Assembly: GCA_003550305.1 (NCBI GenBank)
Contig: QKYT01000154.1
Coordinates: 78,423-142,422, forward strand
Source of the DNA: Glomus cerebriforme
Taxonomy: Eukaryota > Glomeromycota > Glomeromycetes > Glomerales > Glomeraceae
DNA length: 64,000 nt
Direction: 5' to 3'
The notes under the pieces were generated by a model. It was not told the DNA's origin, searched no databases, and saw nothing but the letters and a program-made list of their open reading frames with translations. How positions within the stretch are numbered: position 1 is the first letter of the stretch; each line of letters begins with the position of its first letter. The position numbers and the translations under genes were made by a program. Below are positions 1-64,000 of the stretch, piece after piece.

Positions 1-270
1 CTTATTTAAATAACTACCCCTGCGTCGCCATAAAAAAATCACTATCACGTGATATTTACTAATTAAATATGCACGAGCACGTGAAAGCATGTGGCGCACC
101 TGTGATGAATAGTGTGTGACAAATAATTTTTTTCGCGCGAAAAAATTCTGTCCCTGCCATAAATATAAAAAATGGAAGCATGTGAAATCACGTGGAGCGT
201 GACATTAAACATCACCGGTCATGTGATAGTGATTTTTTTATGGCGACGCAGGGTAAGATTATTTAAATAG
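1..270. mobile_element. MITE-like element with long terminal inverted repeats
   Basis: The segment around 17-52 (CCCTGCGTCGCCATAAAAAA, then ATCACTATCACGTGAT) is repeated in reverse complement at about 215-252. The flanks also pair imperfectly (cttatttaaataa on the left, ttatttaaatag on the right), so the inverted repeats are about 50 bp. No coding sequence lies between. This is the structure of a non-autonomous DNA transposon. The left end may be cut by the window edge, so the target-site duplication cannot be judged. Confidence 0.7.
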
Positions 271-2123
271 ACTTATGTAAGCAACGTGACTATTTGAGCA
301 CAAATTTTGTATCACGTAGTCATCGATTATATGATGCTGCAGTAAGGATATCATATTTTTCGAGTCATCAGACAGATTGAAATTGTGAATTAGCTGAGTT
401 CATATATAAAATGAACATAGCACTCAATTTATAAGAAGAAAACGTTTTTTTTTGCAAAAATTAATTTTATTATTAAAGATTTCTTCATGTATTCTTATAA
501 ATAATAAGGAGAAAACATGTTACCGATGATATAATACAGTTTATGATGAAGAGATGAAGAGAAAAGTTACTATTAGTGGAATGGAAATTTTTTCATTGAA
601 AAAAAGTAGGATATAAAGATTAAATTATTTCTGTTTTTACATTAAGTTATTTTACATCTCATTCTCCTTATTTAACCATTAAAAGATTACTATTTATTTA
701 ACTGAAACTACAAAGATCAATTGTTTAAAGGGTAGGGTTACCGTCTTACCAAAAAAGACGTTGAATCTATTGTTAAAAAGGGAGGCATTTATGACAAGGG
801 ACTAATCAACACTTTGCAAGATGTCATGATTATGAATTATTTGAAGTTTTTTCAAGAATTATTGAAATTTGTCACGAAACGTTAAAGCCTTAAAGGAATT
901 TACATTATTTTTTGTAACAAAAATTACCGATTATCAAGTAAATGTTACAAACTTTTTATGATGCGTAATCAATGTGTTGCACTTTAGTTTTTTTTAAAAA
1001 AAAAAAAAAAATTTTCACATTTTGTAATAAAATGATTCACAGTAAAATTTGTGCCGATCTTTGTACTGACAAAATAAATTGAACTATTAAAATCCTTATT
1101 TGAAAAAATATATATATAATCAAAAGACAAAAAAAAAATTTATTTGTTTCGTGATAATAGAATATAAAAAAATAAACATGTATTGAATTATTGTAGGTAA
1201 ATTCATAACTAACAAATAAACAGTGTCAGTCAAAATTTCAGCGCTAAGTGATTAAATAAAAATTCCTTCAAATGAAATTCCAAATTATCTCGTTGGCCAT
1301 TAGAAAAAGTCAAAACCTCTTGCTGCAGTTCTCCACTTTGTCAAAGTTCGATGTCGTACATTTTTTTGTTTAAAAATTGAACAATTAAAGAAGATATTAA
1401 GTATGATACTGATTTTTATCATGTCATCATTTTCATTCAATAATAATTGGATTATAGATCTGCAACATATAACGTTATCAACATTTAAATGTCCAATGAT
1501 TTTTTTTTTATTTGGAGATGGATAAGGTCACATACTCACATGGTTATAACTTTTGTCAAAAAAAAAAAAAAAAAAAAATACTTTTTATAGTTTTTATAGT
1601 TTTTTCTATATTATTATTGTATATTAAGTACACATAAAAAAAAAAAGATAAACTTAATTACCAATATTGACACTATATTGACTCAGATTAATCATTAATT
1701 ACACAGTAAGTTACTATTGAAAGACTTTATATATATTAAAGAAGTAGACTCTAATAGAGAAGTATCACAACTTTTATAATAAAAATATCAAAAACATGAA
1801 TGTTTCGGTAAATCCCTATGATACCGGCATAATATGGTGAACATTCCGTGTATCGGCGAAATAATTATATTTGTGGCTGATTTTTCCTTTTCTACAACAT
1901 ATTAAGGACTAAAATTAGTTAATATATATGGTTAATTCTTAATGCCGGCCATAATCACCTAGATTTTGTGGAAATACTGGGGTAGTTGATGGCAAAATTT
2001 TTTTTTAAAAAAAAATTTAAAAATAATTCTCATTACAATACCTAAATTTAAAAGTCGTATTCTGAAATGAAGAAAAAAAGAACTTGATTAAATTATAGAA
2101 CTTGAAACTGAAGAAGAAACAAT
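271..2123. other. gene-poor AT-rich spacer
   Basis: Apart from the short coding-like remnant at 727-886, no supported gene is visible. The stretch holds A/T homopolymer runs (for example near 995-1010 and 1559-1579) and no recognisable RNA gene. Confidence 0.5.
727..886 (+). pseudogene. short coding-like remnant, unidentified
   Basis: Read from the GGT codon at about 738, this stretch gives an open segment of about 47 codons ending at a TAA near 884. It contains KKDVESIVKKGGIYDKGLI followed by NTLQDVMIMNYLKFFQELL, which reads like real protein. There is a stop immediately upstream and no convincing start or splice site. The last part (attgaaatttgtcacgaaac and the following ttaccgat-atcaagta-atgttacaaa) recurs near 4204-4262, so it is probably a fragment of a dispersed, decayed coding element. 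No family was recognised. Confidence 0.25.
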
Positions 2124-2434
2124 TACAGTCATCCCCTCTATAGGCACCCCATATGCGGTCAACTCTCTTCCTATAACGAGGTAGCCGTCCTGCATCTCAA
2201 TTCGTTATAACTTTATAACGAAGAATTTGAAGAATTTAATTGGTTGGTTCACTATATCAAGGGGATTTTGACGAATATATCAAAATTCATTATAGATAGA
2301 GTTGACTGTAAGAACTTCCTACTTTTAATCACACAGTGCTAGTCCCTACTATATACATGAGACCATATCACTATAAGAATACCTAACTATAATCACACCA
2401 TTAGATGGTCTCAAGGGGCGTGGAGATGACTGTA
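2124..2434. mobile_element. nested Tc1/pogo-like MITE pair
   Basis: The outer ends read TACAGTCATCCCC (2124) and, in reverse complement, TACAGTCATCTCC (2434). Inside lies a second inverted pair, GTCAACTCTC at 2158 and gAGAGTTGAC ending at 2306. Between them are repeated 'cgttataacgaagaatt' motifs. Ends with CAGTCAA and internal TTATAACGAA are typical of pogo/Tigger-like derivatives. A decayed relative with the 'ttataacgaa' and 'gaagaatttaaagaatttaatt' motifs lies at about 46908-47010. There is no transposase frame. Confidence 0.55.
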
Positions 2435-2439
2435 TTTAT

Positions 2440-2975
2440 ATTGGGATGAAGCAGAAAGTTTTTTTCTAGCATATGATTATTAACAATATATATGCACAAC
2501 TTTGTGAAGAAAGTATTTCTAGACAAAAGAGCCGTGTCAATGACCTAAATTTACTTGAATGAAACTAGTCTATTGCAAAATGTACTGTATGCAATGTTCT
2601 CATGAAACTAATAAAGATAAATGACATTATTAAATTGCAGAATAGAGTTCATGTCCAAAGACATAAAATGCAATAATATCGACTTGGTATTGGTGAACGA
2701 AAAAAAACATTTTTTTTTACTGATGTTGACGTTCATGTTTTGGTTATAGTTTCATGCGTATCGAGCACTGGAATTTTTAAACCAATATGGGTTGAATCAT
2801 CTCCCCATAAGATAAAATAAAATTAGGATGACTATTATCAAATAATATATGTACAGTATATCTATATATAATTATTTAAAAGTAAAAAATTCTCTTAATA
2901 TGACAATCCCGTAATTCGAGTTCCGGGAAGTTCCAGAAGTTTCAGAACTTGTATGAGCGTGAAACGAATCGAAGT
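2440..2975 (+). repeat. decayed dispersed element, copy A
   Basis: Several blocks match the 31.77-32.27 kb region in reverse complement: 'ggatgaagcagaaagttttt', 'agagccgtgtcaatga', 'attgcaaaatgtac', 'ttcatgttttggttatagtt' followed by 'tcatgcgtatcga', and the GTTCCGGGAAGTTCC end. It may derive from a transposable-element coding region, but both copies are full of stops and indels. No autonomous copy is present. Confidence 0.5.
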
Positions 2976-3721
2976 TTCAAGATTAGTTCCAACAATACAA
3001 AGGGCTCACATTACCCCTATAAAAAAATTCTGAAAACAACTCCGATAAATGAGAAAAAAAATTAGAAATGGGATCATTTTTCTGAAAAATTTTTTATAGG
3101 GTACTGGAATTATTAAATATATAATGTATATAATGTTCGTCGAATTCAAAGTTTTAAGTTCTTAAAAGATATTATGTATAATAACGACAAATTATTTTAA
3201 GTTTATATTTTACGGGTTTCTTTTTCACGTGTATAAAAATCGATTGGTTAAATTTTACGTGATATTTCGAATAAAGTATTGACAGTAGGTTCAAAAAGTT
3301 TTTTATTGCAGCGCAGCTTTCTTTATAATCTGATGAACAATAGATAAATTTAATAATATTATTTTCTTTTGTATTATTCTCTTTATTTTCGATTGTTACC
3401 GATTATTATTAGTTTACTGCGGTTTAAGATACAAATAATCCATCGGAAATAATTTTTTCAGTTGAACAAACTTCAATTGTAACCTAAATTTTATGAGATT
3501 ATAACTTGTTATCGATGATTGGCACCGAGGACATGTACAAAGTACCAACTGCGTTTTTGCAGAGTGTATTATCACTATTGATTATATGGAAGGTCTGATC
3601 ATTTTTTTTTAGTCAGTTTGCAATGTCTTTTGAAACCGATGGATCTGATTTAAAAGAATTTGTTATTGTTCAATCAATTAATTAGGAAATTTTTTTATTG
3701 AAAACTAGCACCATCTAGAGG

Positions 3722-4200
3722 TCGGAACCGGATGTACCAAACCGGTTTTGGACCCGGTTCAACCGGTTTTTCAGACAACTCGGTTTCAATTACGAAATCG
3801 GCTTGCGTTTAAAACGAATGTAAAACGTTTTGAGTAATTCTGGCCAGAATTATGAAAATTTCTAACGTAATTCGGGCCAAATTCATAGTGCTGGCTCGAA
3901 AATTACTCATAATCGCATAGAGTCGGCTAAATTTATTATTTTTCCAACTTTATCATGATTTATCATAATTTATCATAATTTATCATTATTTATCATGATT
4001 TATCATGATTTATCAATAATTTCAATAATTTTCATTCCTCGTGATTTCTCAATAATTTCTCATGATATCATATTTTTCTCATAATAATTTCTCATAATTT
4101 CTCATCATAATCTCTCATATTTTCTCATGATGTTTCATAATATATAATATTTTCATAATTTTTCATAATTTAATAATTCCTCAATAATTTCTAAAATTAT
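3722..4200 (+). repeat. CCGG-rich element with TTTATCATGA-type array, copy A
   Basis: It starts with 'gtcggaaccggatg' and several 'accggtt' motifs. A conserved middle follows ('acgtaattcgggccaaattc', 'atagtgctggctcgaaaatt'). From about 3950 it becomes an array of 'tttatcatgatttatcataa' and 'tttctcataa' units. The same order, in reverse complement, occurs at about 61625-62388. A short piece of the middle ('aaatttatagtgctggccagaatta') also occurs at 5310-5335. No protein is encoded; the type of element is unknown. Confidence 0.6.
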
Positions 4201-4559
4201 TTATGTTGAAAATTTGTCACGAAACGGTTAATTACCGATCATCAAGTAGATGTTACAAAATTCTTGTAAAATTGAAATTGGCGAAAAAGCGCTTAGATGT
4301 TTCAATGATTCAATTGTTTCATGCTGAAAAAAAGAGATATCTATATAAAAAAAATCTCGTTTGGATTAAATATATATATACAAAATAATTGTCATCCTGT
4401 CATGTTTCCATTGTTTGCAGTTTACTATAAATTTGCTTGCAACACTCAATTTAGGATAAAGATAGGAAGGTATTATTTTTATATAGAAGACACTGGTTAT
4501 TTAAGAATCGTGACGAAAAAAATTTCGAATTGTAGATGTAAGTGATAAATTACTAGATT

Positions 4560-7200
4560 AAGTTGATACAGTATTAATTTCCTTTTTCAATTTATGTATA
4601 AACGTATGTAAATATTGAAAATTTTACGCTTTGGACTATCGTTTTATAGTAGTAATTCAGATTATAACAACATGGTTTATATTCGATCTTCTGTTTTATT
4701 ATTAAAGTTCTCTGTAAATTTTACTTCATGTATAATTTAAATCAAACCACAAAATTTCAGATTTTTTTTTTTAGTAAAGACAATAATTCTTATAATGTAT
4801 ATGATCAAATGATATATGATATCTTAATATTGATACATCAAAATAAGCATCTTATCATGATTACGCAAATTTAAAGTTTTACGCAATCTAATTTCTTGAC
4901 AAATTTACGTATAATAACGTCAATGTACCAATTATATCTAAAGATTTAATACATTATAACATATTAAACACTAGCTGAAGCTCGCACCGATAAATAAATA
5001 TATATAGTTATTTTTTTTGAGATATTTTGGAAATTGAGATAAAATTGATTATGAAAAGAAGCAGAATTGATTTATAATTCGGTTTATAACAACATAAATC
5101 TTGCTTTCAAACAGAATTCATGTCTTTGTATCAAACAGATAATATAAACTTGAATAAAGAAAATTTATATTTCTAAATACAAAAAAAAAAATTATAATTG
5201 AAAAACCTGATAAAGTTGTATAATAGAAAATTGCGTATTCATTTTTATCACATGATTGTGCTTCGATCGGTGTCGAAGATCATAAGATCATAGTCATTTA
5301 CTGTAGGTCAAATTTATAGTGCTGGCCAGAATTAGGCTTAAACAACAATTACAGTATAAATTGAAATTGTTAAAAATGAGTCATTTGTCATTCAAAATGA
5401 CCCAAATGATACATGATTGGTTACTCTCATTGCACAGCCTAGTGGTCCTCATTCTCTTCCTTCCTTCTCTTGAGTGCTTTCGTCTTATGTGGCACCAGCG
5501 TGTATTATTAATATGCACAAAACTCCGCAAATGATCATCCCTATAGAAAAAATTTTCGTTTCTGAAACTCAATATGTAATCAACTTTCTGAAGCATTATT
5601 TTTTATGGGCATAATTTTTATTTTCGGTGGCCAAAGAATTATAAAATTATATGATTACTTATTTCCAAACGTTCAAATTCAAATACTTGCGGTATAAATC
5701 ACAATGTGCAACGACAAAAAATTTCTTTTAGGTATAGAGTATATCTTATTAATTATTTGGAGTCAATCTTCAACGCTTCGAAATTTATGCACCGAATTCT
5801 ATTTAATCTGTCCTAATTAAAATGACTTAAAAATTTCGTTATAAATATAGGTTGTAACAAATTTCTAGTTTTTTGGTATAAAGAAATTTTTGCTTGTTTT
5901 TTATGAATTATTTTTAATATTTTTGCTGGAGAAATTACCTGTGTAACAATTAATAAATTAATATAAATATATGATTATTGTTATTTCCATTTTTAATGCA
6001 AAATGAGTCATGTGTTTACTGTATGTATAACTCCTATTAAATGAGATACAATTTTGTGGTACAAAATACTGCATTAATGAAGATGTTCTTACCAAATTTG
6101 ATTGTGATAAAAAATATTATGTAATCGTTTGACGACCGACTCCGGAGAAAGCCTTTTCAAAAATTTTGTTCTTTCACCCTTTTTGTGACGGGAATTTTAT
6201 AGAAATACTTTTTTATTGGTTAATTAATGACAACTTCACTTTATTATTCGACATTTATTTTGTAATAATTAAATGTTGGGGAAGAACCATGACTAAATTA
6301 TTGTGATGAAATACTCGATATCCAAGAGACATCTTAAATTTCACTTGAGTTAATTTTTAATTAATTGTTTGGCATCCACAAACTATATTGAGGTATTCTT
6401 TTATTTTAAATAGTTAGATTCATTTTTATAACGTTAACTGTTAATAATGTTTGATGGCGAGCAAATTCTAAAAATGACTAGCACGAATTTGAAATAATCC
6501 TAATTTTGATGATCTTAATAACTCAATGTTTTATGATTTTATCTGAAATTAATAATATATTTTTTAAATGATGTATTTAGTCTATTGATAATTAGCTAAT
6601 TTAAAGTCACATTTAATTATGATTTGCTTTTAGGAATGTTATGTTTTGTGATTTGCGAGAAATATACAAACATATTTTAAATTTTAAAACAACATTATCA
6701 CATAAATAATACACAAGTTGTTTATGTATATATTTTTACTACTGTAAGACAATTCATATTATCGATATTATCGTCATTTACAATATTTACAAACTTTAAA
6801 GCCAATATGGTCGGGTGACCTGATTTGTCCTATTTTCCTATTTTTGAATTCATCTTTTTTTTTTGTATCTGATCATGCGCACATTTGAATGGAAAAAATT
6901 TCTAATTGGTTTGTTATTTTCATTTACTCATAAGGAAAGCACTTAATTCTCTTTCAAAAACATTATTTTAATCTTTGTGTTTTATTTGATGGGATTCGTG
7001 AAATATTTAATGAATTGGATCTTTCCAAAAATAATTACAAAAAAATGAATTGAATGAAAAATAAAAATAACAACAAATAAAATAAAAATAAAATAAAAAT
7101 AAAAATATATATATATCCTCGTTTCTGATTTATACAATTTTTACAAAATTATCTCCCTATTTAAAATTTAAATAAATTTATACCCTTTTATCATCAAAAT
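4560..7200. other. gene-poor AT-rich spacer
   Basis: No open frame here has recognisable protein sequence or paired splice signals. There are simple A/T tracts (for example the 'aaataaaaataaaa' run at 7075-7110) and the short element fragment near 5310. Nothing else was seen. Confidence 0.45.
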
Positions 7201-7225
7201 CTAATATTTGCAATAATGAAGCAAA

Positions 7226-8589
7226 TTATTTAGCGTTGGAATTATTATTCTTCATTTTATATTTTCTTTTCATTCTTTTATTTTTACGTTCTTGGTTTGG
7301 GTTTTCAAAAATATACGCGTATTCGACCTTTTCAGCTTTTTTTGGTCTATCTACTTCATCTAATAATCTACTATCATCAAAAATTATATCATTAAACCCT
7401 GAAGAAACCTTATTTACGCTAAGAATTTTTTCACATTCTGACTTATACCGAAATTTAGTTTTATTATTACTTTTCTGGAATAAATAATTAATTTATCAAA
7501 AATTGAATCGCTTCTTTATATAATAATAATAATAATAATTTACCTTCCACTTATTATAACCTTGCTTAGTATTCTTCCACTTATATTCGCATTGTCGGGG
7601 AGAATATTTGTGGCCATTTTTGATTAGAACATCGGAAATATACTTCCAAAGTTTGCACTTAACATTACCATGATTTGTTGGCAATAGAGCAACAACTTCT
7701 TTACATTTTTCCAGACAGAAAAAAAAATTCTTAGTAGCTTCTTCACTCCATATGCATGGAATAGTAGGGGCAATAATAATGCTTGATCCTACCATAATCG
7801 GAATTTAGAAATAAATGTATTTTATATCATGGCGAGAATTACGAATTTATAGTAATTTATACTTTTAATAAACAGCAAAGATTTATACTAGGATTACCCA
7901 CCATTATTTTGATAGTCAGACTGACGAAAAGAAGGATTCCTCTCTCTTAAACGATCGATTGACCCGTCAATTGCGGCGGAAAGCAATTCAGATCCGCATT
8001 GCATCGAATATTGATTAATAATTTCGCGAGTAGCTTTTGTATGAGAAAATAGTAACGAAAGAAAAAGGTAAAATATCATTAATATTCTATCATATTTGTT
8101 TTAGTCTACGTTCTTGACATAGAAAATAATAAAATAGTTAAGTTTCGCTAAAACTCTTGTTTATTTATCACGTTTCAGAAACCTGCGGGCTTTCGCGTCC
8201 AATTATTTCTGTAATTTTAACGCTCTGAAAGCGGTGATATATCAACTTTCAGAAACAACAATAAATGATTGAAAAATAATACCTTTGCCACTATCAACTA
8301 GCTGATGACTATTGTCTTGTTGATTTGAAACAATATGCGTAGGACGTATCATCGGTAAAACATTAGTATGAGGGGACAAATAAGTTCGACTGTTAGTGAT
8401 ACAAATTCCTTCGCAAAATTCTTCATAAATTCCTTCATGAAATTCATCGCAAATTCCTTCAAAAAATTCTTCATAAATTCCTTCATGAAATTCATTGCAA
8501 ATTCCTTCATCAATTCCTTGATGAATCTCTTCAATGTTTTCATAAATTTCCCATTCAGGAATTCCTTCAAAAAATATATTTTGATCCAT
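7226..8589 (-). CDS. Myb/SANT-like (trihelix-type) protein with glutamate-rich repeat head
   Basis: Proposed exons on the minus strand are 8589-8283, 8033-7902, 7788-7544 and 7474-7226, giving about 310 residues. The first two introns are phase 1 and the last phase 0, and every junction keeps frame. Exon 1 encodes MDQNIFFEG and about three units of a 15-residue repeat (EFHEGIYEEFFEGIC type). Exon 2 encodes ATREIINQYS...DGSIDRL, also found in the relic at 16665-16781. Exon 3 carries the DNA-binding domain: IWSEEATKNFFF, KLWKYISDVLI, then RQCEYKWKNTKQGY. The last exon carries YKSECEKIL and ends in FENPNQE plus a basic tail. The domain matches the Myb_DNA-bind_4 type in spacing of its three helices and tryptophans, so a nuclear DNA-binding role is inferred. 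The exon 3 acceptor appears shifted by 3 bases compared with the relatives. Exon 2 boundaries are the least certain. Confidence 0.62.
8400..8540 (-). repeat. about 45-bp coding minisatellite in exon 1
   Basis: About three imperfect 45-bp units ('aattccttcatgaaattcat', then 'cgcaaattccttcaaaaaat') lie inside exon 1 of the minus-strand SANT gene. In the gene's frame they encode EFHEGIYEEFFEGIC-type repeats rich in Glu, Gly and aromatic residues. A period that is a multiple of three keeps the frame open. Confidence 0.75.
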
Positions 8590-8859
8590 AATTTAGAATA
8601 CCTTTTTATAGTAAATTTTTTTTTTTTAAGATATGAAATGAGAATTCTCAAAAAAATCTAAGCTCATTCATATAATTATTTTACAAAAAAAAATATTTTT
8701 TAGAATATTTTTTTTAAAAAATGAAACAGAAAAACGCCATCCCGATTTGTCAAATATATGAAAATTCCACCATTTTCTTATCACTATATCATACGCGTCC
8801 AAATATAAATATTTCAAAACATAAATCAAGTAATATACCGGTCTGGCCAACATTTTTCT

Positions 8860-11800
8860 TGTTCTAAAAATCTAATTCTTTGGATGGAATATAATACAAT
8901 TCATTGATTCGTTGCAAAAGTTTATATAAGATACATAAATAACGCGATGATCATGACTTAATAAACAACAACGATTAGATTGAAAAATGCTTTAGTACAT
9001 ATTTATTACTATTAAATACTTTTCTGGAAAAAATGATAGGCTATATAGGCTATGTTATGAAATTTTGCCTTTTTATCGGATTGATAAAAAGTTTTTGGTA
9101 AAGAAATAGTCCAAATTAGAGAAAAAGATTGAAGGTCTGTATGCATGATTCCAATAAAAAATTCTGAGAAGATTTAAAAAAATTCCTATTCAAGTATACA
9201 AATATATAGTTTATATTTTTGTGATCATGAGAATTAAGGAGAGTATTTTTTTTTTTATCATAGAAGTTGTTTCTATCACGTGGAGTTACAGTCACGATAT
9301 TTCAATTAACTATACGTGGGCGTATTTTATTTAGTAAACACAATCTTTTATTATCCGCAGTAAATAACTGACGAAGTTACATGGTGATGCCATTTTATTT
9401 CAAAACATGAAAATTTATAGAAATCGAAAATCTCTGAAATTATGTTTATTAAATATTTAAGAACAGCAAAAAAATTTTAAATTAATGGCGAAACTCTTAA
9501 AATTCAATATAGATGTCAAAATTCTGAATTGATTCCGATCGAATAATCAAAAAAACATGGGTTATGTTATTATAAGTAGACGCGTTCTAGATTTATTGCA
9601 TAGATTCACCTTTTCTAAATTTTTAGTGTTTAATGGTAAATAAAGTTCTAGTAGTTTATGCTATAAATCATAACTACATTACTAAAAAAAAGTACTATCA
9701 TTTTTAGAAATAGCTAGAGAAATCACAACGTTTCAAAGGCAAAGCTGGTGAGTTAAAAACGGCTGGTTGTTGTTTAAGAGTGTGGAGTGTAAATTTCATC
9801 ATTGAAAGTGACGCATACATAATTATGTAGATATATAATAGACTCGTTAATAAGTACAATAATTATTCTAAAAAAAATGCAAAATTACCTGTTTGAATAG
9901 GTCATTGCGAAGATTGGAAGAATTTAATGACATTATTTCATGAGCATAAATAAGTTCAGAAATGTTGAAGGTCAAATCGAGATTGAGGAGTTATAAAAAA
10001 AGAGTTATCAGAAAGTATAGCAGCATAGAAAAATTAGAATGGTTGGAACATTTTGACACTTAGTATTTAATAATATTTTCTGTTTGATTTTTTATAGTCC
10101 TTGAATTGTTGTACCATTTTCATATATATAAATTTATCATTCTAACCTCCTCTAATCAACAGTATTTTTATATCTTCAGGATCCTTCTTCATTTAATACT
10201 TATTTTAAATAAAGACTGATTTAGAAAAGTTGAAGTTTAGTGTCAAGAATAATATCCAAAGATATTAACTTGCACTGTATTGTGTATTATTTCACAGTAT
10301 CAAATTTAGGTGATGTTGATTTTTAAACATTTATTATTTTCTCATATTATTTATATTTTTTGTTTCCATTTTATAATAATTTTGAATACTCTATAATTCT
10401 CCATATATTAGCATTAATATAATATGAATTAAGGTTCTGTTCATGGTGATTGCATATTTAATAATATTTCTTTCTTTTAAATTTAGTAGAACCACGATAA
10501 TATTAGCTGTATTGTTAAATCAGCAATAAAATCTAATCTTTAAAGAATGAAATGGTGGATTTATTGAGAGAAGACCATAATCGTCAACAGATTTCTGCGA
10601 CCAATAGAAATATAGAATACCTGTTGGAATTTCAAATGATATAATACCGATTATTAATGGATGATTTACTATAGATAAAAAAAACTGTCTTACCTTCATA
10701 TTAAACACCTGAGATACTGTAAGTGCTCTCGAAATGATAAACAAACTCTTTTCTGTAGTATTAGTGCTACAGTAAATTAATAATTCCGATACTCGTGTTA
10801 CACAAGTCACACGATAGATGATCCTGGATTTTTTTAACTTCCAATTTAAAGTTATTATTTATTAATTACTGCATATATAACTTAAACAGTATTAATTATT
10901 ATTTCTTATTTATTATTTTTTATTATAACCTTATAAAATATTTTATATTATTTATTTATAATATGATCATGATGTAGATAAATATGTCGTATTATAGCTG
11001 TTGGAAGAACTTGTTTGCTCATTTAGAGGAATTAAAAATCGTTCAAATTGGATCATAGAAAGCCTTATTAATAAAATTGCAAGTTTAAGAATCATGTAGA
11101 TATAATATACAGTAATTTATAATCTCAATAGAAAAACACAGTTTCGGAAAACGGGTCACATGTTATTATAATAAAGGCTAGCTTATTTAGGTTAGGAGCA
11201 TCTTGTCGTGCGTTTTTTACCACTTGTTTCGAGAAAAAAAGTTACATTTGCAATAAATCTCAAAGAGATAACATTGCTTGCCAAATATCACAAGATAATT
11301 AGACTCGCAAATGTTTGCAACAGACCAATAATATGTTGCAAAATCATGGGACCCTTCGTCTAAGATTTCTTAATTTTTTTTATCTTTAATCACAATTGTA
11401 TGTATAAATATTTAAGTTCAAAATGTAATTTGATAACTTAATTTGAATAATTTTTACATTGTCTCATTATTTTCATATGAACGTATACAACTTTTTCTAC
11501 GAATTCTTTTTTACAAGTATTGTTTCACTATATTATGATTTTTAATGCGTCATCTACGAAATAGTCTGCATAATGTAAAATTTACGTAAACTTATATAAA
11601 CACAATCCCCATCTGTTTATCCGTATCCGCGGATGACGGATATATGTCTGATCCGAATATCCGAGAGGATCTTATCCGCCGGATTATAATACTGACGGTT
11701 ATCCGTGGCGGATAGACGGATTGCACACTACTTAGAAGTAAAAATCTGGTAAAGTATCAGTCGAAGCCTGATCCCTCCCATTTAATAAAAATATTGTTAT

Positions 11801-12150
11801 TATTCGACGACAAAAACGACAAAAATAGGGATAGACAATTTCCTGGTTAATACACTAATAATGCTTTTATGGTATGGATACATCTAATTTATGTGGGGAT
11901 GTAAATTTTTTCTGATGTATAAATAATTGGTAGCAATTATTTAACTGCGAAAAAATAATTTCCTTATTCGGAAACTTTTTAATAAAATCCAATCCAATCT
12001 ATTTTATTGTTATATCATATTGTTTACCAGTATTGGAAAATATTCCCAACAAAAGTTCTATTTATCCATAATATTTTTAATATTTTTATTACTTTAATAC
12101 GATAAATTTTGGAATTGTTTTAATTTTTGAAACGTAAAATACGAAAAAAA
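8860..12150. other. gene-poor spacer with a GGAT-rich inverted patch
   Basis: No well-supported gene. A weak minus-strand open frame at 10520-10810 (96 residues, hydrophobic stretch near the middle) has no recognised family and may be chance. At about 11615-11725 there is a GC-richer patch of repeated 'tatccg/cggata' words (for example 'tatccgtatccgcggatgac'), probably the end of a decayed transposon. Two 'aatccaatcc' words occur at about 11985-11998. Confidence 0.4.
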
Positions 12151-12159
12151 ATGATTTCG

Positions 12160-12390
12160 ATTGGATTGGATTTCCAATTGGATAAATTGGATTGAATTGG
12201 ATTGGATTGGATTGGATTGGATTGAATTGATTATCTTTTTATTTGCGCGTTGACTTTTTCAGATTATATAATAGAAATTACTGCGCATTTTTCTCAATTT
12301 CCTTAATAGTATTATAAAATATCGGATAATAAATAAATATATATATAAGCATTTGGATTAGAATTGGATTGGATAAATCTCAACTTCTAT
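12160..12390 (+). promoter_or_regulatory. GGATT pentanucleotide array upstream of a SANT gene
   Basis: An array of 'ttggattggattggattgg' type runs from 12160 to about 12230, with a further 'gaattggattggataaa' at 12361-12377. It ends about 95 bp before the ATG of the plus-strand gene at 12473. Similar words occur upstream of the gene at 18770, between the divergent genes at 23042 and 24268, and upstream of the broken copy near 17 kb. A shared regulatory role is inferred only from position. Confidence 0.4.
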
Positions 12391-12472
12391 TAGTAGTAAG
12401 AAGATTTGTTTATATAAATGGTAGATTTTATTTAAGGCAATAAGAACTCGTTTAGTTATTGTATAAGGAATA

Positions 12473-13575
12473 ATGAGTTCAAATCCAATAGACATTTCGT
12501 CCAATTTTTACTCCCAAGATGAGTTCGAATTTAACTATGGTTTAACTAATGATATTTTTAATAATCAACCCGAAGAATACTCATATTTTTATGAGCTATC
12601 CAACGAAATTTACCATATTACGTGCAAAGAAATAATTGACAGAACCTTGATTACTAGTAATGATTCCATTCAGTATGATAATGTATATAATTTTGATTAC
12701 CAACAACTTGATACCAAGAGATTGTATCGTTTTGCTTGTAGAAAACTTTCTCCCACATTTATTTTTCAGCTTTTAAATAAATATATTTATGGGATACATG
12801 AGATGGGATCTACGACTGAACAACAAGAAGTGTTTTTAGTCGAACATCAAGAAATTCTTAAAGATCACATAATCAAAAAATTTGCTCATTATTTGGAACT
12901 AAAACAATTTTGTACGCAGGAACCTTTATTTGATTTGAGATTTATGGAAGATTATCAATATTATTATACTGCAGGCTCTAATGCGGGTACGCTTAATACT
13001 TTATTCTTCCTTTCCCTCTTAACTAATATAATAAATCAATAAGCTCTATACTTTCTACACTATTCCCTACTTTCTTTTTTATTATAGTGGGATTAAATGG
13101 ATCTTCTAACGAAAAAGAAAATGAAAACTCAGAGAAAACATCACTTCCATGTACTAAATGCGTATGGCATGAAAAACCCGTTAAATTATTGTTGTCTTTT
13201 TTGATAACACGCAAAGAAGAAGTCAATCAACTTGCAACAAAGCGGGGTGGAGGTGGTAATATTAAAACAAAACTCTGGGATGATGCCGTGGTTATGTTAT
13301 TCAGGAATGGCTATTATGAATATACTGCTAAACAATGTGCTACTAAATGGAAGAACATTAAGAAAGAATATAACGATAATAATATCCAAATTCGGTATAA
13401 ATCAGAAGTTGAAGAGATCCTAGGTGGAAATGGATTGAATTTAGAATCAAGGAGAATGGATGGTAATTCGCATTTTAATGACATGCCGATGTCCGCTAAA
13501 CGAAAAATGTTAGATGAGGATAAATCAAATAATAAGACGATTAAATTTATTCATTATGAAAATCCAAAAAATTAA
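12473..13575 (+). CDS. two-module protein: HITC-type domain fused to Myb/SANT-like domain
   Basis: Exons 12473-12986 and 13088-13575 are joined by a phase 1 intron (GTACGC...TTATAG), giving 333 residues. Residues about 38-145 form the cluster's unnamed domain: YSYFYELSNEIYHITCKEI, a second half NFDYQQLDTKRLYRFACRKL, then LLNKYIYGI and a helix ending in IIKKFAHYLEL. Residues about 198-262 form the DNA-binding module, with tryptophans near 198, 235 and 259, including TAKQCATKWKNIKKEY. It ends with YKSEVEEIL (about 275-283), KRKMLDED and a C-terminal ENPKN. There is no signal peptide or membrane segment. The second module is of the trihelix type (Myb_DNA-bind_4), so DNA binding is inferred; the first has no known function. 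A GGATT array lies just upstream. The ATG follows an in-frame-free AT-rich leader and is the first available. Confidence 0.8.
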
Positions 13576-14289
13576 GAGAGAATTGGAAAGAAATAATATG
13601 AATAATATTTTAATCCTAATTTATGTTATCAAACCAAATGTAAAATCAATCTTTTATCATAGTTTCTTTTGAATATTCTTAATATCTCGCTGAATCTACT
13701 ATATTTATAGGAGAAATTTTCGATCTTGTTCTAGAAGGATGTATAGATATCTTTTTTTTTAAAATTTATTTATTTTTTTTTTTGGAATATTTTATAAGTA
13801 GGAATTCTAATCTTTTACCAGGTGCTCACATTAATAAATTATTTAAATATTTTTTTCATGATGTCAAATGTTTCGAAAATCATTTTTACTCGCTGGAACC
13901 ATGAATAAGTTTATATGAAATTTCTCCGAGTCAACCTGGTTTAATGCGGGTGGTCGTAAATCTCTCATTTATAAAGAGAACTACGAATGTTGAACTGACT
14001 CTGGTAACCTACAAATAATCGAAAACAAACTTTTTTTGTTAGTTTCTATTGCAATATTTCTATGATCATAGGAGTAATAAATAGTTCAATTTTACGAACA
14101 AATTTATAATCGTCCACGTTCCAAATAACCAATGTAACCTACAAATTTTTTAATCAGAAAATGTTTGATTTAAACAATTAAAATTCACATTTTAATGATC
14201 TACCTTGATCAACACAAATTGTTTGCGCCGAGAATGGTCTCAAAAAGATCGTCGGACCGGGCTCTTTACTTCGTAACAAAGATATATCT

Positions 14290-14321
<32 letters not shown>

Positions 14322-15808
14322 AAAAAGTATATTCACGTAGGGGAGGGGGGATATATATATACATCGAAGAAGACTTCAACGATGAATACGCTCAAACACA
14401 TATTTCCTAATAAGTGAAGAAATAAAGAGCATTGAATATTTTCATATTAAGTTAATTAGTATCATAAATAATTTCCTTATTTAACATAATTGTCATTCTT
14501 CAGAATTTTTAATTTGTACCATCATGCGTTCAGATTTACTTTCAAAATTTACCTAAAAAGATTTTCTTCTAAATTCTAACATTCCTGATAACAAAAATGC
14601 AGACTTAATGCACATCACGTCTGAACAACGTATGACATATTATTTAATAAACATTTCATAAATCATAATAAAATGAATTTTTTGTAATATTATGCTGATA
14701 AGAAAGAAATATTATATATGATACTGGCCATATGAATTTTGCTATAAAATATCAAATCCAATTTTCCTTCTGAAAAATGTATACGTTGTGGAAAAGAAGC
14801 GTTGAAGGGTATAAAGATTTCAAATTAACGTTCTTATCATGTATTGCCAATTTTTTGACTTGCTTGCATGTTTGTATTTAATGATGTTGTCGAAATTTAT
14901 TTAAGTGTTCACATGATAAATAGTAGCCGAGGTTTTGTTGCACTTCAAACTATAAAGTGAAGATCTCCATAGTACATTTCATTTGTCATTACGCAAATTT
15001 GAAGATCCCTTTCATCCGGTTACGAATCTAATTCCTTGGCTATATTCGGGATTGATGAATGGTCTTTGTACTAATACTAATTATATTTAACGGATTTTCT
15101 ATTATACCGGAAGCCAGTAATAAATATATATCGTTATTTAATCGAGACATTGTAGAAGATTTTGAATAAGTTGAAAGGTTAAAATATCGATAACAAATTG
15201 AGTATCCTAATTTTGTTATTCTGGAATTGAATGACCAATATGAGAGACAACTTATATTTTTTATAGCGACTTTGTATATGCTTTGTTAAAATTATCAAAA
15301 TCAAAAAATGCAATGACAAGCCTGATAAAGTTTCTTGCAATTACAATTACGGTACTCGGAAATATAATTCATAGTTGAAAGGTGTATTCGAATTCAAAGT
15401 TTCTTTATGATAAAAAAAATGTAATTATTGTATGCAAACAATATAATTATGTTCTTAAATTTTGAAATTTTGTATACCGTATGTCATATGATCGTCAATG
15501 TGTAATACCATTTGCAATACGCTAAAATGTTGAATGTAAAGTTTACTAATTTGGTTTATCATTGATTTTTTGCTTTACTCTTTCATAATTTTATTTTTTT
15601 AGTCTTTGTGTTTATTTAATTCGATTATTGTGTAAAAATTAATTAGATACATTTTCTCAAACATATATATACCCTCCTCTTTCATAATTTCTGATTTTAC
15701 AAAATCCTCTACTCTTTATTATTGTTAAAAACACGGAATAATAAAGTTTAATGAACGATAAAATTTTACAAAAAAAAATTTTTTATACATTAGGATGTGC
15801 AAATGGTA
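13576..15808. other. gene-poor AT-rich spacer
   Basis: No supported gene. There are A/T runs and a short dinucleotide TA run at 14289-14310 followed by a purine tract (14336-14350). No repeat shared with the rest of the window was noticed. Confidence 0.4.
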
Positions 15809-16045
15809 CTGTTGTAGCCCAAACGTAACCATGTCCCGAATCCGACTTGGGATATCCCAAATCAAACTTGGGACAATCCTATGTCCGAAAATTAACCATA
15901 TCCCAAACAAAACTAGTAAATTTTAAATGTTTAAGACGTCTCAAACTACCATTTAAGACTGGGTTAGTTTGGGACATGGTCAAGTTTCGGATATAAGGTT
16001 TTCCCAAGTTTGATTTGGGACATGGTAGTGTTTGGGCTACAACAG
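15809..16045. mobile_element. GTTGTAGCCC-type MITE, copy 1
   Basis: Terminal inverted repeats CTGTTGTAGCCCAAAC (left) and GTTTGGGCTACAACAG (right) are flanked by TA on both sides, as for Tc1/mariner-class insertions. The 237-bp interior has nested inverted segments (cccaaatcaaacttggga). It is nearly identical, in the opposite orientation, to the copy at 60471-60694. Its right end abuts the truncated SANT coding region and even supplies an ATG that reads into it. Confidence 0.85.
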
Positions 16046-16459
16046 TACGATAAATCTATTAAATTGTTTTTTTTTTATTTGGAAGAACGTAAAGATGATA
16101 TCAATAAACTGCCATCAAAGCGTGGTAATTTTAAATCCAAACTCTGGAAATATATCTCTGTTGTGCTACTCAAACATGGCTACAGTTATTCTCCAAAACA
16201 ATGTGAACACAAGTGGAAGAATATCAAGCAAAAATATAAGGTAAAGTTATTCTTAAAAAAAACCAAAAGAAACTATCTTAATTTTTGATGTTTAATATGT
16301 TTAATATAGGAAAACCCCGGATTTCGGTTTAAGACAGAATATGAAAGAGTTACCGGTACAAATAGGACTTCAAATGATAGTTCAGATTTTAATGAGTTTA
16401 ATATATCTTCTAATGTTGGATTTGAATATAGGTTTGTTTTTGAAAATCCAAATACATAA
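16010..16459 (+). pseudogene. 5'-truncated Myb/SANT-like gene behind a MITE
   Basis: An open frame runs from inside the MITE end (ATG at 16010 or 16022) through KSIKLFFFYLEERKDDINKL, KLWKYISVVLLKHGY and PKQCEHKWKNIKQKYK to a phase 0 donor at 16240/16241. It resumes at 16310 with FRFKTEYERV and FNEFNISSN and ends FVFENPNT at 16459. The intron sits where it does in the gene at 7226-8589. The first conserved tryptophan and everything upstream are missing, replaced by the MITE. The matching middle exon lies on the other strand at 16665-16781. As it stands it would encode about 126 residues. It could still be expressed from the MITE-derived start, but a broken gene is more likely. Confidence 0.65.
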
Positions 16460-16664
16460 CGTAGAACTATTACTATTCAATATGGCCTTGTATTTTCAAT
16501 TAATTATGAAATTCGTGAAATTAATAATAGTAATTAATTTTTAGACAAAAGTGCATCAATTTTTATTATTAGTTATATATATCGTGGTGGAGATTTAACA
16601 GCTCGTTGTTAGTAAATAGCTGTGGTGACAAATATAAAAGAGCAATAATTCTAGAGCTACCCAC

Positions 16665-16965
16665 CTTTATCACCCTTATTTTGATAAAGAAAAATTAAAC
16701 GATCAATTGATTCGTTAACTGAGGAAAGCATTTCAGGTGTTTCACTTATCTCTGAATAACTATCAATAATTTTTTGATAATCTTTTATACAAGAAAAATA
16801 ATATTAATATTCAAGTAGTCAAGTACAGCACTACAGCATAAGTTAAACTTGAAACTCGTTTCATTTATCGCATTTTCAGAAATTTGCAACTTTTGAATTC
16901 AAATGCAAAATGTATGTTTTACCGCTCTGAAATTACTTAAGAAAAACTCATGTTTTATAATTACC
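16665..16965 (-). pseudogene. orphan middle exon and exon 1 edge of a SANT-family gene
   Basis: On the minus strand, 16781-16665 is bounded by an AG acceptor (cttgtataaaag) and a GTGGGT donor, is phase 1 at both ends, and encodes YQKIIDSYSE...VNESIDRLIF. This matches exon 2 of the gene at 7226-8589 (EIINQYS...DGSIDRL). Further up, at about 16965, 'gatcaag|gtaattata' resembles the exon 1 donor of the gene at 22000-23042, and the intervening intron is alike in all three copies. No SANT exon follows on this strand; it is found inverted at 16046-16459. Exon 1 itself has an in-frame stop. Confidence 0.6.
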
Positions 16966-17204
16966 TTGATCTATTTCTTAATTAAGAGGATCCAATCCAG
17001 ATAAATAAATGAGACAATTAAATAATAATAATTCCAAAATATTTTTTGAAGTTATTGATAGGTTACAATTCGCGAATCCGATCCTTGCAAAAAAAAATAA
17101 AATCGGCTGCAGATCTTTGGATTGGATTCAATGGCGTTAATGATCGACAATTCGTCATTGTATATACACGTCTATTTTTTTTTTATCTGAAGCAATTTAA
17201 ATAT

Positions 17205-17453
17205 TAGACCAGGCAAAAAAAAATTTAGATTCTCGTGACCCGGCAGTGTCAGTTTTTTGAAAAAATGGAGAAAATTTTTTATAGTAAAAAATTTTTCATA
17301 TGATTTTGAGATAAAATTGGTGTTACAAAAAGCCAACGTAATTTTACATATGAAAAAATTTTTTACATATATAAAAAAAATAAGCCGGCCGGCCGGGTCA
17401 TTTTCAAAATTTTATGTCACGAGAATCTAAAAATTTTTTTTTGTCCGGCCTTA
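17205..17453. mobile_element. MITE with TTTAGATTCTCGTGAC inverted repeats
   Basis: Left end 'aggcaaaaaaaaatttagat' then 'tctcgtgac'; right end is the reverse complement ('gtcacgagaatctaaaaatt' then 'ttttttgtccggcc'). Inverted repeats are about 30 bp, the element is about 250 bp, and there is no coding capacity. The centre also holds short inverted words (aaaattttttacatat). No second copy was noticed in the window. Confidence 0.65.
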
Positions 17454-17686
17454 GAAATTAGAAAATTAGCATATGATAAATAAAGCAAGAGAATTAATTC
17501 TCAACTTTAAAATTGGCAAGTGGCCGCAGTATTATTTGTGTCTAGAACGTCTTATATAATTTCTCACGAATGAATCAAAAATATAATAATAGTATCTGAT
17601 CTGGATTTAGGGTTCGGGTTAGAGTTTATCATATTCATTTTACCGAAAATATTCGGGATAAACTGAATTATAGTTTCGTGTTGATT

Positions 17687-18004
17687 AATAATTATTATTA
17701 TTCAACATACATAATTGAGTAACCATGTTTGGTTTTAGCTTCTCACACTTCTAACAATAATATTATTATTCATATGATCGACAGAATCAACAAATCCTTA
17801 GCCAAACGAAAGCGCAGCGATATTAATCTTTCTTATTAAAAAGTCGACATTTGTTGTTTTTTAAATAATTTCCTTTTGAATATCCTTCCGCAAATAATTT
17901 TATTATCTAATTTAGCACAAAAGAAATACTGATCAATTATAGTACGACCAAAGACGCCAAGTCAATGATGTTATTCCATTCTAGTAATAACGCAAATTTC
18001 AAAT
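17687..18004 (+). repeat. about 320-bp dispersed repeat, copy A
   Basis: Nearly identical, in the same orientation, to 42069-42395. Shared blocks include 'attgagtaaccatgtttggt', 'ccaaacgaaagcgcagcgat' and 'tacgaccaaagacgccaagt'. Only small indels separate the copies. No inverted ends and no open frame are evident; a SINE, a solo LTR or a segmental duplication are all possible. Confidence 0.75.
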
Positions 18005-18554
18005 ACTGTTTTATCTTTGCATAATTCGGTTAGTATTCAGAAGAAAAAAAGATGAACGATTTAGAGAATATTCAAAATAATCAATATGGAGTGGCATTTT
18101 TAATTTAATTAGGTAATCATTGTTGTTGCAATAATGCTTAAAGTTTAAATGCTTATTAATTATTTGAATTTTTTATAGTATTTGCTTATTACAACTGTAG
18201 ATCCTACAGTACATGTTTGAAGTATTTGTGCGATGATTAAATTAAAAAAGTACAATTGCCGATCATTTGATCACGTGAAATAGCAAATTTAAAAATAAAA
18301 ATAAAAAACCTTTATTATAGACTTTTAAAACCCACGTAGTATACATATATTAGCCTTCTCTATATCTTTACTTAAAGGTAAAAGAACGGTTATGATTGCC
18401 ATTTTTGACTTACACATGTAGCATATTATGGGTGGGTGTATCCTGCATATACTGTACTGTAAATCAAATTTCTTTGACTATCAAACAGCTTTCAATAAAA
18501 CCTTAAATGGCGAAATAATAGTCGATATGGGCAATATTAATTGTCAGTTGTGAA

Positions 18555-18626
18555 GATTGGATTATTGATTGTGTATTGGATTGGATTGGATTGATTTGAG
18601 ATTAGAATTGGATTAATTGGATTAAA
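18555..18626 (+). promoter_or_regulatory. GGATT array upstream of the second two-module gene
   Basis: 'attggattggattggattga' at 18576-18595 is followed by 'gaattggattaattggatta' at 18605-18624. The array ends about 145 bp before the ATG at 18770. The order of words resembles the upstream region of the gene at 12473. Confidence 0.4.
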
Positions 18627-18769
18627 GTCGATCTTTCCGATCTAGGATTTTATGCGCAATTGAAACAAACAAATTATGGATCACTCGTAATATATATACA
18701 GTATTTCGCCCGTTCCAGTTTTTTATTCTTCCTTGGACGTTGAATAAAAAGCATTGATACTTCTAAATT

Positions 18770-20050
18770 ATGACAGAATATATTTCTAATGAGTTAGCCA
18801 GTAATGCTAGCATAAACCAGATTATATTCTTCTATACCCAGAATGATATAACTTACCTTATTCAGTGTGAAGAATCCAGTCCTGGCTCAATTACAGATTA
18901 TAGTTTTAGTAACACTCTTATATTTACTCATGAACAGCTCAATATAAATAAAACATATCGTCTAGTTTGCAAAAAGCTTTCAGTTACATTTATTTATCAA
19001 ATTTTAAATAACATTTTCTTTAATATTGATTTTAACCTAATTGAGCAACAGCAGCGAGAATTTTCTATAAAAGATCAAGAAAATCTTAAAACTCACTTAA
19101 AAAAGGATTTAATCTATTATTTAGAATTAAATCGCAGACCAAATGATTTTCTATATCATTGCTTTCTTAAAAAATATTATGATTATGAAAGTATGATGAT
19201 TTCTCAACAAAATAGCCTACAGGACGATAGTTACAGACAAGGTATAATTTTTCTCAAACTTGGTATGTTGTTGTGAGCACAAATTAAATGTGACTCATAT
19301 TTATCTTTCTTTCCACTAGAATTTACAAATGATCAATTCGTTTCTTTACCATCACATGAACAACCTGATGGATTTTCTGGAGTTGAAGGAACAGATGAAA
19401 AAATAGAAGTAATTGAAGCAGTATTTGATAAGTTATTGCAAATAAGTTCGTCTTTTCAACAATTTCATCAAAATGAAGGTAGGATATATCTTATTTCGTC
19501 AATTTTCTCACGTTGTGGTGAACTTTAATTGTTATGTTCGCAAGTGTTTAAAGCATGATTTGGTCATACAAATGAATGCCGTGCGGTTACTAAATATTAA
19601 TATTACTTTCTATTAGTTACTTCATCAGAATTGACCATTAATCCTGAACCTTCTAGTAATGATATTGAAGGTAAAATATTAATGGAGGAAGCAAATCCAC
19701 CAAGCGAAGGAGTTGAATCTTCTAATGAGAGTGAAAGCTCAACAGAAAGAACAAGATCATCTCCATGTGATTGGAGTGAGGAAGGAGCAGTCGAATGTCT
19801 ATTGTCATATTTGAAAGAAAATAAGGACTTGGCAAGAAAGCGCGGTGGTATTAATTGGGAGCAAGCCTCTACTAGGCTACGAGAACATAACTTCGACTTT
19901 TCTGCCAAACAATGTTCGACTAAATGGAAAAATATTAAACGAGAAAGTAAGAAAAATATGATGTATAAATCGCAAGTTGAAGAAATACTTGGTAAAAACG
20001 ATAAAAAGAAGAAAAAAATAACTAAGTATTTACTTAATAAATACAAATAA
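18770..20050 (+). CDS. two-module protein: HITC-type domain fused to Myb/SANT-like domain
   Basis: Three exons, 18770-19241, 19320-19478 and 19617-20050, joined by two phase 1 introns (GTATAA...CACTAG; GTAGGA...TATTAG), give 354 residues. The first module runs from IIFFYTQNDITYLIQCEES through KTYRLVCKKLSVTFIYQILN to LKTHLKKDLIYYLEL. The middle exon encodes an acidic linker (EKIEVIEAVFDKLLQISSS). The third exon carries a Ser/Glu-rich lead and the DNA-binding module, with tryptophans near residues 263, 291 and 314 (AKQCSTKWKNIKRES). YKSQVEEILGK and a lysine-rich end (KKKKKITKYLLNKYK) follow, with no ENP motif. The first-module cysteines are kept (QC and VC). A nuclear DNA-binding role is inferred from the second module. 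The Lys-rich tail could be a nuclear localisation signal. Confidence 0.78.
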
Positions 20051-21990
20051 TAATATTAATTTTATAAGATTAATTTTCATTTCAATAAGATTTACGACGA
20101 AAATTTAAATTTCAAATTAGTGCTTTTGTAAGAATTATTTGTAAAAAAATTAGCTAAAAATCAATGAATGTAATATATATAATTATTTAACTATTTATTA
20201 AAAGGAAAATTTTTGAATCTTATACAATTTTGAGTAATTTATAAAGGAACATTTTAAAAAAATGAAACAGATGTGATATATATATATACATTTTTTTTTG
20301 AAAGAAAAATGCCTACGACTATATCAAATGAATGCCAAAATTTCATTCACATAAATCCTATTAAGTTCAATAAACAATGTGCATTGAATGTTTTCTTAAA
20401 ACGTACATTAGTTCGGCATGGTCGCATCAGTACCACAAAAATTTTTACTGTCACGAGTGTTTCTCAATCATCATATGATAAAATTGTGTAACCCTTTTAA
20501 TTCTTAAATTATTTGCTGTCCATAGCTTCTCTTTTAATATTTATTAAAGAACATCAAAATCTTCAAAATCTGAGCGGACTTTACAATTTGTTAGATTTCT
20601 TCATTATAAAAATAAGTATGGATTTACAAAAAAAATTATCAATTTAATAATTGTTTAACGTTAACGTTGATACCCCCCTAATTTGTGAAGATAAGGTCAT
20701 GATTTGAAACAAATTATTAATTATTTAAGTTTTCGTTACACGAGGGCTGTTTATTGATTTAAAATTTGACCATTGAATGGGTCTTTGTAGGAACTCAATT
20801 ATATTATTTTGTTACACAATTATTTAAGGCGCAGCAACAAAGTTAGGACGAAAATTTGGTAAACCTGCACTTTTTTTTGAACAGAAAAAATTATATGCAG
20901 AATTGGAAATATATGCGTTCACTAGATTGAGCATAGAAACTTGCAAAGTCTCTACTGCTACTGATATATTATAATCAAAATTTTTTATTATTGATTGATC
21001 ATCCGTCAGCTGATTTTTAAAGGTATTACAAAACGTTAACTACAAATGTTAAAAATATTACTTTTTTTGTATTTCATTAAAAGAATCTATGTTTGTCTAA
21101 CCAATGCAAATTTGAATGAAAATTTTACAAATTTAGCTTAATAAATGTTCATTGTCTATATACTTACGAGGTAATGTACAAAGCGTATCCGGAGTCTTTT
21201 TAATATGGAATGAAATGATATCAATTCCCTTTCATTCTTTTTTTTTTAAAAAAAATAAAAAATGATAATTATTATTGTATATATAATATATACGCATTAT
21301 ATTAAAATAAATATTTCCATTCTAGCCAATTTTTATAAATAGTGCTAAAAAAATAAATGTAATTCAACGAAAATAAATTTTACGCTTTTTATCGTAAATT
21401 CATTCACAATAAAATATTTATACATTATATTTAATAGTCTACAGATATAAATACCAGATATTCAAGCATTTGGCTTTTCTTCCATTTACTTATAACAATA
21501 CCCAATACCGACATCAAGTATTTCTTCTATAAGAACAATCTTCACGTGAAAATTTATCGCGGTTAGTAAAATTAATCGAAGCAGCGGCGAAGTGTATCCA
21601 AATAATCGGCGCTAATGATTGATTAAAATATTTAGAGTGGGATTCTATAAAGAAATACTGAGATACTGTAAGTTGGAAATTCACAAGACGAAAATTTCAA
21701 AGTGTAGAGATGTGAGCCTGTTATATTCTACTGGATATCGATGATATTAGTGTAAAAATTGGTTAGTCCAGAGTCAATTTATACTATATGTAGATATTTT
21801 TATTAAATAATTCATAATATTTACAAAGGATGTTTAATAATATAATATAGGAATAGATAAAATATTAAAACAATTGAATTATACAATTTGATGAATCAAA
21901 AAGAACTTCCAAAGAAGTAATTTGAGCTAACACATTAGTTGTGAGTTCCCTTGAGAAAAAATTAATAAAGAAGATTAATATTGAAAATAA
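20051..21990. other. gene-poor AT-rich spacer between convergent family genes
   Basis: No supported gene; an open frame at 20273-20491 shows no family features. The region separates the plus-strand gene ending at 20050 from the minus-strand gene ending at 22000. Only A/T tracts and short TA runs were noticed. Confidence 0.4.
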
Positions 21991-21999
21991 TGAAGCAAA

Positions 22000-23042
22000 T
22001 TATAGCTTACTTATTCTCTTGTTCCCATAATCTTTTGGATTTTCCATAATAAATATACATTCATTATTATCTTCATCTAACAAATTATGACTAGATATAT
22101 CAGAAGACATGTTAAATTCCTCATCACCATTTGACTTCTCATTAAGAATTTCTTTAACTTTAGAATAATATTTTCTATCCCTTTTAATATTTTTCCATTT
22201 AATCCAACATTGTTTCGAATCATAATTGTAGCCATATTTATGTAGCAGGTTAGCAGCATCCTCCCAGAGTTTTTCTTTAATGCCGCTAGTACGACTTTTT
22301 GCCAGTTGTTTAACTTCATTTTTATGTTTCTTCAAATAGGAAAATAAGTGTTTGACAGCTTTCGGTTTCCAATTACATGGTGATTTTCTGGTTGATCCTC
22401 CAGTTCTACCCCGATTATCATATGGGGGCGGTGGAGTTGTTTCGTGTTCTTCGTCAGAAGGTTCAAAAGGTTCAGTAGCAACTTTTGATCCTACTATAAT
22501 TAAAGAAATAAAATTGCATTGATAGACATATTATAAGTTTTCAAGACAATATACTGTATATCGTGATGGATACATATCAATTATTTGTTGTGTTCATCGC
22601 GGTATAGTTTTGCTTGTAGCTTTGTTTTATTTATCGCGTTTTAGGAGCGATTACAAATGAATTCTATAATTTTTGCCGTTCTGAAAACGACGATAATATT
22701 TATACTAATTTATAAAAATGGAAATTAAAATAAGAGAAATATTAGTTTATTATAATTACCTTGGTGATATTCATTTTCTTCAAAAACTTGAATATTTTGT
22801 TGAGGAATAGAAGCATACGGAATGTTTAATATAGGTAGAGGTAGTTCTTCAAAATCATAAAACGCTGGGTATTCATTAGGACATGGTTGCATGGATTGCA
22901 TGCTAATATGAGAATATTCATATAATTGAGTGAATTGAGGATAACTGGTGACGGGTAAATAGGGGACACTTTGATTTGATTGAATGTAAACAATACCATT
23001 AAATAATGGTTGAGGGCTAGCAAAATAATAATTTCCTGCCAT
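22000..23042 (-). CDS. Myb/SANT-like protein with Pro/Gln-rich head
   Basis: Exons 23042-22760 and 22493-22000 on the minus strand are joined by a phase 1 intron (GTAATT...TTATAG), giving 258 residues. Exon 1 encodes an uncharged, Tyr/Pro/Gln-rich head (MAGNYYFASPQPLFNGIVYI...) with no HITC motif. Exon 2 begins VGSKVATEP, has an acidic and proline-rich linker, then the DNA-binding module SPCNWKPKAVKHLF, KLWEDAANLLHKYGY and SKQCWIKWKNIKRDRKYY. It continues with SKVKEILNEK, FNMSSDIS, LLDEDN and FIMENPKD and ends ISKL. The intron resembles the first intron of the gene at 7226-8589 but lacks its middle exon. Because flanking phases agree, the shorter form stays in frame. DNA binding is inferred. 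Confidence 0.78.
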
Positions 23043-23654
23043 TATCAGTTAAGTAAGTATGCTAATATTCCTTTCCTATTGTAGATTCAAATGATTTTTT
23101 TAAAAAATTGAGATTAGGATGATGTTAATTTTCCGAAAAAAAATTATTAAATTTATTCGACGATTTACAAGAAAAGGAGTAGATAATTGATATTTTGATT
23201 TCTGTTATCATAAAACCTTTGTGTAATATAGTAATAGTAGTAAATGATATAAAAGGATTATCCAATCCAACCTTAAATCGGTATGATGAATTACAATTTA
23301 AAGTGATTTTCAGAAAGTTCTATAACAGATTATCCATAAAAAATTCTAAATTGCGTATCAGCCAATTGGAAAAATTGGACCATATTTAATAATAATGATA
23401 TTAAGATATTAAATAATCCATAAATTTATAAATTTAATAAAAATGTATGTATAAAAATTGTCTGTCAGTTTAATCATGAGGTTAAAAATTATGTATTATT
23501 TTATTCTATTTAATAAAATAGAAAATCTAATCCAATCTAAATAAATTAATTAATCCACCTGCATTATTGAAATAAAATAATCTGCTATTACTACTATATT
23601 CGTGTAACTTTCGGATAAACAAGTTGTATTGTTTTCAACAGATAAAATTAGTAA

Positions 23655-23725
23655 GATCTTCTGCATTTGGATTGGATTGAGTCAACCCATTTTTGGATTT
23701 TCAATCCAATCCAATCCAATCCGTT
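23655..23725. promoter_or_regulatory. GGATT/AATCC inverted array between divergent genes
   Basis: 'tttggattggattgagtcaa' at 23667-23686 is followed by 'ttttggattttcaatccaat' and 'ccaatccaatccg' to 23723. Unlike the other arrays, both orientations are present, making an inverted pair. It lies between the minus-strand gene starting at 23042 and the plus-strand gene starting at 24268. Single words also occur at 23259-23271 and 23526-23540. Confidence 0.4.
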
Positions 23726-24267
23726 ATTTATAGTTATTTTATACGTTTTTTATGTTTCATCTTTCATCATTTGATTGACCATTTGAGATCAACCTGATAT
23801 TAGACAAGAAGCTTTTTTTAAATTACGTTTAAAAATAATAACATTCTCTAGCTTCTCGCAATATTCCTGTATTTATTTTAGAAATGTGAGGTTGGAAATG
23901 GCATTAAAGGTTACAGTAATCTAAAAACTGAAATGATCTACTTGTGTTCATTTTATCAAATTGTACTCCCATTTAAACAGTCTGCTGATCATTATTTGAT
24001 GCATTTATTATATAAACTCAACAGGTTACTCAAAAAAAAAACGGAATGTTCCTACTTTTTTCCTCAAATTTTTAAAGAAAAAAGCTACAACCATTATAAC
24101 CATCACGACCATTATAATTATTATATTTATTGTCCAAAATTCTATATTATAATTAATTGCTACTGAAGCAAGAAAAAAAAGTAAGTTTTATTAAAGCCTT
24201 GTTTTTCGATTTCACAAAATTTCCTAAATCCGACCTTTTCTCATCACATAAAACTTTAGATCTAGAT

Positions 24268-24807
24268 ATGAATTATTCAAATGAACAAGTTTATATAAAT
24301 GGTCCAGATTGTGCAGATTTTTCTTGTTCAAACGACTTTCACGTGACTTCTCAAGTAGACAGTTTGCAAACGCAATCAACGCAATCTGCGCTGAACTATC
24401 AGCCACCTCAACAAACATTTCAAACTATACTTGCACCGACCAATCTTGTTCATCCTAATGTCTTTTTTTATCGGCCACCAAATGACTCTTTCCATTATTA
24501 CATAAATTGTAAAGAAATCTCTTACGACACTGTTATATATTTATTAAATAATTTAGAAGAACGTAATAATCGATCAGATGGACATGAATATATTTTTTAC
24601 TACCGACAATATGGTGGCAGAGTTTATGAGATATCGTGCGAAATTGTTTCTCCCTTTTTGATTGATAATTGTTTGAATAAAAATTTTCTTGGAATTGAAC
24701 TTCAACAGAATGCGGCACAAGAGCACTGCTTATCATTTACTTTTAGTCAAAAGGAAAATCTTAAATATCATTTAAAACAATATTTAAGTCAATACTTATT
24801 AGGATAA
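24268..24807 (+). CDS. stand-alone HITC-type domain protein with Gln-rich head
   Basis: The ATG at 24268 gives 179 residues. The frame stays open upstream to a non-ATG codon, but no earlier ATG exists. Residues 1-60 are a Gln/Thr-rich head (SLQTQSTQSALNYQPPQQTF). The domain follows: VFFYRPPNDSFHYYINCKEI, then YIFYYRQYGGRVYEISCEIV, SPFLIDNCLNKNFLGIEL and FSQKENLKYHLKQYLSQYLL. Both cysteines of the paired YxI[TNS]C motifs are present. There is no SANT module, transmembrane segment or signal peptide. Function is unknown. A degraded relative is at about 40185-40380. Confidence 0.7.
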   Translation: MNYSNEQVYINGPDCADFSCSNDFHVTSQVDSLQTQSTQSALNYQPPQQTFQTILAPTNLVHPNVFFYRPPNDSFHYYINCKEISYDTVIYLLNNLEERNNRSDGHEYIFYYRQYGGRVYEISCEIVSPFLIDNCLNKNFLGIELQQNAAQEHCLSFTFSQKENLKYHLKQYLSQYLLG

Positions 24808-25759
24808 TTTTTTTATTATTTAAGTTGGGAATTCCGTTTATTTTAAATTACTTTGATGATTTAATTAATCTCTTTCTATATCTTTATAGTGTTTTTTTAT
24901 TAAAATTATTTTTTATGGGAATATATTTCTATTTTAAACATAACTCCTACAAAATATTGCTAATAAGTACTTTTGGCTTGCTTATTTTGGATTGATTATA
25001 TTAAAATATTTTTTTAAAAAAATATTAGAAAAGAGGAATTTTATTAATCGTTTTTCTATAATGATAAAATTATAGCGATCGATAGTTATTGCGAACCAAC
25101 AATTCGATTTTAAGTATTTTTATTTTATTTTTTTGTCTAATTTGAACTTATTGTGTTAAACATTAAACAAGGAAATATTTCTACATATAAAAATTGAAAA
25201 TATCCAAAAATCGAAATAGGGAACATATACTGTATTTCATGCAACTAAAGAATGAGGAATAAACATAAAAACACTCTATTTAACCCTCTATAATATGCAT
25301 AAACTCCATTGATTCCAACATTTTAAAAGTTATAAATACTAATTCATTTTTCACAAGTATAATTTAACATTTATTAATTTCAAAATAAGAAATGATAGGT
25401 ATTTCTTTGTGTTTATGGACGAAAAAAAAAGGAAGAAAGACGGAATATGTATACTTAAGAGAAAAAAAAAGAAGAAAGAATTTAAAAACTGGTATAATTT
25501 TTATTTTTTAATTTTTCCTAAAAACATATACATAAATAATGTTTTCATTTTAATTAATTTATTTGCTTAGAATAAATGGTATCAGGCTTTATGAGAGCGA
25601 GAACGTATTAAGAAAAGAGATTTGGCATGTGACATTCTTGTTGCTTTCAATATTATCGAGGATATCATTAAAAAAAAAAAATTAAGAGATCAATATATTT
25701 TTATCCCGTATTTGTTTTAAACGAATCATGATGAAAAAATAGGGACAATGATGATATAA

Positions 25760-26019
25760 GAAATTATTTTTATGAACATAAGTTCTTCCAGAATTCAAGA
25801 TATCACGTTTCATGTAAATTGGTAACACATTCTTTGATTGTAATGTCGAACAAGGAAATTTATGTAATGGATTTTAGTGTAAATGACTTAGATCATAAAT
25901 ATTCATTAACTTTGTATCAAAAAATCAATCTTGAACTAAATTTGGAGCAATATCTTTCTGATAAAATTTTGATAAAGTTCGTGTTATCTAAATTTCTATT
26001 TCAGCGAATCTACATTTAA
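25760..26019 (+). pseudogene. HITC-type domain fragment
   Basis: From about 25760 the frame reads DDIRNYFYEHKFF, then YHVSCKLVTHSLIV, EIYVMDFSVNDLDHKYSLTL and YQKINLELNLEQYLSDKIL. This matches the second half of the domain in the gene at 48235 (YYVTCKLFSHSLIVNLLNSK, IYEMDLDV, NLEQDLKQLL). The first half and a start codon are missing and the LLN segment is shortened. It is most likely the broken half of a gene. Confidence 0.6.
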
Positions 26020-26084
26020 TTCAGATCAATTTCTCAAAGAATGCGCAAAGAATGGATGTTTCCGCAGAAATAAGTTCAAACTCA

Positions 26085-26410
26085 AATACAACAAGAACAC
26101 TTGAATGTTGAAATGTTTTATCGACCGCAAAATGATAATAATAATAATATTTATCGTGTAACTTGTAAAAACATTTTACAAGATCATCAGATAATTACGA
26201 TCACGGATTCTTTTTCAAAGAATATTATGTTATAAGTATGTAAATTATTATTACTTTCTTTTATCGAAATATATTGAATAAGGAGATTTATGGAAGAGAT
26301 TTTGATATAAATGACTTAAAATACAATTGTACATTAACTTTCAAAAACTAAACCTCGAACTAAATTTGAAGAAGTTTTTGCTTTTTCATCTCATTTCTGA
26401 GAAAGAAACG
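26085..26410 (+). pseudogene. second HITC-type fragment, frameshifted
   Basis: Around 26113 the frame reads MFYRPQNDNNNNNIYRVTCK, matching the first half of the domain. It stops near 26234. A second stretch from about 26265 reads RNILNKEIYGRDFDINDLKY and then loses frame inside the final 'LNLELNLKKFL'-like helix. Order and spacing match the family, but stops and a frame break separate the pieces. Together with the fragment just upstream, this may be one disrupted tandem pair. Confidence 0.55.
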
Positions 26411-26449
26411 ATATCAAACTATAATGAAAATTCGACTTCTTATTACTCG

Positions 26450-28140
26450 TGAAAATATTAAGGAACGTCAAAATATAATGAGAATGAAAAGATCAATCAC
26501 TCCAGGAATTTTAATTTTCAATAAAGATGTTTTGATAATTTTTATATTTTCTATTTTTTTTTTTTCTATATATATTTTGAATTTTAAATTGGTATAGGTT
26601 ACTCTTAATATTACCGCGCTATATTATCATGTCAAAATAAAATATATCAATACTAGTACGAGAGTTAGCTAAAGAAGGATTACAATACAATTAGTTTTTA
26701 CTTACTTGGAATTACAAGATCGATTGTCTCTCCGTCACTTTAAACATTTGTGGGATTAATCTCATATTAAATACGTATCTTGAAAATTTAACATATAAAT
26801 ATGTGTACGTTCATATTTTTGTAATGTAAATTAGTTAATAATAAAGAATTTTATTAAATCTTAAATTATTGGTATTGTTTTTAAAGAAAATGAATAAAAT
26901 TATTTGAATATTTTAAAATTTAATAAAGATCCAAAATTGTAAAGGGCAAAATTTCCACGCTTTTTATTATTGATATATGTAACGTATCTTATATTATAAA
27001 TCGTAATTTTTACCTTGCTTCAATTTAGTTGGATAAAAACACAAAGTAGACAATTTTTTATTTATTAAAAGAAAAAACTTACCATATATTTTCAGAGCAT
27101 TAATAATATAGATGAGAATTTGAGGAATTAGTAGCAGCTTGCGATATGTGTTTACGTTCGTTCAAAATAATTACGTCCTATTAAAGACAGTTGTGATTCA
27201 GAAAAGCGAAAAGTGTCTAATACAAAATTGGTTTATTATAATTATTAATTAGCCATAATTCGAGAAAAAAATTTTAAAAAAAACAAACGAATTAAAGTTT
27301 AATTCCTCAAAGTATTCGTTGAAAAAAATATTTTTATTAGGAAGATTGATAGTCCGGATAATTCCGGTTAGCCAAATTTATGCACGTTGTAACAATGAAT
27401 AATATATTTTTTATTGTAAAAAATTTTTTTATGGTTACCTAAAAAACCACTAACATTTTAAGTAAAAAAAAATCTTTTCCGATTTATATAAGTTAAAGAA
27501 ACTTCAAAGTACATACAAAGAAACTCTTTATATCCTTATTTCTTTGTTAAAGACGACCATTTGAAAATTTTCATTTTTGGGTTAGCATATTCATCAAATA
27601 CTATAGATAATCAGAATTTTAATAATTAGTATACTGTAATTATTTATTGTATGGGTACTCAATATAAAATAATTTAGTTTATTTGTACCCCCTACATAAA
27701 TGTTGTAAGTAATGTATTGGGTTACTAAAAATTATAATTTAACCTTAAGGACGAAAGAAAAAAATTAAATATAAATATTTATTTTCTGTGTATTTATATA
27801 TTTATCGTATTATTTGGCCGGAATTATATTCGAAAAGGTGTGCTTAAATACGGTAATCCATAGAAATTCAGAATAAACCAAAAAAAAATAACTTATAAAT
27901 TTAGAACCAATATCTAACCTAAATATTCTAGATTGTATCATCTTTAAATGTTAGTTTATACGGGAATACCCGAGTTTATTAAATAATTTGTGAAACATTT
28001 TTTTTATCGCCATTTTAAATATACTATATATTCGGTTCATCTTTGATAATTACCATTTCAAGTGCAATATGTCATTTAAATCAAAATGCGTATAAATTTG
28101 ACCTTCTATCCTAAATATTTTTTATTTTTTATTTTTTTTT
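26450..28140. other. gene-poor AT-rich spacer
   Basis: No open frame with recognisable protein sequence. A/T tracts only; nothing else was seen. Confidence 0.4.
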
Positions 28141-28171
28141 TTAAAAAAAATACATATATATACTCAGATTG

Positions 28172-28190
28172 TGCCTTTATCCATCTATCA
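28172..28190 (+). promoter_or_regulatory. TTATCCAT leader word
   Basis: 'ctttatccatctatc' lies about 20-30 bases before the ATG at 28204. The same TTATCCAT word occurs about 40-50 bases before the ATGs at 32931 and 40976, each time after a poly-T/poly-A stretch. It may be a shared leader element or simply common ancestry. Confidence 0.3.
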
Positions 28191-28203
28191 CATCTATTAC
28201 ACT

Positions 28204-28665
28204 ATGTCTGATAACGCCATTCGCGTACGAGGCTGTAATAATATCAATCAATTAACTCAATTGTCAAGTACTTTAAACGATGATAACTTCAAAATGTCAT
28301 TCTTTTACAATCCACCAGGAGATTATCAAATTTACCATATCACCTGTGAATTATTAAGCGAAATTATTGATTCGCTTTCTGATCATACATTTTATTATAA
28401 ACTAGATGATAAAAATTTTTATCAAATAACTTGTAGATTGATTTCACATTCAATAATTGTTCAATTTTTAAATAAAAATATTTATGGTATTGAACTTAGA
28501 GGTGAAGAACCTCAGCAAGAATATTTGACCTTTTCTAATGGTCAGCGAGATAATTTAGAATTTCATTTAAAGGAATTTTTATCTAATAAATTAACGTCAA
28601 AACAAATTAACAACGTTAATGTTTCTGAAGTTGATAATAATATTATTGCACAACCTAAATTATAA
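28204..28665 (+). CDS. stand-alone HITC-type domain protein (QPKL subgroup)
   Basis: The ATG at 28204 gives 153 residues. A GTG 33 bases upstream is in frame but is unlikely as a start. The head contains GCNNINQLTQLSS. The domain runs FFYNPPGDYQIYHITCELLS, FYYKLDDKNFYQITCRLI, SHSIIVQFLNKNIYGIEL and LTFSNGQRDNLEFHLKEFL. The end is VDNNIIAQPKL. It is very close to the proteins at 32931 and 40976 over the whole length, which marks recent duplication. It is single-exon, with no secretion signal or membrane segment. Function is unknown. The C-terminal PKL resembles a weak peroxisomal targeting tripeptide, but that is not enough to claim targeting. Confidence 0.78.
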   Translation: MSDNAIRVRGCNNINQLTQLSSTLNDDNFKMSFFYNPPGDYQIYHITCELLSEIIDSLSDHTFYYKLDDKNFYQITCRLISHSIIVQFLNKNIYGIELRGEEPQQEYLTFSNGQRDNLEFHLKEFLSNKLTSKQINNVNVSEVDNNIIAQPKL

Positions 28666-29255
28666 ACTTCATAACAAAGTGAATAATTAAGATTATTTTT
28701 TTCTTATCAAACTTTTTTATATTTAATTTTAATAAAGATTTTTGAAACAAAATAAATTTAGATAAAATTTATTTAAGTTTCATTATGAACAAACAAAGTT
28801 TTTAATTGGTGGGACAATTGTATTGATTATTAAAATTTAAAATTTAATAATATTCAACTGGTAATTCGGTTGGATTATTTGTAATTTGCGGTGTAGTTAT
28901 TATCCGATCGATACGATATATTGCATTTCTTTTATAAATTGATTGTTTTAGTTCATTATAAAAATAATTAAAATTACGGTCCGAGTTGTGATGATCAATC
29001 AACGTATATTGTATCATATGACTTACACGAAATTTATTATGTACATGAACTACACTTTTATGTCAATCAATAAAAATTTGTTATCCATTTACTGTATGAT
29101 TAATTACAATATATTGTTTACGGGAAACAAAGTGTCTGGTTCGGAGGGTTAATTATCTAAGATATTAATTTAATTTACTTTTTTGGGAAACAGGTAACTG
29201 TACAAAAACGATACATTGTAAATTACATAACTCACGTGATATACTGCACAAATAT
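28666..29255. other. gene-poor spacer
   Basis: AT-rich sequence after the gene at 28204; no supported feature. Confidence 0.4.
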
Positions 29256-29258
29256 TTA

Positions 29259-29430
29259 ATAGTTACTCGGCACGAAGTGCCGAGTAACTGTTGTATTTGC
29301 AATAAGTAATGTGATTGGTGAAAATTTTTGAGCGGAGCTCAACAATTTTACTGATTACATTCTTATTGCAAATACATGTAAGGCACGATATGCCGCAGTT
29401 ACGAGTTCACGTAGTGTCGAGTAACTGTTT
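29259..29430. mobile_element. foldback element with hairpin ends
   Basis: The whole segment is a near palindrome. The left end is itself a hairpin (AGTTACTCGGCAC, gap, GTGCCGAGTAACT); the right end is a decayed version of the same. Inner arms 'gtatttgcaataagtaatgt' and its reverse complement flank a central TGAGCGGAGCTCA. It resembles a foldback or MITE element; no coding capacity. Confidence 0.75.
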
Positions 29431-30383
29431 TATCAGTAATAATCACATAGCATAAATCATTTATTAATAAATTACTGATAAATAAAAGTACTTGTCATAC
29501 GATGTTGATTTATGCACAAACTTTTCGTGTCTAAATCTTCGCGTAAATTCTACAAAAAAAAAGTACCAAATATTTTATATACTAAATAGGTACATTTTAT
29601 ATAGGAAAATACTAACGAAATAAATTATTTAATATTATTAGTCGTTGTTTTAATTAATTACAGATGCGTTGAATTGAAGGGATGATTGTAAAATCTTAAA
29701 TAACTTAAATATAAATAATTTTTAATAATTTCGCATGAATAATTTTTACTGTATTTTTTTTTAAGGTTAAATGTATTGAAGTTCCGCAAAAATACATGAT
29801 GCGTACGATTCAAAATATATGACATAGGGCATAAACTCCCTATTTTACATAACTATTCAAATGATTTCTTTGGTTAAATTGATTTTTTTTTATGATCATA
29901 TATATTATAGTTAAGTTATTTAATTAGTACATATTAGTGCACAGGTTGGGGATTTATATATGGTTTCTCAAAATAACATTATCGTATGGCGTAAAAGCAT
30001 AAAATTATATTTCTTTCTTCAAAGGCAGCAGTAAGACATATTGCATATGGCATTTGATTAAAAAAAAATGTACCTTACAAAAATGGAAAATTATACTCGG
30101 ATTATATTTCTTTAATGTAGTATTTAATGCAAAATATTCGGTTCTTTTAATGCGAATATATAAGTAAATTCATTTTGTTTTTATATTCATCATTTTTAGT
30201 AAATTCTCAATGATAATTACGCCAAAATAAATGGTATTGTGCTGTCTTTGTGATTTAAAGCCCCTTTAAATTAATAATATGTTCTTATTTTTCGTTTACT
30301 ATATCAGAAAACGTGACTAAAATATTTAAAATTTTTTGAAAAATATCACCAAAAAAAAAAAGGAGTATCGCTAAATCTCATTT

Positions 30384-30655
30384 GTCACTACCGGTGATTG
30401 TCACCGCTTAATTCTGGCTAAATATGATAATTTCGGTCAGAGTTAAGATACTTTAAAAAAAACAATTTAAATAATAGGTATGCTAAATAAATATGTTTTG
30501 ATATCAATCGCATAAAATCTTGAAAATATTTAATTAAAGATTTTTACTTTTAAAGTAAAAAAAAATTGTAAAAATCAAATTTTCATGATTTCCTCAAAAA
30601 CTATCTAAACAACAGTTCTTCTAACCTTTTTCCGTTCACAAATTTACACATATTG
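30384..30655 (+). repeat. CACTACCGGTGATTG element, copy A
   Basis: It begins 'tcactaccggtgattgtcac' and includes the hairpin CGGTGA-TTG-TCACCG, followed by 'attctggctaaatatgataa' and 'tttcggtcagagttaaga'. It then runs through A/T-rich sequence to 'caaatttacacata'. The 39409-39632 region has the same order in the same orientation. It is non-coding and of unknown class. Confidence 0.6.
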
Positions 30656-30975
30656 ATGGTGTTTATAATATGATTATGTTAATATATTAGTCGAAAATTC
30701 AAATAAAATAAAAAATTTCATGTACAGTGACAATCCACCGATGACATTTAGCAAAATCCAAAAAAGACCATTAAATAATTACATTTTACCTTCAATTAGT
30801 TGGTGCCATAAATAATATTAGGAAGTGGACTTCAATGTACTGTATACAGTATATGTAGTATATGTTTTTTTTAACTGACCATTTGATTATTGATCAACAC
30901 AATAGCATTGATTGAACAATAATACGAGATCCATTGTATCAAGAAATAATCAAACCTTCAATAATCATTATAATA

Positions 30976-31126
30976 GTTGTAGCCTAAACGTAACCATGTC
31001 CCAAACCAAGCTTGGGACAATCATATGTTCATATGTCCATAATTTAACCATATCCCAAACCAAGCTAGTAAATTTTAAATTTTTTAACGTCTCAAACCTA
31101 AGACTAGTTAGTTTGGGACGTGGCAG
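30976..31126. mobile_element. GTTGTAGCCC-type MITE, copy 2 (truncated)
   Basis: It starts 'gttgtagcctaaacgtaacc' and keeps the internal 'cccaaaccaagctagtaaat' and 'gtctcaaacctaagac', but ends at 'gtttgggacgtggcag' without the right inverted repeat. Confidence 0.7.
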
Positions 31127-31769
31127 ATGGTAAAGATCGACAAACCCCAACTTATTAGTCTTAATCCCAAGTCTTAACGTAACTTTTATGTATCGTTGAA
31201 GTTTTTTTCCGTTGAAAAAAATATTTTTGAGAGGATTATTGGATTGTTTGTCAGTTTGTGTCCTTAAACCGTAGTAAATAATAACAATCGTAACAATCGT
31301 AATCGTAACAATCGAGAATTAAAAGAACAATACAAAATAACATAATATTATGTAAAAATCCATCGATTGTTTAGACTCACATGAAGAAAACTGCGTTCAA
31401 TAAAAACTTTTGAGTTTAATATCATATTTTTATTTACACGAAAATGATACCAGATACTCAACATTTTACTTATATTCTTTATGCCAACGTGACAAACACG
31501 TGACATTTAACCAATCAATGTCCACGATTTTTTTTAATGTGAAGAAGGTTGTCAATTTAAAACGTTCCGGCTCACTTGCAATATTTTTAATATTTTTAAT
31601 ATTTTATATATATATTTTTTTTTGTTTTTTTTTTATTTACTATAATATAAAAGAACTTAAACCTGTGAATTTAATGAAACTAAATCATATAAACATTATA
31701 TATTAGTAATTCCAATAATATACCCGCTTTTTAATAGTAATGACGCACTTTTGTAACCTAATATTTGGC

Positions 31770-32275
31770 GAAACTTCTGAAACCTAGTAATTTCGTTTCA
31801 CGCTTATGCAAAGTCTGAAACTTCCGAAACATCCCGAACCTTCCCGAAACTTCCCGAAACAAAAAATCACGGATGAGTCAGATTTTACTTCTAAAGAATT
31901 TTGTTCATCATTATAAATGCTTCGATTAAATCATTTTTATTTTATGATAGATTAATGAAAAGGGAATTTCTAATTCTATAACTTATATAAGTTTAAAAAT
32001 TCTGGTGCTCGCAGGGTTCGATGCACATGAAACTATAACCAAAACATGAATGTAAACATTGGCAAAAAAAGTATAAAGAACTAATACGTAACGTACTAGT
32101 TCTTCATATATTCTTTTGTTCGCCAATTTCACTGTTTAAATAATGTCATTTAAACACCTGTATGAAAATTGTAACGTACATTTTGCAATACGGTTAGTTT
32201 CAAATCTTTGACACGACTTTTTTGCAAGAAAATCCTTGTTAAATGGTCATATGCCAGAAAAAAAATTTTCTGATT
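31770..32275 (-). repeat. decayed dispersed element, copy B
   Basis: Reverse-complement match to 2440-2975. Shared blocks: 'aaactataaccaaaacatga', 'gtacattttgcaat', 'gacacgactttttt' and the 'cccgaaacttcccgaaac' end. A further fragment with 'cgggcgaaac' and 'cgcccgaaacctctgaaccc' is near 34560-34612. The frame is broken. Confidence 0.5.
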
Positions 32276-32880
32276 CATCCAAATATAGATAATTATCACT
32301 TCTTTGGATAATTTAATCAAGTTCATTTCAACATATGTCTCTTCATCTTCATTTTTTGTTGGTGAATATATTGTTATCCGCTATTAATTTTTTTTCTTAA
32401 AAGTTTGCACAACTCCACGTGAATGTGACGTAAATTTTAATCAAGGTCTCTAGGATAAAATACTGGTCACGTGATAATTAAACTAAAAAAAAATTTTTAT
32501 ATAAATAATGACCAAGAAAGCTAGTAAATGAAAAAAAATTTTTATTTGAACCATAAATATATTCTACATTATCGTTGTATATAAAGAAAAAGAAGGACTT
32601 TGCCAAGATACGGAAGTTATGCCGGTTAATACCGACGTAAAGAAAGGAATTTGCCGATTTTTCTTTATATAAAAAAGATTATAAATATACAATAATTTAT
32701 ATATAAATGTGTAATATATCTGATATATTTCATAATTTTATAATAAGTTGATCACCTTTTTATATGAATTGTACTTTAAATATACAATAACAACATGCAA
32801 CATAAAAAAATGGTCTCAAATTATATATATATAAGTATGATTCCCTTATTTTTTTGGAAAAAAAAAATTCAAACCCTGTG
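32276..32880. other. spacer upstream of the gene at 32931
   Basis: AT-rich DNA with a TATA-rich stretch near 32820-32840 that could hold the promoter. No other feature was seen. Confidence 0.35.
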
Positions 32881-32930
32881 ACCTTATCCATCTTCAATCT
32901 CCTATATAAAAAAAAATCTTCGCCGTTAAA

Positions 32931-33428
32931 ATGAGCGATAAAGTGGATAGCATCGTTTACGCTAAATGTTGCACAAATATTAATCAGTTATATCAACTGA
33001 CCAACTCTTCTTCAAATGATATAAACAGAATGTCTTTCTTTTACAATCCTCCAGGAGATAATCAAATTTATCATATCACTTGTAAATTATTATTAAATGA
33101 AAACGATGATGACACTCTTTCTGATCATGCATTTAATTATCAATTAGATGATAAAAATCATTATCAAATTAATTGTATATTGATATCCCCTTCTTTAATT
33201 GTTCAATTTTTAAACAAAAAAATGTACGGCATCGAACTTCGACAAACTGAAGAACCGCAACAAGAGTTTTTGACTTTTTCTAACGGCCAACGAGATAATT
33301 TGGAATTTCATTTGAAGGAATTTTTATTTAATCATTTAGCGCCGAAACAAATTAACAAAAAACCTAAAGTTAATGTTTTGACATCATCCGATGCTGATAA
33401 TAAAATCATTTCACAACCTAAATTGTAA
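32931..33428 (+). CDS. stand-alone HITC-type domain protein (QPKL subgroup)
   Basis: The ATG at 32931 gives 165 residues in one exon. The order is CCTNINQLYQLTNSSS, MSFFYNPPGDNQIYHITCKL, FNYQLDDKNHYQINCILISP, SLIVQFLNKKMYGIEL, FSNGQRDNLEFHLKEFLF and a tail ending DNKIISQPKL. Both half-motifs and cysteines are kept. It differs from the protein at 28204 mainly in the loop between the halves (a small acidic insertion, NENDDDTLSD) and in the tail. The shared leader word TTATCCATC is at 32884. No function is known for this family. Confidence 0.8.
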   Translation: MSDKVDSIVYAKCCTNINQLYQLTNSSSNDINRMSFFYNPPGDNQIYHITCKLLLNENDDDTLSDHAFNYQLDDKNHYQINCILISPSLIVQFLNKKMYGIELRQTEEPQQEFLTFSNGQRDNLEFHLKEFLFNHLAPKQINKKPKVNVLTSSDADNKIISQPKL

Positions 33429-36400
33429 ACTTTTTAACACAAATTATTATTTAAATTTTAAGTTTAACCATCCTTTATTTATCAGCTATGAATATACTTA
33501 CAATATATGTTTTATCATTATTAAGAAACAAATAAAATATTTTTTTGCCTTTTGATAATATATTTTTTCTTCAAACAAGGATTTCTCAGATTGTCAGTGG
33601 AGTCGTGTGATCAGCGCCACGTTGATAAAATCATATACATAAATGATAAGTTCTTACAAATATTATTCAACCAAATACGATTAGTCATAACTAAATTGCT
33701 AATAATATTTTAAGTCTTTATTTTCCTAAAAATAAAATGAACTTGATAAATTTATAATAATAACAATCGTATTATTTAAATAGGAAATTAATAACCAAAT
33801 GTATGTTTATTTAAGCGTCATTTTACACTAATAAAAAATATTTTGCAATATTACACAAATGTACGATCATTCTGTACATGCATGTGTATATATTTCTTAC
33901 TTTTTTGGTAATAAATTTTAACAAATTAATGTCAAGTAGATAGATAATTAATAGTAGCAACTCTCAATACATATTTACATACGAAAAAATTATTAAACAT
34001 TCGTAATCAATCAATACCTTCAAAGATTTATTAAGTCAAATTTCAATATTTACATAAAATTAAAAAAGAAATAATTTACCCGCGAGATGGACTGTCCACA
34101 TAGATATATAACATTATAGCTAATTAGCCCATCTTTATCCACCACTTCCTGTTAATCCCGTTATCTTCTTTTCAATAAAAACTGAATGCTCCTAATTCCA
34201 TTAATTCTATGTGTAAATACTGTGGAATAATTAACGAATATAATTTGGTAAAAAAAAAAAATTTCGCATTCGTAGTTTATTTATATCTAAAGGAGGAGTT
34301 GTACCTAATGGAGTTATATTCTCTGAAACTAGCTCCTGTAACACTTAATAATAATTTTGGTTGGCCCTTTGAAATAGATTGCTGCAAGCATCCTACAGGG
34401 AATCCTTGTTGTTGGTCCTTCCTCTGTGATTTTATGAGGCGGTCATACCTCCTTTTTTTGCAGTCTATTTGAATTTTAATGTAAATGTCGTTGCTCTTTA
34501 ATATATAGGAAGTACAGTCTATTACTAAGATTCTTTGTTTTTTGATCTATTTTAATTATTCGGGCGAAACTATTTTTCAATATCCGAAACATTTCGCCCG
34601 AAACCTCTGAACCCTAATTTGGAAATGCATCTGTAGATTATTTTAGGCGATACTAGTTTGTCCGAACACTAATCAGAGTGACTTGCAATTCCCACATGAT
34701 CTTTATTCTTTTTCTATTTTGATCATTTACAAAAGCTAAGAATATAATAATGGTTTTGTTTGTCGGTTGTTATTTTGTTATTTTTGTGTATTTGATAATC
34801 GTGAAATAAGTGCTATATGTTTATCTAGTAGTAGTTGACGTTTTTTATTTTTGATAATCTGAATTTGAAAGATTTTTGAATGAGTTGAATGAGTATTTCT
34901 TGTGTAAAAATTGTAAAAATTCAATCAGGATTAAAATCAATGTTATTCGTGTAATTGCACCAATTATTTGCTTTGAAAGTGGTTACTTCCTGTGTTTCTA
35001 ACGTTTCTGACGCAATGGAAACGTGCTATTTTACAGTTATAAAATTAATCTGCGTATCTTTTTTCTTGATGTGATCCATTCTGCTGAAATTTTATCTCTC
35101 TTCACGTGATGTACTATGCTAAACGCTCAAGACGAAAAAATTTTCAGTTTTTTTTTGTAAATTTGTTGTCAATAATAATAGTAAAAATATTCTAGTCGAC
35201 TAACATAATAGAACAGGAAATGGTCGTCTAGTACTTAAAAAGGGTACTGCGGAATTGTATAGAAATTGAGCGGTGTGATATCGTTTCTTGGAATAATATA
35301 TATGTCGATAAATGTGACGAGAAATCTGGATCACGTAATTTTCCATCCAGCTTATAATTATTTTGTGATTGAAACTTTTCCATTATTCGATCCTTTTATC
35401 ATTTCGTCTTTTTGATAATATTTAGTAGTGAAAGAGTGAATTTGTTAGAAAAAGTTACTCCCATAACTTGATTGTATAATGATCGAATTTTGGATTAAAT
35501 TAAACACCGCCCAAGTAAAATTTTCTTCATTTCTTTAGAAAAAAGTGAAGGAATATTAATTTAAGATATTACATAAAAAACATTTGAATGAATATAGATC
35601 TCACATTAAAAAAACTTCATTTATTACAATAACGAAGTCGTAACAATGATAAATGATTAAACCAATTAGACTGATCGTGTCCGATGGAATTAATATTGTG
35701 TCATCATCACGAAAAAACGCGATTTAATATTCTTTTCAATAATTTCTTTGATTAAAATTCAGAGAGGAATAAAATTAATTATCATCGTCAAATAATACGA
35801 ATTACGAAATAAAAAATCAATTAAACCATTAATTGATAAATAATATTGATTATTAAATTTTTGTAGTATTTTAAATTATTTACCGAATAATTGTAAAATA
35901 GTGTCGATACGTTTTCAATTTTACATGAGATATTAAGAAGGAAGGCTTTGAGCACAAGGAGTCCAGTAATGAATAATTGGTGATTCCTCTTTGGCTAATT
36001 TTCTTCTAGTTTGAAACTGGCTTCGCATCACAGAGTTCAAAGTATTTGGTTGATATAAGGTAATATAATTTGTATTTTACACTTAGCTGTGCGCATCAGT
36101 TTTGTATCCACGTGATCATTTTTAGCCTTTTGTGGCCGTGAGTGTTCGTTCTTCCAAGTCCCTTCTTTTCTCTGTTCTTTACCCTTTATTTCGCGACCAA
36201 TATTCTTCTTTTTTACATTTTTTTTTATATTCGCAACCAATATGACTCCTTAATAATATTCCAGGAGATAGTGAAGAAGAATATCTTTTGACCTTAACTT
36301 AATAATTTAATTAATATTAGGAAGTTGGTATAACATTTCTTATTTGTAAGCCCTTCATCATAATAACCTATTGCAATTATAGCATTATTAAAGGGCACGT

Positions 36401-36800
36401 ATAAAAAAAAATATAGTCTGATTATAAATCTATGCACACCCTTGAACTTTGCACAATAAATTGTGATGATATGTATTGTTTATGCAAGCTGGTAACAAAT
36501 GACATGCATTAATTAAACGACATAACTGATAAACAAAGAAACGTCAGGAGAAATGCAAATCATTATTTCGTATCACAAATAATGACGACTACTATGGTAT
36601 ATTTACTTTCAAAAATGAATTTTGTATATCCCTTAAAAGGTAATATGATTCCCCGTAGAGTTTATTATTACCGGTATAAGGAGGAAATTTTTTTTAGGGG
36701 TTGATAACTAAGCGAACAAACTCATTATCATTGTATGGTTTCGTTTATAGAATGAATAAATATTTCATCATTTGTGATGAAAAATAGCCTAATACAGTTA
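33429..36800. other. gene-poor AT-rich spacer
   Basis: Open frames at 34209-34472 and 36037-36240 show no family signature, splice pattern or repeat support and were not called. The element fragment near 34560 (CGGGCGAAAC words) is the only recognisable item. Confidence 0.4.
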
Positions 36801-36829
36801 TGTGCTACATTCCTTGCGTACAGCCCATC

Positions 36830-37509
36830 AATATCAAATGTGATTCATCACTTTCAAAATGGTGCGGGATACTTTTATTGATTCTAATGATATTGATCGC
36901 AAAAGAGAATTTCTCGGGGATGAAGGTAATATTTTGAGTAATATTCAATGAATATGATCCAATCCGTCCTCTGCAGAATTTGATGCGCCTCAGACGTACT
37001 GGAATGTGTTGATTTACTAATATTGTTGATAATATTGCAAAAAGGAAGTCCATCTCCTTGTAAATTCTTTGATCACCACAAAAAGTTCGTAGATAATCCT
37101 CTCTTCTTTTATCAATATCAGGTTCCCGAATCATACAATTATTATTATTACCGCACAAATCAGGATACTGATCATGACATACCAAAATCCTGGTTAAAAC
37201 TTGGCTCATTTGATACGAATCGTAAAAGAAAACTCTCAACCCTATAAAACTAGTCCATTCCAGGATTTCAGATTCAAATGATCATTTTGTTTGGACGATT
37301 TGTAAATTGAAAGAGAAATAGAAATACGTATAATACATCCAAAATATAAGATTATGACATCAATCAGGTGGTGAGATTTACTATGGCATCCAGGTTAGAA
37401 ATCAGAAATCTAAACAAGTAGTGTCATCTGTTATTGAAGAGCCAATTTTCTCTCACATCGATCAAATTCCACCTACCAGATATCTAGTTCTTAAACCTCT
37501 TAAAATTTA
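36830..37509 (+). pseudogene. decayed unidentified coding remnant
   Basis: Three plus-strand pieces look protein-like but are out of frame with each other: MVRDTFIDSNDIDRKREFLG (from 36858); KGSPSPCKFFDHHKKFVDNP through IPKSWLKLGSFDTNRKRKL (about 37040-37246); and EIYYGIQVRNQKSKQVVSSV to TRYLVLKPLKI (about 37371-37509). Stops separate them. No family is recognised; an old gene or a transposon-derived frame are both possible. A minus-strand open frame over the same bases is probably a shadow. Confidence 0.3.
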
Positions 37510-38986
37510 AAACTTTCAAATCCTAATATAATTTGTAAATCTTGAGTTTTGAAATAATAAGGCGATCTTTGATAGACGCTTCGGATTGAAATCACGTTTG
37601 TTATGTATGTAGTTGTGGTTTCAGGTGTATACGCGACGTATTGGTTTATTGGTATGGATATTAGGAAAACGCAGACTTTATATAACCAATAAAATAAAAT
37701 TTAGATAAAATTTAAAAATTTCTACAAAATTAATTTTTAATGAATTTCTTTATTCAATATGGAATTTTTTTTTTACTATTTACAATAAATTAATTTATGA
37801 GTTAAAATTGAGCGTGCCAATCGTCACACAACTAAATTCAACGCATTTGATTCCACTCATTCACGATGTTGGCGTAAATAATTAACGTAAAGAATACTTG
37901 CTCGATCTCTAAATAATAAATCTTATTAAAATTATATTATATTATGATTATTTGAATAAAAAAGAATTTTCTTATTAAGATTTAGTTGTGGAAAAAATTA
38001 CTTTTTCCTCACAAGTATCCTGCAACTTTTGGCCTTAGTGTATGGATGCGTTATCTAAATTTAAAACATTACATTATGCAAAATATGTAATGAATATACT
38101 GTATATACACATGTCAAATCATATTTATTTTACTATAATACACAAATTTGTTAAAAAAAAAAAAACTTACCAAAGTTCATTGATCCGTCTTGAATATCAT
38201 ATGACTTCAGGCTATTTACACATAATTCGTTATGTTCTTTGTCTTTCTTTGTAAATGGCATATATTAATATTTCCTTGCATAACTAAGATTGAAGTTCCC
38301 AAATATACCAATCTATTTGCTTTGAGAAATATTTCTTGGTTTTGCATCCATACTGCTAATAAACCTGTAAAGCTGTAAAAAATTTTTCCAAGTTAAAAAG
38401 TTAAAGCATGTTATTGCAACATTGTTTATAAATACCAAGAGTAACACAAAACTTATTTGAAAATGATTAATAATTTCACCGTTCAGAATTTACCGTTATA
38501 CCACGTGGCATGGATGTGTTGAATAGGTAGTGACAAATAGGATTTCGCTCACTGAACCCTCAAAAACTTAGTAAAAAACGCAAACTCGTCAGTCGTAGGG
38601 TAGAAAAGTTTTGGGAGTGACTGCGTTCAGAATTTATACCACGTGAACTTCTGCCGGTTTGGGGACCAATGGAGTTGAATTGGACCAATGAGATCGATAA
38701 AAGATTTTATTTATTCATTTTTTATGATATAAATAAATATTTGAGTTTATTCAGAATATTCCATTCATTAAATACCTTCCTATTATAAAAAAATCAATAC
38801 ATTTTTGAATTAGAACAATGGTAACATGATGTAATATATATACTACAAAGTAGATTTGATTTTAAAAAATAATTAGTATTAGAGGTTAGGGTTAGACATT
38901 AATGTCAATTTTGGCGAAGCCAAAATTGAGCAAAGGCGTCTGCGAGAGGAGCGGACGTATTTTGTTTCTAAATCATTGATCAGTTT

Positions 38987-39191
38987 TCAAACTCCGATAT
39001 AATATTACATAAAAGAGTCCAAACTCCGATATAATATTACAATAAAGAATTCAAACTCCGATACAATATTACAATAAAGAATTCAAACTCCGATATAATA
39101 TTACAATAAAGAATTCAAACTCCGATATAATATTACATAAAAGAATTCAAACTCCGATTCAAACTCCGATACGATATTGCATAAAAGAATT
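38987..39191 (+). repeat. about 32-bp minisatellite
   Basis: About six tandem units of 'ttcaaactccgatataatat' plus 'tacaataaagaa' occur, with small variants (acataaaagag, acgatattgc). The last unit is partly duplicated within itself. It is non-coding in all frames looked at. Confidence 0.85.
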
Positions 39192-39408
39192 TCATTTATA
39201 AGTATGTTTGTTATTAGATTTTAAATAAATAATAATTGGGAAAGGGCTCTTATGGTAATATGGAGGAAACTAATTGCCCAATGTGTTTTGAAACAAGCTT
39301 GTATAAGATACAATAATAAAGATGTATTCGTTTAAAGTCCCTTAACAAAATAATAATGATGATGATGATGGGTTTGTATATAAATTTTTTTTTGGTTTAT
39401 TTAGAGTA

Positions 39409-39632
39409 CTTCACTACCGGTGATTGTCACCGCTTAGTTCTGGCCGAATATTATAATTTCGGCCAGAGTTAAGGTACTTAAAAATTATAATTTAAAAAAT
39501 TTAAATAATATGTTAAATATAATTGAAAATTTTTTCTTAAAGTAAAAAAAAAATGTAAATTTTTATGTTTTTTCAAAATCTATCTAAACAACCATCTAAG
39601 AAAAACTTATTCTCCTTGTAAATTTACATATA
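39409..39632 (+). repeat. CACTACCGGTGATTG element, copy B
   Basis: Matches 30384-30655: 'cactaccggtgattgtcacc', 'tttcggccagagttaaggta', and the A/T-rich tail to 'aaatttacatataa'. The left part is better conserved than the right. Confidence 0.6.
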
Positions 39633-40184
39633 ATAAGTTCGTTAAATATGTAAATTAAACTTTTTATTTAAATTATAATTTTATTAAAAATTAATAGACC
39701 ATTTCCAAATAATGGTTTGCGTTCTTCTATCTTTGTCTAATACATAATGGAGAATCAGTTTGCATCGTCTGCAATTCTAAGTAATTTTATCTTTTAAAAA
39801 ATTTGAGTTCGATTTAACTCTTAACATACAAAATATTCGTACAGTAAGAAATCCATATTCCGTTACCCTTATTAATTGAAAATATATTTATGTTTGTTAT
39901 TTATATATTGAAAACTTTTAAGTCGCTTTTTCATATAATTAAAGAGCATCATTGCTTCCTTTACCTATCTAATCCTAATGATCGTTGGCAGTATGATCAC
40001 TATGATGGGAGTAAGCTAATAAATAACAGTACATCTGGAGATTTTAAATAGTATTAAAATTTGTCAATTTAACTACGCAAGTTTATATTCACAAGATTAC
40101 AAGTTAATGATCATATTCCAGACAAGCAAGGGAACGTCCTCACTCAAACGAAAAGGCTTATGTGGCGCGGTCCAGCAGCCCGTC

Positions 40185-40380
40185 TTAATACAATACCAGT
40201 TCTCAACCTGTTCACCCTGTTGTCTTTTTCTATCGACCACCAAGTGATTTACCATTATCATTGTGTCAATTGTAATGAAATTTCTTATGACACGACAAAG
40301 AAATTTAATAAGACAATCGATTTTATAAGATATCATTGTTTGAACCAATTTAAAACCAATACTTATTAAACTAAATAAGA
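40185..40380 (+). pseudogene. degraded copy of the 24268-type HITC gene
   Basis: The DNA 'tgtctttttctatcgaccac' and 'caagtgatttaccattatca', then 'attgtaatgaaatttcttat', 'gacacgac' and 'aatttaataagacaat', parallels the first half-domain of the gene at 24268 (FFYRPPNDSFHYYINCKEIS, YDT). Two frames are needed to follow it and the second half is absent, so it is a pseudogene fragment. Confidence 0.5.
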
Positions 40381-40824
40381 TTTTAATATTTTTTAATATA
40401 AATAATTATTTTGTTTATTTAATTTTTTTTAATCACCAATTTACGCTATATTCGTGGCGCAGGAAGTGGAGACAATTGAATCTTGAAGGGTTTATTCTGA
40501 ATTATATAATATTGTATTATAAATAAAGCTTAAAATTTTACATAGTTCTGATAAATTTAATTTATCAACACACCTAATACAATATTTAGTTTCGATACCT
40601 GCAGAGAAATTATTTACGGAATTAAATTCCATAGATTCTTCGCTCCGCAACATAAATTTTTTTTTATTTACGTAATGATTTTGTGCGTATGAAATATTTG
40701 TGTCGCAGAGATATGACAACGCACTCCGACGATCATGACATCATATAATACATATATTGATAAATATCAACGGCTAACTAAAATTAGAAAGTTTAAAAAT
40801 ACTGTATATAAAAAAAAAAAAACC

Positions 40825-40833
40825 TATATAAAG
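40825..40833 (+). promoter_or_regulatory. TATA-like box
   Basis: TATATAAAG about 143 bases before the ATG at 40976 is a plausible TATA element. In this AT-rich DNA such words are common. Confidence 0.3.
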
Positions 40834-40975
40834 AGCAACCTTTCGATATTTTTTTTTTCTACTTTTTTTTTTTNANNTTAAAAAAAAAAAGNAAAAAAAA
40901 ATATAATCTATTATATATATAACCTTTGATCATTATCCATAATCTAATTTCTTTTTATAAAAATAATTAAAAAAA

Positions 40976-41479
40976 ATGAATCCAACCCGTGATCAAGATT
41001 ACATTATGTTTGTCAAAGGCTGTACGGATATTAATCAATTGAACCAACTGACTAGTTCTTCGAACAATTCAAATGATAAATTTAAAATATCATTCTTTTA
41101 TAATCCACCAGGAGACAATCAAATTTATCATATAACGTGCGAATTATTTAATGAAAATAATGATCCGCTTTCTGATCATACATTTTATTGTAAACTAGAT
41201 GATAAAAATCTTTATCAAATAGCTTGTAGATTGATTTCTCATTCATTAATTGTTCAATTTTTAAACAAGAAAATGTACGGTATTGAGCTTAGACAAGGGA
41301 TAGAACCGCAACCAGAATATTTGACTTTTTCTCATAGTCAACGAGATAATTTAGAATTTCATTTGAGGGAGTTTTGTTTTAATCAATTGGCATCAAGACA
41401 AATTATTAACAAAAGTCCTGATGTTAATGTTGTAACGGCTGATGTTGATAACAAGATTGTTGTTCAACCTAAATTGTAA
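40976..41479 (+). CDS. stand-alone HITC-type domain protein (QPKL subgroup)
   Basis: The ATG at 40976 gives 167 residues. Residues 15-27 are GCTDINQLNQLTS. Residues 38-58 (ISFFYNPPGDNQIYHITCEL) and 70-92 (FYCKLDDKNLYQIACRLISH) are the paired half-motifs. LIVQFLNKKMYGIEL (91-105), LTFSHSQRDNLEFHLREF (116-133) and a tail ending KIVVQPKL follow. It is close to the proteins at 28204 and 32931. There are no introns, signal peptide or membrane segments. Four ambiguous bases (N) lie in the poly-T/poly-A tract upstream (40874-40892), probably from low-complexity sequencing trouble. Function is unknown. Confidence 0.8.
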   Translation: MNPTRDQDYIMFVKGCTDINQLNQLTSSSNNSNDKFKISFFYNPPGDNQIYHITCELFNENNDPLSDHTFYCKLDDKNLYQIACRLISHSLIVQFLNKKMYGIELRQGIEPQPEYLTFSHSQRDNLEFHLREFCFNQLASRQIINKSPDVNVVTADVDNKIVVQPKL

Positions 41480-42068
41480 CACATTTTTTAGTATAAACAA
41501 ATTTTTACTTTTAGGTTTAAGTAGTATATTGATGTCTTTCCTTTATTTGTTTAAAATTATCTGTTATATCTCTTAATAAATATACTACAATACTTTTGAA
41601 ACGTTGCAAAGAAATTTAATGCAGAAACTTTTTTTTAAATATTACTATGAAATATTTTTGTCTACATGGAAAGTATTGAATTTCTATATCTATCTATTAT
41701 ATCTTTTTTTTTTATCGTAAACGAAAAGCTTACATTTTTTTTTGTCAATGACCCTATATTATCGTACTTGCAGTTTAGGATACAATAATTGGAACAAAGG
41801 AGTATGCGAAGTGTGCATGAACCTTGAATTCTTAAGTTCAATAAACCCAATATTAGAACAATACAATGCAGCTATGGCGTCGATTAAATTACTATATTTA
41901 TTAACTTGGAAGTGTTTTGTAAACTAAAAAAAACAAGGGACATTGGTTCGTTGATTGATCGATTTTCGTTGCGTGATTTGCCAAAAAAAGCCACTAAACT
42001 AGCTTTGTGAAAGAAGAAAATTCCAACAATTTTTTCCTTTCATCCTTAGCAATTTAATTATTCATTAA
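41480..42068. other. gene-poor spacer
   Basis: AT-rich; open frames here lack any family feature. Nothing supported. Confidence 0.4.
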
Positions 42069-42395
42069 AATAATTATTATTATTCAACATACATAATTGA
42101 GTAACCATGTTTGGTTTTAGCTTCTCACACTTCTAACAATAATATTATTATTCATATGATCGACAGAATCAACAAATACTTAGCCAAACGAAAGCGCAGC
42201 GATATTAATCTTATTAAAAAGTCGACATTTGTTGTTTTTTTACCCTAAGATTTAAATAATTTCCTTTTGAATATCCTTCCGCAAATAATTTTATTATCTA
42301 ATTTAGCACAAAAGAAATACTGATCAATTATAGTACGACCAAAGACGCCAAGTCAATGATGTTATTCCATTCTAGTAATAACGCAAATTTCAAAT
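42069..42395 (+). repeat. about 320-bp dispersed repeat, copy B
   Basis: Nearly identical to 17687-18004 in the same orientation. It differs by a roughly 10-base insertion ('accctaagat') and a few single bases. Confidence 0.75.
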
Positions 42396-45300
42396 TTTTT
42401 TTTATCGATCATTACATTATAAATCGACACGATTATGCCGTACGTTTCATTTTCTTTTTTTGGAACAAATCAATACATATACCGACGATATAAATATAAT
42501 GATACTAAACAAAAATTTTAAAAATGGTAAGAATGGTTAAATTAATCTTTGAAGTTACATCATTACAATCTAAATTTATTTTAACGAGTAACTCAATGAA
42601 CTATTTAGAAAAAAAAATCCAGAAGTACTAATGATAATAATAATGAAAATATTCGCAATTTTATCGGAAATCCCGTTAAGTTTATCAATGGAACTTTAAT
42701 TTTCCATCGGTAAATATCTTTCCCTATAAGTTTTGGAATTAAATAAATAGGTTCGGATATTTTTATAAGCCTTGAATCCCTTTTGTGTAGTACACATATC
42801 ATAAAGTTATTAATAAATTATTTAAAAGCCGATACATAATTTTAAATAAATTTTAAATGTCAATTAGTAAATAAAGTTATGTTATGCGACAGGACGTTGT
42901 ATAACAAATAGTAACACATCCAGAGAAATTTTTCAGAGGTAACTTTATTATACATTATACATTTTAAATGTGAATTGAATCTTATTATAAATTACACATT
43001 TTTGACTTTTTTCTTTTACTATACAATTTGAATTTTTACATTTACAAAATGTTGATGTAAAAAAAATGTGGTACTGTCTATTCCGTAAATTTATTAATCA
43101 AAGCAAAAATGCAAGATTTAACAAATATAAGATTATGACAGCATTAAATAAACATCAAAGATTATCAACCATTCTCAATAAGGCTGAGAATCAATCAGAA
43201 TCAAAAAAACGCAATAATGGTAATTTGATTGGATCAAAAATCTTAGCCGATGAAACATAGAATTCTTAAGTATATTTATTCATTTCACGATGATAATCTT
43301 TTTCGTTGAATGTGTAAAAAACAGATATTATTATCGTTAGTATTAGTCTCAATAACCTCGAAAAAGTATATCTCTATGTGTAACAATTTTTCATTATATG
43401 GCTAATTTCAATAACATTCTGAATAGAAATGTGCTTATCTTTTTAAATTAACAAATTAGTATCTAAATGAATATTTGTTTTTCGTTTTTCATTGTGAGCT
43501 GCAACAGAGTGGATTTATATATCGCATTAATCTTTAGGAGTTTATTGAATGCATTTCGATAAGATCATTTTAAGACTGAGTTTCAAATGACGCTCCTGTG
43601 CATAAATATTCATTCTACTCTTACTTTTTTTAAATTTTGTTGAACTATAGAATTCTGAGTAACACGTTTTTAATCTATTTTGCCGTAAGCGAGACTCAAA
43701 ATATGCCAAAAAATTTGTCCGTTTTTTTATTTCTAAATTTAGTAAAAAAATTTTTTTTTTACCGGAACAAATCTTTTGTCCTTTTTTGAAGAAGAAATAC
43801 ATTCATATTAGTGACATACTAACAATATAAGATTCTCTAATTGTTTTTTCTAACATAAAAGGAGTAAAAATTATTGTTAACAACTTTAGTATTTTAATAT
43901 TTCACGTGATTTCTGCGCTTCTGCGCTAAAAAATCATAATGAATCAAAATTACAACGAAAACTTTAATAATCACGATTTTCAAAATTATGAGTAATTCAT
44001 ATTTTTTTTTAACGCGTCGCGTCACGCCATTTATTAAAATTTATTCCTGCTATATTAAAAGAATTATTTTTTTCGAAGAATTTAAACTTTTTTATAACGT
44101 TAAATTTCTGCATCAAAATTACCGTATATTCTAAGCTGTTGGCTTTTTTATTTTTTTTAAAAACATTAATATACTGTATTTATTCTTGATAATTTTCAAC
44201 ATAAAATCCTACTTTATTTAGAAATGGGAATGAGCAGTTTGATTATCGTTTTTTTGTGTCTTCATCGTTAAAAATCATCAATAAGTTATTATTATATATC
44301 CTTATATGATCATATTGAATAGCTATAAATAATAAATAATGCTGCTATTAGCGCTATATTACATGCAAGTTATTAATACAATTATTAAATGAACAACAAC
44401 TAACTGATATATAGACTAGAATAAGCTTATAGTGTGATTGTGAGAGACTATATAATAAAACACTTATTATATAGGTCTTTAGGAAATATTCAATAGTCAA
44501 GTTGTGCCACTAATGTAGCACAATCTGCGCCAATCAAATGTTCTCAATCGAAAAAAGCACAAATACTATCTGCTATGTAATATTTAAATTTTACTGTTAA
44601 TTCAGTTCAAGTCCGGTAAGGCAGAAAGTAGTATAATAGGATTAACCAATTGAATATTGTAAGAGTATTGTATGATACGAAAAATCTAAGTATAAAATCT
44701 ACTATACTCTGTAGTATTTATATATAGCATTCAAAGTACTTATTGTAATATTTATTAAATCTTAATATTTATACTCATCGAAAGTTAAATTTACTGAAGT
44801 GCCGAATGATAGTCTTACAAATTTAAAATTTAATGTTTATTTGAAAAAAAATGCGAGATAAGAAAATTACAATTCCTTGTGCGCAGTGCAAGTAGTTAGT
44901 TTTTGTCAAACGGTTGAGTAGATCATTTCACATGACCATCAATACTTAATTGGTTAGTTCTACTTTCCTACTATACAGTACTACTTTTCGTTCTGTTCAG
45001 AAGTAGTCCATAATTCCATATTAAATAAATGTATACCAATCATAATAAATAACTTCTTAAATTCATATACGTTATAGATAGTATCTTTTAAGTATTTTTT
45101 TTTTTAATTTCACCCAATTTTTTTTTTATTAATATTTCATATTAAAACTTTTCTTAAACGTTGGGAAGTGTTTAAAGATTGGAAAAATATGGTAAGACTA
45201 AGCTAAATAATTATCCACTCTCTTTATACGCCAAATGCTTTTATAATTGTTAATGAAAACATTATTGTTGTTGAGGTTGAAAACCGCTGAAAGTATTGCC
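42396..45300. other. gene-poor AT-rich spacer
   Basis: A 64-residue plus-strand frame at 43066-43260 and an 86-residue minus-strand frame at 43542-43802 have no recognisable features. No repeats shared with the rest of the window were noticed. Confidence 0.4.
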
Positions 45301-45840
45301 ATCACCTTGAATGGCATTAGCATTTTGAAAAGAAGATTGGTCGTTCATGATCTGATCATTAAAAATATCTTGTATCATATTTCCGTGCAAGTTATTAATT
45401 TGTTTATAAATTTTTTAGGTGCAAAGTAATCAATTAAAAATTGCTTCAAGTGAAATTTAAGATTGTTTTGATATCTTGGAGAAAATTCCTGTTGCTGATC
45501 ATCTTGGTTATATCCTATATTATAAAATTTTTTGTTTAAAAACTGAGATGAAGCCAATTCACAAGTTACTCGCTCGATAAATTTTTTGGACATATTTAGA
45601 CTGAAATTAATTACGAGCTTGGTTGTCATCAGTATTGTTTAGCAATTGAGATACAAGTTCAAAGGATACTTGCATTTCATCACAAATAATGTGGTAAATT
45701 TGGATGGATTAAAAAAATATGAAGAGGTTTCTTGAGAATGAGTTGAATAATTGATTATCTTGAATATATTGTAATGCTAAACTTGGTGTTATCGGCTACA
45801 TATTACGATCATGCAAAGACCGATCGTATTGACGAGACAT
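45250..45840 (-). pseudogene. frameshifted HITC-type domain gene
   Basis: On the minus strand a start at 45840 (MSRQYDRSLHDRNM) meets a stop at once. A later stretch reads IYHIICDEMQVSFELVSQLL, stops, and a shifted frame from 45629 reads FIERVTCELASSQFLNKKFY, QQQEFSPRYQNNLKFHLKQF and APKKFINKL to 45375. All parts of the family domain are present in order but across several frames. A Gln-rich stretch just downstream (about 45250-45330, reading like FQPQQQ) may be its old tail. It is oriented opposite to the nearby functional copies. Confidence 0.65.
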
Positions 45841-46456
45841 ATTGACTTAGAAATTATATATATACGCACGCGGCACGCGTTAGATTCGTTTAAACAAACG
45901 ACAAAAAATATTTTGTAAAAAGAAATTAGAGATGGATTAAGGACACAAGGTTATTAGGATTATAATTATTATAATAAATTTTAATTCTTTTTTTTTTGAA
46001 AAATGATCGCCCAATTTATGACTAGGTGGTAATACAATGTATTTATTTATTCCTTTCTGTATGAAAGTTTAACGTACACATGGGTGCAAGAAAATTCTTT
46101 TTTTTCTATAGATGCTGTGCACGAAAGTAATGTTGAAATTGGAAATTTTTTTTTCTGAAAAAGCATTCTATTACGTGAAAAAGACAATTATTTGGAATAT
46201 TTTGTAGAAAATTAGAAGTACATTAATTTAATAAGATTCTTATAAAATTAATTTACAGTAACTATACTAACGAAAGCTTAATTATGAAAAAACTTCAATA
46301 ATAAAATAATAAATTTTTATGATATCATACATGGTTTTTTTAATTTAATTAATTGGCAGCGTACCCCAATAATATTATAACCTTTTACGTTTCATTTTTT
46401 ATTTATTTATCACAGTTATACGTCATCGGATGCAGCTTAGGATTGTTTGGAAAAAT

Positions 46457-46839
46457 CTTATATCCGAAACTTGACCATGTCCCAAATTAACAATCTAGTC
46501 TTATATGATAGTTTGAGACGTTAAACATTTAAAATTTACTAGCTTGGGATATGTTAAATTTCGGACATAGGATTGTCCCAAGTTTGATTTGGGATAGGGA
46601 TTGGAATCGATTCTGAAAAAATCGAAACAGCATAGTAGAATCGATTCTCTACATATAAACTGACCTGATTCCAAAGCAGTTTTTAATGCTGATAATTTTT
46701 ACTAAAATTAATGATTGATTCGAAGTCAGGCTGACCATTATAAAAAAAAATCTTGAAAAGATCCGATGATCGATTCCAATTCCTAATTTGGAATATCCCA
46801 AGTCGGATTTGGGACATTGTAACTTTTGGGCTACAACAG
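46457..46839. mobile_element. GTTGTAGCCC-type MITE, copy 3, carrying a nested element
   Basis: The right inverted repeat (TTTTGGGCTACAACAG) and internal blocks ('tatccgaaacttgaccatgt', 'cccaagtttgatttggga') are present; the left terminal repeat is missing. It is longer than other copies because a second element is inserted at about 46597-46784. Confidence 0.75.
46597..46784. mobile_element. nested element with AGGATTGGAATCGAT ends
   Basis: Left end 'agggattggaatcgattc' and right end 'gatcgattccaattcct' are inverted repeats of about 16 bases. It is about 188 bp, without coding capacity, and interrupts the MITE. No other copy was noticed. Confidence 0.55.
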
Positions 46840-47416
46840 TAACATACATTCTAAGTATAAATAGTAATCTTGTCGATCATATTGAGAGAAATCAGCTTAT
46901 AAATACAGTTTGCCCTCAAACCTCAATATAACGAACCTCTGGGCTTTACTTTAAATTCGTTATAAGATTATAGCGAAGAATTTAAAGAATTTAATTAGCC
47001 TGATTCGTTATAATTAAAACTTAAAGGTCACATGTTGAAAATATTAACAAATGCCCATCATTATTAATATTGGTATTTTTACATTTCTCAAGGTTCCACA
47101 AATTTGGTATAATATCAAAATCACTTAAGGCTTGAGTATATCATTTTCATAAGTACAAAACTGAACGTTACCATAAATAAAATGTGTCCAAACCACTATA
47201 TTTTTTGTGTAAACTTCTTAGAACCCCATGACACACAGTATATGGCAGAAAAAAAAAGTTTCGTTTTCCACATGCATTATCTATTTGGTCTCACGACCAG
47301 TAAAAAATTTTTTACTAAATGTTCGTTTTTTTTTTGAAAAAATTCAAATGTATTTTTTTCTATATATAACTACCAATCCTTTTAATAATTTGATCCGATC
47401 ATCATTCTGGTTTGTT

Positions 47417-47569
47417 CTGTTGTAGTCCAAACTTTACCATGTCCCAAATCAACCCATCGGCCTAAATCATTGGCCCATTACAATAATGCCTTAAGACAGT
47501 ACCAACGATACTTTCCTAATTTAGGCCGATGGGTTGATTTGGAACATAAGTCGATTTGGGCTACAACAG
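47417..47569. mobile_element. short MITE related to the GTTGTAGCCC family
   Basis: Ends CTGTTGTAGTCCAAAC and GATTTGGGCTACAACAG. Long inner arms 'aaatcaacccatcggcctaa' and the reverse complement give an almost complete palindrome of 153 bp. The interior differs from the longer copies. Confidence 0.75.
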
Positions 47570-47727
47570 TTCTATATAATAAATAGTTACTAAAACTTTT
47601 ACTCTGTTAAAAAAACTAAAAATAAGTATTTATATTATTTTTAAATAAAAACAAAGCATATTTATTTATTATAATATAGTTTATATATCAGTAATATTTA
47701 TACATTTTATTTTTATTTAAGACGCAG

Positions 47728-47935
47728 AATGCGCTACAAAATGACTAGAATAATAAACCTTACAAAAATCAATATGTAATTTGTAAAACATTTTTAAATT
47801 ATAACGGATAATAATTAATGCGCTACAAAGATAACTAGAATAATAATTAATGCCTACAAAGATAACTAGAATAATAATTAATGTGCTACAAAGATGACTA
47901 GAATAATAATTAATGCGCTCCAAAAAAGGCTATAA
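47728..47935 (+). repeat. about 35-bp tandem repeat
   Basis: About four clear units of 'aataattaatgcgctacaaa' plus 'gataactagaat', from about 47806 to 47935, with a diverged unit at 47728-47752. It lies about 300 bases upstream of the gene at 48235. Confidence 0.75.
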
Positions 47936-48031
47936 TAAGAGTATTTATTCACGTGATATGTATGTCGATCATTTCCAATTAGCCATAAAAATTAGCCGTC
48001 TTTGTGTAAGCACCCACACCAATTTTTCAGC

Positions 48032-48038
48032 TATATAA
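48032..48038 (+). promoter_or_regulatory. TATA-like box
   Basis: TATATAA about 197 bases before the ATG at 48235, in less AT-skewed sequence than most of the window. It is a plausible core promoter, not proven. Confidence 0.3.
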
Positions 48039-48234
48039 CGATCAAAATTTTTCATGCTCCTAAATAAAAAATAATTATACATTTTCATCTTCCAAAGCAA
48101 ATACTTTATTATCTTTATTTTCGTTTCTTTTTGTCTCTTTTTATCGATAATTCATACTCAAAGTAAACCAAAATTACCCACAACCTCTCGCTCATTCATC
48201 CAATAACAACAATTATATTGGATACTTTAATAAT

Positions 48235-49347
48235 ATGTCTCATTTAGAAACTTCTCAAAAACTCATGATAAGTACAATGAATAAATATGAATTTTTTCAT
48301 TATGTACCAAAAGATAATAGTTTTTATCATGTAACTTGCAATATTATTATACAAGGCTCCGTCTTTGATGATCATGATTATGATCATGGATTCTTTTACC
48401 ATTCCAACGGGGAAAACTATTATGTTACGTGCAAATTATTTTCGCATTCTTTAATTGTAAATTTATTGAATAGTAAAATATACGAAATGGACCTTGACGT
48501 AAGACAAAAAGAATCATTGTCTTTGGATCAAAAATTTAATCTCGAACAAGACTTGAAACAACTCCTTCCTTTTCAATTTACGCGAAGTCGTATCCCTAAA
48601 AGTAATACGAGAACGGATTCTAATGGAAATACGAATTCTCTTCATGGACGGAATAATGATATCACAAAACAGATGGTTTCAAACACTGATGGCCAAACTG
48701 ATCTCGATCACCAAAATGGAGTTGGAGGCTATAATGTTGCTCATCCACGGCAACACCATTTTCCCGAAAGAGAAATGAAACCAAATTATGGTAGATATAC
48801 AACTGCATTTAATGGAAATACTATGAATAATGAAATGTCAACGCAAGCCGTTTTAATGACAAACATAAATAATGATAATAACTTATCACGTCAAGATGTA
48901 TATGGAATGGGATACGCTTATCCGCAGCAACAATATCATCAATTATTTAGCTCTGAAAATTTTCACCCTACATTTAATAACCTTATGTCTCAACCAAATC
49001 TTAAACAAGCCTCAACTTCTACTTCGCACATGAATGCTACTTACTTGACCTCCGCTCAGAATGTATTCCAACCTCAGCCATTCTTAAATAATATCGTCGA
49101 TCAACAAAAGCAAACTCAAGTTGATAATTTTTCACATCACATTCCCGAGAGAGAAACAATGCCGGATTATAATGGAGATAAAAATTCATTTAATGAAAAT
49201 ATTGGAAATAATATAATGACAATACAAATTGTTTCGGATATCAATCAAAATCACAATGATAACAACTTGTCACGCAATGTTCAAGGTGGTGTAAACGGCG
49301 TCGATCAAGTTATTCACCTGCAGCAACACCAAAATTTTTATCAATAA
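48235..49347 (+). CDS. HITC-type domain protein with long Asn/Gln-rich repeat tail
   Basis: The ATG at 48235 gives 370 residues in one exon, more than twice its stand-alone relatives. Residues about 18-112 form the family domain: EFFHYVPKDNSFYHVTCNII, GFFYHSNGENYYVTCKLF, SHSLIVNLLNSKIYEMDL and SLDQKFNLEQDLKQLLP. From residue 115 on the sequence is rich in Asn, Gln, His and Ser. It contains two copies of a repeat of about 45 residues (176-220 and 302-347), sharing [FI]PERE, P-x-Y, FN-x-N, NN-x-M, QxV and DNNLSR. No SANT module is present. The tail resembles the low-complexity Q/N-rich regions of fungal regulators, which suggests but does not prove an assembly role. The closest match to the domain in the window is the fragment at 25760-26019. 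Confidence 0.78.
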   Translation: MSHLETSQKLMISTMNKYEFFHYVPKDNSFYHVTCNIIIQGSVFDDHDYDHGFFYHSNGENYYVTCKLFSHSLIVNLLNSKIYEMDLDVRQKESLSLDQKFNLEQDLKQLLPFQFTRSRIPKSNTRTDSNGNTNSLHGRNNDITKQMVSNTDGQTDLDHQNGVGGYNVAHPRQHHFPEREMKPNYGRYTTAFNGNTMNNEMSTQAVLMTNINNDNNLSRQDVYGMGYAYPQQQYHQLFSSENFHPTFNNLMSQPNLKQASTSTSHMNATYLTSAQNVFQPQPFLNNIVDQQKQTQVDNFSHHIPERETMPDYNGDKNSFNENIGNNIMTIQIVSDINQNHNDNNLSRNVQGGVNGVDQVIHLQQHQNFYQ

Positions 49348-50985
49348 TATCATTTCGATATAAAAATTTCTTATTTAGTTAAAAAAAAAATGGTATTAGG
49401 AATTGGCGATTTATTGTCGGATTAAATTCTTAAATTTTTTATCGTTTCTATTCTGTTTTAATTTTTTTAAATATTCTGAATTATCAAAATATCAATTATA
49501 TTATTTATATTATTTATATTATTTATTAAATTATACTTATTTTTAAAAGATTATTATTGAATTTTGAACAGGTTGTTGTTTTTTCTCTTTGCATTTTTTT
49601 TATGGTATATCAATAAAGCTCGAATAAATCATTTTTATACTTTAAATGCTCGTATTCATTGCTGGTATTGTCGATAAACACACATATAAGTAGTGAATTA
49701 CATTTCTTTATTCTTGTCTCTTTAATTGTTGGAACAATCGACCGCATATTTGAGTTTTTTCAGTAAAAAAAAATGGTCTTTTACAGAAAATTTTTTTTTA
49801 TAGATATATAACTATAGAGGGACCGACTGAAGTCATTGAAGTCATCACGTGATAGTAATTCATAGAATGTATACCATTATTTAGTTTAACGTTCATGAAA
49901 ACAATATCCTAGAAATGATAATGGGGATTAGATCGTCGATCGTATTATGATTTTAATACAAAAATCTGATTCTAATAATAATAAACATAATGACCAGTTG
50001 TGTCACATACTCACATCACTATTTAAAAGTTCTGACTCGATTTATTAAAATATTTTTGATAAAGATTTATTTTTTCTCGCCAATGAGAAAATTCTGAATA
50101 TACGTGTATCATGAGAAACGGGATTAACCTGATTATGAAAAAATTTTTTTTTTCGGTCGCTCCCATCCACTAATTTACTAGAGGTCGATTAAAAATATTA
50201 GTATAGAAGTTTTTGATCTGACGTAAAAAACCTTTTATTTTTGTCAATTTCCTCATTAAATTGGTTAATATGACACTTTTATTTTGACACTTGATAATTG
50301 TTCATAGTTTGTGGCGGCTGGGACAGCACCAGAAGACTTTGCCGAAACAAGGACGGAAGGAATTTAGAACGACTAGAACAGCGAAAATAAGTCTATATGC
50401 AAATTATAAAACATTCGGATCAGCTAAATTTTTTTTTGTTAGATACGAAATAGTTTTCCATTTGAAGAAGGTTTAATTATTCAGTCATCAATCGAACGAA
50501 ATTATTAAAAATTTATATATATATTTTTTAAAATATAAAATAACACAGCATTTTCCACTCTTCCAACCAATTAAATATGATCAAGTATGTTGCATAAACA
50601 AGAAACCGATCGGTAAATTTTAATTCATAGTACTATCATTGGTTAATCGCCAAACCCACTTAAATAATCACACATCATGGAAATAGCCTTTTTCGTATTA
50701 TTTTTGTGATATAAATAAAATTTTATCACACTACAATGTAAAAAATTTCATTTTGTTTTAAATTTTGCCACATTTTTTTTTCATATAAATATGGAACATC
50801 AATTTATGATTGTAAAAAATTTTTTTTTTGTTTTTGTTTTTGCGTAATCCAAAAGAATCTCAAATAAAACACAATGTCCAAATGTAAAGCTTATTTGAAT
50901 ATATTAATTAAGCTTTTATTTTCTATATATAGAAACATCAATATCTTTATAGCAGAATAAGTTTTATATAACGTGTTCGAGAAAT
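49348..50985. other. gene-poor AT-rich spacer
   Basis: No supported gene. Contains short tandem 'ttatattatt' words (49497-49525) and A/T tracts. Confidence 0.4.
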
Positions 50986-50989
50986 TTTG

Positions 50990-51245
50990 GAAAAGTTTTT
51001 TATAATCGAATTTTTCTTAGTAAAAAAGTTTTTTACATGAATTTGTAACATTTTAGTCTTTTATACCAAAATGGACACAGCTGAATTTATCTGGAATTTG
51101 TTTAAAATTTGTGCCACTTTTTTCAAATTTTGTAGCATAAATTTTAAACGAATTTTTATTTAAATGAGTCCGCTTGGTAATTTTAGTATAAAATCTTTTT
51201 TTAGACATAAAAGTATTACAAATTCATGTGAAAACTTTTATTGGC
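50990..51245. mobile_element. imperfect inverted-repeat element
   Basis: The arms 'acatgaatttgtaacatttt' and 'ataccaaaatggac' on the left pair with 'attacaaattcatgt' and 'gtccgcttggtaattttagt' on the right. The centre is AT-rich and non-coding. It is a probable old MITE; the exact ends are uncertain. Confidence 0.5.
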
Positions 51246-51987
51246 ATTTTCGAATTTGAAATTAACGCGGGCCAAATGAAGATCCGTATAAAGATACTAA
51301 TTTAGGAGCGAAAGTCAAACAATATTAAATTTAAAAATTTAAAAAGAAGTCTAGAATCTAGAGAAGAATTCTAGAACCTAGAAAAGAATTGAATCAATCA
51401 AAGAAAAATTTAATTCTAGGGATTACTGAATCCATTAATTATAATATAATACCATCAATGATTCGTAAAAGCTACAATAATTTAAATGTATATCAGATAT
51501 CTGTAGTTACCAAGATTGCCAATATAAGCAATATATGAAAGAAAATGCAGGGGTACATTATTGATAAATTATTAAGTTGCTATAAAAGTATTCATTGAGT
51601 TTCAAAGAAAATGCAAGGCTGAATTCGTGTGACAAATTTAGTAGCGCCGTTAGCCGAGTCTACCCAAAATAAGTAAGTAGTTTGATTCTCTGATTACGAT
51701 TTCTCCGAGTCATTGATTTATGGACCAAAATTTCTAAAATTTATTACGGAACCATTCCATATTTTTAAACATATTATTAATTAAAAAATCGGATGGTTAT
51801 TATTCCACTTTGTTTATGATGATGATGTTCATAAGATTTATATTATATTTCCTCGCTTAGAAATTAAAAAAAAATGATATCTACTATCCAAGATATTGAA
51901 GATAATAACAATAATATAAAAAAAATATAATATCATTAATATGTTATCAATTTACTAACAATAATTAAAGATTCAAAATATATGTGT

Positions 51988-52140
51988 GTGCGTCAGGTGC
52001 CGATTTGCGTCAACAGGCAGCTGACGCGCGTCAGATGACTAATGCTGGCCAAATATTTTTAGGGCATTATAAAGATAAGCCTAAATGGGTCCATAATTTA
52101 GGCCGGTCGGCACCTGACGTAAATTGACATATAACGCACA
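51988..52140. mobile_element. GCGTCAGGTGCCG foldback element, copy A
   Basis: 'gcgtcaggtgccgatttgcg' on the left and 'cggcacctgacgtaaattga' on the right are inverted. The GC content is higher than the surroundings. The inner 'gcgtcagatgactaatgctg' recurs at 53837. No coding capacity. Confidence 0.65.
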
Positions 52141-53640
52141 GCATATATACATTCATTTAAATACATGCGTTATATTAAAAAAATGAAACATGACTTTAGA
52201 CACACGTAAAGCCATATTTATATTTTATAGATTAAAAATTCAGATCATTAGGATTGATATGTTTAATAAATAACATTTAATGATGCGACCCGAATGCCAG
52301 AAAATACAAATCTTCAAAAAAAAAATTCTTGTTTAATTTCTTTAACATTATATTTAAAATGCTTATAAACCGATTATGATGTTAAAAATAATAAAAGAGA
52401 TGATAAATTCTTTTATTAATTTCTTTCATTTGTTCATCAGAGCCACATAGAAAAAAAATACTATTCTGTCACTTTCCAAAAGCCTTATCATTATTTCTCT
52501 TTTTTATCTGCTGATCCAATCATTTTGAAATTTTTCATTCAAACCTAAGGACTAAACCTAAAGAAAAATTTAGATAAATAAATAATAGATTAGATATTAG
52601 TATATTACATACTAGGCAATGAATCAAAACAACAATTTTATTTGTCAATTAACGCGCCGTGAAACGGAAATCCACGTGACTCTCGAAGTATAATGTCCTC
52701 CGGACAACTAATAAAAATGATTTAAAATAATCAAAAAATCCAATTCGATTCTTCAGAACTATTTATCATTTAAATCCGGTTACTAGATTAAGGCTTCAAA
52801 TGCTTGGATCATTTTAATTAAACTTGTTAAATTTTAGTGGAAACAATAGTGTAGCTTCTAGATACACTGATACACTTTTATAAGTCATTATAATACGCAA
52901 TATGGTTCCATTTTTAAGATTATTAATAAATGAAAAATAAATAATATCATGAAGATTTTATCTATCATCTTGATGATTGAATTGATTGATTCAGTTGTCA
53001 TTTAAACATTGGAATTACGTGTATATTGCGAAAAATAATAAATTTTCGCAAGTATTAGGAAACAGAACTCTAAACGATATTTTTTATTAATAGCACGATC
53101 GTACCAACGACAAGACAAGTATTGTAACATACTCTTTCCCGTGTTCAAATTGATAATTTGGTTTTCTATAAAAACGAAATATTGCCAAAAAGTTAACATT
53201 ACAAAAAGAAACTGTTTATAAAGTAATTCTTTGATCTTGATTTTAGATTGTCAAATAGAATTGGAAACATCCAACTTTCAATCTTAAAATTTATTTGTAT
53301 GTTAATCTAAAAGTTTTAGTATACAAGATTACAAATTAAAAAGAGTGATATTTATAGCACTGGGATACTTTTATGGAGATATATAAAAGTTCATTACATG
53401 TATGAAGAATTAAATAGTCTTCAAAGTCATTAAATGATCAAATGATAAATAAATCTATTTTACTTGAGAATAATTTTTTTATCATATGATTGATGAAATA
53501 ATATCCTTCATGATATTATACAAAACCACTCCGCAAGACATTTAAGTAAACGATCAGAATAATATAAGAAGCAAAAGACAGCAAATTTATAAAATTGCTA
53601 TGATGATGAGATTGGGACTAGTATAAATGTTTTAGATTAA
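52141..53640. other. gene-poor AT-rich spacer
   Basis: No supported gene or repeat was seen. Confidence 0.4.
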
Positions 53641-53642
53641 AC

Positions 53643-53768
53643 ATGGCCATTTCCCAAATCTGACTTGGGACAATCCTATATCCGAAATTTAACCATGTTC
53701 CAAGCTAGTCAGATTTAAAATGTTTAACATCCTAGAATTACGGATATGGTCAAGCTTCGGATATAAAA
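53643..53768. mobile_element. GTTGTAGCCC-type MITE, decayed fragment
   Basis: Internal blocks 'acttgggacaatcctatatc' and 'atggtcaagcttcggatata' match the other copies, but both terminal repeats are lost. Confidence 0.6.
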
Positions 53769-53831
53769 ATTAAACAAAAGAATTCAAAAGCGGTAAATAA
53801 TCTTGCTTATATACGTTGTACGTCATAGCTA

Positions 53832-53910
53832 CCGGGCGTCAGATGACTAATGCTGTCAAATCCTTCTTAAGACATTATAAATCAGCCGACATCTGACACA
53901 AATTGACAAC
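53832..53910. mobile_element. GCGTCAGGTGCCG foldback element, short copy B
   Basis: 'gcgtcagatgactaatgctg' and 'gccgacatctgacacaaatt' match parts of the 51988-52140 element with the middle shortened. Confidence 0.55.
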
Positions 53911-54470
53911 ACGATCCATATTGAATTACCTATAATTTTTACTAGGAATAAAATTTTTTCGTTATGAAATGTTATTTGTCACATTATTTGTACAGTCAAT
54001 TTCTTAATGCCATAATTCCGGCCAAAAATCTGAAAATCATGTGATCGAACACGATTTAGACAACTTTGTGATTCAACTTGCCAGGCCAATTTAGAATGTT
54101 ATTATATTAAATGACAAATGACGTGTCATTTCATTATAAGCCACTAAATGATAAATGACAAATGATTAGAACGCAAATTTATTATTAAATTAATATTTAA
54201 ATAATAATAATTCTTAATTAAAATAGGTTATGCTTATATACTCATACATTAACTTTTTTGATAACAAAATAAATAGACTACAATAATACATAAAATAAAG
54301 TAGTACATAAAATCACTTTTTTCAAACAACTCAATAAGCTATTTCAATTTATATTTCATAAAAAAACTTTAAACTATTTTAACAATTTTTGTGTTTATTT
54401 TAATTTTTAATTTGTAAAATACAGAAAAATGTGGGTTCAAATAAAACTTATTTTGTTTATTCTATTTCAC

Positions 54471-55491
54471 CTAAATATTCAGTATCATTATATTTTGGAA
54501 GATCTTTTGTAAAAGAATTAAGTAACCGAGATGTATAAACAGCTTGTGAATGAGTAGTTGGTTGGTTATTTTCAATAGATAAAAGATTTGCTTGTCAGTA
54601 TTTTTCTCTTCTTCATACTGCCTTTTAATTTCATAATGTTGCTGTTCTCTTTTATATTCCTTGCATGATTGAGAAAACAATGTAATTAATTCAAGTATTT
54701 CATTTACATTTGGTCTATTGTTTGAATTTGAATTCCAACACTTTTTCATTAAATCAATGTAACATTTTGGTGCTTGTAGTTCGGTTATTTCAGATTTAAT
54801 ACTAAATATTGATCATGTGCACAATTGTGAAAAGGTTGTCTTCCAGTTGCTACAAAATACATAATCATACAAAAACTATAAATGTCTGCTTGCTTGAGTA
54901 TAAGGTTTTCCTCTTAATACTTCAGGAGCTACAAAAGGCATAACTCCATAAATTTTGTTTCATCTATATTACAACTTCTCCACATAATCCCATATCTGAA
55001 ATAAATGGATATTTTCCATCATATTCAATCAATATATTTCCTGTAATGAACTATCTGTTTTTGATGAATTTCTTTGAGGCCATATAATATGTTAACCAAA
55101 ATACTAAATTTACAATACCAGCTTTATAATTGTTTTTTGCCCAATTATTAAGACTTCCATCTTCTGCATATTCATTAACCATAATATAATTTTTAGTGAA
55201 TTTTGAGATATTCCATATATACTAATAATATGATTACATTTCTTTATTGAAAGTAATATAGCAGACAAAATATAATGGACCATTCTCCCACATTGCCGAA
55301 TATAATGTAATTTCAATATCATAGCTTATTTCTCTAATATTTTTAAACTGATTGTATGGTATCCATTCAAATATTACTTCATCATATTTATTAATATTTA
55401 ATTGTTTCTTATATTTTATATCTGTATATTTTTTACCACATTCTTCATAATAATTATCATTAAGAGCCTTTGTATCTGGATTTTGAAACAT
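54471..55491 (-). pseudogene. wrecked Rhizophagus-type TKL kinase copy
   Basis: Read on the minus strand from 55491: ECGKKYTDIKYKKQLNINKY, FEWIPYNQFKNIREIS and YSAMWENGPLYF (N-lobe without a glycine loop). Then, in other frames, HIISIYGISQN, a remnant of the HRD region (the catalytic loop is lost: VHY is followed by unrelated codons), 'atgggattatgtggagaagt' (DMGLCGEV) and finally MKKCWNSNSNNRPNVNEILE with a tail like that of the gene at 58353-60252. Numerous frameshifts and the lost catalytic loop make it a pseudogene. DNA similarity to the intact gene remains high. Confidence 0.85.
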
Positions 55492-55549
55492 TATATTGGT
55501 CTTATTACGTTTAGTTGAATATTTTTAACCTATTAAAACAATAAAACCA

Positions 55550-55935
55550 TTATTATACTAGGGTAACGGAAACCGTTTAAGTCCGTCGCGGTATCAAGAT
55601 CAAAAACAACAAATTATTTGTGTTATAGTGTTATATACATTAAGTGTTACGCAATCTACACAAGTGTCACGCGGGTGACGCGACCTTGGCACAAGTGTTA
55701 TGCCATTACGCGATCTTCTTTTTTAGTATATATATTTCAGGGGTATTTTTTAGAAAAGTGTTACATAATCATGATGCATTTTCAATAAAGGAAATAAAAT
55801 TGATGTTTGTGACGGGGACAAAAACGGGGGATAAAACATTTTTTGTTAAGTCATTACAGTAAATAGTCCTTCGCTAACGCTCCGGACAATTATTTGTATT
55901 TAACATTAAATTAAATAAAAAGAAAAACTTTATAC
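55550..55935. other. spacer with GC-richer patch
   Basis: A plus-strand frame at 55644-55862 has no recognised family. The stretch 'gtgtcacgcgggtgacgcga' with its repeated GTGTxACGC words is GC-richer than its surroundings and may be the end of a transposon. Confidence 0.3.
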
Positions 55936-56007
55936 CTCATTTAGAATTTCATTATTGATATTTTGTGGGTTATAAAAGCATTTTAAATTAACTCTTTTAT
56001 CAGAGTC
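55936..56007 (-). pseudogene. isolated kinase N-lobe exon end
   Basis: Twenty-four codons on the minus strand encode DSDKRVNLKCFYNPQNINNE, then ILNE, followed by a GTATAA donor. This is the end of the N-lobe exon in the kinase at 58353-60252 (KVALKCLYNSQNIT...LNE). It is detached from the pseudogene body at 54471-55491 and abuts a dispersed repeat at its upstream side. Confidence 0.65.
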
Positions 56008-56317
56008 CATCCACACATCTAGATTCTTTAGGCTCCTTACACAGGAATACCTTTGAACACTAGCCTTTTCAACAACATTCTATATAGCTGCTACTAACAC
56101 CTAGATAGTTTCATATGCGATGGTGTTGTGTGATTTATGTCCGTTGGTCCTCCTTTTGATGCGTGTTACATACACCCTTGCACTCAGAAATAAAACCCTT
56201 TCAAACACAAAAACCTTGTGACACATAGTGCAGTAAAACGAGTCAGAATCTTGAGTGTGATACATTGCGATAAATTGATAAATTGGAGCGCCTATGATCA
56301 GTATGATAAAAATCTAG
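56003..56317 (+). repeat. dispersed repeat next to kinase copies, copy A
   Basis: Matches 61242-61522 in the same orientation: 'gattctttaggctcc', 'gaatacctttgaacactagc', 'acacccttgcactcagaaat', 'aaaaaccttgtgacacatag' and 'gatcagtatgataaaaatct'. A remnant of coding sequence is possible in the other copy, but no family is recognised. Confidence 0.7.
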
Positions 56318-56590
56318 GTTAATTTTTAATGACGTTGATATGATTGGTTAACTATTGTCCTCTTTTGATACTATCATTACTATAAGTATTTAATTCATAA
56401 ATTTGCAATATTTGAAAATTTCGATTTAACAATTTAGTGATGAGTTATAGTAACAACTTATTATAATAGTCTCAATAAACTTTGAATACTTTGATTTCAC
56501 AATAATAAATTACGATATTTACGATATGAATCAGTTCATAACTCAAGACTTCTCACGAAATATTGTAAGAATTACTAATCATGACACAAT

Positions 56591-57032
56591 TTGATATTAA
56601 TTTTTTTTAGTCATGATTTTTTATTATATTTTAGTTATGTATATGATTCGAAATTCACGGGTCAGTTTTTTTTTACGCGTCATGATGACTCAAAGTTACT
56701 GTTTATTGATGATCTTCCATCCAACAAACCTTTCAGAATTCAGATATCAGATAAGGGTGTTATCAATAGGATAATCCATGAAAAACTGAAACGTAACAAT
56801 TTCTTAATCGTAACATTCATCTAAATAGTAAATGGATATAAACTACCTTAATCACTATACTTGCTGTCCATTTAGAATCCCATCCAACCCTCAATTCCTT
56901 AAAATAAATTCTTGGATTGAATTTTTGTTAAAAATGTTTACGCGTTACAAACGAAAACAAATTTTAGGTTGTTTTGAAATCTTTGATTTTTCAAATACAT
57001 TGTCACTAAGATATTTTTTATCACAAAATTAG
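56591..57032 (+). other. two short open frames of uncertain status
   Basis: 56591-56824 includes FFFTRHDDSKLLFIDDLPSN and KPFRIQISDKGVINRII, which read like real protein. 56832-57032 follows in a different frame. No start context, splice pattern or family supports them. They may be the remains of one old gene. Confidence 0.2.
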
Positions 57033-58350
57033 GATAGATAATAAATTGTTCTTATTTTTCCCTTCGACAAATTTTGCATATAACATAAGTTTACTTTTTA
57101 AGAAAAGAAACGTAAATTAAAATCGTGTCAGCTGAACATAAAACCAAATTATTAATAAATTAATTAAATTTCAATAAATTGTAAAATGATAAACTCTCTT
57201 TCAAAACTACGCATATAAATGGCTAATGAAAGGTATAAGTATAATTACAGAAAATTTGGTAATCAAATTTTTGATCGATTATGCCTCAGATTTTTAACTT
57301 TTTTTTTAAAAAAAATTAAAAAAAGGTCATTTGTTTTTCTAGCTATCATTTCTCAAAATTATTATTTTTTTAGAATTTTAGATCATTGAGCTAAAGAATT
57401 TGTTAAAGAAAAGAAAACTACACTTACTTTCTCATGTTTGTGTACTACCCTATTTTAATTGAATAAAAGTTCTAAGAAAAAACTTTTAGAATTAGTCATA
57501 TTTTTTGAAAAATAAAAATTAAGGCTACAGCTAATCAAGTATCCGTTCGAGAACAAAAATAATTTTACAATTATTGTACTGTCATAAATATTTAACTTGT
57601 AAATTTAATTTTTAGTTATTATTTATTCAGTTAAAATTTGAATTATAAAAATTTTAAAAATTGTATTTTATTACATAAATAAAAATAAAAAATTTTCCCT
57701 TATAATATACTTCAATTGCTAATATTAATGAGCATAAAATATAAATAAAAAAAGAATAATTCACAAAATATGAATAAATTCGCATATTATTTGAATCTTA
57801 AAATCAAATTACGCAAAAATCAAATCATATTTGTATGATAATAGTCTGAAATTATTTCAAAAAATACATTAACAAATTTGATAAATTATTTTACTTGTAA
57901 GTCGTGTTAACCAAAATTTCCAATCGCAAAAAATTTGATATCACATGTTAAATCCATTTTTTACAATTGAATACCGATGAATATATAATAATTATGCCAC
58001 TGGCCTATAGTCTAAAATTAGCATAATAACAAATAACATACAGTATTACGTCGAATAAAAAATATCAATTTTATTTAAATTGGGTTGGTTCAATTACAAA
58101 CTGATTGATTTATCTATGAATAATAAATAAATGTATATAAAATAAAGAAAATAATAAATATTTAAAAAACAGTATTACTTAAAAATTTTTTTTTTTGAAA
58201 AAAATTCAATAAGCTATAATTTAAACTATTACGACAATTTTCATTTTATTCTTCTTCTTTCTCATTTTTATTTTCAATGTGTAAACTACGGAAAAATATG
58301 ATTTCAAATTAATAAACAAAATAGAAATATGATTTCATAAATTTAATAAA
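57033..58350. other. gene-poor spacer downstream of the kinase
   Basis: AT-rich, with A/T homopolymers; no supported feature. It contains the 3' flank of the minus-strand kinase gene. Confidence 0.4.
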
Positions 58351-58352
58351 AC

Positions 58353-60252
58353 TTACTTTGTAAAATCTATGATTTCTGCTGAATTATTGTTAATATTATC
58401 ATATTTTGGAAGATTTTTTGTAAAAGGATTAAGTAACCGAGATGTATAAATAGCTTGTGGATGAGTAGTTGATTGGTCACTTTCAATAGTTAAAAGGTTT
58501 GCTTTTCGGTAATTTTCTGCTTCTTCAAACTGCTTTTTAATTTCACAATGTTGCTGTTCTCTTTTATATTCATAATATGAACCAAAAAATAAATCAATTA
58601 ATTTAAATACTTCAATTACATTTGGTCTATTGTTTGGATTTGGATCCCAACACATTTTCATTAAATCAATGTAACATTTTGGTGCTTGTGGTTCAGTTAT
58701 TTCAGGTCTAATTCCATTATATATATTTAATACTAAATATTGATCATGTGCACGATTGCCAAAAGGTTGTCTTCCAGTTGCTACATAATACATAGACATA
58801 CTAAAACTATATATGTCCGCTGCTTGAGTATAAGGTTTTCCTTTTAATACTTCGGGAGCTACAAAAGGCATAACTCCAAAAATCTTTGTTTCATCCACAT
58901 TACCAACTTCTCCACATAATCCCATATCTGAAATATATGGGTATGTCCCATTCTTTTTAACTAATATGTTTCCTGTATGAAAATCACGATGAACCATCTG
59001 TTTTTGATGAACTTCCTTAAGTCCAATTAATATATTATATAATATACTTAGTTTACATTTCCAATTAAAATCTTTATAATTTTTATTTGCCCAACTATTA
59101 AGATTTCCACCTTCTGCATATTCAAGAACCATAATATAATCTTTTGTATTTGGATTTTGAGATATTCCATATAAACTAACAATATGTAGTGATTTCTTTA
59201 TTGAATGTACTTTAGCCTATTAAAATAAGAAAAAGAAAATATTATTATATTAAAAAGTATACAAAACATATTAATAAAAATCTTTATACCTCATTTAAAA
59301 ATCCATTAGTGATATTTTGTGAATTATATAAACATTTTAAAGCAACCTTTTGATTTACTGATTTTCTTGTATATTTCCTTTCATTAATGTTATAATCTAA
59401 TGGACCCTCTTTCCACATTGCTAAATATACTGTAGCAAAACCACCTTTACCTATTTCTTTAATAAGATTAAACTGATCGTATGGTATCCATTCAAATATT
59501 GCATCACTATATTTATTAATATTTAATTGTACATCTTGAATAAAATCATCAATTATTTTGTTTTCACTGGTCCAATTTGTAAAATTATTTTTTAAATTAT
59601 TAATTTGACATGGTTTACACCATTTATGTTCTGTATCCGTATATCTTTTACCACATTCTATACAAAAATTATTATAAAGAACCATAATATAATCCATTGT
59701 ATCTGGTTTTTGAGATATTCCATATATAGCATTTGTACTATAATAGTCATTAGAATATTTTTTAACCTAATAAAAAAAAAATAAAATCAATAATTTATTA
59801 AAAAGTATTCAACGTTAAAATTAAATAAGTAGTAAACTTTGTACCTCATTTAGAAATTCATCAGTAATATTTTGTGAGTTATAAAAACATTTTAAATCAA
59901 CTTTTTCATTAGAATCTCTTGTCCATATTTTATTGTTAAGATATAATGGACCATTCTCCCATATTGCAGAATATAATGTAGTTTCATCATATTTATTTAT
60001 TTCTTTAATATTCTTAAACTGATCATATGATATCCATTCAAATAATATATCACGATGATAAAATTCCTTAAATTGTTTCTCTCGAATAAAATCGTCAATT
60101 ATTTTATTCTCACTGGTCCAGTTTGTAAAATTTTTTAATACCTTACAAAAATCACACCATTTATACTCTGTATCAAGAATAACAGAATACTGTTCGTCAC
60201 ATTTTTCACATTTGAATGGTTCTTTATTTAATAAGTTGTTTTGGAATGACAT
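58353..60252 (-). CDS. TKL-type protein kinase with duplicated N-lobe
   Basis: Minus-strand exons 60252-59845, 59766-59290 and 59216-58353 join at two phase 0 introns (GTACAA...TATTAG; GTATAA...TAATAG), giving 582 residues. Exon 1 has CEKCDEQY...WCDFCK, NFTNWTSENKIIDDF and FEWISYDQFKNIKE, then a degenerate N-lobe (EINKYDETTLYSAIW, VDLKCF). Exon 2 opens with a stub of a kinase middle (AIYGISQKPDTMDYIMVL), then repeats the head (CIECGKRY...WCKPCQ) and an intact N-lobe: EIGKGGFATVY at about 240-250 and VALK with Lys near 280. Exon 3 holds HRDFHTGNIL (about 371-380), DMGLCG (392-397) and APE (415-417). A charged helical tail (KREQQHCEIKKQFEEAENYR) follows. The CxxC pairs suggest a small zinc-binding head. 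Catalysis (Ser/Thr or Tyr phosphorylation) is inferred from the complete motif set. Alternatively exon 1 is a dead neighbour and the real gene starts in exon 2. Confidence 0.8.
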
Positions 60253-60470
60253 TTTTTTATATTTTAGGGAAGGGTGGCAAAAAAAAAGAATTATTTTTTT
60301 TTTTAATAATTACGCCGCTATAATATTATTAAATGGTCATCAAATAAGGTAAAACATTTCTTTATTTGGATATGATCAGACTTGGTACTCATTTAAAATA
60401 TGTTTGAATATCGTAAAAAAAAAAATTGTGCATAGTCTAGGTCACACAAATTAAATAACGTCTTAGAGAT

Positions 60471-60694
60471 GTTGTAGCCCAAACACTACCATGTCCCAAA
60501 TCAAACTTGGGAATACCTTATATCCGAAACTTGACCATGTCCCAAACTAACCCAGTCTTAAATGGTAGTTTGAGACGTCTTAAACATTTAAAATTTACTA
60601 GTTTTGTTTGGGATATGGTTAAATTTCGGACATAGGATTGTCCCAAGTTTGATTTGGGATATCCCAAATCGGATTCGGGACATGGTTTACAACA
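60471..60694. mobile_element. GTTGTAGCCC-type MITE, copy in reverse orientation
   Basis: It starts 'gttgtagcccaaacactacc' and ends 'catggtttacaaca'. It reads as the reverse complement of 15809-16045 with only a few changes over about 220 bases. It lies about 220 bases upstream of the kinase start. Confidence 0.8.
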
Positions 60695-61241
60695 GAGAGA
60701 TAAATCTTGAAAATCTTTAAAAATTATAAAAATGTAATTGCCACTTATGAGATTGATAATTTCAACATAAGTGTCAACGATTTGGTAGATAAATTCAAAA
60801 TTGGACAAGATAATCCAATAATAATGTACAATAATAAAATATTTTTTGGTATATTTCAGAAATACTAATCTTTTAAACTTAGGGATGTGCATTTTTCTGA
60901 ATCCTAGAAGTTTCATTTTACTGCGGTATCGACACATAATGAACTAATGGTTCCCTATTAAAAACATGTAATAAGTGGATCTAAAAGGATCTTAATTAAC
61001 CAATTTACTTTTTTGATGCAATTCATGTTATTTCATTATTTCAAAACAGTCAAATAATATAGTTGGATAGGCATCATATCAATAAAACACTGCTGTAGTC
61101 ATATATTGTGTAATTTTTTTATTGAATTTTAGAATAATAAAAAATATAGATTCTAGTCTAAAGGAAATAAAGTCATCTCCTAAAACAGAAAAGGTCTTTT
61201 CTTAGACTAGAATAAGAAAAATTCCAGGCCATTTCAACCTG

Positions 61242-61522
61242 GTCCATCTATACACCTAGACTCTTTAGGCTCTTTTTAGGTTTTTCTACACAGAAATACC
61301 TTTGAACACTAACTTTTCAACAATTTCATACTGCTGTTGAGATACTTACTAACACCTTCGTTGATAGTTTTCATATCCTCCTTTTGTTGCATGTTATATA
61401 CATACACCCTTGCACTCAGAAATAAACACAAAAACCTTGTGACACATAACGCAGTAAAGCGAGTCAGAGTTCTTAGTGTGACATTTTGTGATAAGCCTAT
61501 TGATCAGTATGATAAAAATCTA
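61242..61522 (+). repeat. dispersed repeat next to kinase copies, copy B
   Basis: Same order as 56003-56317. A 68-residue plus-strand frame (61337-61543) lies inside, with HNAVKRVRVLSVTFCDKPID; it is not open in the other copy and is not called as a gene. Confidence 0.7.
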
Positions 61523-61624
61523 TTAAGTTTTTTATTATATTAGAATTCGTTATCGTGACTCTGACTAGTTAAAATTCTATATCATCTTCATTATGAGTAT
61601 GTCAGAAATTACACCAGAAATTAA

Positions 61625-62388
61625 TCGAAAAATATTATTATGAGAAAATATCATGAGATATTGTGAGGAATTATTATATGAAGAAAATATTATGAGAATA
61701 TTATGAATTATCGAGAAAATATTATGATCAAGAAAATATTATGAGAATATTATGAATTATCGGAGAAAATATTATGATCAAGAAAATATTATGAGGAATT
61801 ATTACGAGAAATTATCATGGGAAATTATCAAGAAAATATTATGAGAAATTATGAGGAATTATTATGAGAAATTATCATTGAATAATTATTATGAGATATT
61901 ATGAAGAATTATTATGATATCATGGGAAATTATCAAGAAAATATTATGAGAAATTATCGAGAAAATGGTATGAAATATTATGTATGAGGAATTATTATGA
62001 GAAATTATCATGAGAAATTATCATGAGAAATTATCATGGGAAATTATCATGGGAAATTATCAAGAAAATATTATGAGATATTATGAGGAATTATTATGAG
62101 AAAATATTATGAAAGAATTTTATGATGCTAGAATATTGATAATCACGTGATTTTTTAAAAGGTGATTTTTTCGTAATTTTCGAGCCAGCACTATGAATTT
62201 TGCCCGAATTACGTTGTTAAAAATTCCTTATTTGGAAATTTCATAATTCTAGACAGAATTACTTAAATTAACAACCGGTTACGGCCGTTTTAAACGCAAA
62301 CTGGTTTTCGCAATCTGAAACTGGTCCCGAATTGTCTGGAAAACTGGTTGGAACCGGTCCAAAACTGGTTTTATTCATTCGGTTCCGT
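61625..62388 (-). repeat. CCGG-rich element with TTTCTCATAA-type array, copy B
   Basis: Reverse-complement counterpart of 3722-4200. Its array ('attatgagaaattatcatga' type units, 61625-62120) is about twice as long. The conserved middle ('cgagccagcactatgaattt', 'tgcccgaattacgtt') and the CCGG-rich end ('ggttggaaccggtccaaaac', 'cggttccgtc') are all present. Confidence 0.65.
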
Positions 62389-62715
62389 CAAAATAATAAG
62401 AAAAAAAGTCACAAGCGATATGAATTTAATTTATTTCATATTTCATTCAATTATTGAATTACTCATAATACATCATTAAGAAATGTAAATGTAAGTGAGA
62501 AACTCCTTATTTTTTCATGGATGTATAACACTTTAAATCCATTAATTACATATACTTAAAAANCTATTAAATATGACAGAGCAATAAAAATGATTTATTT
62601 TAAGGAAATTTCTTGTGAAAGCATTTATTCCTTATGATCATCAATATTTAAGTAAATAGTTAATTTTTGATACGTGGTGATTTCCTTTTGTGTACACAAT
62701 AATTCATCTTGTAAA

Positions 62716-62865
62716 TTAATGTTTAACTTGATTATAGTTATCATATCCACTGCTATTTTTGTCGTCCTCACCTCCGTCTTCATCACTATCGCACGTTTTC
62801 CTATCTTCAACCTTATCTTCATCTTCACTAGTATCTTCATCTTCACGAGATAATTTGTACATTTG
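62716..62865 (-). other. acidic low-complexity open frame
   Basis: The minus strand reads MYKLSREDEDTSEDEDKVED and continues acidic to SSGYDNYNQVKH. It could be the acidic tail of a gene or a codon-scale repeat (gaagatgaagat). It is not joined convincingly to the exons at 62992-63228. Confidence 0.25.
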
Positions 62866-62991
62866 TATCACTAGAATTATTTTGCTTTTTTTCAAGAAAA
62901 AGTTTGTTATTATTTTTGAAATAAAATACAAGCAATAGTTGACCTTTTTTAGCTAGTCATTTTGTTGTTGCATCCTCTACTGTTAGATCTA

Positions 62992-63228
62992 TTACTGCTG
63001 AAGAAATTTGTTCATTGGATTACCTGAAGTTGAGTTGATTACTGAAGTTAAAGGAATTTCTATCTATATATGAATAGAAAAAAAATGTAAAAAAAATTAG
63101 TAAAAGAAATGAAGGGATAAATTCCAAACAATAAACTTACCTCTTCATATTTTATAAGTTCTTTTGTATTGAAATCTTTAGCTTCAAAAAACTTTATCGA
63201 AGTATTATTTATATGGGCCCAATAAACT
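62992..63228 (-). CDS. partial unidentified gene, two exons
   Basis: On the minus strand, 63228-63141 encodes VYWAHINNTSIKFFEAKDFN then TKELIKYEE, ending at a good donor (GAG|GTAAGT). After a 77-base intron ending TATATAG, 63063-62992 encodes IEIPLTSVINSTSGNPMNKF and LQQ, then stop. Frame is kept. The 5' end is not resolved; a frame at 63403-63290 with a GTATGG donor could be an earlier exon. No family is recognised. Confidence 0.3.
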
Positions 63229-63879
63229 TTTTGTATTTCATTTTATGAAAAAAAAATGCATACATCTTCGTATCACAATTAACAACTCCATACCTGACAT
63301 TATTTAAAATTCTGTTAATTAAGGATTTAATCAAGAAACAAAAATATAAAAAACCAATACTACTTATCCATCCCTTTTTTCGACATGAACAAAAGGAGGA
63401 CAATTAATGGATCTCAATCACGTTTCAATACCTTCTAGATAGTATATCTTCTGTACTAAATTTTTGAATATTTCCACAACGTATATACTGTGACCACAAC
63501 CACCACAAGAACATGTTAAAGTATTGACATAATTATAAATTATAGTTTAATGATCATGACATTTTAATACAACTTATTAATGTATAATCATATTTTAGAT
63601 TGAACAATTATAATAAATATTAGTGCAATAAAACCGGCATGACCCTATAAATATAGTATACGTTTATAGTCATGTAAAATTGATAAGATTTTAGTCTTTA
63701 AATGGTCAAATTTAATTATCAATCTCAAATTAATATGATATAGATCATATTGATGTATGCGAGATATTTGTAATCAATTATCACGCGAAATAAGTATGCT
63801 TGCTAATTCACGTACCGTAATATGAGACCGCGTCATTATCCTCTAGTAATTAATAGTGACTTGATTTGAGTCACATCAA

Positions 63880-64000
63880 AAAAAAAAAAAATTTTTTACT
63901 CATGATTTTTTTTACTCATGATTTTTTTTTTACTCTACTCATGATTTTTTTTGATTTTTTTTTTACTCATGATTTTTTTTTTACTCATGATTTTTTTTTT
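63880..64000. repeat. low-complexity ACTCATGATTTTTTTT array
   Basis: Units of 'actcatgatttttttt' of varying T length repeat up to the window end, so the array may continue beyond it. Confidence 0.8.

What the first reader, a model, noticed from the sequence alone, without database searches (positions are those of the whole stretch)
12473..49347. Clustered lineage-specific gene family with an undescribed double 'YHITC' domain
At least seven apparently intact genes and four pseudogenes share one domain: two half-repeats of the form FFY-x(6-9)-YxI[TSN]C, then LNKxxYGIEL, then a final helix Q-R-x-NL-x-xHLKEFL. I cannot match it to a named family. The two halves look like an internal duplication, with one cysteine each. 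Copies occur alone, with a Gln-rich head, with a Q/N-rich repeat tail, or fused to a DNA-binding module. Seeing so many versions within 37 kb suggests a young, fast-changing family.
Basis: partly seen in the sequence, partly recalled or inferred. Interest (0 to 1): 0.85.

Follow-up and report, generated by a model that had tools for sequence, protein, structure and literature searches.

The report
Orphan paired-hairpin domain in mycorrhizal fungi
A root-symbiont fungus carries over a hundred genome matches to an unnamed protein domain built from two similar halves; most copies looked at stand alone or in pairs, a few are joined to a DNA-binding module, and what the domain does is still unknown.

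Summary
Seven intact genes and four remnants in the window share one domain of about 108 residues, and its halves are a true internal duplication. Pfam, NCBIfam, PHROGs, PDB sequences and two fold searches gave no convincing match. The genome is Glomus (Rhizophagus) cerebriforme or a near strain. Four searches give 128 places on 36 contigs. Named relatives are in R. irregularis, R. clarus, R. diaphanus and Funneliformis geosporum; the search reaches only fairly close relatives. 'Young, fast-changing' is mostly not supported: 16 of 16 sequence pairs I chose have dN/dS 0.09-0.57, the window trio has dS 0.66-1.07, and several clades are shared between species, though some clades are G. cerebriforme-only and some duplicates recent. 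Two window copies (12473, 18770) can be spliced in frame to a Myb/SANT DNA-binding exon, and the same fusion exists as database proteins of R. clarus and R. irregularis. Other copies are single or doubled, often with N/Q-rich flanks. Best guess: a protein-protein docking module of nuclear regulators. Family, duplication and fusion are shown by sequence; docking and regulation are inferred.

The parts
12473..12986 (+). Exon 1 of a YHITC-Myb fusion gene; domain at 12575-12895
   Evidence: ORF, HMM, splice reading
13088..13575 (+). Exon 2 of the same gene: Myb/SANT-like DNA-binding domain (PF13837), joined in frame (phase 1) after intron 12987-13087
   Evidence: Pfam E 2.6e-8; splice reading; database proteins of R. 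clarus and R. irregularis align through the junction
18770..19241 (+). Exon 1 of a second YHITC-Myb fusion gene; domain at 18824-19123
19320..19478 (+). Exon 2, linker; absent from the other fusion proteins aligned
   Evidence: in-frame phase-1 splice reading; no Pfam match to the ORF
19617..20050 (+). Exon 3, Myb/SANT-like DNA-binding domain (PF13837)
   Evidence: Pfam E 5.2e-8
24268..24807 (+). Single-domain gene with Gln-rich head; domain 24463-24798
28204..28665 (+). Stand-alone copy (trio member 1); domain 28294-28593
32931..33428 (+). Stand-alone copy (trio member 2); domain 33030-33338; structure predicted
40976..41479 (+). Stand-alone copy (trio member 3); domain 41087-41389
48235..49347 (+). 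Domain (48286-48576) followed by a degenerate N/Q-rich tail; lies in the second main side of the tree
1236..1400 (-). Remnant of a trio-type copy
   Evidence: tblastn 73-86% identity over 56 aa; one stop inside
25735..26392 (+). Broken copy in several pieces, probably once two domains
40210..40294 (+). Short, weak remnant of a 24268-type copy
   Evidence: only (E 1.5e-4); not re-found
45399..45767 (-). Broken single-domain copy
7499..7804 (-). Myb/SANT-like exon, no YHITC domain found beside it
   Evidence: Pfam E 1.1e-8; domain scans
15968..16285 (+). Myb/SANT-like ORF whose start lies in a foldback repeat; probably broken (inference)
   Evidence: Pfam E 8e-10; repeat
22003..22530 (-). Myb/SANT-like exon, no YHITC domain found beside it
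   Evidence: Pfam E 7.6e-9; domain scans

Best explanation
This is a genuine protein domain family without a described relative in the libraries searched, with organism-named members so far only from Glomus/Rhizophagus and Funneliformis. Shown by sequence: an internally duplicated beta-hairpin (probably beta-beta-alpha) unit plus a C-terminal helix; dN/dS below 1 in the pairs tested; single, doubled and Myb/SANT-fused versions; expansion into many places, several subfamilies shared by species. Inferred: the proteins act inside the cell, probably in the nucleus, and the domain is a docking module that pairs with other copies of itself, so that Myb-fused copies sit on DNA and are brought together with, or titrated by, stand-alone and N/Q-rich-tailed copies. 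The family's existence is near certain; the docking and regulation step is the part I put at about one in two.
For: Family: 7 of 7 window ORFs; 128 places on 36 contigs (merged); all 123 database proteins fetched carry the domain at least in part, as expected since they were found by it. Internal duplication. Selection: NG86 dN/dS 0.09-0.57 in 16 of 16 pairs; YN00 gave values for 8 of 16, 0.16-0.44, and failed on 8. Nuclear link: in-frame splices to PF13837 in two window genes, and five R. clarus or R. irregularis proteins with the same fusion that align through the junction and form one clade of seven with both window copies (95/95). No signal-peptide-like start in 66 of 66 named proteins by a simple hydrophobicity rule; 3 of 66 had a borderline hydrophobic 19-mer. 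Sequence outside the domain is 24% N+Q, against 15% inside. Self-association hint: 27 of 123 database proteins hold two domains, and the predicted two-domain protein has pTM 0.66 although 86 of 307 residues have pLDDT under 50, higher than I would expect from two independently placed domains (my estimate, not computed). The domain is net acidic in 60 of 64 copies, which speaks against it binding DNA itself.
Against: No experiment, expression datum or interaction datum was available. Only 2 window genes carry the Myb fusion; a Myb profile found no other in the ORFs of the window and loci L001-L068, which reach only 1.5 kb beyond each match, so a nuclear role of the unfused copies is by association. 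The pTM argument is indirect: inter-domain errors were not shown, the model's mean pLDDT is 68.5, and AlphaFold can over-join repeats. The genome is AT-rich, which alone favours N in loose sequence. The fold searches gave only low or non-superposing scores.
Confidence: 0.5

Rival explanations
1. The domain is a sensor that binds a small ligand, and the fused Myb part turns that signal into gene expression; stand-alone copies are buffers or carriers.
Against: Those scores are at noise level (best Foldseek E 0.55); no pocket was examined; N/Q-rich tails and doublings fit docking better (inference).
Confidence: 0.15
2. The domain itself binds DNA or RNA.
For: Fusion with Myb/SANT. The 50 Foldseek rows shown for the two-domain model are LAGLIDADG homing endonucleases, best E 1.9e-4, 3 rows at E 0.001 or less.
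Against: TM 0.15 and rmsd 22.6 A for the best row; no LAGLIDADG Pfam match; net charge negative in 60 of 64 copies.
Confidence: 0.1
3. The copies are effectors delivered to the plant or to rival fungi.
For: Large expanded family in a symbiont, with variable N/Q-rich flanks.
Against: 0 of 66 named proteins have a signal-peptide-like start by a hydrophobicity rule; dN/dS below 1 in 16 of 16 pairs; Myb fusion kept in three species.
Confidence: 0.08
4. The copies are passengers or debris of mobile DNA, multiplied without function.
For: Broken copies exist, and repeats crowd the window.
Against: dN/dS well below 1 in 16 of 16 pairs; among the locus pairs compared the duplicated stretch varies in length and no common end was apparent (at most 45 pairs listed, no formal test); relatives in several species.
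Confidence: 0.05
5. The domain is a far-diverged FP domain (PI31/Fbxo7 dimerisation fold).
For: PI31_Prot_N matches below cut-off in 5 of 32 two-domain rows (14.5-18.4 bits against 21; two of the five rows are one gene). The best, E 0.0018, spans 97 residues. hhalign of the A2 profile with the fungus's own PI31 exon puts the second hairpin on PI31's hairpin, P 0.0047, probability 7.5%, against P 0.58 for one unrelated control protein.
Against: All five are below Pfam's cut-off; the A4 profile gives P 0.1, probability 0.6%; Tic22 scores as well (E 0.0012). PF11566 run over the genome finds one locus, C427, and none of the 128 places.
Confidence: 0.05

Closest known systems
Myb/SANT-like DNA-binding proteins (Pfam PF13837)
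   Same: Two of the window genes carry this DNA-binding module above its curated cut-off.
   Different: The N-terminal domain has no match in Pfam above a cut-off in the tables seen; in the loci held no further copy of it has a Myb exon.
PI31/Fbxo7 FP domain (PF11566)
   Same: Weak similarity around one hairpin, up to 97 residues in one member; recalled to be a dimerisation domain.
   Different: Below cut-off in the members seen; the genome's own PI31 is a separate locus.
LAGLIDADG homing endonucleases
   Same: Order of hairpins and helices in the two-domain model resembles them in Foldseek's local alphabet.
   Different: Does not superpose (TM 0.15, rmsd 22.6 A), no Pfam match.
Expanded gene families of Rhizophagus irregularis (PMC6123716, passages seen)
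   Same: A lineage-expanded family in the same group of fungi.
   Different: The passages seen name kinase, Sel1 and BED families; this one bears no Pfam domain outside the Myb part. Whether it is among that paper's unnamed groups was not checked.

Membership tests
Myb/SANT-like DNA-binding proteins (PF13837), for genes 12473 and 18770 | Pfam PF13837 above its curated cut-off | tested here: met
   34.6 and 33.6 bits against 27
Myb/SANT-like DNA-binding proteins (PF13837), for genes 12473 and 18770 | Myb exon in one reading frame with the YHITC exon | tested here: met
   Phase-1 splices read from sequence, no transcript seen; database proteins of two other species with the same fusion
Myb/SANT-like DNA-binding proteins (PF13837), for the other copies | A PF13837 domain in the gene | tested here: not met
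   Myb profile hit only five window ORFs among the ORFs of the window and L001-L068; copies without a fetched locus were not tested this way
PI31/Fbxo7 FP domain (PF11566) | Match above Pfam's cut-off of 21 bits | tested here: not met
   Five members seen at 14.5-18.4 bits; genome run with PF11566 finds only the C427 locus
PI31/Fbxo7 FP domain (PF11566) | FP fold | tested here: inconclusive
   Fold searches gave only low scores
LAGLIDADG homing endonucleases | LAGLIDADG Pfam domain | tested here: not met
   None listed at E up to 5 for the 7 domain ORFs or at E up to 0.5 for 28 members
LAGLIDADG homing endonucleases | Superposable alpha-beta-beta-alpha-beta-beta-alpha core (order recalled) | tested here: inconclusive
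   Foldseek E 1.9e-4 but TM 0.15, rmsd 22.6 A

The most novel reading that the evidence does not exclude
These fungi evolved their own pairing domain from a doubled beta-beta-alpha unit and expanded it into a combinatorial regulatory code: a few Myb-fused copies read DNA, while about a hundred single, doubled or N/Q-tailed copies compete to pair with them and set which genes are active.
Probability: 0.15. Interest if true: 0.75.

Novelty: new variant of a known kind. Interest (0 to 1): 0.5.

Why it matters
Arbuscular mycorrhizal fungi have very large gene sets in which much is unnamed. A domain with over a hundred matched places in one genome, present in several species and sometimes joined to a DNA-binding module, is a concrete entry point: it gives a profile to annotate these genes, a defined set of candidate regulators, and a simple test (do the domains pair?) that would say how the stand-alone copies act.

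Tried and rejected

Prokaryotic or viral origin: patterns from the two-domain alignment A4 found no relative in viral contigs (253 stretches) or genome contigs (208 stretches) by tblastn. Single-domain subfamilies were not scanned in this way. No fungal genome other than the window's own could be searched.

Transposon origin: disfavoured as described under rivals. Disulphide between the two cysteines: not favoured, since the first is replaced in 8 of 63 rows readable at both columns while the second stays.

Rows left out before counts: the tree used 64 own-genome domains and 68 domains from organism-named proteins of other species with more than 85 model positions; unnamed and short ones were left out. 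The hydrophobicity screen used 66 of 72 organism-named proteins; six fragments were left out. Alignment A2 left out two domain copies that contain unknown residues and 11 of the 44 non-window proteins. The 16 dN/dS pairs were picked by me as close relatives without a fixed rule; three locus pairs enter with two domains each, and no test against 1 was run.

Literature: locus tags of six relatives, 0 papers. Broader searches listed nothing that by title or abstract start named this family; PMC6123716 was seen in found passages only, the others only in the listing. Most subscription papers are not in that library.
Full report
What is there. The window lies in contig C252 of a 112.5-Mb genome. Nine database proteins are exact substrings of ORFs in loci of this genome outside the window, and all nine carry the label Glomus cerebriforme, so the source is that arbuscular mycorrhizal fungus or a very near strain. 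An HMM grown from them and applied to the ORFs of the window and 68 loci settles at 108 positions and finds the domain in 71 ORFs, 57 of them with at least 95 positions. Three remnants are found by domain search and a fourth, short one by one full-length query. Reversed-window control: 0 hits.

Anatomy. Consensus: FFYqpPND..iYHVTCKeI ... FyqQ....IYhVTCKLLShSLIVNiLNKeIYGID ... hQKlNLEfhLKQiL. Half 1 and half 2 align as profiles with score 44.1, against a maximum of 12.9 in 60 column shuffles and 6.2 or less for other parts of the domain. In 13 members selected because half 1 keeps an LLN-like stretch, the match runs through the helix (33 columns, score 40.2; no shuffled control), so the unit that was doubled is probably beta-beta-alpha. 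The AlphaFold2 model of copy 32931 (95-row alignment) has four strands then two helices; core blocks of ten residues mostly have pLDDT 88-93, with two loops near 62-66, and the mean over the whole chain is 74.9.

Distribution. Four own-genome searches gave 99, 70, 59 and 94 rows; merged they make 128 places on 36 contigs, 23 of them on C252. Some neighbouring places are pieces of one broken copy, and C642/C1051 and C219/C925 give rows with the same scores, so 128 is a count of places, not of genes; each search is also a lower bound by the tool's own words. Protein searches returned 46, 5 and 72 proteins; all 123 carry at least part of the domain. Organism-named ones belong to R. irregularis, R. 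clarus, R. diaphanus, G. cerebriforme and one to Funneliformis geosporum. G. cerebriforme and F. geosporum are Glomeraceae in NCBI's taxonomy; that Rhizophagus is too is recalled. Proteins without an organism name were not placed. The search needs shared five-letter words, so distant relatives may have been missed.

Architectures. Single domain; two domains (27 of 123 database proteins, 9 of 71 own ORFs); N/Q-rich head or tail; Myb/SANT fusion. Gene 12473 can be spliced 12986|13088 and gene 18770 at 19241|19320 and 19478|19617, all phase 1 and in frame (read from sequence, no transcript seen). The predicted 12473 protein finds five fusion proteins in R. clarus and R. irregularis, one covering 98% of it, and the alignment runs through the junction. 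PF13837 has 42 places in the genome; 5 lie in this window within 15 kb, and none of the other 37 is on a contig among the 36 with the YHITC domain. In the tree all fusion members are one clade of seven (95/95), so the fusion is likely one event older than the split of these species.

History. The tree of 132 domains has two main sides (57 and 75 rows, 100/100), each with several species; with 108 columns, 34 of 129 inner branches are unresolved, and the root is only at the midpoint. The trio 28204/32931/40976 falls in one 22-row clade with R. irregularis, R. clarus and R. diaphanus, its order inside unresolved. Against a purely old family: several clades are G. cerebriforme only and the species label needs 19 changes against 44.6 in shuffles; sampling of other species is partial. 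dN/dS is 0.09-0.57 in 16 of 16 pairs that I picked; dS of the trio is 0.66-1.07. Locus tags of R. clarus relatives run close together (RclHR1_00660002-4 and 11-14), and 9 of 18 named R. clarus proteins, two Myb fusions among them, list a longest contig of the same length (2,523,216), which suggests, but does not prove, that the array is linked there too.

Mechanism. Shown by sequence: a conserved domain, duplicated, fused to a DNA-binding module in three species, under constraint in the pairs tested. Inferred: nuclear docking module. Supporting hints are the doublings, N/Q-rich flanks (24% N+Q, 15% inside the domain), acidic domain (60 of 64), no signal-peptide-like start (0 of 66; a simple hydrophobicity rule, not a trained predictor), and pTM 0.66 for the two-domain model. 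Nothing here measures binding, location or expression.

Known or new. No library searched names the domain; the nearest leads (PI31 FP domain, LAGLIDADG) stay below cut-off or do not superpose. The wider kind, an expanded family in AM fungi partly tied to transcription regulators, is familiar (PMC6123716 reports 92 rapidly expanded families in R. irregularis, passages seen). So: a domain family not described in the sources searched, filed as a new variant of a known kind rather than categorically new.

Noticed in passing
window 15852-16023: 172-base foldback element (78% identical to its own reverse complement) with 40 scored copies of 99-100% identity across the genome; 391 candidates passed the first look and 40 were scored, so it looks abundant and recent. 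Diverged copies near 30976, 46447, 53627 and 60470 in the window.
   Followed up: partly
G000, 42 places of PF13837: 25 of the 37 Myb/SANT-like places outside the window have stop codons inside the match; introns or decay could cause that.
   Followed up: no
window 54440-60309 (-): Protein kinase gene and similar pieces (PF07714 E 9.5e-33 at 58356-59216; 82% DNA copy at 54440-55262).
   Followed up: no
window 17687-18015 and 42069-42406: A 340-base repeat pair at 94% identity, not studied further.
   Followed up: no
window 8402-8533: 48-base tandem repeat inside an ORF upstream of the unfused Myb exon at 7499-7804(-).
   Followed up: no
window 38986-39158, 47808-47924, 61634-62125: Minisatellite arrays of 32, 32 and about 50 bases.
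   Followed up: no
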